From Macrocystis pyrifera (Eukaryota > Sar > Phaeophyceae > Laminariales > Laminariaceae), in assembly GCA_031763025.1 (NCBI GenBank), contig JASSKH010000017.1, forward strand, positions 10,530,626 to 10,594,625: a stretch of 64,000 nucleotides of DNA. Reading direction: 5' to 3'. This document shows positions 1-64,000 of the stretch, piece by piece. Positions within the stretch are counted from its first letter, which is position 1. Each line of letters begins with the position of its first letter. The position numbers and the translations under genes were made by a program. The notes under the pieces are model-generated. The model searched no databases and was not told the origin of the DNA. It saw nothing but the letters and a program-made list of their open reading frames with translations.

Positions 1-475
1 CTCCTCTTCACCACTATAGTTCAACTTCTCAACTGCTACTGCAAACAAAGAGTTTCTTGTCAACGAGAATACCTGATCCCACATCAAACCCATGTATTCC
101 TCGAGCGCTATATACTGCAGTACGTACTTCGTGAACATACACAGCAGTATCAAGCAAACTGTTTTCGTCTCAACTCATACCCATAACTCTACCATCAGCA
201 GCAGTAGTACCGAGGCAAGAAATGGTGGACGAGGGGGTGCTCTATTCTGCAGTCCAGTCAGGATTTTACTCAAATCAGTGCAATGTAAACTCTGATGTTT
301 CGCTCTCAGGACCATACTTATCATAACTGCATACGACAGGCACGACACATACACAATCCATGGCATAAAGAAACGAAATGAAAAAAAAACAAAAACTAGA
401 ACAAAGAAGACCATTCGAAAGAGAAAAAGAAAAAAGAAAAAATATTTATAAAACAAACCATCGTGCCCCGGGGGA
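1..475 (-). repeat. Left inverted arm of the DIRS-like element
   Basis: This stretch is the near-exact reverse complement of 5236-5720, including the ends that read CACTATAGTTCAACTTCTCA here and TTGAACTATAGTGG there. DIRS elements typically carry inverted terminal repeats, so this is the natural reading. An alternative is that it is simply another minus-oriented copy of dispersed repeat X plus LINE 3' sequence, because the sequence beyond 5720 continues into repeat X, which also occurs alone at 36850-38590. Confidence 0.75.
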
Positions 476-2285
476 GTACCGAACCCGCGACAGCAGCAAC
501 AGCGGCCAAGCATGCGGCTACAACAGCAGCAATAGTCAGGCCTGGGAGGGGTTCGGGGATGTAAGCGAGTGGGAGATAGACGTGTCGGGGTCGCGACAGC
601 GGCAGATGGGGGCACCCGAAGGACAGTGGGGGTGGGCGGGGGAGGAGACAAGTCCGTGGGAGAGGGGAGCACGGAGGTTGCACCGGCAGCCGCAGCACGA
701 AGCAGCTCCGGGGTGGGGGGACGGCATCAGTTCATTACTCAGCACCAGGCCGCAGTGGAGGGAGGGGGGAGCATCGAATTTCTCGTCCGGGTTGCAAGGT
801 TGGGGGGGGGGGGGAAGGATGGGGGTGGGGAGGCGGGGAGCGGGGAAGCAAGCCATCAGTAGCGGAGACGATGTGGCGCAAGAGCAACCGCACAACAGTG
901 GTCTGGTCATCACTGCGCGGGGATGGGAAACCCCCACGCTTGGATTCGGCGGATGCCCTGGGTACGATTACAGGGACTTTCATCGTCAAGGGGGAAGGGA
1001 CACAGCAGGTAGCAGCGCTGAGTAACATTGATGTGCGGAATTTCGCGCCGAGGGACCATTTTGGCCTCGGGGGAGGGAGCGCGCGGTGGTTTTGTCAGAA
1101 CCAGGTGCGATATCCGTCCGGCGCGTTGAAGATCAGAAGCGTTGGGAGGTTGCACAGGGGTTGTTGGGGAAGGTGTCGGGGAAATCGGTGAAGGCGGCAA
1201 GCTTAGTGCGAGTTTAGCTACGACGGCTGGGGCAGGTTTGTCGCGGGTAACCGGGGCGGGGGAAGAGGGGGTAGGGAGGGTTGTGTAATGGTTGGGGGGT
1301 TCGTTGACAGCACCCCACATGGACCCAGAGCGCGTACAAGCGTTCTTCGGGGACAAGCACCAATTCCCGGAAATCGACAAGTTGAGGCACATAGCGCGCG
1401 TGGGGGTACCGGTAGACGTTGGGCCAGGGGGGGACCTTACACAGGAACTTGCATACGGAAACCATTCAAGCGCGCAGAAATTTAGCGACGCAGTGTCGGA
1501 AAAAGAGGTTGCGGACGTGGCGCGGGGCAGGGCGATTGTTTTCCCAAAGAAGCAAGCAGAGAAGGTTCCGGGACTGCGGGTGTCCCGGGTACGTATTGGG
1601 GGAGTACCTTTACGTCGATTTGCGCTTGCAGTTTGGGTGGAGGGATAGTCCGGGGTGGTGGGGCGTGATATCAGCTGCGATGCAGCATGTGCAACGCAAC
1701 ACCACGAGAGCATCCGCGTCGTTCTCGAGGGCGGGAGACCGCGCGGTAGAGCACGTGACGGTTGCGCAGGCAACGGGGCGTCCAGTAGCCCAGTGGCCGG
1801 CAGAGTGCGTAGTGCGGCCAGCGAACGGGGGAGGGCAGGACGACCCAGCCTTTGTGTTTTTTTATTTTGTTAGGGATGATGCCATCTCAGTAGAGGTTCA
1901 GTGGGATCCGGAAGGGGCGCGGTGTTTGGACTTGTCTCGATCGCTAGCGGGAATCCACGAGCAAGCTAAGGGCGAGAGGTCACAAGGGAGGAGCAGTTAC
2001 TTTCGAGAAACAAAAAGGTGACAAGCTGGGCAACGCAACAAGAGGTGTTGGGGTACGATGTTGACACAGAGAGCATGGCTATTGCCCTCCCGAAACGAAA
2101 AGTGGACGAATTACGCGCGGGATTGGCAGATTGGCCAGCAGGGCGGCAGACGGCAACGGTGAGGGAGGTGCGAGTGTTAGCAGGGATGTTGCACCACGCA
2201 TCCTTTGTAATCCGGCCCGGACAGTACTTCGTCCGTCGGCTTCTGCAGTTATCTAATCTGCGTCTTGATGGAGTGGATCGGGCTT

Positions 2286-2309
2286 GGGGGGGGGGGGGGG
2301 GGGGGGGGG
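2286..2309. repeat. Poly(G) tract, 24 nt
   Basis: Uninterrupted G run inside the retroelement. With the G run at 4187-4208 and the C run at 4552-4577 it is one of three long homopolymers in this element. Such runs are unusual and may be partly sequencing or assembly artefacts. Confidence 0.9.
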
Positions 2310-4186
2310 TGCGTGGGGTAGGTTCAGAAAGCAGAAGGAACCGAGACGGGTTCTACGGTTGTCGCGGGAGTTCATGGCAGACGTGGGATGGTGGAGATGG
2401 TTTTTGGAGACGGGGGGAGGGTACGGGGTAGAGAGCATAACAGTTGAGAAAGCAGAAGGAACCAAGACGAGTTCTACGGTTGTCGCGGGAGTTCATGGCA
2501 GACGTGGGATGGTGGAGATGGTTTTTGGAGACGGGGGGAGGGTACGGGGGAGAGAGCATAACAGCACCGTCTTTCAGCTTCGTGAAGCAGCGGCCGAGTA
2601 GAACCTGGTTTTCGGACGCTTCATTGACAGCGATAGAGGGGTTGTGCATGGAAACGGGGGTGTACTGGAGATTCGCCGTGCCAGACGAGGTGCAGAAACG
2701 TACGATAAAGGGGGGGCAGGTGGTGGCTGATTTAATTTCCATTAATCTGTTGGAGGTCATGGCCATGGTGGTGACGGCGTTCGTAATGGTAGACATGAGG
2801 GGGGAGAGACCGGGTAGGAAGGGGGAGGCTGTTTTGATGAGGGCAGATCACGAAGCAGCTGTAACCTGGGTAAAGAGGTGTCGTGGGGGGGGTAAGAAAC
2901 AAGCGAGAGTAGGGGCATTGATGAGAATGATGGGGGCGTTGGAAGCAAGGGGAAGGTGGTGTTTCAGGCAAGGCACGTACGAGGGGTCGATAACAGGTAG
3001 GCAGATGGTCTGACTACGTGGCGAGAGGAACAGATTCCCGAGGAACAGAACGCAGAATGTCCCAAAATCGCTTGGCAGGTGCAGGAACTGGGATCGGGGG
3101 AGCAGCTAATGTGTTCGGAGATATTGCGAGAGAGTACGCATTTGGAAGAGTTGCAGCTTCGTCTCGAAAAACTTACGAGGCGAATTGGAGGATGTGAGTG
3201 AGCTGGAGATCGTTAGTCGGGAAGGGGTGTTGGCTGCAGAAAGACATGGGGAAGATGGAGTTAGTGGGGGAGTTGGTCGAGTTCATGGGGTACTGCTGCG
3301 CAGAAAAAAGGGAACGAGGAGTCGACGGTAGTAGGAAAGTTAGTGGCGATTAATTTCTACCATGAGCAGTTCGTGGGGCTTTCGGTACCCATGAGTAACC
3401 CATTGTTCAGATCGGTGAGGCAAGGTATCAAGAGGGCACACGTAGAGACGGGTAGTCAGCAGAGGGTAAGAAGACCATTGACTTGGGGTATGCTGAAGGG
3501 GATGCAAGGAAGCACTGCATCATGGGGACAAGGGGGGGGGGGTTGTAATGGATAGGTCTGGCACTGTCCTATTTTTTTTATGTTGCGAGCTTCAGAATTG
3601 TTTGCCAGGCGAGAGGGGTGTATCAGAAGGTATACTGCTTAAGGAGGAGGGATGTCGCGTTTTTTCAGAGATAACGATCAACTGGCGGAGGGTAGTATTC
3701 GGAAGCAAATAAGGTAGAGGTGAGGTTCAGGGGATCGAAGGGAGACCAAGGAAGAAAAGGAGCGGTACTAGTCAGGACAAGATCAGGACGGGGTGGAGGA
3801 GAGGAAGGATGGGCAGTGGGGCTATTGGTGGAGCTTTCGAAATGTACAATGACGGGGAGTTGACAAGGGAAGCCCCTTTGATGGCATATCGAGGAACGGG
3901 CGGTTGGAGGGTCTGGTCCAGGGGGAAGGCAACCCAGTGCTTGAGGAAGGGTGTCGCCAGTGTAGGGAGGAGGTGTAAGGAAGAGGGGAGAGGAGCGGGG
4001 GCAAGTCTAGTTCTAGAAGAATTCGCGTTGCATTCGGGGTGAATAGGGTTGGCAACCAGACTGGCCGCGAGAAGAGTGCCAGAGGCGGTGATTAAGAAAG
4101 AAGCGAGGTGGTCGGCGGACACGTTTATGGTGCACGTTAGGGCTAACATGGAGGACCCGGTATGGGTATCAGAGGTGTTGGAGCAT

Positions 4187-4208
4187 GGGGGGGGGGGGGG
4201 GGGGGGGG
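4187..4208. repeat. Poly(G) tract, 22 nt
   Basis: Uninterrupted G run just downstream of the recombinase region of the DIRS-like element. Confidence 0.9.
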
Positions 4209-4551
4209 TTTGAGAGACAGACAGGACAAGGGACGAGATGGGGTTAAATACTATAGGTGCTACTCCGCCCGGTATAGTAAGGACTGCTTGGGAGGCTGCA
4301 AAGTACCCGGACAGTCCTTACACATATCCGGACGAAGGGGAAAAGGAACCGCGGTCTCGTGAGGGGAGGCGTTCCACTAGCGGAGCGCTACCGGTAAGGA
4401 GGTCGACCGCGTTTCGTTTGTGTGGAGGGGGGGGGGGAGGCGTAAGCAAGCGAAAAGGAACGAAGCGACCCCCCCCTTTTCTCTCTTCCCTCCGGCTATT
4501 TTATATAGGGGTAAGGAAGGCGTACGCATGCAGGGCGGGGACGGGCCAGGG

Positions 4552-4577
4552 CCCCCCCCCCCCCCCCCCCCCCCCCC
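4552..4577. repeat. Poly(C) tract, 26 nt
   Basis: Uninterrupted C run near the right end of the DIRS-like element. It could form G-quadruplex or i-motif structures on the two strands. Confidence 0.9.
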
Positions 4578-4975
4578 ACACCCCCCACACCATTTCGGCT
4601 TCTTCAATTAATATCAAGCATTTTTTCGTGGAAGTGGACAACCAAAGAGGAAGGTTGTCGTAGGGGCAACCTGGTGTTTGGGGGGGTAACGGGTAGAAAA
4701 GATAAACCATTGAAGGAATGAGACGGTTTCGGAGGGTTTCCATATAATAACAAGGGATGTTTAGTACGGGGGCAAGAATGAAAAATAATAGAAGTTCCGG
4801 ATGATTGATAAAGACCAACGCAGTTCAGATACGAACAAGCAGCGGTAGAGCGGTGTGAAGCGGGGGTCGTCGGTGCAGTGAGTATCCAGGATAGATAGCT
4901 GACGGGCAAGGCCCTGCACGAGCTGAATAGAACCGGGCAAGGGACGTCAAGGAGTCGTCTAGTTGTTTTTTTCCC

Positions 4976-5027
4976 GCCCACCCTCCTAGGGGTTAGGCTG
5001 GAAAGTAAAAGTGATGATTAAAAAAAC
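4976..5027 (+). mobile_element. SINE 3' fragment
   Basis: The last 50 bp of the tRNA-derived SINE family (ending GGCTGGAAAGTAAAAGTGATGATT plus A-rich tail) sit inside the DIRS-like element. The tRNA-like head and body are missing. Confidence 0.7.
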
Positions 5028-5032
5028 AAAAT

Positions 5033-5430
5033 GTGAAACCTGCTTATCCTACTCGGACCCACTACTCGTACCGTAAACTGCTGCCGCTACCTGGAGGATG
5101 CTTTGTGCTTTGGTTTGCCAGTTATTTTCCCTTGGTTCTTGGTCTTTCTCTGTTGAAGACGAATATTAATAGTGGTGTTTTTTTTCTTCTTTTTCCTTTT
5201 TTTCCAGCTCGTTGTTTCCAAGTGTCTGCCAGATCCCCTGCGGGGGGGGCACGATGGTTTGTTTCTTAAATATGTTTTCTTGTGTCTTTTCCTCTTACGA
5301 ATGGGCTTCTTTGTTTTAGTTGTTTTTCCTCTTGTTTCGTTTGGTTTCTTTCTGTTAATGGATTGTGTATGTGTCGTGCCTGTCGTATGCAGTATGACAA
5401 GTATGGTCCTGAGAGCGAAAAATCAGGGTT
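5033..5430 (+). mobile_element. LINE 3' UTR piece
   Basis: Similar to the LINE 3' UTR at 48040-48410: the CTACTCGTACCATAAACTGC-like block, the CCTTGGTTCTTGGTCTT block, the CCCTGCGGGG block and the ATGTCGTGCCTGTCGTA block follow in the same order. It crosses the inner border of the right inverted arm. Confidence 0.6.
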
Positions 5431-5720
5431 TACATTGCACTGATTTGAGTAAAATCCTTACTGGACTGCAGAATAGAGCACCCCCTCGTCCACCATTTCT
5501 TGCCTCGGTACTACTGCTGCTGATGGTAGAGTTATGGGCATGAGTTGAGACGAAAACAGTTTGCTTGGTACTGCTGTATATCGTCACCAAGTACGTACTG
5601 CAGTATATAGCGGTCGAAGAATACATGGGTTTGATGTGGGATCAGGTATTCTCGTTGACAATAAACTTTTTATTTGCAGTAGCAGTTGAGAAGTTGAACT
5701 ATAGTGGTGAAGAGGAGTTC
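5236..5720 (+). repeat. Right inverted arm of the DIRS-like element
   Basis: Reverse complement of 1-475. Its inner part (to about 5400) is also similar to the 3' UTR of the LINE family in this window (for example 48170-48410), while its outer part (from about 5503) merges into dispersed repeat X. Confidence 0.75.
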
Positions 5721-7290
5721 GCAAGCTGTAAATGCGGGATAGAACCAAAACACCCAACGCAGACCTAATCGCTCGAATGCACGTCCCATCCCTCCTTGTG
5801 TGTGCCGGGTCAATGCTGCGGAGGCGACGTTTGATTTCACCCAGGAGGATAAGCTGGATGACCCGAGCTGCGGTGACGCCATGAGACCGGACGGAGAAGC
5901 AGCCGCGGCGAAGGCAACAGAGGTAGTGTTTGGGGCATTGGGGTGATTTTATTGAAATGTGTTTGCCTGTGAATCTGGATGATTAATTTCATTGTTTGTG
6001 TTCTAGAGTTGTGTTCTGGTCGATTTGGATTGCGGCGAGGATTTTAGGTATTTTCGAGGATTATCAACGTCGAATAAAATTTTAGCGGAAAGAGATGTAT
6101 GCTATCTCGCATTACCGTCGCGATCTGGGTATCTATGGCGAGAGTAGGGGACAAGGGGAGACTTTTGTCCGGAGGAACGGAGTTCCTTGCCATCTCTAGC
6201 ATTACATTTCCTTGGCTTGATTTTTCTTGGCTTGATTATTATTTTGATGAGGATGACTACTATGATATTTTTCATGATATGAATTAATTTCTTATAAAAC
6301 AGAGGCAGAGGTTTTTGATAAGGCTGGAGAGAGACTATGAAGCCCCTGGGGGCGTGTGCGGTCCATACTAAAGTTTTCTGATTCGAAAGGCTTGGGTAGT
6401 ACTTCGGAACTTGAGAGTTTGATTTTTGTGGTTCTTGAATATTTGTGCTTTTGTTCTTCAGAGTCAGCGCTGACTGAGTGGTCTAGCAGGTAGTGCTATA
6501 TAATTCCCAAGGGTGGGTCGGGGGTTAAAATCTCGCCGAATTCGTAATGTGTTACTTTCGAGCGTGCGCGCTGGAGGCAACACGAATGATTATGATAGTG
6601 TGCTTCTAGACACCAGTAGCGTTTGGCGAGGGGAGGGCCCCGGAGATCACTGTTACTAAGTCGAAGAGACTCCACGAATATCTTTGGACCAATTCCGCGG
6701 AAAATGCCGTTTTACCTGGCTGAATACTAGAAGAAGGCTGTTTTACCTGGCACTGGATTTCGAGAGTTTCACGTGTTTGCAACAGAGAGGCTGTGGATTC
6801 GAGCATTTGAATACTGGTTTGAGGATTTGAGTGTTGATTCAAGAATTTGATTTCCGAGTTACAGATTGGACTTTTGACTTTCTGAGTTTGTTTTGAGTTG
6901 ATTATAATATTGAGATATATCAGCCCTGCGATGTCGTACATCTTCATCTACAGAGCTGGAGGGAATATTGATATGGTGATGCACATGAGCAGGGGGGATA
7001 TTAGTATGGTCGTGTATAAAGGAGTAGGGGGGATGTTGATTGTACTCAGAAAGACGACATATAAGATCCATCGTAGACAGAGGAGTGCCATGCTGGAAAG
7101 GGATTCTGGTAGTAAGTTATTTGGGATATCGGGGTAATGTATGCCCACCAATGCCACTCGTTAGATGTAGCTCCATATGAGGCGAGTCGACTCGACAGCT
7201 CAGAAATAGTATAAGAGGAGTTCCGTGTTACTGTCTGGAGTCAACCACGCGTTCCCGTGCCAGCTGTGTCTATACCTTTAGAGATCAATC
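5503..7290 (+). repeat. Dispersed repeat X, copy 1 (about 1.8 kb)
   Basis: This block is collinear with 36850-38590, with small indels, and its last 280 bp also occur at 35294-35571. All three copies stop at the same point, GGGATCAATCA or AGATCAATCA, so that end is real. No credible protein is encoded. It contains a degenerate tRNA-like segment. Class is unknown: no TG...CA ends, no obvious terminal repeats. Confidence 0.75.
6466..6548 (+). other. Degenerate tRNA-like segment in repeat X
   Basis: CTGACTGAGTGGTCTAGCAG resembles a tRNA A box and D arm, and GGGTTAAAATCTCGC 55 bp on resembles a decayed B box. The other copy (37755-37833) reads GGAGTTGAAGTCTCGC at the same place. A functional tRNA is unlikely; a SINE-like module inside repeat X is possible. 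Confidence 0.35.
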
Positions 7291-7299
7291 AGCAGGGAG

Positions 7300-8345
7300 T
7301 GTTCCGTGAAACTCTTGGTGAAACATTCTGAGGTTGTCAACTGGGCATTTATGCCAAGTCTTGCGTTGTCCCCCTGACCTCGGGCCCTCCCCGCCGGTCA
7401 TCGTAGCGCACATCACCCGACTGGGTGATCGACCCTATTGTTACCCCTGGACGGCCCTCTCAAAACAGAGCTGCCGTTAGGGATGGTCGTTTCGATGGTG
7501 CCACATCGGGGGTTCTTGAGGGCCTTCGCGCACGAGAACGCTCGTATGGACCGTTTGCTCCGTCGTCGGAGGCAAAGGAGCTATCGGAGTATGGTGGTGC
7601 ACAGATCGGAGCTTGGCGTGGTATTTCGCGCTGAGGGTCCACGTAGCACACCTCTATGTACAGCAGGGGATCTATCACCTCGGTCTTGAGCATGCTGACT
7701 TTCAGAAAAAGCGGGATGGTCGTCATAAACGAATACAACTCCCGGGCCGAACCGTTTATTTATGCCTTCATGAGACGGGTTCGTCGAACGATTTCGAGGG
7801 AGAGGTCGATCGTGGATAACCCCGCCTAACGAAATCGATAACGTCGTGCCTTGGACTTGTATTAAGAATTTCATCTTTTTCTTTCAGGAGACCATGTACG
7901 AATCCCCGAAGTTGACGTTGGTTTCGATGGTGTCACACCGGGGGTTCTTGGGGGCCTTCGCGCACGAGAACGCTTGTATGGACCGTATGCTCCGTCGTTG
8001 GAGGCAAATGAGCTATCGGAGTATGGTGGTGCACAGATCGGAGCTTGGCGTGGTATTTCGCGCTGAGGGTCCACGTAGCACATCTCTATGTACAGCAGGG
8101 GATCTATCACCTCGGTCTTAAGCACGCTGACTTTCAGAAAAAGCGGGATGGTCGTCATAAACGAATACAACTCCCGGGCCGAACCGTTTACTTATGCCTT
8201 CATGAGACGGGTTCGTCGTACGATTTCGAGGGAGAGGTCGATCGTGGATAACCCCGCCTAACGAAATCGATAACTTCGTGCCTTGGACTTGTATTAAGAA
8301 TTTCATCGTTTTCTTTCAGGAGACCATGTACGAATCCCCGAAGTT
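7300..8345 (-). mobile_element. LINE (non-LTR) ORF2 C-terminal fragment with tandem duplication
   Basis: Minus-strand translation matches the C-terminal part of the LINE protein at 61349-62287: LGGVIH, RRFGP-like, LKVSMLKTEVIDPLLY and RVM-type blocks appear in order but in different frames. The reading frame is interrupted by several indels. A 432 bp segment is duplicated in tandem (TTCGATGGTG starts at 7491 and again at 7923). This is a dead fragment. Confidence 0.65.
7480..8345. repeat. Tandem duplication, 432 bp x 2
   Basis: Two copies, about 7480-7911 and 7912-8343, differ by only a few substitutions, so the duplication is much younger than the LINE fragment it lies in. Confidence 0.9.
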
Positions 8346-8394
8346 GACGTTGGTTTCGTTGGGTTGAGCAAGTTATTTTTCCATGTTCTCGTTG

Positions 8395-9510
8395 CATGTG
8401 GGAAAGACAGGAAATTATCACAACAACAGCAAAAAGAACGTTAGGGAGACACACAATGCAGAGGATAGGCTTCACGAGAGAACCAAAATGCCGACAGAGA
8501 AAACTCCAGGAGAAAAAGAGGAAAGAAAAACCGCCTATTTCATACTCCATGAATAGCGGCGGTGGTAGTATCGCTGTCTCTCCCCCGGAAAGGATACGGC
8601 ATTTGTTTGAAAAACGAAATATCATTTATTTTGATCTGACGCAGTCGCAACTGGTTACGGCAGTACGAGTACGTACTCTTATACCTGGCATCGTGGTGCA
8701 GACGGGTTCCACCTACTACCACTGTGCTTGGTCTACTGTAGTAGTGCCTTCCCACCCTGCTTTCTGCTGGCACACTTCTTCCATGGTTGCCCCCTTCCCT
8801 TCCCCCTCCCTTGAACGCTACCCATGACAGAAAACTCCAGGAGAAAAAGAGGAAAGAAAAACCGCCTATTTCATACTCCATGAATAGCGGCGGTGGTAGT
8901 ATCGCTGTCTCTCCCCCGGAAAGGATACAGCATTTGTTTGAAAAACGAAATATCATTAATTTTGATCTGACGCAGTCGCAACTGGTTACGGCAGTACGAG
9001 TACGTACTCTTATACCTGGCATCGTGGTGCAGACGGGTTCCACCTACTACCACTGTGCTTGGTCTACTGTAGTAGTACCTTCCCACCCTGCTTTCTGCTG
9101 GCACACTTCTTCCATGGTTGCCCCCTTCCCTCCCCCCTCCCTTGAACGCTACCCATGACAGATGCGAGGCGCTGCCTACTCGTCTCACTCTCCTCGTACT
9201 GCGACCTGATCACTTTCCGCACAGCTGCTTCGAGGATCCCCCGATATCACTTGTCCATGTTATTTGATGCAGTGGTCCACAGCACGATTTCAACGTCACA
9301 CTCCCTTGGGGAGTATTGTTTTGCTGTCGCCAACTGCAACTGTTTCACAGTATGCATTGCTGCCAAGTGTCCGGTCGTTTGTCTGGCTGGTCCCATACTC
9401 TCCCCACCGACCGTTGTCGCGAGCATCACTCGACTGGGTGATCGCCCCATATTTCGCAGCGCCGGCGTGCCCTCCCCCGTGGGCTTCGCTTCACCAGGAC
9501 TGCGCAAGCT
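8395..9510 (-). mobile_element. Second LINE C-terminal fragment with its own tandem duplication
   Basis: The minus strand at 9247-9510 encodes PSRVMLATTVGGES, equivalent to PSRVMFGTIAGGEN in the LINE protein at 61349-62287, followed by the region around its C-terminal HEAEAELSRQRR. It is separate from the fragment at 7300-8345. It contains a 331 bp tandem duplication (AAACTCCAGG at 8501 and at 8832). Confidence 0.55.
8491..9161. repeat. Tandem duplication, 331 bp x 2
   Basis: Copies at about 8491-8830 and 8822-9161 are almost identical; both end CTACCCATGACAG. Confidence 0.92.
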
Positions 9511-9868
9511 TCCCCAGGAGTTTGAGAAGTCGTTGTCGGTACTTTTATTTATTGGCGATGAACATCTTATCGGTACTGCTGGGTTGCGACATGACCAGCA
9601 TTTGCTGCTGTACCGCTGTTCGGTGCTTGTTTGAGATGTTCGTGAATTTCTGTTTTGTGTTTTTGTATCGGCCTGGGGAGCGAAAACGCCGAATATGTGT
9701 TGCCGCCTGTTATATATATACCGTGAAATTGCGTCAACGGACACTCTCCTTGATGGCGCACGTATGGTGTCCCATTTTCAGAACACCGTGAAGTCCCGCC
9801 ACGAATTCATTCGGGATTTTCACCACCCAGGACATCGAATGACGATCCGACGTCGTTGTCACTGTGTC

Positions 9869-10381
9869 CACCGGGGTTAAAATTAGGCGGTCGAAGCGGG
9901 GTGCACGAAGCGCACCACGGGCAGGAGTACGTGGTTCGGCTCCCACACCATGAGCCGTAGGTGAGGTGTGATCCCCCGCCGAAAGCCGCTGCTCGCGTAG
10001 GGCCTGTCGGAGCTCACAATTTGGCCATACACGCGTTAATACACCCCAAACTCGCGTCTATACCGGCAAACGTACGTTTGAACTGAAATCCACAAAAACA
10101 GTACTAATTATTTCTGCCACAAAGCAGTTCGGCATGAACGTGTCCAGCAGCATAGAAAAAGGCGCTAACGGTGAAATCGACCCCTACAACGTTTTCACCT
10201 GCGGCGAAACGGACACAGTCCCCGCACATGTTGTTTCGCCTACCGGGCGAAATGGTTGCGGAGCTCGAAAAGGCATGTGTCACGAGGCGCGCATAGCCTC
10301 CGGCGGACAGTGCTCTTCGAGTAATTCTCAAAACGTTTGTGCACCTGCGTAACATTTCCCCACCTAATTTTAACCCTGGTG
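9869..10381. mobile_element. Candidate non-autonomous DNA element, 513 bp, 22 bp terminal inverted repeats
   Basis: Left end CACCGGGGTTAAAATTAGG and right end CCTAATTTTAACCCTGGTG are inverted copies with one mismatch. Nothing coding lies between. A clear target-site duplication is not visible (TC on both sides at best), so superfamily is open. Confidence 0.45.
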
Positions 10382-12010
10382 TCTACTCGCCAGTAACACA
10401 AATAACATACAGCACTACACACTACTTACTGTACACTGGGGGGCGGCAAAAGAACGGATTCCGTCAGGTGACAAACTGAAGCGCTACAGCTTGATCCAGT
10501 TTTAACGAAATCGTTGATACTGCACAAAACCTCTTCAGACCAACTACATTCCAAGAAAATTACCTTTTTCACAGCTCATGTCTCCCAGCGGCTCTTATCT
10601 ACCGCAGAAAGTTCGAGTTTCAGATTCGACACCATGCTACGAACAGGTACTGCATGCGGTCCGTGGAGACCACCTTCGTACCAATCATGTCAATGGTATA
10701 GTTCGAGACCACCTGTTCGTTGTAGTGTCTCGTTTCTGGTCGGGTACAGCTGTGGCCCTTGTGGCACGCCTGGAAGCGATATCTCCAACCTCATGACCCC
10801 TATAAACGCTCACCGAGTGCGTGCAGAGGCCTGCTGTACGCCATGATATACCTCCTCGTGTTGGGCCCATTCTTGTCGGGGAGCTTTTTTTTTCAAGAAT
10901 TTCTCGAGTTTGGAAATACGTAACTAGATACGGAGGGAGGCGTTCTGTCGCACTTTGTGAAATTCTTCAGAAGCAAAAAAAACTAGGAAAGTTACTTTTC
11001 ACGTATTTAGAAAATATCAGGAAAATCAGGAAGACAAAAAAAATGCGCGAAAAAAAACTACGCAAGTTATGTAAAAAAAAAGCTCTTCGTCACGAATGAG
11101 CCTTCCAACCCAGGTGTTGCGCCAACGCGACAATGCGACAGCTACTTCAACGCCCTGGTGCGTATACAGCGCTCAATCTTGGGGGGTAAATTATATTACG
11201 TCCTCAAGACCGTAGTCAACTGATACACACTTCTGAAAACTGCTTCGGAGCAACTTCCTGGGACCAAGTGTGCTGCGGCGTTCAAGGTGCAGTACCAAGC
11301 GAACCCATTGAGTTGCCCTCGTATGGGCCCAAATTTCCACCTGATTTACAGCGCGCCGAAACTCCAAACAAAGCCCATGCAACAAAAAACTGAGCCCGAG
11401 AGAGGCGAGATGCCTCTTATCCACTCCGAAAATATACGAAGTCGTGTAGGAACAAATGGAAGGACCAACGTGAGCCTTTTTAAGACCACACGCGCGGTCT
11501 CGAACACAATAAACACCAAACACAATTGCCGTCGGAACTCGGTCGGAATGTCGTACTGTACGGGTTTCATTTCTGACTATCTGGCGCGCCATGGTTCCGT
11601 GTTTATGCCCACCCAGGAATTTGTAGTCCGTGTGTACTTTGAGAAAAAATCGGACGCGCCAGCTGTACCTTCGGCCGGTATGGTTCATACTCAGCTTTGG
11701 AGTTGTTAGGTGCGTTCTGACGCTGGTCTCATATTGTTTTCGCGACTACGTGACATCTCACCTGCCAAGTTTCATGTCAATCAAAATTCTTTAACGCACG
11801 CAGCCGTTCGTCGAACGACAACTCCGAAAACAACAAAATCGTCGAACAGTACCTGACAAAACTACAAAAATACACGCACGAGGTACACGATCCCATAGTA
11901 TCGTTTCTGCAGAGAAGTGGTGCAGTGGGCTACTTCTGCGCCAACGTACCTACCGTTAGCATCTCTCGTTCTATATATACTTATCCAAACACTCCTACAT
12001 TCGAGCAAAG
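10382..12010. other. Stretch without a recognised gene
   Basis: Open frames up to 165 codons occur (for example 11191-11688 on the minus strand) but show no family motif and overlap one another on both strands. AT-rich at 10960-11090. I see no repeat shared with the rest of the window. Confidence 0.5.
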
Positions 12011-13574
12011 CCACTACCAGTCTTGACTCGAACAAACACAATGACAGTTGGGCCTCGCCCGCATCGTATCCGACGGCTGTTGTGATTTACATTACTGCAG
12101 CTTTAATTTAACGCCCGTGTGTATCCACATCGATTGGCTGTCCCTCGTTCTCCATCACGACTATACTCTGCCCGAGGGTGGGGATCAGCCACAAACAGAC
12201 GTACGGAGTGCTCTTACAAGCGCAACGCAGCATTTGCGAGTGTCAAGACGATGTAAAAGGAGACCACCGCCAAAAATGACGCCGTAGCTGCGGTCGACGA
12301 TTGTTTTACATTCGATTTCGAAGGCGAGTTCGACGAATCAGAAGGAACCCCGCCGGAATCGACGGGAGAAGCTTCAGTCACGGAGATGATGGCACCGTTG
12401 ACAACCAAGGAGTAGCTCTGGAAGTCGGTGGTGAGCGACTTGGCCCACACGGACACTGTCCACGTACCACTTTCGACGTCTGAAGCAGCAACGATCACCC
12501 TCTCGTTCACATTCGCTTCGTCAGTCTCACCGGACTCCCACATCGTGAACTTGGTTCCTCTGGGTGAGAACACGGCCAGGTCTAGATCGTGGACTAGCTG
12601 TTTCGCAGAGAGCGAGGTGGCGGCGGGATCTATCCACGAGAGCGTGACGCGGAAGTCCAATCCCACCGCGCTGTCTACCTCGAAAACGTAGTCCTGTAAT
12701 GTGAACATTGGAATGGAGGTGCTGGCTGCGTCGGCGACAAAAAGGACCAGGCTTCCTTCTCCGTTCAGCGGCATCCCCTGTTCTAGGTGAAACCACCACC
12801 AGTCTTGACTCGAACAAGCACAATGACAGTTGGGCCTCGCCCGCATCGTATCCGACGGCTGTTGTGATTTACATTACTGCAGCTTTAATTTAACGCCCGT
12901 GTGTATCCACATCGATTGGCTGTCCCTCGTTCTCCATCACGACTATACTCTGCCCGAGGGTGGGGATCAGCCACAAACAGACGTACGGAGTGCTCTTACA
13001 AGCGCAACGCAGCATTTGCGAGTGTCAAGACGATATAACAGGAGACCACCGCCAAAAATGACGCCGTAGCTGCGGTCGACGATTGTTTTACATTCGATTT
13101 CGAAGGCGAGTTCGACGAATCAGAAGGAACCCCGCCGGAATCGACGGGAGAAGCTTCAGTCACGGAGATGATGGCACCGTTGACAACCAAGGAGTAGCTC
13201 TGGAAGTCGGTGGTGAGCGACTTGGCCCACACGGACACTGTCCACGTACCACTTTCGACGTCTGAAGCAGCAACGATCACCCTCTCGTTCACATTCGCTT
13301 CGTCAGTCTCACCGGACTCCCACATCGTGAACTTGGTTCCTCTGGGTGAGAACACGGCCAGGTCTAGATCGTGGACTAGCTGTTTCGCAGAGAGCGAGGT
13401 GGCGGCGGGATCTATCCACGAGAGCGTGACGCGGAAGTCCAATCCCACCGCGCTGTCTACCTCGAAAACGTAGTCCTGTAATGTGAACATTGGAATGAAG
13501 GTGCTGGCTGCGTCGGCGACAAAAAGGACCAGGCTTCCTTCTCCGTTCAGCGGCATCCCCTGTTCTAGGTGGAA
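12011..13574 (-). pseudogene. Two extra tandem copies of the last subtilase exon (782 bp units)
   Basis: The 3' end of the subtilase gene is present three times head to tail with a period of exactly 782 bp (ATGACAGTTG at 12041, 12823 and 13605). The two lower-coordinate units keep 633 nt open frames (12214-12846 and 12996-13628, 210 codons including upstream flank) that encode the C-terminal beta-sandwich domain and the hydrophobic tail. Both lack the first 80 bp of the exon, including its splice acceptor and the ALLINSANLMG segment, and splice or start signals are not evident. The two extra units differ from each other by about three amino acids but differ more from the parental exon, so one duplication is older and one very recent. 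They may be non-functional, or used as alternative terminal exons if an acceptor exists. Confidence 0.8.
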
Positions 13575-13777
13575 CCACCACCAGTCTTGACTCGAACAAA
13601 CACAATGACAGTTGGGCCTCGCCCGCATCGTATCCGACGGCTGTTGTGATTTACATTACGGCAGCTTTAATTTAACGCCCGTGTGTATCCACATCGATTG
13701 GCTGTCCCTCGTTCTCCATCACGACTATACTCTGCCCGAGGGTGGGGATCAGCCACAAACAGACGTACGGAGTGCTC

Positions 13778-16700
13778 TTACAAGCGCAACGCAGCATTTG
13801 CGAGTGTCAAGACGATATAACAGGAGACCACCGCCAAAAATGACGCCGTAGCTGCGGTCGACGATCGTTTTACATTCGATTTCGAAGGCGAGTTCGACGA
13901 ATCAGAAGGAACCGCGCCGGAATCGATGGGAGAAGCTTCAGTCACGGAGATGATGGCCCCGTTGACAACCAAGGAGTAGCTCTGGAAGTCGGTGGTGAGC
14001 GACTTGGCCCACACGGACACTGTCCACGTACCACGTTCGACGTCTGAAGCAGCAACGATCACCCTCTCGTTCACATTCGCTTCGTCAGTCTCACCGGACT
14101 CCCACATCGTGAACCTGGTTCCGCTGGGTGAGAACACGGCCAGGTCTAGATCGTGGACCAGCTGTTTCGCAGAGAGCGAGGTAGCGGCGGGGTCTATCCA
14201 CGAGAGCGTGACGCGGAAGTCCAATCCCGCCGCGCTGTCTACCTCGAAAATGTACTCCTGTAATGTGAGCTCTGGTATGGAGGTGCTGGCTGCATCGGCG
14301 ACAAAAAGGACCAGGCTTCCCTGCCCGTTCAGCGGCATCCCCTGTTCTAGGTGGACACGCCCGAAGCCGCGAAATCCGTCTGGCTCCGAACTTTCGCCCA
14401 TCAGGTTTGCGCTGTTGATCAACAACGCCTATTTAGTGGAGGGCACGGAGGTAAGACATGCATAAAGGGGTCTCGTTGGCTACGGATATTCGTATGCAAA
14501 TATATCTGTGCCTGTCGTTCGCACAGTGCGGACGAGAGTGAGGCCATGTCGGGGACTGCTGAACAACAGGCACAGTGACTTACACACGCAGCCAACCCAA
14601 CTCTTTCCTACGTCAACCACACTAACGGCGTCGTCGACGTTTCAGAGTGCAACCGATTCTCTATGGACTTTCAGAGGTACAATGTGTCGATCCTTTATTC
14701 GAACAGGTTTTCGGGTCTTGATCAGCCAATTCTCAACACGAAGCACATGTCAACGGCATCGCACTTGACTATTCTCGACAAAGCCAACACGTGTGTCTCA
14801 CCTTTACGGTTGCCGAAGAAGGAGAAAAACCCTCGCACAGGAACGCTTGGCCGCAGAAACCCCTCGCCGACAAATCGGCAGCGTAGAAGCTTGCATCAAC
14901 GAAGTATTGCCGTATCTGGGAGACAAACGCAACATGCATCGTTTGGAGCCATCTCGAAAGCAACACAACTAGCTTCGAGGATTCGATTCTAGGTCGACGC
15001 GGGGGAGACACGAGGCTGTGCTCGCTTGGGCAATACACATGGCGGCCTTCTAGCAAGGGCACCTAGAAAACTTCAACGATAACCACGGCATGTTTCTGAT
15101 GCTCACCATTGCCGACGCGCCTGCAACGATTGGGCACGACATGGATGTGCCGCTGTACGCATACAGCCTGCAGGAATGCCCGTCTGTCCCATCACCAGCA
15201 GCGGAGTATATCTGCCAAGCGAAACGGCCCACGATGTACGTAAGAGGAAATCCTCTAGCCAACTGTGGTCACTCTATGTACGAATTACATTGCTTGCGAC
15301 CATCGACACAGTTGCAGAATAAGGATTCGAAAATTTATTCGCTGCGTGTTGGATTGGGAAGCCGTCCAAGGAGTAAGCCACGGCTGCTGCCAGTCGACAT
15401 TATGCCAGGACCCTCTCTACAGCAGCTCTCGATTTCCATCGAAGATTAGTGCACACGCTTACCAAGTCCCCTGGTGCGACGATTTCGGGTTTGATGCGAC
15501 CATCCCGGGTAGCGCCGTAGGAGCTGAAGGCAGACACCGTGTCGATGTCAGCGAATCCGTTATTGCCATCCGCGGCTGTGCCATCTTCCCCGGTGGTGGT
15601 GATTCGTGTTTGTCCCGACGAAGTAGCCCCGACTGCAAGAACATTCTTGCCAATTGCCGGGCTACCTATCGTGCAAACTGTGCGGCCATCGTTGATGTCG
15701 CCGAGATTGCCAGCGGCAAATATAATCAGATTCTCGGGGTTCTGTCCGGATACGGCAAGAGGACAACCGGAGGCGGAGACAAATAAAACATGCAGACCGC
15801 CATCCAGGAGGTTCGAAACACGTAAGCCGAAATTTGCAGGTGATTTTTGTCGAGTGGTCGTGTCAAGAATTTGCAACGTGCCCTTGATCGCGCGCCAAAG
15901 AGGTCGAGAAGACGCTTGCCGCGGTAGGGGCAGCGCGTCTTTTGGCGAAATTCGTTCCGACTGACAGGAGTCTTCACCCGAAAAGCACCCAATACCACGT
16001 GTGTGTTTACATCTATTGTTTTATACATACCTAGGCCATGGCATTGCTCATAGATTGCACTGTCATTTTTATCAACATATCGGAGCGCTCCTTCAGTGAC
16101 TAGACCCAGAAAATCGTGGGTACACCTCTACCGTAACATGCATCGTCGCAGTCACAGACCTGTCTCTGAGCATGACATCATCACCACGGTCGTTCGGCAA
16201 ACATGAACGGGCCCGGTTCAAGAATGACTTATTCCGCAAACGATCCAAGCACCCGATGAGCTCACCAGCAAACACCCAGCTTACATTGTACATGAAATCG
16301 TCGTACTCCGGCTCCATAGAAGACAGGGTGCAGATGCCGTCACCGCCATACGAGTTTGAATGCAGCTTGCATCCGGCGTCCATGCACGCTTCCCACAATC
16401 CGTTGCCGGCAAAAAATGCGAGCCCACCGATTTCTAGAAACACATCGAAGATCGCCAGCTTGGCGCCTTGGGCCATGCCCCCATGATCTGTCAGGGTCTC
16501 GCTGACGTCATCTCCCAGACAAATGTCCGTGGTCGCATCCTCGCAACCGAACATGGGGCAGATCCGATCTATGTCAATCAAGATCCATACAACTGATAAT
16601 AAGACGGTACCAAGTCATCGATGGAGAAACTCGCGTCGGCGTCTATACACCCGCCGACACAGCTCAATTGATCCGCGCCGCTGCACGTTACCGGATCAGC

Positions 16701-18722
16701 CGGCCTGGTCAATGTTGCACCTGCCGCCGATCCTGCCGTGTGGGTACCGTGTGTCCGGCCGCGTCATCTTGTCCGAACGAATCACTCGGTACCCAGTAGA
16801 TGTAGCGGCCGTCGCTTGTTGACGGTAATGAGGAGCTAATATCAGAGTCGGTCTTGACGATATTGATGTACTGGACGATCTGCCATGCGTTGGTTGGTAC
16901 CGCGAGAAATGCGTACTCGGTTAAACACTGCTGCATACGAGGGGCGCGGCATACCTTACACAAAGATGGGACATGCGCGACATGTCAAGTGCAAAATGAC
17001 TCACCAAGCGACCACCTTCACATACAGCGTACACCACAGAATCACATTGACCTAATCGCTAGGTGGATGTTTTGCCATTCACCCAAACGCTCTAGGTGGC
17101 GCGCTGGTGGGATGTGTGACCTCGGCCCCAGGCCGGGAATGGTCCGCAAATCCGTCCGACGTTTTCGAAAAAGTTACGTTTTTTCAAGGTTTGGACACAG
17201 TCTAAGATAAAAACACCTGCACATATATGCTCTAGACCCCCGCTTTTAACGTATTGTCATGAGTGGGTAATACCGATCCATCTCCTACCACAAGTGTTCG
17301 CGGTAGCGGTGTTTGAGTGCGGTTCTCACATTCGGTCATTTGGCAGTATTCCCGTTATGTTCGCACTCTAATCTGCGGTAACACGCACCGTCGTTGTAGA
17401 CGCATCCACAAACACGCCTTTTGCAAGTTTTCGTTTGGTATACCCATCGCACCAATGGACTGACTACGAGCACAATCCGATGTAAACTTCACCTTTTTTA
17501 ATCGTAGGGCAACTCTCACGGCAGTGTTTGCACGGTAATCTGGCCGTGTGCGCATCTGTCGGCCCTATACACACAACGTCAAACAGCATGGAAGTTCTCG
17601 GAGTCGCAACACACACACCTTGCGCCTATCGATATCGAACGAAAAATCTCCACCTCTGAAGTCCAGGATCGCCGTGGCAGAGGATGATGGCGCGGAACCG
17701 TAGATGACGTCAAGAAACACACCTAACGTTTCAAAGTAATGCCCTTGCGCCACCTCCAGCCCACCACCGTCTTCAAAAAAGCACGACGTTTCGTCTACCC
17801 CAGTGTCGACGACCTGGGGTCGAGGTCGGATTTGGGGAATTCCGAAACGATCGGAACAGCGATGTTATCTGTTTTTTTCGATGCCAGCTTTTATTGTTTC
17901 CCTATAGGGCGTGCGTGCTCCACGGACATGCACCTTGTGACCGGCTTCTGTACGAGTAGCCACCATAACCGCATTGCTCTCGTTATGCGGCCCGTTTGCA
18001 GATCGTGGGCAGATGTTGATGGAGTACGCGCCCTGAGAATCATCCGAACAGAGACGATACTTGCCCGCACCCCTACTAAAAGGTCCTCGACACAAAACAG
18101 ATCGGTACTGTAGGTATCAACTACACAGGACTCCGTTTGTAGGCAGGGGATGGTGACAATAGATCCCCTTTCATTTACACATATAGAACAGCGTACGTAT
18201 GCTCCTGACCAGAGAGGAATGGTGTCGACATACAAGAGGTAGGCCTTTACTCTGTATACTCGCGGTTAATTTGGCCTAATTGGGCGTTTGTAAGGGCTTA
18301 AATGCAGAACCACCTGTGTTGGGCGCGCTTTCGTTCGAGCAGTCATCATAACTGGGGCAAACACGGTAGCACACTTTGTTTTTACCTCCTTATCCAGTAC
18401 TCAGCATAGCGCCAAGACAGCAAAGAGCAGAACATGTAAGCCTAGGAAGAAAATCGCCTCTGTAGAACCCACCCACCTGGATGACCTCGCCCGTGCCGTT
18501 CAGCCCTGCGTCTGTCAGTGGCGTGGACGTCACCGTAGCAGTCTGGATATTCGCCCGAGCAGCAGCGTTGAAAAGGATATGCGTGTGCCACGGCGCGACT
18601 CGCAACACCTCAAGCCTCCCGGCCAGGAAGGAGACAAGACCCATGAAACACGCAACATGCAGCTCTACCGCTTCCTCTCGCTGTCCGCCTACTCCCCTTC
18701 CATTGTACAGGAGGGGATCCAA
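13778..18722 (-). CDS. KP-43-like subtilisin-family serine protease (S8), eight visible exons, 5' part incomplete
   Basis: Secreted or surface subtilase of the S8 family. Exons on the minus strand, with GT-AG borders: E1 about 18620(18722)-18477, propeptide end, GTGEVIQ; E2 17813-17619, VVDTGVD with catalytic Asp (codon 17807-17805); E3 16879 to about 16611, catalytic HGTH (His codon 16753-16751); E4 16568-16285, GGMAQGAKLAIFDV; E5 15741-15463, oxyanion Asn in FAAGN (15708-15706) and DGRIKPEIVAPG; E6 15211-15107, GTSMSCPIVAG with catalytic Ser (15145-15143); E7 14915-14802; E8 14428-13778, P/beta-sandwich domain and stop. Most exon phases fit exactly. The C-terminus has a Ser-rich spacer and a 20-residue hydrophobic end, like a GPI-anchor signal or tail anchor. 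Odd points: an extra CA dinucleotide at 16749-16754 shifts the frame inside the catalytic-His motif, and the E3/E4 junction does not resolve cleanly. So it is either a recent pseudogene or a sequence error. The signal peptide and first propeptide exon are not adjacent; see 45729-46632. Confidence 0.85.
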
Positions 18723-21700
18723 ACCTGTGTACGGTCGCGCAGTATGAGGGCGGTGAGTACGCCTTAGTGAGCAAAGAGGCCGTTGGAAACCTGGCTCAGA
18801 GGGGACACCCCCCGGTGGCTATTCGTACTCCAGCTTGTGATATACTTTGTGATGCTGTAGTTCCCAAGCAACCTACGTGTGTCTCGCGAGAATTTGGATA
18901 CGACCGTTACAACGTTGCAATTGCTAATGCCGATACATACCAACGCATGTGCGGGGGGGAGAAACAAAGGCGATTGCGATCATGTCTTATCCAGAACGTT
19001 GCCGAACGTAAATTCCTACGCCAAATGGGCTGGGTAAAAGGGACGAAACGCAACAAGTCATAACTCGCCGAGGGCAACCTTTCATGAAAAAATGACCAGG
19101 GAAGTAAAACTGACAAACACAACAATATCACAACCCTCCAGAATCACGCATAAATCTACCGCACAAGCAACAAACGTTTCCTGGTTGTCATCGCGAATAG
19201 TCAAAGGGTTTGACGATGCGCGGTTCAACGGCGCAATTGTTGCTCGAATTGAAGAGGTTGATGCATGTTACTGTGCCACCTCTTATTCGGCCCGCAAGGT
19301 GTCTTTAGACAAAACGTTTGTATGAAATACGGTCGTATATAGTACTAGGCACCATGATATGAGTTAGCGGTCCTGGTGCTCTTACACGCCCCCGCAGTGT
19401 GGGGCACAACGAGTTCCTGAATCTCTCTAAAGGTAGAAGGTTCAGCCACCGGCAGATGTAGGCATCACGTGCAGCACCTTATTTATACTGCTCACTGTCG
19501 GATCTCTGCTGCCAAACCCCGCGGACCGTTATCGGTATTCAAGTGCGTGAGCGTGGAAAACTGTTGGTTGTTTTAATGTATGAACAGCGGTTGCGTGGCA
19601 CGGCTGTAGCGGCGCGACCCAAGGCTCATATGGAGGATCAAGCCGGTGCCAATCGAGGAGCCTCTCAATTTCGTATTGGGTGCTATACAGTCACATCTGT
19701 CTTGCAAGAAGTAGTCTTGGCGTGCTGGATTGCCTGGCGTGTTTGTCAGCTATCAATAGATGGTGCGCGAACGGGGTTCTTCCATTGGAGTGTTCGTCGT
19801 TCTTCTGGCCTTGGCCTCATCAAGCGATGGCCATAGTAAACCTCGCGACATGCCAATAGAGGGCACCGACTCGCATACGCTGAGAGCGGACGAATAGGAG
19901 GCGTTTGATTGACAGCCTGGTAGCCAACACAATATATACTCCGATCACACAACACGTGTCGTCCTCTGCTGTCGATTTTCATTTTTCGTGGACAATACAG
20001 CAGGGTACCATAACGGTCACATATGAACTCGCGCTTGTATAAATTGGTGTGGTGGCTGCTGGTTGCGGCAACCACCAAACTCGTAGAGGTGTTCAGCTCT
20101 ACTTCCCGGTAGAGGAGATATCCGCCCGAGGAGATATTTTGTACCGGCAGCCCTCATTAGCCAAGGCACTACTGTACCGTTACCTGGCGCAACCCCCACA
20201 ACCAGCAATCAACTAATCAACAGTCAGGTGGCCTGGACCCCCCCCTCGCAAAACATAGGCGGACCAACATGTTTGTGGAGACATTATACAATGTAACACA
20301 CCTTTACGCGCACCAAACCGAGAGGTGATCGACAACTTGTGGAGTTTGCCACATTGTTCGAGGCCTCCAGGAATGTTTTCGACTCTCGCAATGACGGGAT
20401 CCCGGCCACGTATGCAATCGATGACCCCGTTGGTTAGACTAGTTATGTTATTGACGTTGATAACCGTACCTGTAGTGTTCTGCACGCCAGGAAACACTGC
20501 CTTGCGCCATAAACGGTGAAAACTGACCCGAGCAGTTGAGAGTCGCCGTACTTGGGAATCTATGAAAAATTTATAACGATACAGGGGTGCCTCGGTGAGG
20601 AGGAGTGTGACCGACTATGATCATAGTCGAAAGGTGAGCGCTTGGATCGCTGATAGACAAGTCCAAGTGCGAGCGTTCTTAGACAAACAATGGTCTTGCT
20701 GATGCCATGTTAAATGGCACTCTCAGGTCGATAGGGAGAAACGAGAGTGCGAAGATGCGGCTGCCACCAGCAGTCAACTCTCAGACGCGTACGAGAGAGG
20801 TCGTACATTTCCGGATGCTTGCTCGTGACGGTTCTTCCATGTGTTTTCGTGACGTTTCTTCCATATTTGCTTGCAAACTTTTCTTATCGCTAATTTTCCG
20901 ACAACCGAGGAACGGTTACCAGGGGAACCTCTTGTGATGCTCTTATTACGGCGCCCTTTTAGTACCAAAATATAACATTCTTACAGAAAGTATCTACTAC
21001 TATTACGTGGAAAAATCGTGCTACTATACACGGACTTGCAGATGATTTTGTCCCTGATTAGCGACCTGGTAGGCTACTGGCGTACTGCTTGAAGCGAGGT
21101 ATCCAACACTAACACGACCCCTCGATGGAGGTGACATCGTCAAAACTGCTCTTCGACACCAAATGGTTGAATTCCTTAACTCTCTGCAATCTCGAGACGA
21201 CCTGCACAACAATGAGTTTTGCTGGAGAAAAATCTTCTGATTCATAGGCGACAATTGACATCATATTCCGGCCCGTATATAAACGGCGTCAGTATAGGTG
21301 TAGTCTTGGGACATACCCTACTCGTGGCATACGTGCGCCACCAAATACGATGCGAGAGCAATACCCCAGTAATCAGTTGGTGACCTAAAATGGAGAAACA
21401 TACGACATTATAGCAATCTTTCATGTCTCTGCGTACTTTGTACAGCCTACAAGCTTTACGCAGGTTTACCTACAAGCCTACACGACTACAGAACCAAACA
21501 CAAAACAATATTCCAGTCAGTCTGGCGACCAATAATAAGGTATGTTAGTGGTCAAAAACAGTGACATCGTTAATTACGCAACAAGCATAGAACCGTTTCG
21601 TCTCTCCATGTTCCTGCCGTACGCAAACAAAGGAGCAAAGGGCACTGCCAGCGAGTATATAGTTGCGAGACTACGAAAGCTGCTTTTGAGAGACATCAGC

Positions 21701-22189
21701 TTTGGTATACATCGACTTCCTGGTAGTATTCGTTCACATGGCGGGTCCTTTCGCTCTGCGTGTTGAGGTCCTTGAGCCGTGAAATAGTCGCTACATCAAG
21801 CTTGTTCAAAGCTCCGGTGCGTGTCCTGCCGTGTGCGCAGGTTCAAGATTGCAGCCCTGCGTCCCCGAGTTTGCGCAGGATGAACATTGATGTAGATATT
21901 CTACGTGGTCAACGTGATGGCCTCACTCGCTCCGAAAGTTGGTTGTCAATAATAGCTCGTCCTTCGCTGTTGGTTATGCATGCTGTAAGTGTCTGCGTTT
22001 GGGCTCCGATTCTGATGTGCCTTCTGTCCAGGAAGAAGAGCAAGCTCGTGGTTGCCTTGCAAGTGTACACGAAGGCCGTTGATGTCAGTACTGTTTCTCC
22101 GTCAACGTGTGTGGAGTCCAGAGATCCTGCCGCGGGGTTAATCCACGGTTGTCCTTCCGCTAACGTGAGCGTGTAATCTCCTTCAGTTC
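18723..22189. other. Unrecognised stretch upstream of the subtilase body
   Basis: Many short frames on both strands with no recognisable domain. No copy of the SINE, LINE, MITE or minisatellite families was seen. A minus-strand frame at 20213-20497 is open for 94 codons but has no motif I know. If the subtilase gene extends to 46632, this would be intron. Confidence 0.45.
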
Positions 22190-23110
22190 ACTGTCGGTCT
22201 CGGTGTTCAGCTTGGGTCGAAGGCGTAGCTCAAGAGCAGTTGATGCAACCCCGGGTGATACCGATGTCGTTGATCGGTCCACCCCTGACCATGATGCTCT
22301 AGCTACAGCTGTTACTCTGGTAATATAGGATATTGTTGATCCAGCGATTCCATTTGTGGCTCCGGTAAGTTCAGGCGATGACGATCCAGTGGTATCACGT
22401 GCTGATGCTCCGAGGTGCGGTGGTCATCCAGTAGTACCCACCGCTGATGCTCCAATGACCTCACGTGCTTGTGTCCCGAGGGTCCCGGACGGTGTTCGTT
22501 CGTCCGCAAAGGCGATCTTGGTGTTCTACCATCGTGTTCTCCGAGACCTGACTTTGGTCTCGATCGTTGTCGGCGATACCCCGCCCTTATCCGATGGTTT
22601 TGCCTGATCCCAGGGGTTACTCGCGGTGCGCGCTCCGCAACAGCGTAGGGGTCAACAGCTCGTCATACGCTACCTCAAAGGTGCCCTTGGTGAAGCAGTC
22701 CTCGGCAGTTGGAACCTACATCGTACTGCCGGCCACGTGATACTGTGCATCCGGTGCGACCCTAGTCGAAGTAGGAGGTGCGACCCCGGGCGAAACGCAA
22801 CGCGTGACCCCGGGGGAAATTGTAGGTGTGGCTCCTGGCCATGTCGCTTCAGCTCCTGATGGGCATACTCGACCCTTTGGCGAATATCCTCCTGCTGTCG
22901 CTGATACTTCAGCCCTTTTGGCGATGCTCCTGTCCTAAATTATTTCTCTCCGGCTGTTGTTGACACTCTAGCTCCTGGTGACGACGCTCCACTGACCTCG
23001 AGCGATGGAGCTCCAGAGACCTCAGAAGATATCGGTGCTCCGAGAATCCCAAAGGATGATTCAAGGATCTCGGACGAAGATGGTACGCCCCACAGTTACT
23101 CTTCCGCTCC
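22190..23110 (+). other. Degenerate coding-like repeat rich in 'DAP' (Asp-Ala-Pro)
   Basis: The codon pattern GATGCTCC recurs with irregular spacing (about 22230-22470 and 22860-23060). Plus-strand frames read SSGDDDPVV, SRADAP, PTADAP, APGDD, SSDGAPETSEDIGAP. This resembles a decayed acidic, proline-rich low-complexity protein repeat. The frame is not continuous and no start or domain is identifiable. Confidence 0.35.
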
Positions 23111-23289
23111 CTCTCAGTACTTACTCCACTCGGGCGTTACATAGCGGGCTCTCCTCTCCCCTCCTCACTACGGAATACCTGGTATATATATATATCACAC
23201 GTGTCTTGGTTTTATGGGGAAACTATTTCAGTCTCTTCGTCCCCCGTCGACTCGAGTCGATTTTCGCAACGTTGGGTTCTGTAGGGCAC

Positions 23290-23525
23290 GTACAGAACCA
23301 TACCCAGTGTATTTTGCCTGGTATATTTCCCGTACCCGGACCTTCCGTGCGTTATGTACGACATTGATACCAGTACCCGGAACTTTTGTACGTTCTGGAC
23401 ATCCATACCCGTACCCGAAACTTCTGTGAGTTCTGTACGACCTCTATACCCGTACGCGGAACTTCTGTAAGTTATGTACGACATTGATACCCGTACCCGG
23501 AACTTCTTCAAGTTCTATAAGACTG
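23290..23525 (+). repeat. 41 bp minisatellite, about 5 copies
   Basis: GTACCCGGA-like starts fall at 23332, 23373, 23411, 23452 and 23493, a 41 bp period (one unit 38). Core: CCCGGAACTTCTGTAAGTT. Related, more decayed arrays lie at 25940-26160 and 42235-42450. Confidence 0.8.
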
Positions 23526-24199
23526 CAGCACAATAACTTTGTTACAACACCCGGAAGCCCGGTACGTTTTGGGGTTCAAATCCAGCAGTGCCCATTTTTC
23601 TTCACGGGCACCTTATGAATAAAACGAACCGCGGCCTGATAAAGCCTGATTGACGTAATCCCAGACGGTGGTCGAATTTCTTGTCCTCGGGAATGAGATG
23701 CGGACTCAGCTTCAAAATTATGTAGTATTCTTTATTTGCATTGCGCTCGGGGCCCAGTCTCTGCCGAAGGTTGTTGTGCGTGAGTCAGCTGCTGAAACGC
23801 TCTCGGACTGACGACTGGTATTGTCGGCACTGAGTACGGTACAATCGAGTGAGGGCGGACAAGATAGGGAATTAGGTTCGCGCCACAACGTTGCCGCAGG
23901 AATCATGACTCGAACTACCCGCTTCGTGCCAGTAACTGGGAGTGACTAAGGACCTTGCAGTCGTGTTTGATGCTTTTACCACCTCCTTCGCCAGACGAGC
24001 CTTCAGGGAACGATCGTCGACTTGCCCACCACGTCCTTCTCGTGCCGACGCTGCTGTCGCCTCTCGTATGATGCGCATTCTTAGCGACGGCAAGTCGTTT
24101 GGCTCAATTGTATAATTCTCTATTTTGGAAAGGTTCCCAAGCATTTTGCTCTACTTCAGGTGTAAAAAAGTAAAAAACAACAGCCGTGAGATCGAGGAG
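23526..24199. other. Stretch without a recognised gene
   Basis: A minus-strand frame at 23872-24144 (RMRIIREATAASARE...) is open for 90 codons and has protein-like composition, but I recognise no family and see no flanking exons. Confidence 0.3.
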
Positions 24200-24690
24200 T
24201 TCGCCGAAGCTCATCTTCGCAAGCTTTGAGTGATACTTCGATCGCGGGTACTTCGGGTTTTATGTGGCCTCATGGAGCGCATACCAGTGCATATATCAGA
24301 AAGAAAAAATCTGAAGCTGCAAAGTTCAAGGAGTGGGCGTGTCTATATTTGAGAAATAAAAAATATATATTTGAGGTTGCATGTAGCTTGCCACGCGTGG
24401 GATTTTTTTTCAACTGTCGAATTTCACAAGATCGCGGGCAACACGAATTCGCCGAAACTTATCCAAGCAATCTATGTGTGATACTTCGATCAGGGGTACT
24501 ACGGGTTATACGGTATACGGATGCAGGATACACATCCCATAAATAATACCTCGTACCTGGTACGAAGACGAAGACAAAACCTGTTTCATCAGAAGCTGCA
24601 GAATTCTAGGAGCGTTGTGCGTCTACATATATTTGAAAATTAATTTTCCGAGGGCGGACGTATTAGCTTCCCACTAGTAGGGAATATTAA
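24200..24690. repeat. Diverged direct repeat, period about 248 bp, two copies
   Basis: TTCGCCGAAGCTCATC...TGATACTTCGATC at 24200-24243 recurs at 24448-24491, followed in both by a GAAGCTGCA...AGGAG block. AT-rich and non-coding. Confidence 0.6.
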
Positions 24691-24735
24691 TATTTCCGGT
24701 GCGTATTTCATACCTGGTACTGCTGGTATACAAAA

Positions 24736-24783
24736 CTATATATATATATATATATACGAATATGATATATATATATATATATC
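24736..24783. repeat. (TA)n microsatellite
   Basis: Two TA runs joined by CGAATATGA, directly beside the tail end of the SINE at 24784-25093. Confidence 0.9.
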
Positions 24784-25093
24784 TTTTTCATCATCACTTC
24801 TACTTTCTAGCCCACTCGTAGGTTTTACCCTCGACGATCCTCTGGACAAGCCGTGGTCACAGGTGTCGTCCCTTCTCCCCCCCGGTACGTGCCTTCAATT
24901 CTATCGCGCATAGAGTTCAGCATTCCCACCGCTCGTCGATTTCCATCGCATGTAGCTAACTCACGCTCTCGCGCTTTCCGCTTATCAATTGTTCATCAAG
25001 AAAAAATCCCTACGAGCATGCACTCGGTGAGATTTGAACCCACGAAATCGATCTTGATAGGCACGCGCACCACCTACCAAGCCACCGGGGACG
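24784..25093 (-). mobile_element. tRNA-derived SINE, near full length
   Basis: Minus-strand copy. Its head holds an A box-like CTTGGTAGGTGG and a B box-like GGTTCAAATCTCACC; the body has the GCGGAAAGCGCGAGAGCGTG and CACCTGTGACCACGGCTTGT blocks, and it ends GTAAAAGTGATGA. About 310 bp. The family occurs at least 13 times in this window. Confidence 0.88.
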
Positions 25094-25939
25094 GACACGA
25101 TCATCGCTAAACTATACCAAGCGCGTACCACGGGTTCATGCACATACTGCTGAGCTGAGCAGCATCTTCCACTACAATAGTACGTGATGGAGATTTTGTC
25201 CGGTGTGTAAATCCTATCTGATACTACTGTTTTATAAATACCTGATATTAAATATATACCAGGTATACATATATATTGAACGCCATTATTACACCTACTG
25301 CTGTACTACCTGGTACCGAGCAGCACTGAATAATATTGATGTGTGTCTGTATTCTCGGGATAAATTGAAGTGGCGCGTGGGAGGACCAAATACTTGAAAA
25401 AATGGTGTATGTATGACACGTACTGCTTTCATACTAAAATATTGTACAAGGGTGTCAAATAATACTCATACGAGGCATTTGTAATACTATACCCGGTATT
25501 AACCTAATTTTTATATTCAACCATAATATATGTATTATTAATACTTTCCCTGTGTAATTTTTCAAGCCACCGAGGTCTACGGAGAGCTGCCCGTTTCTAC
25601 TGTTCGGAGCAGCGACGCTGTTATGGTCGAGGGCGGCTAAGAAGAGTCGAAAATGGTTCAGGGGGTCGTCGAAGCGAGACAGACTGTTTTATGGCGAGGT
25701 GGCAGAGGGGCGATGCGGAGAGGAACTGGTTACGCCACGCAGCTCAGGACGCCAAAAGCGGCGACAAGGGGAGGGTGGAGGGGAGCCCGTGCCGACACCT
25801 CGACGAATACAGAAACGAAACATTAGATTGGGGGGGGAAGGTATCGACCTGAATATGAATAGCCCTTGAATAAAAAAGTAACTTTTTGTTTGGTTGTGTT
25901 GAGTTGTTCAACGGGGGGGGCGCGACAGCGGCAGTGCTG
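25094..25939. other. Stretch without a gene
   Basis: AT-rich to 25560, with two TACC(A/T)GGTA 9-mers; then a mixed stretch with no repeat or coding signal that I can name. Confidence 0.5.
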
Positions 25940-26160
25940 TTTGTGGATTCTGCGTAGTACCGGTATGGAGGTCTTCCAGAACTCACAGAGCTTCCGGGTA
26001 AGGGTGTGAAAGTCTTACAGAACTCACAGAAGTTCCAGTTATTGTGCCACGGACGGACGTATTTCACATACTTTCCACGCAGGTATAAGATGTTGTACCC
26101 GTACCCTGGGTAGTAGAGGGAGTCACGGGCGTACAGAACTTGCAGAAGTTCCGGGAACGG
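25940..26160 (-). repeat. Decayed array of the 41 bp minisatellite
   Basis: Reverse-complement units such as CAGAACTCACAGAAGTTCC recur three to four times with TACGGGTAT-type spacers, matching the array at 23290-23525. Confidence 0.65.
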
Positions 26161-26519
26161 GTATGAGTATCATTATGGGCCCATATACTTTCAGGGTACG
26201 GGCACGGTAATGCCCGGGGAAAAACACGGCTCGAGGGGGCGGAAAACAAACACAAACAATGGTGAAATAATTACATTTTTCACAGAATGTGTGTGGTATA
26301 CCGCGATTGGTATTACACTCATACACCATTCTAAAGCATGAGATAAAAGGACTATTGGAGCCCTTACTTATGTTGCTACTATTAATACTGCTGGTGTTGT
26401 TGCTGTCTTCCACAGTTTTCACGATAAGAGCCGTCCCAACTTCCTTCGAAACGACTTCCGTGATCACAGGCTTACCGTCGTACAGGAACGAAGCCTCTCG
26501 CATAGTGCTGCATAGTGAA

Positions 26520-27882
26520 TACTGGAATATATCGTCTGACGCATCCTCTCCGGAGGTGGGCATAGTTGACGAACGCAGGGCGGAGATGTCAGACAGGGTA
26601 GCAAGGTACCAGACCGACTATCTGTAGTATGGAGAACCTGTTTATGCTACTCGTACCACAGACTGCTGTGGCTGCCTGGAGGGTACTTTTTGTGTAACGG
26701 ATTGCCTGATATCTCCCTTGGTTATTTTTAGTACTCTTACCGTGTTTGCATGCAGTGGCGCTGTTTCTTTAGCTCTCTTTGAAAGTGCTTGTCACATCTC
26801 CTGCGGGGAGGGACGAATTTTTTAGTTCTTAAAAATGTATTATCTTTCTATATTTGTTTCATCTGTTTCCTGCTTTTTTCCTTTAGTTTTCTCTCTTTCA
26901 TGGAATGTGTATACCGTGCCTGTCGTATCCAGTTAGTTGTTGTTGTTGTTCTCGCATTAATTCATCGTCACAATTCAATGCAGTCCGTGGTCGCAAGACA
27001 GGCTCCACATCCAATAACTCTGGGGTGGAATAATACCTCGGGAAAAACAAGACAGAATGAAAAAAACTCTAGTCGAAATATTGAAATCGAAATCGAAGTA
27101 AACAACCAAAAACGGAAGAGAGAAATAAATAAATTCAACCAAGAAAACAAGAAAGCAAGCAAGGAAACACACCAGAGAATACGCAGATTTTCGCAGATTG
27201 CAGGCTCGCAAGCTACGCGAGGGGTAGTCAAGAACCAGAAACAAGCATACTTACTACGCTACCAAGAACACCAGGAAATCCAAAACGAAACTAGTAGTAG
27301 TAGCAAAAACACGAAAAGGAAGACGACGACGCAAAACAGAATCAAAAGCAGAGAGCAAAAAGCATAAACGAAGATACAGAGACACCAATACACAAATAGG
27401 GGCGAACGGGAGAAAAGGAGAAAAGGAAAAAAATAGGGACAAAAAAAAAACGGGGGGGGGGGGCAGATACGACGAAAGGCAGGCACTAGTGCACATTGCA
27501 GACGAGCAAAGTTGCCCGGGTGCACCATGCTACAGTAGTTACTTGGGTCCCAAAGAAGGGAGGGCAGCATGACGATGATGGTCATTCCCAGGCGCCAGTC
27601 CCTTAGGCAGACCGCTCCCCCCCCCCCCCCTCTTCTCCGTCTCTCCCCTCCCTCCCTGCCCTACTGCGCGCTGGCATTGGTGTCAACATTTGTAGTCGCG
27701 GTAGCATGATAACATGGCACTGCATTGTCCACTCTGCTTACTGCATAGCAGTGCAGTATGTCTACGGCGTAGTTTCGTGACCATATGACTTGTATCTCTC
27801 TGTGGGATTGAAGAATCGGCAGACACTAGCTGTGCTGGAGGTCGACGGGTAGATATAAAAGTTTAATGTGAAGAACACACAC
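26520..27882 (+). mobile_element. LINE 3' end: last codons plus 3' UTR
   Basis: Starts with the C-terminal tail (GIVDERRAEMSDRVARYQTD then stop), followed by the family 3' UTR blocks and the family terminus GTTTAATGTGAAGAA with an (AC)n tail ending at 27882. About 600 bp of unrelated A-rich sequence (27000-27640) interrupts the UTR. The 5' part of the LINE is missing, as usual for truncated insertions. Confidence 0.7.
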
Positions 27883-27965
27883 TGCAGCAGTAGTGTTGGT
27901 AAGAAACTACAATAAACATGCTTGCTCAAGTTTCAAGCATAATCTAAGCAACATGGTCGTGCTTA

Positions 27966-27983
27966 TTTGTTTTCGAAAACAAA
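27966..27983. repeat. Perfect palindrome
   Basis: TTTGTTTTCGAAAACAAA is an 18 bp perfect palindrome near the left end of the hAT-like element. Confidence 0.85.
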
Positions 27984-28318
27984 TACTTATGCGTAACTAG
28001 TAAAATCGATTTAAGCATGCTTATTTGCTTGCTTTGTACTACAGCAGATACCTTCGTCCAATAGCGTCGTGGCACTGCTGTAAAGCCTCCGTCCGCATGA
28101 TACAGGCCGCCCTACTCGTCGTCTTCAACGGCATGGATGGGGAGAGGTCGTACACGTCCACTAAACAGCAAGAAGCGTCGTTGCAGGACTGTGAAGCTAT
28201 TAGAAGGTTGCATCGTGCAAAATTGGTCGTCTACAACAACCTACGACAACACCCCCCTACACTCCCGATGGAGGCTAATGGCGAAGCACTTCACGTCATT
28301 GATGGGTTGTGTTATAAC

Positions 28319-28430
28319 GATTACCCTGGGCTGGGTAACCGATCGATCGTTTACCCTTATAGCTCAGTAAGTGGTACCCTCACAGTTGACGTCGTCGAGA
28401 GCACGGGTTCGAATCTCACTTCGAACGTTT
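28319..28430 (+). other. tRNA-like repeat, copy 1
   Basis: TATAGCTCAGTAAGTGG fits an A box and GGGTTCGAATCTCAC a B box, about 45 bp apart, a tRNA-like spacing. The preceding GATTACCCTGGGCTGG is shared with copy 2 at 28691. A second, unrelated SINE family is possible; no cloverleaf acceptor stem is evident. Confidence 0.4.
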
Positions 28431-28546
28431 CTATGATAGAAGGGCTTGCGCGTGCGGTCCCTAAAGACGTATCTCCCTGGTTCCCCAAGTATTGTAACGA
28501 AGCGGAAAGGTCAGCGTACGGCAGTACACGGTATACCGACGCCCTA

Positions 28547-28651
28547 TTACGGTGGTCCATAGTTAACATGACCAAATTTTGGTAGTAAAACTAGGTAAAT
28601 GTATAAGTTTTTATGTATACCATAGGTCCTATTAACTCTGGATCCCCGTAA
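28547..28651. mobile_element. MITE, 105 bp, TA-flanked
   Basis: Begins TTACGGTGGTCCATAGTTAA and ends TTAACTCTGGATCCCCGTAA, with TA on both sides (28545-28546 and 28652-28653). Same family as 60480-60583. Confidence 0.8.
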
Positions 28652-28690
28652 TAGAGATCCCGCCGTTCAGAGGCGGGGATGGTGTCAAAA

Positions 28691-28800
28691 GGATTACCCT
28701 GGGCTGGCTTCTTGGTCGAGATTTTACTCGTATGGCTCAGCGGGTAATATCCTCACAGTTGGCTCATGGGACGCGCGTGCCAGGGATCCGAGTGCTGAGC
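28691..28800 (+). other. tRNA-like repeat, copy 2 (decayed)
   Basis: Shares GATTACCCTGGGCTGG and GGCTCAGCGGGTAAT...CCTCACAGTTG with copy 1, but the B box is degraded (GGGATCCGAGTGC). Confidence 0.35.
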
Positions 28801-29808
28801 GTCACGTGGGACGAGTTGTCGAGCGTGGATTTGACTCGTTATATGCGCTCTCTCGTCGCCGTCAAGGACATGGTGCTTGCGGAAAGGTTCGACGACAGGG
28901 GGCAGGTGGTGGCGCGAGTAGACTCAGTGGACTGTCTGGACTTTGGTGCGACCAGGAGATCAACGGAGGGTAGTGGCCGGCTTTCCTCCAGCAACTCACC
29001 TTTGGGGGGCTTTTCAACCAAGAGTTGGGGGGAGCAACGTGGCCGGGCACTCTCCAGTTGATCTTTGTGTCCTCGATGTTAGATTTATTTTGAAAGTTTG
29101 GTGGTGGTAAGAGTTTTTTTTTTTGGGTGATATCAATTTCTCTTGTCTCGTGCCTCCATAGTTCTGCGGAATGAAGTAAGAAATTTTGGAGCGTGTAAAA
29201 CGTTAATCTCAAGTTAAATGTTAACACGATTGTTTGTTAGCCTTGACGGGTATACTTGTAGGTTGCAGGACAGTACGAGTATGCCTGTGCCGGGGAAGAG
29301 ACGGGGTTCGCTGATGACATGTATACTTGTGCCTGGTATGCGCAGAAGCTCAGGGGAATTAAGAAATTTCGTCAGGGGAACTACGAAATTTCGGCGCGGC
29401 TACACTGCAGTTCGTGTGGAATATTGAACACACTATACACGCGTTTCGAAACACGAAAGCTTCCCTGTGCGAGTAAACTGGTAAAATGGATAGATTACTT
29501 CGTCGGCTACTCATGACACAATTCCACGAAACCCAAACGCCGCAGGCACGACTGCGGGCTGTGTGCGGTGATCGTGTGCCAACACCCGGTGCGAAAACGC
29601 CTTCCATGTGATGAGATATTACTAAATTTCGCTGTTAAAAAGCAGAAAAGCATGCTCAACTAAGCAAATTCCTGCGGACTTGGTTAGACACAGAACTTGC
29701 TTATATCAGCAACAAAGTTGCTTGACTGAGCGTTTGTTTTCTCTAAATATGCAATAATCAAAGCAACCCCATCTCTGAGTTGCTTACCAGCACTACAGCA
29801 ACACACAC

Positions 29809-30364
29809 ATAGTGAGATTAACATTACAACCCAAGGCTTATATTTTTTCTCCTCTTTGAAGCACAATCAGAGTGTATCGCACTGCCAATCATACGTACAC
29901 ACCACATTGCATCATATACGATAATTGGGTCAAGGGTGGTCGAGCGTATTCAATTCGAGCACGCACAGGGAAGGATAATTGACTGGGCAAGATCGGTGGT
30001 GGTGGAGCAATATTCGACGACTTTTACTTGTGTCTGTCTTTTCAACTTTGGTTTTTCTTTTATTTTCTCATCCCATTTATCATTCTCGTCCTTCTTCTCT
30101 CTCTCTTTCCGGGGTCACATGCATGGCAGGCTCTCTCTTCTCCTTCCTCCCCACCACGGTTCGCGCCTTGCACTTTAATCGCGAGAACCTTAAGCACTTT
30201 GCTTCCTCGTTGACTATTAATATCATCGAATTACGCCTACACAGCTACTATTAATACCACTAACAGGCGCTCTCAGCAGTTGATTCCTTCGTTTTTATTT
30301 TGGTATCGGAATTGAAGCTTCGAGCCTCGTGGGATTCGAACTCCAACATCAACTCTTATTAATA
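29809..30364. other. Stretch without a gene
   Basis: Pyrimidine-rich at 30020-30140. GGGATTCGAACTCC at 30331-30344 looks like a minus-strand B box, but no A box was found beside it; the following sequence is interrupted by a MITE. Confidence 0.4.
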
Positions 30365-30469
30365 TTACGGGGGTCTATAGTTAACAGGACCTATGGCACA
30401 CATAAAAACCTATATATTTAGTTAGTTTTTCTAACAATATTTGGTCCTGTTAACTATGGACCCCCGTAG
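30365..30469. mobile_element. MITE, 105 bp, TA-flanked
   Basis: TTACGGGGGTCTATAGTTAA at the left and TTAACTATGGACCCCCGTAG at the right; flanked by TA. Confidence 0.82.
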
Positions 30470-30891
30470 TAGCAGCACTCCACAGACAGCAAGCGCTGTA
30501 GTACTAGTCAGTAGCCGCGAGTTTGTTAGTTGTGGGAACGGGGGGGGCTCCATGCTGGGGTTCATTGAGTGGTTTAACTGAGTGGATACCCGCGGCCATG
30601 TTAGTTCAGTTTACACATTGAATTCGTTTTGTGTGCGCCTCCTGCGTGTCGTGTATTAATGGGTGGTAAGCGTCGTGCTTCCCAGCCGAGCTTGTTTCTT
30701 TTCAAGGTTTTTCTGATTTCCCCAGAGCTCCAGCACCTTATTGGTGTGCGACCACGTACTCCTTGATTCGAGAGTTAGTGGGACAACGACGACATCAAAT
30801 AGCAGCATTCCTGCGTACCAGTCGTAGCCTCACACCCGGGAGACCAGCAACTCCGAATGCGTACTGCATTCGTACTGCTCTATTGAGTGCC
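30470..30891. other. Stretch without a gene
   Basis: Nothing recognised. It runs from the MITE to the SINE. Confidence 0.5.
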
Positions 30892-31200
30892 GGCGTCCCC
30901 GGTGGCTTGGTAGGTGGTCCGCGAGCCTATCAAGATCAATTTCGTGAGTTCGAGTCTCACCGAGTGCATGCTCATACGGACTTTTTCTTGCAAAAGATTG
31001 ATTAGCGGAAAGCGCGAGAGCGTGAGTTAGCTGTACATTCGATGAAAATCGACGAGCAGTGGGAATGCTGAACCCTATGCGCGATAAAAACTAAAGGCAC
31101 GTACCGGGGGGGAGAAGGGACGACACCTGTGACCACGGCTTGTCCAGAAGATCGCCGAGGGTAAAACCTCTTATGAGTGGGCTGGAAAGTAAAAATGATG

Positions 31201-31241
<41 letters not shown>
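30892..31241 (+). mobile_element. tRNA-derived SINE, full length, 36+ nt poly(A)
   Basis: Complete copy beginning GGCGTCCCCGGTGGCTTGG, with A box TGGCTTGGTAGG, B box GAGTTCGAGTCTCACC, body, and a long uninterrupted A tail. The intact boxes and long tail suggest a young insertion. Confidence 0.92.
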
Positions 31242-31244
<3 letters not shown>

Positions 31245-31529
31245 CCCTGCACACGTTCTGAAGGCACAATAAAACAATAATACGTACGTACGTACACACC
31301 AGGTTTTTATCCGGGCAATAAAAAAAAAGACGTAAATCTGGTCCGTTTTCACTCAAAAATAGGTACATAATCATACCAGGTATCAAATAAAACATACCCC
31401 CCACGACCCGCGTGACTGGCCGAATGGGCATTGCACCTGTTTTTGAGGCACAATTATAGTGTACAACTGGATATGGCTATTTTGGATAAATATGCCAGGA
31501 GAAGGGGAAGGTCTTGGAAGTTCAGGGTG

Positions 31530-32900
31530 GTCACCCCCTGGACAATAGACAATAGACAATGGCCCTTGCAAATTAGCATTAAAATTTGGTGCAATGGACG
31601 GGTCTATTGTCGTCGGCAAAGGCTATCGATTGGCACGTTCCTCGATCCATTGTCGTCGGTAATGTCTATCGATAGGTTACGTCCCCAACATATTGTTCAG
31701 GCAGGAGTGTGCTGAAGTTCCCGGGTTGAAAGCTATTGTCACCGACAATGGCTATCGACGGATAGCTTGCAGAATCTACTGCGGTCCACAGTGGCTATCG
31801 ATGAACACAGTTCGTCATCTATTGTGGCCGGCAATGGCTGTCGATAGGTACATTTCTAATCTATTGTGGCCGGCAATTGCTATCCATGGACACCGTTGAG
31901 AATCGATTGTGCCTCAGCATTGTCTATCGATGGACACCATCACCCGCCCATTTCTACACCTACAATGCACTCTGAATAAGCAGCGCAATATTTTGTGCCT
32001 CAGCAATGTCATACTTTCATCTTGTGATCACCAATATGGAATGAGTGTACGGTGAATCGTGATGAGCAGCAATGCCCGTGCTTGGCATAGCGTGAAGGAG
32101 GGCTGCAACGTTGTGTGTCTCAGCAAGGCAGTGGGCATCATGGGGGTTAAGTGTGCTGCATTGTCGGCTGTGTTCTTGTGGTTGGTACTCTGTGTTATTT
32201 ATAGTGATTCCCAATCGGATACACTCTGTACGGATAAGATAGATGAGGTAAGACGTGCATATACCCCGGACAATAGAAAGGAAATATAACATTGCCGCTA
32301 CAAGCAGTAGCCCCGAAAAAGCGTGTGTCAATGGATATTATTAACGACAACAGACTGGTAACGCCGGCCAACGATAGACATTGTGAACGACACTAGACTG
32401 GCAACACTGTTTATCGATAGACATAGTTAACCACACGGACTGGCAACGCTGTCCATCGATATATGTTGACGACAATAGACTGGCAACGCTTGTCTATCGA
32501 TAGATATTGTCAGGGAATAAAATATTTTCGGCAATGGAGACAATATGCCTATGCCCTGAAAATGGAGTCACCAGATTGTCCGTATATGGCCATTGTCCTG
32601 AACAATAGACGTTCGGGAATCGACCGTGATGGATATTGTTTGAGCAACAGACTAAAAACGTTTGTCTATCGAGGGCTATTGCCGCCAATAATATACACGT
32701 AATTTTATCCATCAATAGCCATCGTCACCCACAATAGACTGTCGGCCGTGTTTTCGCAATAGACTATTGCCTAAACCTATTGTATTTCGTGGAATGATTC
32801 ATGTCGATGGCCATTCTTGACGACCGCCGAAGCTTTTCTGTTGCCGCCAGCAATGGGTACGCGATTGTGTCCCAACAATTATTATAGCCATCGCCACCCA
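31530..32900. repeat. Decayed satellite with palindromic CTATTGTCG core (about 43-50 bp units)
   Basis: CTATTGT(C/G)G(T/C)CGGCAATGGCTATCGAT-type units recur dozens of times in both orientations (CTATCGATAG, GACAATAGAC). The unit is clearest at 31730-31940 and 32350-32520. A related array with a clear 43 bp period is at 34660-34956. Confidence 0.75.
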
Positions 32901-33282
32901 CAATAGATTGTTGGCTAGGCTCCGAAAAATATGAATGTGATTTACTTCATTTCACTACAGGACAAAAAACACAAGTTAAGGAACGGAACGCTGATAATCT
33001 TCTTGTCAAGGTGGTTTTATTTTTAGTGTCCAGATTATTTTTGAAAGTGCAGTTAATATAAGACAACGTACGGGTAATAAATCGAATTTATTTCCGAACA
33101 AAAAAAAAAAAAAAAAAAAAAAAGATGACCATCATCCGAAGAAATAACTCTTACTTACTTGTTTTCAATATGGGACAAACAAACTCGGCATGAGAAACGG
33201 AAATCTTAGAATTTTCAGCATAAATAAGGTGATTTTAGTTTAATGATCTACCGTTTATTCAAAGTGGAGTTATTAAACTGCC

Positions 33283-33321
33283 GGCGTCCCCGGTGGCTTG
33301 GTAGGTGATCCGCGAGCCTAT
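33283..33321 (+). mobile_element. SINE head-only fragment
   Basis: The first 39 bp of the SINE (GGCGTCCCCGGTGGCTTGG to CGCGAGCCTAT) without body or tail. A 3'-truncated SINE is unusual, because reverse transcription starts at the 3' end; later deletion or recombination is likely. Confidence 0.75.
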
Positions 33322-33343
33322 TGGTAACTGCTGTCATCAACTA

Positions 33344-33450
33344 TTACAAAGGACCTTAGTAAATAGGACCAAATAGTGTTGGTAAAAACAGCGAAATATA
33401 TAGTTTTTTTGTATGTACCGTAGGTTCTATTTAATATTCCCCCCCCGCAA
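33344..33450. mobile_element. Degenerate MITE of the TTACGG family
   Basis: TTACAAAGGACCTTAGTAAA...ACCGTAGGTTCTATTTAAT...CCCCGCAA matches the family at both ends and in the middle, but is the most diverged of the four copies. Confidence 0.65.
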
Positions 33451-33515
33451 GTGTGCACTGGTAGTTTCGGAAATATTGATTCGATTTAATACTCTCACTT
33501 TGTCCTTTTTTTTTA

Positions 33516-33793
33516 AATCACTTTTACTTTCCAGCCTAATTCGTAGGAGGATTTACCCTCCGCGCGCTTCTGGACAAGCCGTGGTCACAGGTGTCGTCCC
33601 TTCTCCTCCCCGGTACGTGCCTTTAGTTTTTATCGCGCATAGGGTTCAGCATTCCCACTGCTCGTCGATTTTCATCGAACGTACCGCTAACTCACGCTCT
33701 CGCGCTTTCCGCTAATCAATTTTAAGCAAGAAAAAGTCCCTACGAGCATTGCACTCGGTGATATTTGAACTCACGAAATTGATCTTGATATCT
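33516..33793 (-). mobile_element. tRNA-derived SINE, tRNA head truncated
   Basis: Minus-strand copy from the A-rich end at 33516 to GATCTTGATA at 33793, where the head breaks off before the A box. Confidence 0.82.
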
Positions 33794-34659
33794 TGGTGCG
33801 CAAGTTTGGATATCTATATATAATGTCTTTTCTTCAAATGAGTGTGAGAGCGTATGGTCTCCACAACATGATAATGTCGGTTCACATTGCCACATACATA
33901 CAGAACATGACATACATGTTTCAAATGTGTTCTCTGCGCAGGGCCCTGTGGAAACCCGAGTTCGATTCTCGGATTGGACACCATGTTTCAAATGTGTTCT
34001 CTGCGCAGGGGTCCTCTCTTGCCGGCTAGGAGGCAGCTCGATACCCCTCGTGGTGGTAACCTGTCTTATAGCCACTAGCGACCTCCTGGGGTCCATTCTT
34101 CGCTTGCGTTCACCACAAATCGCACCTCTACGGAACTGTTCTGACCTGCGGGCATGTTGGCTCCGACGTGCTGGTTGTAGTGCTGCTGATCCATGCTAGC
34201 TCCTTCTCTCGCTCTCGTTGATGGACAGGCCCGGTGTTGAGGACGTTAGGTGGGTCTCAGAGTATTTGGATTGCTCTTGGCCAGGGAAAAACTTGTGTGT
34301 ACATCCGCGCTCCTTTCTGTCTGAGGTTTGACTTCCTGGAGGCGTGTTTCCCTGGGCATTTCTCATCATCGTCCCCTTTTTGTTAGGTCGACTGACAGCT
34401 CGGCATGGAACCTGTCTTTGCTCCGCATGTCAGCCTCCCTGGCAATCCTCTTGAAGGCAACCCTCCTCGTTCGGCATCAATCCATTGTCTATCGGGCCTC
34501 TCGACGGCTACCTTAGCAATGCCCTGTTGCACCGAACCGCTGTAACATACATACCTGGTACCTGGTCATATTTGGTAACTTGTGTTCCAAAAGATAAAAT
34601 CTCATTCTCATCGAAAAGGCTATTCTCAATTAGGAAAATCGGGTACGCGATTGATTGTG
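33794..34659. other. Stretch without a gene; short tandem repeat with B box-like motif
   Basis: CATGTTTCAAATGTGTTCTC occurs at 33915 and 33982 (67 bp apart). Between them GAGTTCGATTCTCGG resembles a B box. The rest, to 34500, has short frames without motifs. Confidence 0.4.
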
Positions 34660-34956
34660 CAAAAAAATATCCTCGACATGGCTATCGATGGATAGCTTGT
34701 ACCATCTATTATGGCCGGCAATGACCATCTATAGACATCTCGCACAATCTATTGTGGCCGGCCGTGGCCATCGATAGACTAATCGCACAATCTATTGTGG
34801 TCGGCAATGGCCGTCGATAGACCTCTCGCACAATCTTTTATGGCCACCAACAATCTATCGTGGCTGGCCATCGATCGACACCTCGCACATTCTATGGTGG
34901 CCATCGATGGAGGAAGTTCTCCATCTATTGTGTTCGACTATCCATCGACAATATCA
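34660..34956. repeat. 43 bp minisatellite with CTATTGTGGCCGGCAATGGC core
   Basis: CGCACAATCT starts at 34741, 34784 and 34827, a 43 bp period, about six units in all. Shares its core with 31530-32900 and 38590-38705. Confidence 0.8.
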
Positions 34957-34958
34957 CC

Positions 34959-35293
34959 GGCGTCCCCGGTGGCTTGGTAGGTGGTCCACGTGCCTGTCAA
35001 GATCAATTTCGTGGGTTCAAGTCTCACCGAGTGCATGCTCATAGGGACTTTTTCTTGCACAAAATTGATAAGCGGAAAGCGCGAAAGCGTGAGTTGGCTA
35101 TATTCGATGAAAATCGACGAGCAGTGGGAATGTTGAACCCTATGCGCGACAAAAACTAAAGGCACGTACCGGGGGGGAGAAGGGACGCCACCTGTGACCA
35201 CGGCTTGTCCAGAAGATCGTCGAGGGTAAAACCTCCTACGAGTGGGTTGGAAAGTAAAAGTGATAAGAAAAAAAATAAATAAATAAATAAATC
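34959..35293 (+). mobile_element. tRNA-derived SINE, full length, (AAAT)n tail
   Basis: Complete from GGCGTCCCCGGTGGCTTGG to GTAAAAGTGATAAG and an AAAT-repeat tail. It joins the minisatellite on the left to the end of a repeat X fragment on the right. Confidence 0.9.
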
Positions 35294-35571
35294 ACCTGTT
35301 GATTGTACTCAGATACACGACATATAAGATCCATAGGTAGATTGGGGAGTTCCACGCTGGAAAGGGATTCCGGCAGTAGGGTATTGGGATATCGGGGTAA
35401 TGTGTGCCCACCAATGCCACTCGTCAGGTGGAACCCTATACTGCATGTGGGGCGAGTCAACCCTACAGCGAGGATGTAATATAGGAGGAGTTCCGTGTCA
35501 TGTCTGGAGTCAGCCACGCGTTCCCGTGCCAGCTGCGCCTATACCTTTAGGGATCAATCAACACACTAGTG
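35294..35571 (+). repeat. Dispersed repeat X, 3' end only
   Basis: Nearly identical to 38315-38582, ending at the same TTTAGGGATCAATCA. Confidence 0.85.
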
Positions 35572-36849
35572 AGATACCGGTGATCTTCTATTGGCAAGCG
35601 TAGCCCAGGCCAGCCCAAAGAGGGGGGAACCTGCTTCCAGCATGTCTTTTCTTCTTAGATTATGTGCTTCGTGAGGGAGCCAGCGTGTGTGTGTATTTTG
35701 AAGATGAGATCGAGGTCCTGGAGGAAAGGACGTGTGTGTGAGAAGAGTGAGCAGATGCCGCACCAGGAGAGCAGCAGCGATCCCAGCGGGGCCAAGTTTG
35801 AGCCGGACCTGATAGAATCGCTTGGCACTGGTGGCGAAGGCGCTGGAGAGTAGTAGTTGCAGGGACAGCAGCAGCTCCAGCAGCACCGTCAGCAACGTCG
35901 GCAGTCAGAGGATTGCTGCACTTTTGTTGCGACGATGAAGCGCATGCAGTAAGCACCGTTACCGCCGCCGTCGTGTCGGCCGCGTAACCGTCGCTGCTGC
36001 AACACCCCGGGATAGCCAGGCATCTGCCTGAACCTGTGGGTTCGCTGCGCGCTGGCGACATAAATGTAGAACGTATATTTTTATATGCAAGAGAGAGTTT
36101 GGCCGGCTGGAGCCGGGAGGGACGGTGGAGACGTGGAGACCGCGGGAGCGACGCTGAAACCGTTCTGGCAGAATCCGCCTGGACTGCTGAAGCACCACGC
36201 CCGCAGGTGGTTGATGGGGGGGACGTTGCCCCCGAGGAAGGAGTCGAGGGAGAGCGTGAAGATGGGCGCAGGGGGAGGAGTCTGCATCATCATCTGTTCG
36301 TGATGCGGTGCCCCAAGAGAGAGGAGGAAAGAGAAGGGACCGAGGCGCCACTGGCAAGGACTTACGTCCGCACCAGGCACGTTTGGCTTTGTTGATTGAC
36401 TGCTATGGTGATTTTCGTTTCTAATTTGATTGTGTATCGATTTGAGAGTAGGAGAGAATCTGCGAACATTGGAGGTTCAGATTTATTTGGGAATACTGGA
36501 AATGAAATGAGATGAACAGACGTATACGTATACGTATGTATACGTATAGCTCCCCTCACTGAAGTTTTTCTGGAGACGCACTGCTGTAGGACTATGACGT
36601 CTGTCTGTTTTATGGTTGACTGGTCGAGGGCTCTGGTTGAGTATCGACATGAGTACAGCAGGAAGAGGTGTATGTGATGAACCGTTGTGCCCAACTACAG
36701 CAACACGTCTGTTTGCGGCATTTCACATATTTACATCTTTGTATGCGGGTATCTCGTTTTTGAGTTGTTGGGTTGGTGTGTAGCACGACCCGCGCCACTT
36801 GTTACGTGCTAAAGGCAAGATATTTATTTGCGGACGGAGTAATATACTA
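35572..36849. other. GC-rich unique stretch, no gene recognised
   Basis: Overlapping frames of 99-133 codons lie on both strands at 35660-36395. Composition is exon-like, but no domain is recognisable and the frames contradict one another. TATACGTATACGTATG microsatellite at 36520-36545. Confidence 0.35.
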
Positions 36850-38590
36850 TTCGAGTACAGCAGCAGCAGAAGTAGTATGGTAATGTGAGCTGAGACCAAA
36901 ACGGTTTACTTGGCACTGCTGTAGATGTTCATCAAGTATGTACTGCAGCATATATAGTGGTCGAGGAATACATGGGTTTGATGTGGGACCATATATTCTC
37001 GTTGAGAAGTAGCTGTTTATTTGCAGTAGCATTTGAGAACTCAACTATACCAAAGAGGAGTTTGCAAGCAGTGCATGTGTAGACCTAATCGCTCGAATGC
37101 ACGTCCCATCCCTTCTGTATGCCGGCTCAATGCTGCGGAGGCGACGTTTGATTTCACCCAGGAGGAATAGCTGGATGACCCGAGCTGCGGTGACGCCATG
37201 AGACCGAACGGAGAGGCAGCCGCGGCGGAGGCAACAGCAGTAGTGTTCGGGGGGGTGATTCTTACTGAAATGTGGTTGCCTTTGAAACTGGATGAATATT
37301 TTCATTGCTTGTATTTTGGAGTTGTTTTTCTGGTCGATTTGGAGTGCGCGAGAGTTTTTGGTGTTTTCGAGTAGTCCCCACGTCAAATAAAATTCAAGTG
37401 AAGGAATGTATGCTATCTCGCATTACCGTCGCGATCTGTGTATCTACGGCGGGAGTAGGGGACAAGGGGAGACCCTTGTCCGGAGGATCGGGGCTCCTTG
37501 CGATCTCTGGCATTTATTTCCTTGGCTTAATTTTTATTTTGATGAGTAGGACTACTGTGATATTTTATATGATTTGCATTAATTCCTCATGAAATAGAGG
37601 GAGAGTTTTTGGATGATGTTGAAGAGAGATTATGAAGCGCCTGGGGGCGTGTGCGGTCCATAGGAAATATTTTCTGATTTGGAAGGTTTGGGTAGTATTT
37701 CGGAAATTGAGAGTTTGATTTTTTTTGGTTCTTGAAAATTTGTGCTTTTGTTCAAAGTCAGTACTGACTGAGTGGTCTAGCAGGTAGTGCTATATAATTC
37801 CCTAGGGTGGGTCGGGAGTTGAAGTCTCGCCGAATTCGCAAGTTGATCTTTTCGAGCGTGCGCGCTGGAGACAATACGAATGATTATGATCGTGTGCCTG
37901 TAGACACCAGTAGCGTTTGGCGAGGGGAGGGCCCCGGAGATCACTGTACTAAGTCGACGAGATTCCACTGAATATCTTTTGACCGATTCCGCGGAAAATG
38001 CTGTTTTACCTGACTGAGTCCGAGAAGAATGCCGTTTTACCTGGCATTGGATTTCGAGAGTTTTATGTGTTTGCAACAGAGAGGCTGGGGATTTGAGCAT
38101 TTGAATACTGATTTTGAGGGTTTGAGTGTTGATTCAAGAATTTGATTTTTGGGTTACATATTGGATTTTTGACTTTCTGAGTTTGATTCGAGTTGATCTT
38201 TTTATTGAGATGTATCAGCCCTGCGATGTCGTACATTTTCATGTACAGAGCTGAGGGGAATGTTGCTCATGCACAGGAGCAGGGGGGATATGAGTATGGT
38301 CGTATATTGAGTAGGGGGGATGTTGATTGTACTCAGATACACGACATATAAGATCCATAGGTAGATTGGGGAGTTCCACGCTGGAAAGGGATTCCGGCAG
38401 TAGGGTATTGGGATATCGGGGTAATGTGTGCCCACCAATGCCACTCGTCGGGTGGAACCCTATACTGCATGTGGGGCGAGTCAACTCTACAGCGAGGATG
38501 TAATATAGGAGGAGTTCCGTGTCATGTCTGGAGTCAGCCACGCGTTCCCGTGCCAGCTGCGCCTATACCTTTAGGGATCAATCAACATCA
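36850..38590 (+). repeat. Dispersed repeat X, copy 2
   Basis: Collinear with 5503-7290 and flanked by unrelated DNA at the left, so repeat X can exist apart from the DIRS-like element. Contains the second degenerate tRNA-like segment at about 37755-37833. Confidence 0.8.
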
Positions 38591-38705
38591 CCAGTCAGTC
38601 TATTGTCGCCGACAATATCTATCGATGAATAAATTTCACAATCTATTGTCGCAGACAAAATACATCGATAGATTCCCCCCTCATCTATTGTCGAAGCACT
38701 AGATA
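38590..38705. repeat. Short array of the 43 bp satellite
   Basis: CTATTGTCGCCGACAATATC, CTATTGTCGCAGACAAAATA and CTATTGTCGAAG follow at about 43 bp steps, directly after the end of repeat X. Confidence 0.75.
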
Positions 38706-38844
38706 TTTTTGTGTCCAATGTCTAGAGTGTGCAACAGGAGACAGAACTTTCACCCCTTAGCAGGCAACAACTTCGCCTTGACATGCCTCAACTGACACCC
38801 AACTATTATCGAGGTATGTGCATATATGTACATTATTGTCTTTT

Positions 38845-39245
38845 TTCGAGACATGCCGTGGCATGCCGTGGCGCCACATGCGGCAAAACCTTCCACGGCA
38901 TCTTCCACGGCATACCACGGAACCTTCCACGGACCTCCACGACATACCATCGGACCCTAAACTTAACCCTAACCCTAACCCTAACCCCAACCCCAACCTA
39001 GGTGCCGTGGACATTGGGGTGCCGTGGGGGTCGCCATGACATGCCGTGGGGTTGCCATGGAGTGCCGTGGCGGTAGCCGCGGGGGTTGCCATGGTACACT
39101 ACCCATGGCATGTCATGGCAACCCCCACTGCGTACCATGGAATCCTATACCACGCCATGGGAAACCGTGGGGTGCCACGCCATGGGATGCCGTGGTGATG
39201 CCATGGTATGCCATGGGCGGTACAATGGCAATGCCACGACATGCC
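38845..39245. repeat. CCGTGG/CCATGG-rich cluster
   Basis: More than twenty ATGCCGTGG, CCACGGCAT, CCATGGCAT or close variants in 400 bp, in both orientations. They are mainly CCACGG left of the telomere-like array and mainly GCCGTGG right of it, so the cluster is roughly an inverted repeat around that array. Confidence 0.8.
38955..38999 (-). repeat. Interstitial telomere-like (CCCTAA)n array
   Basis: CCCTAAACTTAACCCTAACC followed by two further CCCTAA units and CCCCAA variants. This is the complement of TTAGGG, the telomere repeat of many eukaryotes. Confidence 0.85.
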
Positions 39246-39289
39246 CAAGACAAGGTCAAATAGTGTAAAACCCTGCTATTATCGTAGAT

Positions 39290-40388
39290 TTTATTATTGT
39301 TAATAGTGTCTGCTTACATTTTGTTTGATCCTCCGTGCTTTTCGTTTTGTTATTTATTTGTTATCTTTCTTCCTTCTTCAATAGTTGCCCTCATGAAGAG
39401 GTCTTGTTTCGGGGGTCTGGGGTGGACGACGAGCCTGCTTTGTTCGTTGGTTTTGTACTGTCTGTTGTCTGACGCATCCCTGTTTGACGCATCCTCTCCG
39501 GTGTGGGGCATGGTTCACGAAAGCGAAAAGGGAGGGTAGCAAGGTCCCAGACGGACTACAGCCAGTAAAACCTACGCTAGCTACTCGTGCCTTGGCTTTC
39601 GGTTTGCCTATTATTTTCCCTTGGTTCTTGGTCTCAGTCTGTTTATAAGTAGTGGTGTTCTTTTTAGCTCGTTCGTTTTGAAGTGTCGCCACATACCCTG
39701 CGGGGGGGGGGCACGACAGCAGTTTGTTCCTTCTATTTTTTTTTCACTTTTTTTTCTTTTTCTCTTTCGATTTGTCGTCCTTGTTTTTGTTTCTTCTTTG
39801 TTTCCTTTCGTTTCTTTCATGGAATGTGTATGTCGTGCCTGTCGTATCCACTGGGTATGATGGCATGCATGGCATTGCATTGCATTGCATTGCATTGCAT
39901 TGCATTGCATTTTTTTTTTTTTTTTTTTTTTTTCCTCGTCACTTTTACTTTCCAGCCCGGTCGTAGGAGGTTTTACCCTCTCGACGATCTTCTGGACAAG
40001 CCGTCGTCACAGGTGTCGTCCCTTCTCCCCCCCGGTACGTGCCTTTAGTTTTTGTCGCGCATAGGGTTCAGCATTCCCACTGCTCGTCGATTTTCATCGA
40101 ATGTAGCTAACTCACGCTCTCGCGCTTTCCGCGTATCAATTTTTTATGCAAGAAAAAGTCCCTACGACCATGCACTCGGTGAGATTTGAACCCACGAAAA
40201 TGATCTTGATAGGCACGCATTGCTCACTACTGGTACGTGGCAACGTAGTATCTCTGTGGCGTAGCTTTGTGACCACATAACTTGTGTCTCTTTTAAGATT
40301 GAAGAATCGGCACGGACACTGGTTGTGGTGGATGTCGACGGGTAGAAAGAACGGTTTAATGTGAAGAAAACAACAACACAACCCATGC
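39290..40388 (+). mobile_element. LINE 3' end with SINE inserted
   Basis: Family 3' UTR blocks in order (ACGACGAGCCTGC, CTACTCGTGCC, TTGGTTCTTGGTCT, ACCCTGCGGGG, ATGTCGTGCCTGTCGTA), then a (GCATT)n stretch, the SINE at 39911-40218, then the family end GTTTAATGTGAAGAA with a (CAA)n-like tail. Confidence 0.75.
39911..40218 (-). mobile_element. tRNA-derived SINE, tRNA head slightly truncated
   Basis: Poly(T) start 39911-39933, body and B box in the minus sense, ending within the head at GATCTTGATAGGCAC. GCATT flanks both sides, consistent with a target duplication. Confidence 0.87.
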
Positions 40389-42074
40389 AACGTATCGGCA
40401 TATAAAGATATATATACTACTGCTTGCTGCACTACTCTCGTCCGTTAGGACACAAGTCATGTACTCTGAAACCAACTATCATTTTAATATAAAACACGTG
40501 CTTGTCATCGGAACTCTGCTTCTGAAGAACCCTGCTTCCCGCTTGGTACCTCGACCCAGACCTGAGACCTCCGAACTACTGCTGTCGTGTTGATAATTAG
40601 CCGTCAGCAAGTGCCCTTTTGTAGGACATTGCGTTGTTGTCCGGGTATGTACGATTTGTGTTTCGGCCAATCACATGACCAGTGTCATGATGGCTCGTGG
40701 GTTGCGGTTTGACTCGTTTCCTGTCTGTACATACCTGTTTTTGACTGGATGAATCTCGTGATGGCTCGTGGGGTGCGGTTTGACTCGTTTCCTGTCTGTA
40801 CGTACCTGTTTTTGACAGGTGTTCCCATCTGTTTTTTGGGTGTTGCCCTTTCTATTTTGTACGTACTGCTGTAGCGTCATGAATCATTCATACTACTACC
40901 AAAAAACCTTACGACCCACATTGAATACAACGGATTCGTCCCTTTCGTCAACGTATAAGGGCCCATCTTATCGAGGACTTTTCTTTTGTTCAATTTGATT
41001 TGATTTACTGTTTCTAATTTAATTTGCATCTGATTGGCCGAAGAGTGAAGCACCAGGCAGGCATTCTCAAGGCAGATTAAAAAAAAAATGAGTGTAAAGT
41101 CTTTTGGGACTTGTTTCGTGTGGTTTTTTTTATTTCAATTTGGAATGTGGGAGTTGACCAGCCTTGATGTAGCATGTTCATGGTGGGTCGACACCCCCCA
41201 TGGACTCTGGGGTGATTCTTGGCCGCTTCGGCGACCACAATCGAGGCGATAAAACGCGAACCTCAGCGAGAGGCGACCGGAGCAATAGCCGCGCCCACGG
41301 CCACAGACCATAGCACATCGTACCCCCGCGGTGGCGCCTCAAAAACAATCGTGGCGGCCGCAAGCCCAATTTTTCGGCCCCATTGATCGGCCAACCATCA
41401 CGAAAACCGAGCAAACGAGCTAAAAAACAGGATACGCTCGAAACCTCGATAGGTGCATCACCGTTGCTGTTCCGCACGTTGCGTCTAAGGGCTCCCTCCG
41501 CCCACCCGAGACACGAGACACCCTGAGAGTGATAGCTTCCTATCCTGCGCCACCATAATGAAAAAGAGGCTGGCGGCGGCGTGTACGCGACAACGCAAAC
41601 CTTCGCTCTCGTCTACGCTGGTCGTTGTTTGTCGGCTGGGCGTTGTGTGACCCTTTGCGTTTTTCATTTGTCGGCTGGGCGTTGTGTGACGCTTTGCGTT
41701 TTTCAAGGTTGTTCCGTTATTCCGAATTATTTTTAGTTTGACAAATAATACGCCGTTTCCCGATAGGACACAAACACGTTTGTTTTCGAAATCATATTAT
41801 AAGTCATTGATATTAAAATTTTATTTCCATGTAACGAAATTTAGCGGGCCCTAAATAAATTGGGCACTGCGGGCAACGGCGAATGGAAAACCGTTGCAAT
41901 CGTTGTGATCACACGATGAAACAGGTATTATTATACAAAAAAAAAATTCTTCATTTTTTTTTTTTTTTCAATTGGTTCTATTTTTTTTTCTTCGTTTTTT
42001 CGTTTTTTTCAACTGGTTCTAGTAACCCCCCCCCCCCCCTCCTTTTCTAGCAAAAAAAAACAAATCAAATGAAA
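40389..42074. other. Stretch without a recognised gene; two short tandem duplications
   Basis: GATGGCTCGTGGG is repeated at 40689 and 40760 (71 bp period), and TTTGTCGGCTGGGCGTTGTG is repeated at about 41627 and 41668. A minus-strand frame at 41178-41477 has exon-like composition but no known motif. From 41930 to 42060 homopolymer A, T and C runs dominate. Confidence 0.45.
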
Positions 42075-42234
42075 TACCAGGTATGTATCTGACGGTTCAC
42101 ATTTTGTTGTTTCCGTTCGCCCTTGCTCCGGGGGTTAAAAATCAATGCGTACCGGGCTCCGGGCTCCCGGGTGTTCATTGTGACAAAGTTGTACCTTTGC
42201 CGCGGGTATTGTTCAGCAGCCTTTTAGGTAGTAT

Positions 42235-42450
42235 ATACCTTGCCGACGTTCTGGGTACGGGTATGAATGTCGTACAGAACTCCCATGAGTGCCGGATAAG
42301 GTTATATAAAGTCTCACAGAATTCACGGAAGTTCCGGGTCTTGTGGCCCGGGCGTTCTTAGCTTGAAGTTCCGAATGCGGGTATTATTGTTGTACAGAAC
42401 ATAGAGAAATTCCGGCTATCTATGAGTATGAATGAACAAAGAACTCAATA
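42235..42450 (-). repeat. Decayed array of the 41 bp minisatellite
   Basis: GGGTACGGGTATGAATGTCG, ACAGAACTC and GAAGTTCCGGGT motifs recur at about 40-45 bp spacing. Confidence 0.6.
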
Positions 42451-42544
42451 AAAGTTATTTGTCAGTAATACCCGGGCAATATAATTTGGGTATGGTTGTG
42501 TACGTACTGTACGTACCCTGCAGAAGATTACCTTGATTTCATAC

Positions 42545-42970
42545 GAGGCTCATCACAGCAGTGACCGAAATCGTGGCGGGACGTGACGGGACGTTTGGAC
42601 TTGTTTGGCGGAGAAAAATTGAAAACGGGACGGTAAAATGAGGACATATATATAAAGTTGGCGGGGCGAGACGGCGGGGGTGTACAATTCCTCTTGGGGA
42701 CGGAACGGTAGAACTCAACAGGGCAGATGTTTGCGAGAGGAGACGGTTCAGTGCAACGGATTTATATTTCGCGACGGGAAGGGATGGTAAAATACAATGG
42801 ACTTGTTTTTCACAACGGGACGGGACGGTCAAGTGTCATGATAAATTTATTCACGGCGGGACGGGACGGTGCGTACCGCACAGGTTTTTTGTGACTGGAC
42901 GGGACGGTGGTAAAGCGCAATGGATTTTTTTTTCATAACCGGTCGGGACGGTGAACGAAAAACTCGACGA
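42545..42970 (+). repeat. GGGACGG minisatellite (about 55-65 bp units)
   Basis: GACGGGACGGT followed by AAAG(T/C)(A/G)CAATGGATTT recurs about seven times. The same array resumes at 44090-44270 and 44641-44770, so a SINE and a LINE fragment have split it. Confidence 0.75.
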
Positions 42971-43726
42971 CGGGAAGAGAGAGCACGCTTCTTCCACAGG
43001 TGGATGTCGATAGACGGACATTTTTTTCCCCACTGAGGGTTGGCGAGGTTGTAGGTGAAGAGTTTCCCGCACTGCTAGCTGCGCGCGGGGAGCCGTCCCG
43101 AGGCATTTAACTCTGTGACCACCGTGCACTTGACGTTTTTCTTCCCGACCAGCAGCTCAAACACCGAGAAGTGTTGGCACTCCGGCGACGTCTTCTGATT
43201 ACTTCTCTCCCACACCTTCCCCAAGCATATGGCTGTTGCGGTGGCAGCTGGTGGTTGTTCTGATGGTTGTGGTGTTACTGGTGATTGTGGAAGTAGATAG
43301 AGGTGGTGGTTGGTGGAGGTGATGGCGGCGCCGATGGTGATGCTTGTGCCGCTGTGATGGTCGATCGATCCCGCCCGTGAGATTGGCTTTCATACACTGC
43401 GTCCGTGACGGCCACACCAGCACTGATGGCCGTGAGTTGAATGGTCTGTATTTATGTGGGGGCAGCTGGTGTGGTAGGTGTTGCGCGTGGAAATATGAAA
43501 TATATATGAGGATTCGTGCAGAAAAAGAGGGAAAAAAACAACAATACGTGCTTGTATCATACGTACGTACCTGGTACCAGGTTGTAAGTTTTTAAAAAAA
43601 AGCTCGTAATTTGTAGTTTCAGTTTGTATTATTTAAAATACTTCAAACGAAGAACAGCTTCTGCTACAAAAATCAAAGGGTAAATCCAATGTCATATTCA
43701 GGTAAAACTCAAATTTTCAATTCATC
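42971..43726. other. Stretch without a recognised gene
   Basis: GGTGGTGGTTG-type simple sequence at 43230-43340; otherwise nothing recognised. Confidence 0.4.
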
Positions 43727-44037
43727 GCTTGGCAGGTGGTCCGCGAGCCTATCAAGATCAATTTCGTGAGTTCGAGTGTCACCGAGTGCATGCTCATAGG
43801 GACTTCTTCTTGCATAAAATTGATTAGCGGAAAGCGCGAGAGCGTGAGTTAGCTGTACATTCGATGAAAATCGACGAGCAGTGGGAATGCTGAACCCTAT
43901 GCGCGATAAAAACTAAAGGCACGTACCGGGGGGGGGGAGAAGGGACGACACCTGTGACCACGGCTTGTCCAGAAGATCGTCGAGGGTAAAACCTCCTACG
44001 AGTGGGCTGGAAAGTAAAAGTGATGATTAAAAAAAAA
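43727..44037 (+). mobile_element. tRNA-derived SINE, head shortened by about 16 bp
   Basis: Starts in the A box (GCTTGGCAGGTGG) and is complete to GTAAAAGTGATGATT plus A tail. Confidence 0.9.
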
Positions 44038-44270
44038 TTATATATATATATATCGGTGGGAATGCACGTGAATAGACGGCGGGCACCACCAGTGTCTCTG
44101 GGACGGGGAGAGGCAAGTTGTGTCGGCGGGAGGGGACTTTGTGTGACAACGCTGCCGTTTTTGATGACGGGATGGGACAGTAAAAATCTACGGTATCGCG
44201 ACGGAACGGGACGACGGTAATTTCCAACGGGAGTGATTATATCGCTGGGGTATCGGTTAAGTACAACGGA

Positions 44271-44641
44271 GTGTGTTTGTTCTTCACATTAAACCATTCT
44301 TTCTACCCATCGACATCCAGCACAACCAGTGTCCGTACCGACTCTTCAATTCTAGAAGAGATACAAGTTCAGAATCTGTGGTCACAAAGCTACGCCACAG
44401 AGATATATTATTAATACTACAGTACGTACGTACGTACGTACGTACGTACGTACGTACGTTGCCATGTATGCAGCAAGCACAACATAGTGGACAATGCAAT
44501 GGCATGTCATCATACTGGATACGACAGGCACAACATCCACATTCTATGAAATACAGAAACGAAACGAAACCAGGAAAAAAAAAACCAATAAACAAAGATG
44601 ACAACTCGAAAGAGAAAAAGAAAAAGAAAAACATATAATAG
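44271..44641 (-). mobile_element. LINE 3' end in the GGGACGG array
   Basis: Minus-strand insertion reading TTCTTCACATTAAACC, CGACATCCAGCACAACCAGT, CACAAAGCTACGCCACAGAG, then the polypurine UTR. GGGACGG minisatellite resumes on both sides. Confidence 0.8.
44422..44459. repeat. (GTAC)n microsatellite
   Basis: Nine or more GTAC units inside the LINE fragment, at a point where sister copies read ATACTACGTTGCC. Confidence 0.9.
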
Positions 44642-44944
44642 TGAATATTTTGACAGCGGGGCGGGACGGTAGTGACGACGGTCGGGGAATTAGTCGACCC
44701 GACGGGCCGCTTTATGACGACAGTTTTTTACCGTCTCGTCCCATCGCTGCCGTCGTTCCCGTCCGGCGAAAATACCGCTGTGATATTCCTTGAAATTTAT
44801 TTTCACAAAATAAAATCAAGCTCTGTTTATTTTCCCGATTTTGTTTGTTGTCGTTGCGAGGCGTACTGGTACGTGGTACGTCAGCAGCTTGCTTGTGAGT
44901 GATGACGAGATGAAAAACGATGTTATTTTGGTATAATAGTTACA

Positions 44945-45020
44945 GAGCCACTGGACCTCGAACTAACTGCGCTTTTCTGAGAGATACACCCTAACCGCTG
45001 AGCTTGCGTGTTATTTAGCT
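44945..45020 (-). other. tRNA-like segment, probably a pseudo-tRNA
   Basis: Minus strand AGCTCAGCGGTTAGGG (A box-like) and TTAGTTCGAGGTCCAG (B box-like) are about 41 bp apart. The acceptor stem does not pair convincingly. Confidence 0.35.
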
Positions 45021-45399
45021 CAGCTCAGTGTTTAGGGTGTATCTCTATTAATAATGGATACCTGGTATGTATGTAGATACTGCTGCTGCAGGAGTCCAAA
45101 GCTTCCAAATATATGTGGAGGCATTTTCGAGGGTACCACTAGCCCAGCAGGGCGTATCACATCTGATAAACCGGACCTACACCAAGGTAGCGGGAACTCT
45201 TTCGACTACAAACCGCGCAGAAACCAGTACAAAACCGTGACCTTACAGAACGATTCGATTCCACTGCTGCTGTCGACGTGACCGCGGTTTGTCTATGTTC
45301 TCAAGTCTAACCGGACCCTTAAATAAGTGATCTATGTAGCGGTTTGAAGGTTTGTAGGACTGTGACTTGACAAAACCGGCGCAGTATGGTTTCGATGGC

Positions 45400-45630
45400 A
45401 TCCCTACGGTGCGGCTCGGTTCGGATTTTTCAGATGCCGTGAACACTCTATATGATATACGGTGCGGTTCGGATAGTGTTCGAATATTTATGCGGTTCGG
45501 TGCGATTTTCATAGTAAGACATACGATACGTACGTTGCGGTTCCGTGCGGTTTGGAGATGTCGTGAACTATACTGTGCGGTTCAGTGATATTTCATGTCC
45601 TACGGTGAGATTCGGCGCGGTTCCGTTAAT
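45400..45630 (+). repeat. GTGCGGTTCGG degenerate minisatellite
   Basis: GTGCGGTTCGG variants at about 45409, 45462, 45494, 45541, 45576 and 45612, irregular 33-50 bp spacing. Confidence 0.65.
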
Positions 45631-45728
45631 ATTTTTTCCGGTCCTGTTTCTTGATCAGTGATTAGCTAAGTTATACGTACGCAGGAGAAACGGAAACGGG
45701 CGGAGGAAGCAAACAATAAAGTGCGTAC

Positions 45729-46632
45729 CTGAGACCAGTAGTACATCGTTGGTAGCATGATGCATAGAGACATTCCCCCACGAACAGATGTCGCCAGGAG
45801 TCGTCTCTGCTGCTGTGCTCAGCTCTTGGACCACTGTAGCAGCCCTGCTCCACTCTTGCCCACGCTTGGCGCCTCCCGGGATAGCAAGGTGCTCACCCCC
45901 GAACATGGCGGGATCCGACCAGAAGTTATCGGAGTGAAGGTCCCCCGACTTCGACATGAGATCTTCCAGCAAGTCTTCAATGAAAGCCCCAGCCTCCGAA
46001 GAGTGTTCGGGTAATGTGCCAGGCGTAAGCTCCACCATTAGGCCTTGGACGTTGTCCATACGCATCTTGGATCCGTGGGTCGTGGTCAGCCGGCCAGATC
46101 CGCCACTTCCCTCCGGTGCTCTTGTACTGCTGCCGTGCTCGAGGACGCCCGGAGCTATTTTAAGCGCAGAAGGAAATGGCCCAACGCTCGTCAGGTCGAA
46201 CCCAGCCCACCCAGCGGACAATTCTGCGGCCTGGGCGTCCGAGGCTGAGACCATGAAGCACACGCCATGCTCGCTGGAGTGGTGTACAGGTTTCACAGCC
46301 TCAGGGGAGAGAAATATTTGCAAACCAGAGGCGGCCTCGTGACCGTGTCCATACTCTGCGCAGGCAAAGTGCGGCGCACGGACCTCTTTCTGGCTGGCCC
46401 GGAGCCTCTCTTCGTTCCATCTCGTGGCCGTTTCAAACGCTTGGTCATGACCTCTGAAATCTTCCTGTGCTGTGGTTAACACGATTACCTCAACTAACCT
46501 CAGTGGAGGGTATGGCCTATTTTCCCCCGGTGCCTCTGAGGCTGACGTCATGCCGTGGGCCACTGCTGCTGAGGCCAAAGCAATGTAACACCAGCGAAAC
46601 AAACCGCTCGTAGACCAGACCATCGCAGGCAT
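45729..46632 (-). CDS. Exon with signal peptide and subtilase-type propeptide
   Basis: A 300-codon open frame on the minus strand. A start at 46632 (MPAMVWSTSGLFRW...) or 46623 gives a classic signal peptide: short n-region, hydrophobic WCYIALASAAVA, small residues before the likely cut. An open frame continues upstream to 46854 but is not needed. The exon ends with VLLVSG at a GT donor (CAG|GTACGC at 45729/45728). The protein (EVIVLTTAQEDF..., PHFACAEYGHGH, GPFPSALKIAPGVLEH, VQGLMVELTPG) reads like the N-terminal propeptide region of large secreted subtilases in this lineage; that is from memory, with no alignment run. No downstream exon follows for 27 kb until the subtilase body at 18722-13778, on the same strand and lacking exactly this part. 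The last phase is 1. A matching acceptor for E1 was not settled. It could instead be an orphan exon of a paralogue. Confidence 0.6.
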
Positions 46633-46969
46633 ACTCCGTCGGGCGACAGCAGCGGCAGCAGTAATTGGAGCTCGTGCGCGGAAGTCGTTGTTAGACCTGA
46701 GCTGGCAGTGTTGTTGAAACGAATTGGCCGGCTTGGCCTTTGGCGCCATCGCCATTACGACCACGAGCGCTGACGAAGATCGGAGGTTGCTCGTATTGCC
46801 CGCTCGGGAGTCGTTTAGATTGTTCGTAGATCTGTGGACTGCTGTCGCCCTCAACGCCCAATCTTACGAGGAGGGTGTTACCATCAGCACTGAACACCCC
46901 GTACCTCATTCGTGTTGTATTTGTTCTTGTTATTTTTGGAATATCAAACAGCAAAGGGTTGACACCTGC

Positions 46970-47545
46970 TTTGACGGAGACACGGGGGCAATGCGAAGTT
47001 CAAAATTCGAAATTCCAAGGTTTCCTTGCGCTGCTGTACGCTCTCAAGACCTAGAGAGTTCCGAGCGACCGAAGGATCAACACACCCTCTTTTGCAGTTG
47101 GTTGGTGTTTGGGTTGAGATCGCGATGTGGTCCACTGCTGCACCTGAAAAGGCGGGGAAGTGGTACCGGAGCGTCCTTGACGGAGCAGACGAATGGTGAG
47201 GTGGCACGAGGGTGAGGCACAGTTGAGTAGGCAACGCCGAGTTTCCGCCGTGGGTGGTGCCCAGCGGAATAAGGTGAGGGGGGGAAATAGGTAGTGTGTG
47301 TGTGTGTGTGTGTGTGTTCTTCACATTAAACCGTTCTTCTACTCGTCGACATCCAGCAAGCCCAGTGTCCGTGCTGATTCTTCACCCTAGAAAGATACGA
47401 GCTCTGTAGTAGACTGGAAGGAAACCCGACCAAGGAAATGGGGTAAGCGGGGCCAACAGGAGGATTAAAAAGGAAACCGCGGTGGACGAAAGTAGGAAGC
47501 GGACGGCAGACAGGGTACGAAGGCACCAGGCCGGCTATTAAGAGT
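46970..47545 (+). mobile_element. LINE C-terminal fragment, interrupted by another LINE tail
   Basis: Plus-strand frames match the LINE protein at 61349-62287 (LRSRCGPLLHLKRRGS; then ETAVDESRKRTADRVRRHQAGY and stop). At 47296-47405 a minus-oriented solo LINE 3' end interrupts it. Confidence 0.65.
47296..47405 (-). mobile_element. Solo LINE 3' tail, (GT)n end
   Basis: (GT)n then TTCTTCACATTAAACCGTTC and CGACATCCAGCAAGCCCAGT. Only the last 110 bp of a LINE, inserted in reverse inside another LINE copy. Confidence 0.75.
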
Positions 47546-47563
47546 AAGTGGAACATGTCTATG

Positions 47564-47804
47564 ATGCATGTGTGTGTTCTTCACGTTAAAAACACGTTCT
47601 ATATATCCGTCGACATCCAGCACAACCAGTCAAATCAAGGTGTCCGTGCCGATTTTTCGATTTTTCAAACCTAGAGAGACACAAGTTATGTGGTCACGAA
47701 TCTACGCCACGGAGATACCAGGTATATATTAATACAACGTTGTGTGTTACCTCTGCAGTAAGCACACAAGCAGTAGACAATGTAATGCCATATCATACTG
47801 GATA
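47564..47804 (-). mobile_element. LINE 3' end
   Basis: TTCTTCACGTTAAAA, CGACATCCAGCACAACCAGT and the following UTR blocks to CATATCATACTGGATA. Carries TACCAGGTA at 47716, missing in sister copies. Confidence 0.75.
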
Positions 47805-48577
47805 TTTTTATTTCATTTTCTTGTCTTCTTTGCGGTGACCCTATGTGATTTTCATTTCTCTTCCTTTCTCCGATTGATAAGCCTTATTGAAGGAGTCGTG
47901 TGGCGTGGGTGGATGACGAGCCTGCTCTGCTTGTTTCGTACTGTCTGACGCCGAGGGGCCGGGCATAGTTGACGAACGCTGGACGATGGTGGCAGACAGG
48001 GTAGCAAGGTACCAGGCGGGCCAGCAGGGAGACCCTGGCTGTGCTACTCGTACCATAAACTGCTGCCGCTACCTGGAGCATGCCTTGTGCTTTGTTTGGT
48101 TTGACTGTTATTTTTACCTTGGTTCTTAGTCTTACTCTGTTGACGACTAGTGGTGTTTTCTTCTTTTTTTTTTTTTTTCCAGCTCGTTTTTTTCAAGTGT
48201 CTGCCACGTCCCCTACGTGGGGGTACGATGGTTTGTTGCTATACTGAAGTATATACATATACCAGGTATATTTTAGTTTATTTTTTGTTTCTTTTCTCTC
48301 TCGAATTGTCTTTGTTTTTGTTTTTGTTTTTTCTCTTTGTTTCGTTTTTGTTTCTCTAAGTCATGGAATGTGTATGTCGTGCCTGTCGTACGCAGTATGA
48401 TGACATGGCATTGCATTACATACGTGGCAACGTAGTATCTCTGTGGCGTAGCTTTGTGGCCACAGAACTTGTATCTCTCTAGGTTTGAAGAATCGGCACG
48501 GACACTGGTTGTGCTGGATGTCGACGCGTAGAAAGAACGGTTGAATGTGAAGAAAAAACAACAACAACAACAACAAT
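47805..48577 (+). mobile_element. LINE 3' end, long (770 bp), (CAA)n tail
   Basis: Runs from TTGTCTTCTTTGCGGTGACC through the C-terminal tail region and all UTR blocks to GTGAAGAAAAAACAACAACA. It lies tail to tail with the minus copies at each side. Confidence 0.8.
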
Positions 48578-48760
48578 ATGACAGGCACGGCATGAACATT
48601 CCTACGAAAAAGTGAAAACGAAAGGAAACAACGAAAAACAAGAACAAAGAAAAAATGAGAACAAACCGAGAGAGAAAAGGAAAAGGAAAAAGGGAAGAAA
48701 AGAAAAGAAAAAAACTGTCGTGCCTCCCCCCAGGGGATGTGGCATACACTCGAAAAAAGG
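48578..48760 (-). mobile_element. LINE 3' UTR piece
   Basis: CGACAGGCACGGCATGAAC-like start, polypurine stretch and CCCCAGGGGATGTGGCA block in the minus sense. Confidence 0.65.
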
Positions 48761-48789
48761 GTTTTACAGAAAAAAAAAATTTTTTTTTC

Positions 48790-49184
48790 CAAAATCAGGT
48801 ATACCTGGCCACTTTCGTGTCAAAAACAGTTACATACTGAATTCAAGCACAAAACACACACTAGGAACCCTGCTATTGGCCAAGCTGACATTGTAACTGA
48901 TTTTGGCACGAAAAGGCCAAGGTACACCTGATTTTTTATACTCTGTCTAGCTTTCAACTGATTTTGGCCAACTTTGAACCAATCAGAGAGGCCATACGTA
49001 CACTGTGTTTTCTCTCCGTATTCGTCTCACGAACTTCTTCTGTATTGACGTATAAACTCTGTACTCGCACGTCATACGTAAAAGTACGTATTTACATGCA
49101 TACATGCGTACGCTGGTTTCACTTTTTGTCCTTTGGGGTGTGCGATGTGCTTCAGTTGTTAATAGTTGTGTGTACGCTGTGTTG
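48790..49184. other. Stretch without a gene; short AACTGATTTTGGC repeats
   Basis: AACTGATTTTGGC occurs at about 48895 and 48956 and again at about 54450. Otherwise nothing recognised. Confidence 0.4.
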
Positions 49185-49405
49185 TCTTCTACGAGGCTGA
49201 GGCAAAGCTGAGTAGACAGCGCCGTGCATCCGCTGCGGGTAGGGTTAGAGGGAATGGGGGGAGGGGTAACAGCAGGAGGGGTAGAAGGAACACCGTACAA
49301 GTGTATGGGGGCAGGGGGGGGAACAGGAGGAGTAGAAGGGAAACCGCGGTAGAAGTGAGTAGCAGAGAGACCGCAGATAGGGTAGCAAGGTACCAGGCCG
49401 ACTAA
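49185..49405 (+). mobile_element. LINE ORF C-terminus, left half of a split LINE
   Basis: AEAKLSRQRRASAAGRVRGN ... ETADRVARYQAD and stop at 49403-49405. The rest of this LINE (3' UTR) resumes at 53040, beyond a 3.6 kb insertion. Confidence 0.8.
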
Positions 49406-50620
49406 TAGACCACTTGCAATAAGACCAAAAAAAAAACAAAAAACGCTCTGGGGGGAAGCGATTTCTAGGTATGAAAAGACGAATAGTTTAGATGAATCAA
49501 CAATAATATCAATATCCAGTTTCCTCCGTCTTGTTCTTTTGGGAAATAGGGCTGGCATGTGGCATGCCAAAGCACAGCAGTACGAGCAGGCTCTGGTCTA
49601 CGGCAGAGCTCTTGACCAACACTGCGAGGGAATCGCGGCGGCATCCCCGCCTGCTTCTGTAGTTTACTAGCATGCTAAGACGATGTCCTTATGGCGTTGT
49701 TTGATTTGTTATTTGCTGTGTTCCGAGTACTACTGCTGTGCTGCTGCTGTATGTAGTAGAAGCTCACAGCCCAGCTTTGTGCCAGTACCTTTATTTTTGC
49801 TATATACTATACTCGCACGAGAACTGGCTGTTGTACAGCAGCAGCAGCAGTATATTTTTTGTTGTTAACTCGATGCTTGTTCTCGCCCGCAGTATCGCAT
49901 TCACCAACGAGCTTACCGGGTCTCGACTCGGCGGCGTGCGACTGGTGAAGCGTCGATGCGCACAAAGATCGCCGGTGGCAGCGCGAAGTGCGTCGGTGGA
50001 GTCGCTGTTGTTGAGTGACTTTCCAAGATGGTGATAGAGGATGTGGCTGCACAAGGATGTGTTGTGTCTTCTTCTTCATGTCTGCTTGGATTTTTTCGTG
50101 CGTGTTCGCCGTCTATTTCTGCTCCCTCCTGCCAGGCCTGTGTGACAGGTCATCATCCCTACATGCATTCCGGTTAGCGATAGTGCCTGCTGTTTCCAGC
50201 CGCGGAACACCACAACAAGCTGATGAGCGATGTTGCGTCGGCGACCTCGTGCTACTGCTGCACTGCTGTAGTAGTAGACATGAGGTGCTCGTGGCGCGCG
50301 ACCTGGTGCGAGTTGTTGAAAGGTGCTGCTGCTGTTGTAATAGTAAATAAAGTTCAGGTCATCCTTGTTATTGTTTCCAACTTTCTGCTCCACACCATTT
50401 TTTTGTGTCACTTTGGTACGAGATTACGCGGCCATCACAGAACATTGAGCAAAACTAGAGGGACGAGGAGCCGTGACCTTGACCTGTCTTTTCTATGGTG
50501 GACTCCCACGGCGCACACATCAACAAATGCTCGTACCGTCGTGTCCGGGGCTAGAGGCAAAAATTGTTGGTCGCCGATAGCCTGCTCCAAGTCCTTGCAC
50601 AACAACCCACACACAGGCAT
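49406..50620 (+). repeat. Left arm of the foldback element
   Basis: Reverse complement of 51845-53039 with only a few differences (for example CAGCAGCAGCAG versus CAGCAGCAG near 49835). Near-identity means recent origin or ongoing gene conversion. Confidence 0.9.
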
Positions 50621-51290
50621 ACGAATAGACTATGGAATCGTGCTCGTATTTTTAATAGACTACGTCACTCAGCTGTGAGTTTTTCCAACTTTCTGCAAAC
50701 TTTCTGCTCCACACCATTTTTTTGTGTCACTTTGGTACGAGATTACGGGGCCATCACAGAACCTTGAGCAAAACTAGAGGGACGAGGAGCCGTGACCTTG
50801 ACCTGTCTTTCCTATGGTGGACTCCGACGGCACACACATCAACAAATGCTCGTACCGTCGTGTCCGGGGCTAGAGGCAAAAATAGTTGATCGCCGATAGC
50901 CTGCTCCAAGTCCTTGCACAACAACCCACACACAGGCATACGAACAGATTATGGAATCGTGCTCGTATTTTTAATAGACTACGTCATTCAGCTGTGAGTT
51001 TTTCCAACTTTCTGCAAACTTTCTGCTCCACACCATTTTTTTGTGTCACTTTGGTACGAGATTACGCGGCCATCACAGAACATTGAGCAAAACTAGAGGG
51101 ACGAGGAGCCGTGACCTTGACCTGTCTTTTCTATGGTGGACTCCCACGGCGCACACATCAACAAATGCTCGTACCGTCGTGTCCGGGGCTAGAGGCAAAA
51201 ATAGTTTATCGCCGATAGCCTGCTCCAAGTCCATGCACAACAAGCACACAGAGAGGTAGACGAATAGTCTAACTGCTCTATCACTATTGC
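50381..51290. repeat. Tandem triplication, 319 bp units
   Basis: CTTTCTGCTC starts at 50381, 50700 and 51019, exactly 319 bp apart; the third unit is cut short. Each unit keeps a minus-strand frame of about 60 codons (PLAPDTTVRAFVDVCAV...), of no known family. The right arm has one unit. Confidence 0.92.
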
Positions 51291-51294
51291 TCTT

Positions 51295-51742
51295 TTTACT
51301 TAGTTAAGTGTTCACCGGGATGCATAGTCCCCTTTTTCCTTCTCGTATATTTCCCCTTGCACGTCCCTTTTGGCTCATGCTTGGGGTAAGTATGTATGTG
51401 TCTGAGCTTTGGCTTCCCATTTTATTTATTTATTTGGGATTCTTCTCCTTTTCTTTTTCTTTTTCTTGTTCTTTTTCGGTTTGGTTTTTCGTTGCTTCTC
51501 TTTCTTTATGGTGTATTTTGGTTGCTGGCGTATGTATGTATGTTGTGTCGGCCGCACCTAGTGCGAAGGCATGGTATTACGTAGGCTATTAATGCATTAC
51601 GGTGTGTTATCTCTGTGTCGTAGTCTGTGACCACAGAGCTCGTATCTTTCTAGGGTGAAGAATCAGCACGGACACTGGGCTTGCTGGATGTCGACGAGTA
51701 GAAGAACGGTTTAATGTGAAGAAACACACACACACACACACA
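51295..51742 (+). mobile_element. LINE 3' end inside the foldback element
   Basis: Collinear with 53230-53695: GTTCACCGGGATGCAT, TTGCACGTCCCTTTTGGCTC, GTTGTGTCGGCCGCACCTAG, then GTTTAATGTGAAGAA and (AC)n. 5'-truncated. Confidence 0.85.
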
Positions 51743-51844
51743 GTACTGATTGGCTGGTCAGTTGAATCGGTTCGATCAGGGAATCATGGTCGCAATGAGC
51801 AAGGCAGCAGTTAGACTATTCGTCTACCCCTCTGTGTGCTTGTT

Positions 51845-53039
51845 GTGCATGGACTTGGAGCAGGCTATCGGCGATCAACTATTTTCGCCTCTAGCCCCGG
51901 ACACGACGGTACGAGCATTTGTTGATGTGTGCGCCGTGGGAGTCCACCATAGGAAAGACAGGTCAAGGTCACGGCTCCTCGTCCCTCTAGTTTTGCTCAA
52001 TGTTCTGTGATGGCCGCGTAATCTCGTACCAAAGTGACACAAAAAAATGGTGTGGAGCAGAAAGTTGGAAACAATAACAAGGATGACCTGAACTTTATTT
52101 ACTATTACAACAGCAGCAGCACCTTTCAACAACTCGCACCAGGTCGCGCGCCACGAGCACCTCATGTCTACTACTACAGCAGTGCAGCAGTAGCACGAGG
52201 TCGCCGACGCAACATCGCTCATCAGCTTGTTGTGGTGTTCCGCGGCTGGAAACAGCAGGCACTATCGCTAACCGGAATGCATGTAGGGATGATGACCTGT
52301 CACACAGGCCTGGCAGGAGGGAGCAGAAATAGACGGCGAACACGCACGAAAAAATCCAAGCAGACATGAAGAAGAAGACACAACACATCCTTGTGCAGCC
52401 ACATCCTCTATCACCATCTTGGAAAGTCACTCAACAACAGCGACTCCACCGACGCACTTCGCGCTGCCACCGGCGATCTTTGTGCGCATCGACGCTTCAC
52501 CAGTCGCACGCCGCCGAGTCGAGACCCGGTAAGCTCGTTGGTGAATGCGATACTGCGGGCGAGAACGAGCATCGAGTTAACAACAAAAAATATACTGCTG
52601 CTGCTGCACAACAGCCAGTTCTCGTGCGAGTATAGTATATAGCAAAAATAAAGGTACTGGCACAAAGCTGGGCTGTGAGCTTCTACTACATACAGCAGCA
52701 GCACAGCAGTAGTACTCGGAACACAGCAAATAACAAATCAAACAACGCCACGAGGACATCGTCTTAGCATGCTAGTAAACTACAGAAGCAGGCGGGGATG
52801 CCGCCGCGATTCCCTCGCAGTGTTGGTCAAGAGCTCTGCCGTAGACCAGAGCCTGCTCGTACTGCTGTGCTTTGGCATGCCACATGCCAGCCCTATTTCC
52901 CAAAAAAACAAGACGGAGGAAACTGGATATTTAATATTATTGTTGATTCATCTAAACTATTCGTCTTTTCATACCTAGAAATCGCTTCCCCCCCAGAGCG
53001 TTTTTTTTTTTTTTTTTGGTCTTATTGCAAGTGGTCTAT
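51845..53039 (-). repeat. Right arm of the foldback element
   Basis: Reverse complement of the left arm. Its innermost part matches the third 319 bp unit (51019-51290) better than the first. Confidence 0.9.
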
Positions 53040-53697
53040 AGGTTGGACTTTTCTTTGCTACGTACTCGTACCGCCAACTGCTGCGGCCGTTCGGTATGTA
53101 TTGGCTTGCTTGGTGCTTTGATTTTTTTCCATGAATTAACTTTTTACTATATTTTCCCCTTCTTAACCTTATGAAAGAGAAGTACTACATAGTGGGTGGG
53201 TGACGAGCGTATGTTGGCCCACTCATTATTTCTCTTTTTACTTAGTTAAGTTGTTCACCGGGATGCATATTATAGTTCCCGTTTTCCTTCTCGTTTTTTC
53301 CCCCTTGCACGTCCCTTTTGGCTCATGCTCGGGGTAAGTATGTGTGTGAGCTTTGGCTTCCCATTTTATTTATATATTTGGGATTCTTCTCATTTTCTCT
53401 TTCTTTTTCGGTTTGGTTTCTTCGTTGCTTCTCTTTCTTTATGGTGTGTTTTGGTTGCTGGCGTATGTATGTACCTGGTATGTTGTGTCGGCCGCACCTA
53501 GTCCGAAGGCATGGTATTGCGTAGGCTATAAATGCATTACGATGTGTTATCTCTGTGTCGTAGTCTGTGTCCACAGAGCTCGTATCTTTCTAGGGTGAAG
53601 AATCAGCACGGACACTGGGCTTGCTGGATGTCGACGAGTAGAAGAACGGCTCCAAGGAAGATCAAAAAAAGTTTAATGTGAAGAACACACACACATG
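53040..53697 (+). mobile_element. LINE 3' UTR, right half of the split LINE
   Basis: Begins at the CGTACTCGTACCGCCAACTG block, which in uninterrupted copies follows the stop codon closely, and ends GTTTAATGTGAAGAA with (CA)n at 53697. Confidence 0.8.
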
Positions 53698-54030
53698 TCC
53701 GGTGGCTTGGTAGGTGGTCTGCGTGCCTATCAAGATCAATTTCGTGGGTTCAAATCTCACCGAGTGCATGCCCGTGGGGACTTTTCTTTTTCTTGCATAA
53801 AAAATTGATGAGCGGAAAGCGCGAGAGCGTGAGTTAGCTACATTCGATGAACATCGACGAGGAGTGGGAATGCTGAGTCCTATGCGCGACAAAAAATAAA
53901 GACACGTACAGGGGGGGAGAAGGGACGACACCTGTGACCACGGCTTGTCCAGAAGATCGTCGAGGGTAAAACCTCCTACGAGTTGGGCTGGGAAGTAAAT
54001 AGTGATGATGGAAAAAAAATAAAATAAAAC
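53698..54030 (+). mobile_element. tRNA-derived SINE attached to a LINE tail
   Basis: Starts CCGGTGGCTTGG, without the first bases, directly after the LINE (CA)n tail. Complete body, tail AAAATAAAATAAAA. Confidence 0.88.
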
Positions 54031-54506
54031 GTTCACAGCAGTCTTTACAGCACCATGGATACTAGGCATTTCGTCTGCACCACCCGCGTCGAGGTGGTCT
54101 CAGGTTTGGTACGGCAAGATAATTTCGTGCGGAGCAGGCGGTTCCGCGAGGACGGTCTGGAAGCTTTAAAGCTGTCAACGGGGGGGGGGGCGCCAGAGTA
54201 AATACTCTAGGCGCCCGTGGCGAAACAAAACGAAGCATATTAATAATGACTCTTTGCAGGTCCAAGTGGAGCCCGCGGTACGTACACCCTGAAGAAAACA
54301 AACAATTCAGATTTTGGAGGTCATGTCGCATTACGAGTAGGCGCATTCTTTTGACCGGGTTGTCATGGACATGACACCGCTCGTGGCGCGCGTTTTTTAC
54401 TTGGTTTTAGAATTCACCTGGTTTTGGCTCAAACGGATCAGGTATAACTGATTTTGGCCTTTGCCCTTTATTTTAACTATCAAGTTTTGCATAACCCCTA
54501 TATGCC
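54031..54506. other. Stretch without a gene; one strong hairpin
   Basis: GGCGCCAGAGTAAATACTCT then AGGCGCC at about 54190-54217 forms a hairpin; a similar AGTAAAAATACTCTAGCG lies at about 62897. Confidence 0.5.
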
Positions 54507-54828
54507 GGCGTCCCCGGTGGCTTGGTAGGTGATCCGCGTGCCTATCAAGATCAATTTCTTGGGTTCAAATATCACCGAGTGCATGCTCGTAGGGACTTTT
54601 TCTTGCATAAAAAATTGATGAGCGGAAAGCGCGAAAGCGTGAGTTAGCTACATTCGATGAAAATCGACGAGCAGTGGGAATGCTGAACCCTAGGCGCGAC
54701 AAAAAATAAAGGCACGTACCGCGGGGGAGAAGGGATGACACCTGTGACCACGGTTTGTCCAGAAGATCGCTAAGGGTGAAATCTCCTATATACGAGTTAG
54801 GCTGGAAAGTAAAAGTGATGATTAAAAT
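54507..54828 (+). mobile_element. tRNA-derived SINE, full length
   Basis: GGCGTCCCCGGTGGCTTGG to GTAAAAGTGATGATTAAAA. Slightly diverged in the B box (GGTTCAAATATCACC). Confidence 0.9.
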
Positions 54829-54924
54829 ATATACATGTCTATATATATCGCTGTCTGTCGTGGCTGGGCAGTCACGGCAGGTGTCGACTCAACCCTTTTG
54901 AACTTCAAAACCTATTCATTGTAT

Positions 54925-55283
54925 GTGTGTGTTTCTCACATAAACCGTTCCTTCCAGCCGTTGACATTCAGCATCGGCGTCCCCGGTGGCTTGGTAGGTG
55001 GTCGGCGAGCCTATCAAGATCAATTTCGTGAGTTCGAGTCTCACCGAGTGCATGCTCATAGGACTTTTTCTTGCATAAAATTGATTAGCGGAAAGCGCGA
55101 GAGCGTGAGTTAGCTGTACATTCGATGAAAATCGACGAGCAGTGGGAATGCTGAACCCTATGCGCGATAAAAACTAAAGGCACGTACCGGGGGGGAGAAG
55201 GGACGACACCTGTGACCACGGCTTGTCCAGATCGTCGAGGGTAAAACCTCCTACGAGTGGGCTGGAAAGTAAAAGTGATGATG

Positions 55284-55314
<31 letters not shown>

Positions 55315-55420
55315 CACAACCAGTGTCTCTGCCGATTTTTCAACCCTATGAACAGAGATACAAGCCTAGACTTTCCATCACTTAATATTAATAGCAGCAT
55401 TTCTGATCTCTCTTTGCGTC
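54925..55420 (-). mobile_element. LINE 3' end split by a SINE
   Basis: Minus-strand tail TTTCTCACATAAACCGTTCC at 54925-54973 continues as GCACAACCAGTGTCTCTGCC at 55314, beyond the SINE. Uninterrupted copies have CATCCAGCACAACCAGTG. Confidence 0.75.
54974..55312 (+). mobile_element. tRNA-derived SINE, full length, 30 nt poly(A)
   Basis: Inserted in the LINE tail. AGCA at 54970-54973 and 55313-55316 is a short target duplication, provable because the empty site is present in sister LINE copies. Confidence 0.92.
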
Positions 55421-55784
55421 ATTCAATTCGTATTCTGTTTCAGTGCAGATTTTTTTTTTCATTGCCTATTTGTCCTTATTTTCTAGTCTTGCTTTTTTTG
55501 TTGTTACAGCAGTTAGTTGTACCCGGTACGCTGGCGCTTCACTAAGTCTTGCTTGACCCTTGAAGTTGCGATTATTTTTGTTTTTGGTCTTCCCAGTTTC
55601 CTCACAATCTGTGGCCACAGAAGAATCATCAGTATCTCTCTTGGGTTTACTGAGATGAAGCTGGGTAGAAAAGACGATTTATTTTACGTGAAGACAACAC
55701 ACCAGGCAACACACTCGAGATCCATCCGTGGCCACAACACTTCACAGAGATCCCACACAGCAGTTCACATAATATAACCGTACA
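55421..55784. other. Stretch without a gene
   Basis: Pyrimidine-rich at 55440-55510; the part at 55600-55700 resembles very diverged LINE 3' UTR. Nothing else. Confidence 0.4.
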
Positions 55785-56560
55785 TTAAAGTAGACCGTTC
55801 TTTCTACCCGTCGACATCCAGCACAACCCGTGTCCGTGCGGATTCTTCGATCCTAGAGAGAGAGTTCTGTGGTCACAAAACTACGCCACAGAGATACCAC
55901 ATAGTTATTCAGAAAGAAGAGTAGACAATGCAATGCCATGCCATCATGCTGAATGCAACAGGCACGACATACACTTTATATGAAAGAGAGAACGGAACAG
56001 AAACAAAGGCACAAAAAACGAAGATAAAACTAAAAACAAACAATAAACAGAAAAAAACAAGAAAACTAATCGAAAGAGAAAAAGGAAAAAGAAAAGAAAA
56101 AACCTTCATCATGCCTCCCAACGGGGGATGATGTGGCAGACGCTTGAAAGCTTAAACGAACGAGTTAAACAGCAGTAGTAGTACCAATACTTTTAAACAG
56201 AGTAAAGCTAAGAACCAACGCCAAAGGAAATAACAGGCAAACCAAAGCACAAAGCACCCTCCAGGTAGCCTTGAGCAGTTTGTGGTACGAGTAGTACATA
56301 GCCAGAGGTTTCCCCTACTACTAGTTGATGGTCGGTCTTGTAGCTTGCTACCCTGTCTACCGTCTCCGTCCTGCATTCAGTTCGTCAACAAACTATATAT
56401 GCCCCACCCCGAGAGAGGATGCGTCAGACAAATACAAAAAAACAAGAAGAAAGCAGGATCGTCATCCTTGCACGCCACACAACAACTCCTTCCAGAACCG
56501 ACATGGAAGAAGAAAGGAACAATATATCAAATGAAAATCACGGGGGATCAAATCAAGCGC
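55785..56560 (-). mobile_element. LINE 3' end, about 780 bp
   Basis: ATTAAAGTAGACCGTTC, CGACATCCAGCACAACCC, polypurine block, CAACGGGGGATGATGTGGCA, TTGAGCAGTTTGTGGTACGA and GCTACCCTGTCTACC in the minus sense. Confidence 0.75.
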
Positions 56561-57189
56561 AAAACGAATGAGAAGAGACGAAGAAGATCATGTTTTGAAC
56601 CAGCCGCGGCAGTTTTGTTCGCGGCCAGCCGCCGTTAATCCGCTTGCGCAGGCGAAGTTTCCGAACCTGCCAGCCAAAAAAAACACGTCATTTACTAGGT
56701 ATGGCGGTTGGCGTGTGTACCAGCTCGTAGCTGGTGTGTACGCCTAGACTCGATTGCCGATGGCCGGTCAATACACTGTCAAAATAAATGTTCGAGGCAA
56801 ACGTATAGCCACTGTTAAGTGACTTGTACGAGAAGCTTCATTAGAAGAGAAGAAGATGGTGCGGTGACCCCAAGCCACAGCAGTGTTGATTCATTTGCTC
56901 AGCTGGAAGCGGATGATGGTGAGCAAAGTAGAGTGAACAAGTGGGCGTGCAAACGCTCCTGTTTGTTGTTCCAATCTTGATGATCTTCAACAGATACATA
57001 TATCTCCTACGACGACGTTCGTCAGGTGATGACACTACCGTACCCGACTACGGCCTATGACAACGTTCGTCAGGTAATGACACACCCAAGATCGATGTTT
57101 TACAGATTCCTTTTACCGTATACTACCAGATTTTTCCGTGTTATCCAGTGACGACAAAATGATAGCTACTACTGTCAAGTAACATCTCC
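56561..57189. other. Stretch without a recognised gene
   Basis: ACGACGTTCGTCAGGTGATG and ACAACGTTCGTCAGGTAATG at about 57010 and 57062 are a short direct repeat. No coding signal. Confidence 0.4.
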
Positions 57190-57585
57190 AATATAATTTC
57201 CATTGGAAACCCGCACAATTATTTGAAATCACAACGAAGAGCACACAGGGCCGAGCGAACGAAACACACACCCACACACACCAGCTCAGCAGTACAAGAG
57301 GCTCGCACAAGCTCGCAAAGAGGGTGACCTGATGTGGCGGCTCTACGGCGCGTGCGGCTGTGGTGCTAGCGCTATTATTTTCCTGGTCATTTAATAAATA
57401 GTTGCTGTGCCCAGACGTACTCATGTCTCACTAGCGCCACCGCACAGCATCAAGCACCGGCAGCAGCATGAGCAGGGGGTAGAGGAGCGGCACGAGCTCC
57501 CTCGCCGTTGTAGCTGCTACGGAACAGCAGGATAGTTGCTCGTCTAGTACCTCTGCTACAGCTACTATAGGTACCTACTTCTAGC
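57190..57585 (+). repeat. Left arm of a second long inverted repeat
   Basis: Inverted counterpart of 59243-59640, clearly diverged. Shared blocks include GAGCGGCACGAGCTCCCTC and GCTACAGCTACTATAGGTAC. Confidence 0.7.
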
Positions 57586-58084
57586 GAGAGAAGCAACGAG
57601 ACAAAAATCTCGTTATTTACAGGGAATTGACACTACTCCTAATTTACCGCTTGGAGTCTACTACACAATATACTGCTGCTGCTGTACTATCAATACCGCT
57701 GTAGTATCGAAATTGAACGTACCAAGTAATCATTATTCCGGCAAGCGTGGTACCGCTATCCCAACACGAACACCCAGACACGGATTTGCTGTTGATGATT
57801 GAGCACATATATATACCTGGTACAGCACTGTTCGTTGGTACTGCTGCAAAAGTACTGCTGTACGTACACAGCAAGCGCCAAGCACCACGTTCGTTCGTGC
57901 AGCAGTACCATGGCCGGAAATATAATTAATGGCGTTTAATTTCGATAGTAGACTCCAAACGGTATTATATTATCGTCAGCACGCCCCGCCCAAAAAACAC
58001 TGCTTTAAAACTATAAAACACCGTTGTACTTTACGAGTATTAATATGTTGGTTGTTGTTGTTGTTGTTGTTGTTCTTGTTCTTG

Positions 58085-58830
58085 TTGTTTTCTTCACATT
58101 AAACCGTTCTTTCTACCCGTCGACATCCGGCACAACCAGTGTCCGTGCCGATTCTACAATCCTAGAGAGATACAAGTTCTGTGGTCACAAAGCTACGCCA
58201 CAGAGAGAGATAATACGTTGCTACGTATGCAATGCAATGCCATGTCATCATACTGCGTACGACAGGCACGACATACCCATTCCATGACCTAGAGAAACTA
58301 AACGAAACAAAGAGAAAAAAAACAAAAACAAAAACAAAGACAATTCGAAAGACAAAAAGAAACAAGAAAAATGAAACAAATATATACCTGGTATATGTAT
58401 ATATATATAGCAACAAACCATCGTACGCCCCCCGCAGGGGATCTGGCAGACACTTGAAAAGGAGCTAGAAAAAAAAGGAAAGAGAAGAAAACACCACTAG
58501 TCGTCAACAGAGTAAGACTAAGAACCAAGGGAAAATAACAGGCAAACCAATCAAAGCACAAGGCATGCTCCAGGTAGCGGCAGCAGTTTATGATACGAGT
58601 AGCACAGCAAGGGTCTCCCTGCTGGCCCGCCTGGTACCTTGATACCTTGTCCGCCACCATCGCCCAGCGTTCATCAACTATGCCCGGCCCCTCGGCGTCA
58701 GACAATACGAAACAAGCAAAGCAGGCTCGTCATCCCCCCACGCCACACGACTCCTTCAGTAAGGCTTACCAATCGGAGAAAGGAAGAGAAAGAAAATATA
58801 ATGAAGATCACAATAATATTGATACTATTC
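58085..58830 (-). mobile_element. LINE 3' end, 745 bp, (GTT)n tail
   Basis: Clean copy: tail (GTT)n, TTCTTCACATTAAACCG, all UTR blocks, C-terminal region (CTTGTCCGCCACCATCG), to GGAGAAAGGAAGAG. Carries the empty SINE site CCATGACCTAGAG and empty MITE site CACCACTAGTCGTC. Confidence 0.85.
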
Positions 58831-58836
58831 CAATCC

Positions 58837-59173
58837 GGCGTCCGCGGTGGCTTGGTAGGTGGTCCGCGAGCCTGTCAAGATCAATTTCGTGAGTTCGAGT
58901 CTCACCGAGTGCATGCTCATACGGGACTTTTTCTTGCACAAAATTGATTAGCGGAAAGCGCGAGAGCGTGAGTTAGCTGTACATTCGATGAAAATCGACG
59001 AGCAGTGGGAATGCTGAACCCTATGCGCGATAAAAACTAAAAGGTACGTACCGGGGGGGAGAAGGGACGACACCTGTGACCACGGCTTGTCCAGAAGGTC
59101 GTCGAGGGTAAAACCTCCTACGAGTGGGCTGGAAAGTAAAAGTGATGATTAAAAAAAAAGAAGAAAAAAAAAA
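58837..59173 (+). mobile_element. tRNA-derived SINE, full length
   Basis: GGCGTCCGCGGTGGCTTGG to GTAAAAGTGATGATT and an A-rich tail, placed next to the LINE end. Confidence 0.9.
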
Positions 59174-59242
59174 TCAATAGTAATTAGTATTGTCATTTCC
59201 TTGCAACAACGAAATTATGTCTAATTTGCATTTTTTTTTTTC

Positions 59243-59640
59243 CCGCTGTAGGTACCTATAATAGCTGTAGCAGGGGTATTTTAAGCGAACAACTAGCCTG
59301 CTGTGCCGTAGCAGCTACAACAGTGAGGGAGCTCGTGCCGCTCCTCTGTCCCCTCCTCGTGCTGTACTACTGCTGCTTTTGTGGTGCTGCTGCGTGTGGC
59401 GGCCCGAGTGTGAGCTGCGTGGGAGAGTACGTCTGGGCACAGCAATAAACAAGCAGGAAAACAATAGCACTAGCACCAGCCGCACCCGCCGTAGAGCCGC
59501 CCGCTTTACGAGATACTTTTGCGAGCTTCTTCTGCTGCCGAGCTAGTGCGTGCGTGCGTGTGCATACGTTCGCTGCGCGCTGTGTGCTCATCGTGATGAT
59601 TTCCAAATAATTGTGCGGCACGAGTGACAAATTATAGCAT
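59243..59640 (-). repeat. Right arm of the second long inverted repeat
   Basis: GTAGGTACCTATAATAGCTG, GAGGGAGCTCGTGCCGCTCC and CGTCTGGGCACAGCAAT correspond inversely to the left arm. Together they bound about 2.4 kb containing a LINE end and a SINE; an older foldback element is likely. Confidence 0.7.
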
Positions 59641-59654
59641 AAACATGTGGTCCT

Positions 59655-59765
59655 GAAGTGTGTGTATGTTCTTCACCATACCTTTCTTCCTACCCGTCGA
59701 CATCCAGCACATTTCTTTTACTTCTTTTTCATCATCACTTTAACAGCAGTACTTTCCAGCCTTTT
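59655..59765 (-). mobile_element. LINE tail plus SINE tail fragment
   Basis: TTCTTCACCATACCTTTC...CGACATCCAGCAC, then a minus SINE end with AACAGCAG inserted inside CTTTTACTTTCCAGCC. Confidence 0.6.
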
Positions 59766-59993
59766 ACTGTTAGGCATGGGAATGTTGTGTTGTTGTTTTC
59801 TTCACATTAAACCGTTCTTTCTACCCGTGGACATCCAGCACAACCAGTGTCCGTGCCGATTTTTCAAACCTAGAGAGATACAAGTTCTGTGGTCACAAAG
59901 CTACGCCGCAGAGATACTACGTTGCCACGTATGCAATGCAATGCCATGTCATCATACTGCGTACGACAGGCACGACATACCCATTCCATGACC

Positions 59994-60298
59994 CCGGTGG
60001 CTTGGTAGGTGGTCCGCGAGCCTATCAAGATCAATTTCGTGAGTTCGAGTCTCACCGAGTGCATGCTCATAGGGACTTTTTCTTGCATAAAATTGATTAG
60101 CGGAAAGCGCGAGAGCGTGAGTTAGCTGTACATTCGATGAAAATCGACGAGCAGTGGGAATGCTGAACCCTATGCGCGATAAAAACTAAAGGCACGTACC
60201 GGGGGGGAGAAGGGACGACACCTGTGACCACGGCTTGTCCAGAAGATCGTCGAGGGTAAAACCTCCTACGAGTGGGCTGGAAAGTAAAAGTGATGATG
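59994..60298 (+). mobile_element. tRNA-derived SINE with 7 bp target duplication
   Basis: CATGACC at 59987-59993 and 60299-60305 flanks the copy; the sister LINE at 58085-58830 has it once. This SINE lacks a poly(A) tail, ending GTGATGATG. Confidence 0.93.
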
Positions 60299-60479
60299 CA
60301 TGACCTAGAGAAACAAAAACGAAACAAAGAGAAAAAACAAAAAAAGAAACGAAGACAATTCGAAAGAGAAAAGAAACACTTCAGTATAGCAACAAACCAT
60401 CGTACCCCCCCGTAGGGGACGTGGCAGACACTTGAAAAGAACGAGCTGGAAAAAATAAATAAATAAGAAAACACCACTA

Positions 60480-60583
60480 TTACGGGGGTCCATAGTTAAT
60501 GGGACCAAATTTTGTTAGTAAAAAACGTAAATATATAGATTTTTATGTACACGATAGGTCCTATTAACTATGGACCTCCGTAA
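60480..60583. mobile_element. MITE, 104 bp, TA target duplication proven by empty site
   Basis: TTACGGGGGTCCATAGTTAA ... TTAACTATGGACCTCCGTAA, with about 30 bp inverted ends. TA at 60478-60479 and 60584-60585; the sister LINE reads CACCACTAGTCGTC. TA targeting fits the Tc1/mariner group. Confidence 0.92.
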
Positions 60584-60889
60584 TAGTCGTCAACAGAGTA
60601 AGACTAAGAACCAAGGGAAAAATAACAGGCAAACCCAACAAAGCACAAGGAATGCTCCAGGTAGCGGCAGCAGTTTATGGTACGAGTAGCACAGCCAGGG
60701 TCTCCCTGCTGGCCCGCCTGGTACCTTGCTACCCTGTCTGCCACCATCGTCCAGCGTTCGTCAACTGTACCCGGCCCCTCGGCGTCAGACAGTACGAAAC
60801 AAGCAAAGCAGGCTGGTCATCCACCCACGCCACACGACTCCTTCAATAAGGCTTATCAATCGGAGAAAGGAAGAGAAATGAAAATCACA

Positions 60890-61217
60890 TTTTTTTTTTT
60901 TTTTTTTATCATCACTTTTACTTTCCAGCCCACTCGTAGGAGGTTTTACCCTCGACGATCTTCTGGACAAGCCGTGGTCACAGGTGTCGTCCCTTCCCCC
61001 CCGGTACGTGCCTTTAGTTTTTATCGCGCATAGGGTTCAGCATTCCCACTGCTCGTCGTCGATTTGCATCGAATGTAGCTAACTCACGCTCTCGCGCTTT
61101 CCGCTAATCAATTTTATGCAAGAAAAAGTCCCTATGAGCATGCACTCGGTGAGACTCGAACTCACGAAATTGATCTTGATAGGCTCGCGGACCACCTACC
61201 AAGCCACCGGGGACGCC
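60890..61217 (-). mobile_element. tRNA-derived SINE, full length
   Basis: Minus copy, poly(T) at the left, GGGGACGCC at the right. Empty site is ATCACATAGGGTCACC in the LINE at 47805-48577. Confidence 0.9.
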
Positions 61218-61348
61218 GGTAGGGTCACCGCAAAGAAGACAATATAATGAAATATAAATAAACAAAAGCAACAGGAAGACAAAGGAAGACAACGTTCGAA
61301 CCAGCTGCACCAGTTGGTGGTACGAGTAGTATAGGCATGTTCTACTTC

Positions 61349-62287
61349 TTAGTCTGTCCGGTACCTGGCTACCCTATCTGCCATCTCCTTCCTACTTTCG
61401 TCCACTGCAGTTTCCCTTCTACTCCTCTTCCCCTCCCTCTCCGCATTCCCTTGGTCGGGTTTTCTGCTACTCCTCTTGTTGCCCCTCCTCCCCCCATTCC
61501 CTTGGACACCACCCACGGCAGATGCGCGGCGCTGCCTGCTCAGCTCAGCCTCAGCCTCGTGCCACCTCACCATGAATCGTTCGGCTGCTTCAAGAATCCC
61601 CCGGGACCACTTCCCGGCCTTTTTTGCTGCATGCAGTGGGCCACAGCGCGGTCTTAACACCAAGGGAGCAAGTTCCGTTGACCCTTCGGTGGCGCGGAAC
61701 TCCCTAAGGTCTTCGACTACGCATCTATGACAAGTCTTACCCTGTCCGCCAGGTCTCGGGTTCTCCCCACCAGCAATCGTCCCGAACATCACCCGGCTGG
61801 GTAATCGATCCTTGCTTTGCCGTGCCACCCCCCCCGCGAAGAAGAGACGCCGTTTGCGGATGGTCGTTTCGATGCTCTCGCAACGTGTCATCTTGAGGGC
61901 CTTCGCGTACGAGAGGGTGGCATGGTCAGTACGAAGTCGGCGCTGGAAGCCAATGACTCGCAACAGGACTTGGTGGTGAGCCGTTCGAAGCTTGGCAAAG
62001 TGTTCCGCTCCGAGGGTCCACGTCACACACCCGTAGAGCAGGGTCTCAATCACCTCGGCCTTCAGCATTCGGACTTTCAGGCTATGGGGGGCGGTCGTCC
62101 TATCATACAGCTCCGGGCCGAACCGTTTGAGGCATGGTCGCATGAGACGGATCCGTCGGTCGATTTCGAGCGAGAGGTCAGCATTTTCGTAATGGATTCG
62201 TTTTAGACGTAAAAAAATGTCCAGTCTATTCGAGAATCCGTTCAAAAAAAGTCGAAAGAACATTTTTTTAAAATAGTCTGACACCAC
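61349..62287 (-). mobile_element. LINE ORF2 C-terminal part, open for 312 codons, 5'-truncated
   Basis: Longest LINE coding piece here. From about residue 30 it reads as the region behind the RT palm and thumb (SLEIDRRIRLM, LKVRMLKAEVIETLLYG, RRLFFAGGVARQ), then PSRVMFGTIAGG, a Cys/His-poor linker GKTCHRCVVEDL, and a basic tail ending MADRVARYRTD. These resemble RTE/Jockey-type elements; the microsatellite rather than poly(A) tail suits RTE. The catalytic RT core and endonuclease are absent. LINE homology seems to stop near 62210. Confidence 0.8.
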
Positions 62288-62912
62288 CCTATTTACTTGG
62301 TTTTAGACTACATTCACGTGTAGCACTGAGCACCTGATTACTCGACCAGGGAAACGAATTGGATGATAAAGTTCGACAGACACCTCCCATCGATGGAGAA
62401 TGATCCACTGACTGGTTGTGTTTTGATCTGCAGATTTTTGCTCTGCTAAGTTTTTGTGGAAATACGTGGGAAAACTCGATTTTTTTAGGTTGTATTCGTA
62501 TCTTTCTGTCTATTTGACTATACTCGAAATCTAAACCAGTCAATCGATGCGGAATGACTTTGCGCACACAGTAATGCAATCTGCACCTGAATCCGACATG
62601 TAGCCGACATGTAATCTGTTGCACGAGTTGACCCTCTTTTGAAGAGTCAATTGTTGATGGGAAATTGGACAAAACATATCCCGAGATAAAAACAAAGGAC
62701 GTCCAGTCTTCATGGTATCGGGCAAACGGTGCCAGACATGAAAGCGGCCGCACGCCGAGCGATCGCCATCATACCTGGTGTCATCGCAGCAGCGAAGACC
62801 ATCTGTGATCGGGCCTTGATGCAGCAGGAAGCGAGTTACCCCTAGCGTTCAGATGCGAACGCATCACTATTGTTGTATCACGTGATAAAACGACGGAGTA
62901 AAAATACTCTAG
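62288..62912. other. Stretch without a recognised gene
   Basis: A minus-strand frame of 154 codons (62289-62753) has no known motif and shares no sequence with the LINE. Confidence 0.4.
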
Positions 62913-62998
62913 CGTACCACCCTGTCCGGAAATATAGGAATGGTTTAATCATAAATGTGAAAATAAGCTGATGTTTACATTTCCGGACAGAGTGGTAC
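62913..62998. mobile_element. Small MITE-like inverted repeat, 86 bp
   Basis: GTACCACCCTGTCCGGAAAT and, inverted, GTACCACTCTGTCCGGAAAT: 20 bp ends with one mismatch. Only copy in the window, no clear target duplication. Confidence 0.6.
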
Positions 62999-63828
62999 GA
63001 CGTACGAGTACATACACCAGCAGCATGCAGATTTCAGGCGCGTGGTGAATGCAGCCTTGGCCGCAAGGCTCAAGCCTAGCTGCACGCACAACAACAACTT
63101 GCCCGTGAGCTAGAAGTGGGGAGCGCTGCCACGAAGGTGCAGGCAGCGCCGTCGAACTCCCGGCCTCGGCGAAGTGCAGTATAGCAACACGCAGCCGAGT
63201 GTCGATGCTCTGTGTGTAGGTACGAGGTATGTTCTTCTTGTTTACTTGTTAACAGGAGTAAAACAGGACCGCATGCTGCGACTTGATCTGTACAAGATGT
63301 GTTTCACAGGGGGGGGCAGCTTTCTCATGCTGCCGGTCGCCAATCCCAAGGCCTCCCCAGGAACGTGCCATTCGTTCACGCTCGCGCGTCCGTGTCTACG
63401 CTGCAACTCCATCCTCTGGGCTTGGTTGTACGCTGTCCTGCAACACGTGTCGTGCAAAAAGCAAGGCTGAGTTTTTTCCAACTACAGCTCAACGCCACAA
63501 CATTGATGCCGGCATTGCTTTTATTTTATTTTTGAGAGGCAGCATCATAGAACGGATTTTTTGGTTGCAAACGTTTTTTTTCCCAATCACGGATTGGTTA
63601 ATTTCCTAAAGATTGTTTTCCCCCGATAACACGACCATGCGACATCCTTTGTTTTTTTTTACGTACTAACTAAAACGAATGCATCCCTAACTCAGAACTG
63701 TATTTTTATTTTCTCCCGAGGTATGCTTCCACCCCAAGTTATTGGAGCCCGTCCTGCGACCGACCACGGACTGCATTGTTGTGTTGTTGCGATGAGTGGT
63801 AATGCGAGAACGACAAAAACAACAACAA
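62999..63828. other. Stretch without a recognised gene
   Basis: Overlapping frames of 78-108 codons at 63170-63610 on both strands, no motif. Confidence 0.4.
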
Positions 63829-64000
63829 CTGGATACGATAGGCACGACATACAGCATATATCATGAAAAAAAGTTCACTAATAATGAAACAGAAAGAAAA
63901 CGAAAAAACAAATCGGGAAATAATGACAATAAAAGAAAATAAACTGTCTTGCCCCGCCGCAGCATTGTGCGGCAGACACTATGAAATATTGTAATTGAGC
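63829..64000 (-). mobile_element. LINE 3' UTR piece, cut by the window end
   Basis: GGATACGATAGGCACGACAT, polypurine block and GTGCGGCAGACACT in the minus sense, diverged from the main family. Confidence 0.6.

Follow-up and report, generated by a model that had tools for sequence, protein, structure and literature searches.

The window analysed here, a 64,000-nt stretch of the Macrocystis pyrifera genome, carries 15 exact matches to the 9-mer TACCWGGTA, and the two forms in which it is read, TACCTGGTA and TACCAGGTA, are reverse complements of each other and thus a single site on either strand (no strand is assigned to the sites below). The form TACCTGGTA is found at 23176..23184, 24554..24562, 24711..24719, 25307..25315, 45059..45067, 53472..53480, 57814..57822 and 58385..58393, as well as at 34552..34560, where a second imperfect copy follows (TACCTGGTACCTGGTC), and at 43568..43576, where an imperfect inverted copy follows (TACCTGGTACCAGGTT); the form TACCAGGTA is found at 25257..25265, 31374..31382, 42075..42083, 47716..47724 and 48260..48268. 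The initial annotation had reported 15 or more sites against about 0.5 expected, and all 15 of its coordinates were exact, with a mean of 0.41 and a maximum of 3 sites in dinucleotide shuffles, none of 100 of which reached 15. The CC(A/T)GG form that it had described stands with regard to the A:T centre but not as two distinct motif variants, which were rejected because they are the same site seen from opposite strands; the informative feature is a centre of A:T rather than C:G.

Several of these sites lie in repeats, and footprints, as we call them in anticipation of the reading given below, are common to duplicated stretches. The site at 48260..48268 is common to the related copy at 58385..58393 (opposite strand), and is missing, inside larger gaps, in the copies near 60479, at 5125-5397 and at 39614-39881. 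The site at 47716..47724 lies within a dispersed repeat, a related copy of which (44272-44420) lacks it, the alignment gap not being a clean 7 bp. Comparison of repeat copies shows the site at 53472..53480 to be a clean gain of 7 bp over two copies that are empty, one in L013 and the other the sister copy with an empty TA target at 51539..51540, so that the presence/absence pair pointed out earlier is real. One repeat has two copies whose footprints sit at different TAs (L013:1687 and L013:2682).

An indel scan of 330 kb that was blind to the motif returned TACCTGG as 3 of 11 distinct 7-bp indels, at unrelated loci. The change from TA to TACCTGG-TA is clean at L009:5952 (TA alone in 5/5 homologues) at 53472 in the window (TA alone in 2/2) and at L033:4818 (TA alone in 4 of 12 homologues, the other 8 being more divergent at the site); at a fourth locus, L018:1754, the copies differ by 11 bp, not 7. 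For 49 of the 92 sites examined no homologue spanned the site, and at most of the remaining 43 the copies have the motif in common or are too divergent. Substitutions separate all four homologues of L011:439, and one homologue each of L012:6058 and L036:3272, from the 9-mer; these are either decayed footprints or sites born by substitution. The alignment of repeat copies proposed in the initial annotation thus yielded a derived 7-bp gain at TA at three loci, but for most sites there was no comparison or the motif was shared; wherever comparable empty copies exist, in three repeats, the motif is not ancestral.

Across the M. pyrifera assembly (537.4 Mb) TACCWGGTA occurs 121,279 times, compared with 2,421 occurrences of a reversed-pattern control, so that the lack of a genome-wide excess, which the initial annotation had named as evidence against its reading, did not occur. 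The product is very uniform. Among patterns of the type TACC-N{k}-GGTA with k from 0 to 19 (234 kb), k = 1 alone stands out, with 79 sites against 1-11 at other k, and the centre is W in 121,279 sites genome-wide and S in 12,109. The excess of S-centred sites (10,085) is near the number expected from decay (9,228), and C/G-centred sites fit decayed A:T-centred footprints; likewise, the one-mismatch neighbours of the 9-mer show an excess of about the same copy number as the exact sites. Recognisable scars would number about 119,000 once background is subtracted, and probably some 0.3 million if decayed scars are included under a simple model. Both the decay estimate of about 10% per site and the total of about 309,000 footprints, which assume a single control pattern and the same age for all footprints, are only rough, because the one-mismatch counts of local control palindromes vary widely (9-81 among those listed, 224 kb).

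The flanks of the sites show a symmetric preference, which in 43 de-duplicated sites is significant at positions +1 (p=1.4e-4), +3 (p=2.5e-5) and +6 (p=1.5e-7), with no significant preference at +2. Genome-wide, A is found at +1 in 15,292 of 242,558 flanks (6.3%), against 17.8% at all TAs in a 204-kb sample. The preference spans about 10 bp on either side of the TA; for comparison we used the Tc1/Tc3 target consensus CAYATATRTG.

Tandem double motifs number 5,620 in the genome against 0 for the control, including 1,409 of TACCAGGTACCTGGTA and 609 of TACCTGGTACCAGGTA, and single, double and triple scars are all present. Direct doubles make up 3,602 of the 5,620, whereas random reinsertion predicts half, and another process, e.g., slippage, therefore contributes. 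A scan of viral contigs for the double motif returned 9 records, each with 2-3 copies of the motif in the part examined, which we took as chance.

No source element was recovered. Inverted-repeat searches of 204 kb and 254 kb (the loci other than L033-L037) gave no TA-flanked element with CCWGG ends, and the pairs listed for the 254 kb were either pairs of footprints or arms that start with TACCA/TACCT but not with CCWGG (several of the listed pairs sit inside extended inverted repeats in the window). When repeat copies from the same 254 kb were compared for insertions of 40-9,000 bp, with the junctions inspected by eye, no CCWGG element appeared, and the inward flanks of 153 sampled TACCAGG sites share no common terminal repeat. 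A TA-flanked MITE with ends other than CCWGG was seen among these insertions, and the apparent enrichment of TAGGWCCTA (15 in 224 kb) is tentatively ascribed to its copies. A search for DDE_3 (Tc1 type) transposases returned 0 matches from 3 candidates, and the search with PF01359 (Transposase_1, mariner), also with 0 matches, is uninformative as no control was detected either. DDE_1 (pogo-type) transposases gave 39 matches, many with open frames. A comparison of two copies along some 6 kb showed 98-99% identity in two blocks, each about 2.7 kb long and separated by a tandem repeat; the likeness runs to the edges of the compared 6 kb, short of the element ends, and the stretches may be part of a larger duplication. 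A full-text search of the literature found no paper with either 9-mer as a word, and no such footprint is reported in the titles and opening lines of abstracts among the matches listed.

We consider it highly likely that the 9-mer TACCWGGTA is a footprint left on excision of a cut-and-paste DNA transposon that inserts at TA and duplicates it, as the initial annotation had suggested; the genome-wide excess and the derived 7-bp gain in three repeats support this reading, as do the single favoured spacer length, the A:T centre, the symmetric flank preference, the tandem doubles and the presence of DDE_1 transposases in the genome. The transposon would insert at a TA, duplicate it, and exit by staggered cuts within its own ends, presumably made by a DDE transposase. 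Each flank would be left with the TA and a few overhanging letters of the transposon tip, in the simplest case CCAGG, as a 3' overhang about 5 nt long. These overhangs, being almost self-complementary, could anneal via four G:C pairs around a central A.A mismatch, and repair of the mismatch in the course of end joining would give TA-CC(A/T)GG-TA, 7 bp longer than the original TA. Some excisions may join two filled CCAGG-TA ends and so produce tandem doubles; TACCAGGTACCTGGTA and TACCTGGTACCAGGTA, in the numbers given above, are expected in that case.

An element whose two borders both read CCAGG in one direction, as a 5-bp direct repeat internal to the TA, could leave the same scar, though we regard this as improbable. 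Such borders account for the uniformity of the product and for its fixed A:T centre, CCWGG being a perfect 5-nt cohesive sequence; the cohesive ends would rejoin without mismatch, and the central base would report the orientation of the element rather than mismatch repair. These borders alone do not predict that TACCAGGTACCTGGTA outnumbers TACCTGGTACCAGGTA (1,409 vs 609), and no such element was seen. That the 7 bp are a small templated or slippage insertion, a recurrent polymerase error at TA-rich sites, agrees with the frequency of direct tandem doubles, but identical letters are inserted at unrelated sites, the target preference extends about 10 bp to both sides and no other spacer length is prominent, which makes this explanation very unlikely. 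Least credible is a selected functional site, e.g., a protein-binding palindrome: the 9-mer is a palindrome and occurs in very large numbers, but in the three repeats that have empty sister copies it is a derived insertion, and its one-mismatch excess is as in decay without constraint, so that a selected motif was rejected. A microsatellite origin was likewise considered and rejected.

Under the excision reading, the jumps of the element would have far outnumbered the copies it left, and it is probably now rare or extinct in the assembly. We see about an even chance that it was a novel transposon, specific for TA and with long tip overhangs that are nearly self-complementary, which moved by pure cut-and-paste 100,000-300,000 times in the kelp lineage, each time leaving the same 7-bp scar and almost no resident copies. 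If so, the genome is a dense, dateable record of excision in which scars exceed elements by orders of magnitude. To our knowledge, DNA transposon footprints have mostly been studied singly, in excision assays. One footprint sequence present 121,279 times with measurable decay would allow a transposon's rate of excision, its age, the fidelity of its repair and its choice of target to be measured from scars alone. It would also show a cut-and-paste element as a large source of 7-bp indels that is nearly invisible to repeat annotation, because annotation seeks resident copies.

With respect to known systems, the initial annotation had drawn an analogy to Sleeping Beauty, whose footprint has the form TAC(A/T)GTA; the form of the kelp footprint fits, and membership in Tc1/mariner is a possibility. 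TA insertion with TA duplication, a feature of IS630-Tc1-mariner, is seen at three unrelated loci as read from scars, and a staggered-cut, tip-derived footprint, another feature of that group, fits in form by spacer and centre, the tip sequence being the one proposed above. The AT-rich palindromic target preference around TA that marks the Tc1/mariner/pogo superfamily is present. The pogo/Tigger group (DDE_1) targets TA and resembles the kelp case in that the kelp genome has the DDE_1 transposase genes described above. hAT, CACTA, PIF/Harbinger and piggyBac, which have other target-duplication lengths or seamless excision, were rejected, the repeated unit being TA plus five fixed letters; piggyBac excises seamlessly at TTAA, according to parts of PMC7827188 / PMC8151067. 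Sleeping Beauty (Tc1/mariner), as described in passages of the same two sources (PMC7827188, PMC8151067), leaves a CAG footprint between duplicated TAs, and shares with the kelp scars the TA target and the TA duplication (on the kelp side read from scars) and, under the excision reading, a tip-derived footprint repaired by end joining. The kelp footprint differs in having 5 bp rather than 3 between the TAs, in its greater uniformity and in exceeding 100,000 copies within a single genome, with the element not found. Within the same brown algal lineage, the Mariner-Tc1 elements and MITEs of Ectocarpus, TcMar-2_Ec32 and TcMar-N1_Ec32 among them, make up 17 families with some 12,000 copies (PMC12477816), and the relevant passages of that survey give no footprints or terminal sequences. 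Passer, of the pogo/Tigger group, has excision footprints of 0-4 bp in the assays as far as reported in parts of PMC9976928, whereas the kelp footprint is fixed at a 7-bp gain (the DDE_1 comparison in kelp stopped short of the element ends). It is the scale and the uniformity of the kelp footprint that are new, the latter being unusual because footprints in excision assays such as those of Passer are more heterogeneous.

The window holds 15 copies of the 9-mer TACCWGGTA, all exact at the positions where the initial annotation had placed them, compared to 0.41 expected from dinucleotide shuffles (largest count 3; none of 100 shuffles reached 15). The two variants that it had distinguished are a single odd palindrome seen from either strand, TACCTGGTA being the reverse complement of TACCAGGTA. 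Within the window, the runner-up among palindromes of the same form reaches 8 copies and the commonest one-mismatch neighbor 4. Over the whole assembly (537,376,219 bases in 223 contigs; the window is C197:10530626-10594625) the excess was confirmed, with 121,279 sites vs 2,421 for the reversed-pattern control. A sample of 25 sequences (the window plus 24 other stretches, each of 10 kb, of which seven come from one contig with duplicated DNA) contained 92 sites in 301,440 determined bases, i.e., 305 per Mb. Neither 9-mer was found as a word in a full-text literature search.

Where comparison is possible, the motif is an insertion rather than ancestral sequence. In a recount of the 92 sites, spanning homologues were available for 43. 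TA alone was present in all five homologues of L009:5952 (L numbers denote sampled stretches of the same genome), in both homologues of the site at 53472 in the window (one at 51539-51540, one in L013), and in 4 of the 12 homologues of L033:4818 inside a dispersed repeat, the other 8 being more divergent there. In L013, a repeat has two copies in which the footprint occupies different TAs; at L018:1754 the motif is common to two homologues and a third is without 11 bp. At many other sites the motif and its center are identical in all homologues, as expected of duplicated scars. The predicted indel at TA is thus clean at L009:5952, 53472 and L033:4818, but not at L011:439: there, substitutions separate all four homologues from the 9-mer (TACCTGGTG, TACCTTGTG), and the same is true of one homologue each of L012:6058 and L036:3272. 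Decay of a footprint or an origin by substitution may account for such sites, which tell against the simple reading. A motif-independent scan for isolated indels of 3-25 bp between repeat copies (33 sequences, 330,330 bases) yielded 299 distinct sites, 11 of them of 7 bp, and three of these 11 were TACCTGG at unrelated loci. No other indel class of at least 7 bp had as many unrelated members (the three members of an 18-bp class all lie within homologous copies). The genome-wide excess and the 7-bp gains at TA support the initial annotation's interpretation of the motif as an excision footprint.

Among spacings TACC-N{k}-GGTA (k = 0 to 19, 234 kb), only k = 1 was prominent, with 79 sites (70 W-centered, 9 S-centered) vs 1 to 11 at other k, which means that the product hardly ever departs from this one 9-mer. 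For seven control arms, k = 1 gave 1 to 17 sites, the count of 17 (TAGG) being ascribed to a repeat. Genome-wide, S-centered sites numbered 12,109 (control 2,024) and sites with up to one mismatch 318,292 (control 79,465), an excess of 118,858 exact and 119,969 one-mismatch sites. The S excess of 10,085 is near the 9,228 predicted if all changes are equally likely, and S centers therefore look like mutated W centers. One common age would imply ~10% divergence per site and some 309,000 footprints in all, both rough because local control palindromes vary; the scars look unlike one very recent burst. They are somewhat clustered (9 gaps below 200 bp vs 4.1 expected, 234 kb).

According to a review (PMC7827188; see also PMC8151067), Sleeping Beauty and mariner transposases place their first nick three nucleotides within the element, which produces 3' overhangs, and end joining leaves footprints built from those overhangs. 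A CCAGG tip with 3-5 nt overhangs would give TACCWGGTA once annealed; with 5-nt overhangs, one A.A mismatch would lie between four G:C pairs, which would explain the fixed arms and the A:T center, and excision would lengthen the empty TA by 7 bp. We infer the length and polarity of the overhangs and the repair path. The double TACCWGGTACCWGGTA occurs 5,620 times in the genome (control 0), comprising 1,409 inverted doubles TACCAGGTACCTGGTA, 609 TACCTGGTACCAGGTA and, as the remainder, 3,602 direct doubles. If an element reinserted at random into a scar and then left again, direct doubles and the two inverted kinds would be expected at 50:25:25. The TACCAGGTACCTGGTA excess could arise if two filled ends, each reading inward as TA-CCAGG-TA, were joined, and because of this fit CCAGG is proposed as the tip over CCTGG. 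A class would also swell if one double had been copied by duplication, and the direct-double excess suggests slippage or tandem duplication as an additional source. Triples were found as overlapping matches at C125:3891596/3891603 and C126:293403/293410 (contigs).

The source transposon, with CCWGG ends, had been stated to be absent from the window, and none was found there: apart from footprint pairs, neither 254 kb (window and L005-L023) nor a 204-kb scan contained an inverted repeat flanked by TA whose ends begin with CCWGG, and no insertion between repeat copies read in the 254 kb had such ends. By the rule of three, 0 in 254 kb still permits ~6,000 such elements genome-wide, so rarity is established only relative to the number of footprints. 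DDE_3 (Tc1-type) had no match in the genome (controls matched in 3 of 14 genomes), nor had Transposase_1 (mariner-type), whose controls likewise had none. DDE_1 (pogo-type) matched 39 times, with a best E of 1.6e-27; many of the matches have open frames, and Pfam confirmed the domain in two. Among six such loci (L040-L045; G000 contigs C202, C162, C32, C194, C202, C56), five share ~98% identity across 2.7 kb or more (three of them across 3.5 kb), and the sixth is 72% alike. Two copies compared over ~6 kb match at 98-99% in two blocks that continue to the limits of the compared sequence, which places the family ends outside it; TACCTGG words within the family are not at its ends.

A TA-flanked MITE of ~104 bp (window 60479-60584), with inverted ends TTACGGGGGTCCATAGTTAA and related repeat copies that are without it, represents a TA-targeting family whose ends are not CCWGG; related ends are at 28547-30469 and 30368-30466 in the window and at L018:4339-4437. 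At 12011-14428 (minus strand) and 15400-16020, three tandem copies of a similar reading frame, spaced 782 bp apart and sharing 98-99% identity over 300 bp, lie near a Peptidase_S8-matching frame. At 31605-34845 a 42-43 bp unit with ATCGAT forms several short arrays (copies 74-78% matching), and a large inverted repeat, whose 768- and 353-bp arms are 97-99% complementary, spans 49511-52931 and contains a 319-bp tandem repeat of 2.7 copies. Perfect or near-perfect TGCAT and GTAC microsatellites are at 39866-39911 and 44422-44459.

Flanks of 43 de-duplicated sites (of 56) were compared with all 11,831 TAs of the same 204 kb (twelve positions, p values uncorrected for multiple tests). A was avoided at +1 (p = 1.4e-4) and T favored at +3 (p = 2.5e-5) and +6 (p = 1.5e-7). 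Departures at +4, +7, +8, +9 and +10 were weaker (p < 0.05), and those at +2, +5, +11 and +12 were not significant. Genome-wide, duplicated sites included, A at +1 made up 7,704 + 7,588 of 242,558 flanks (6.3%), compared to 17.8% for all sample TAs. Such a wide, symmetric preference would be expected of a dimeric transposase, and it resembles the Tc1/Tc3 target consensus, CAYATATRTG. Footprints of 0-4 bp are given for the pogo element Passer in PMC9976928. For Ectocarpus, PMC12477816 describes 17 Mariner-Tc1 families, together about 12,000 copies; its main text is without the words “footprint” and “excision”. PlantMar elements, placed in plants and stramenopiles in a phylogeny of PMC7325037, are a further candidate group for the source. 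On this reading the motif is a known kind of scar, unusual in its scale and in the uniformity of its product, and the sample contained no resident copies.
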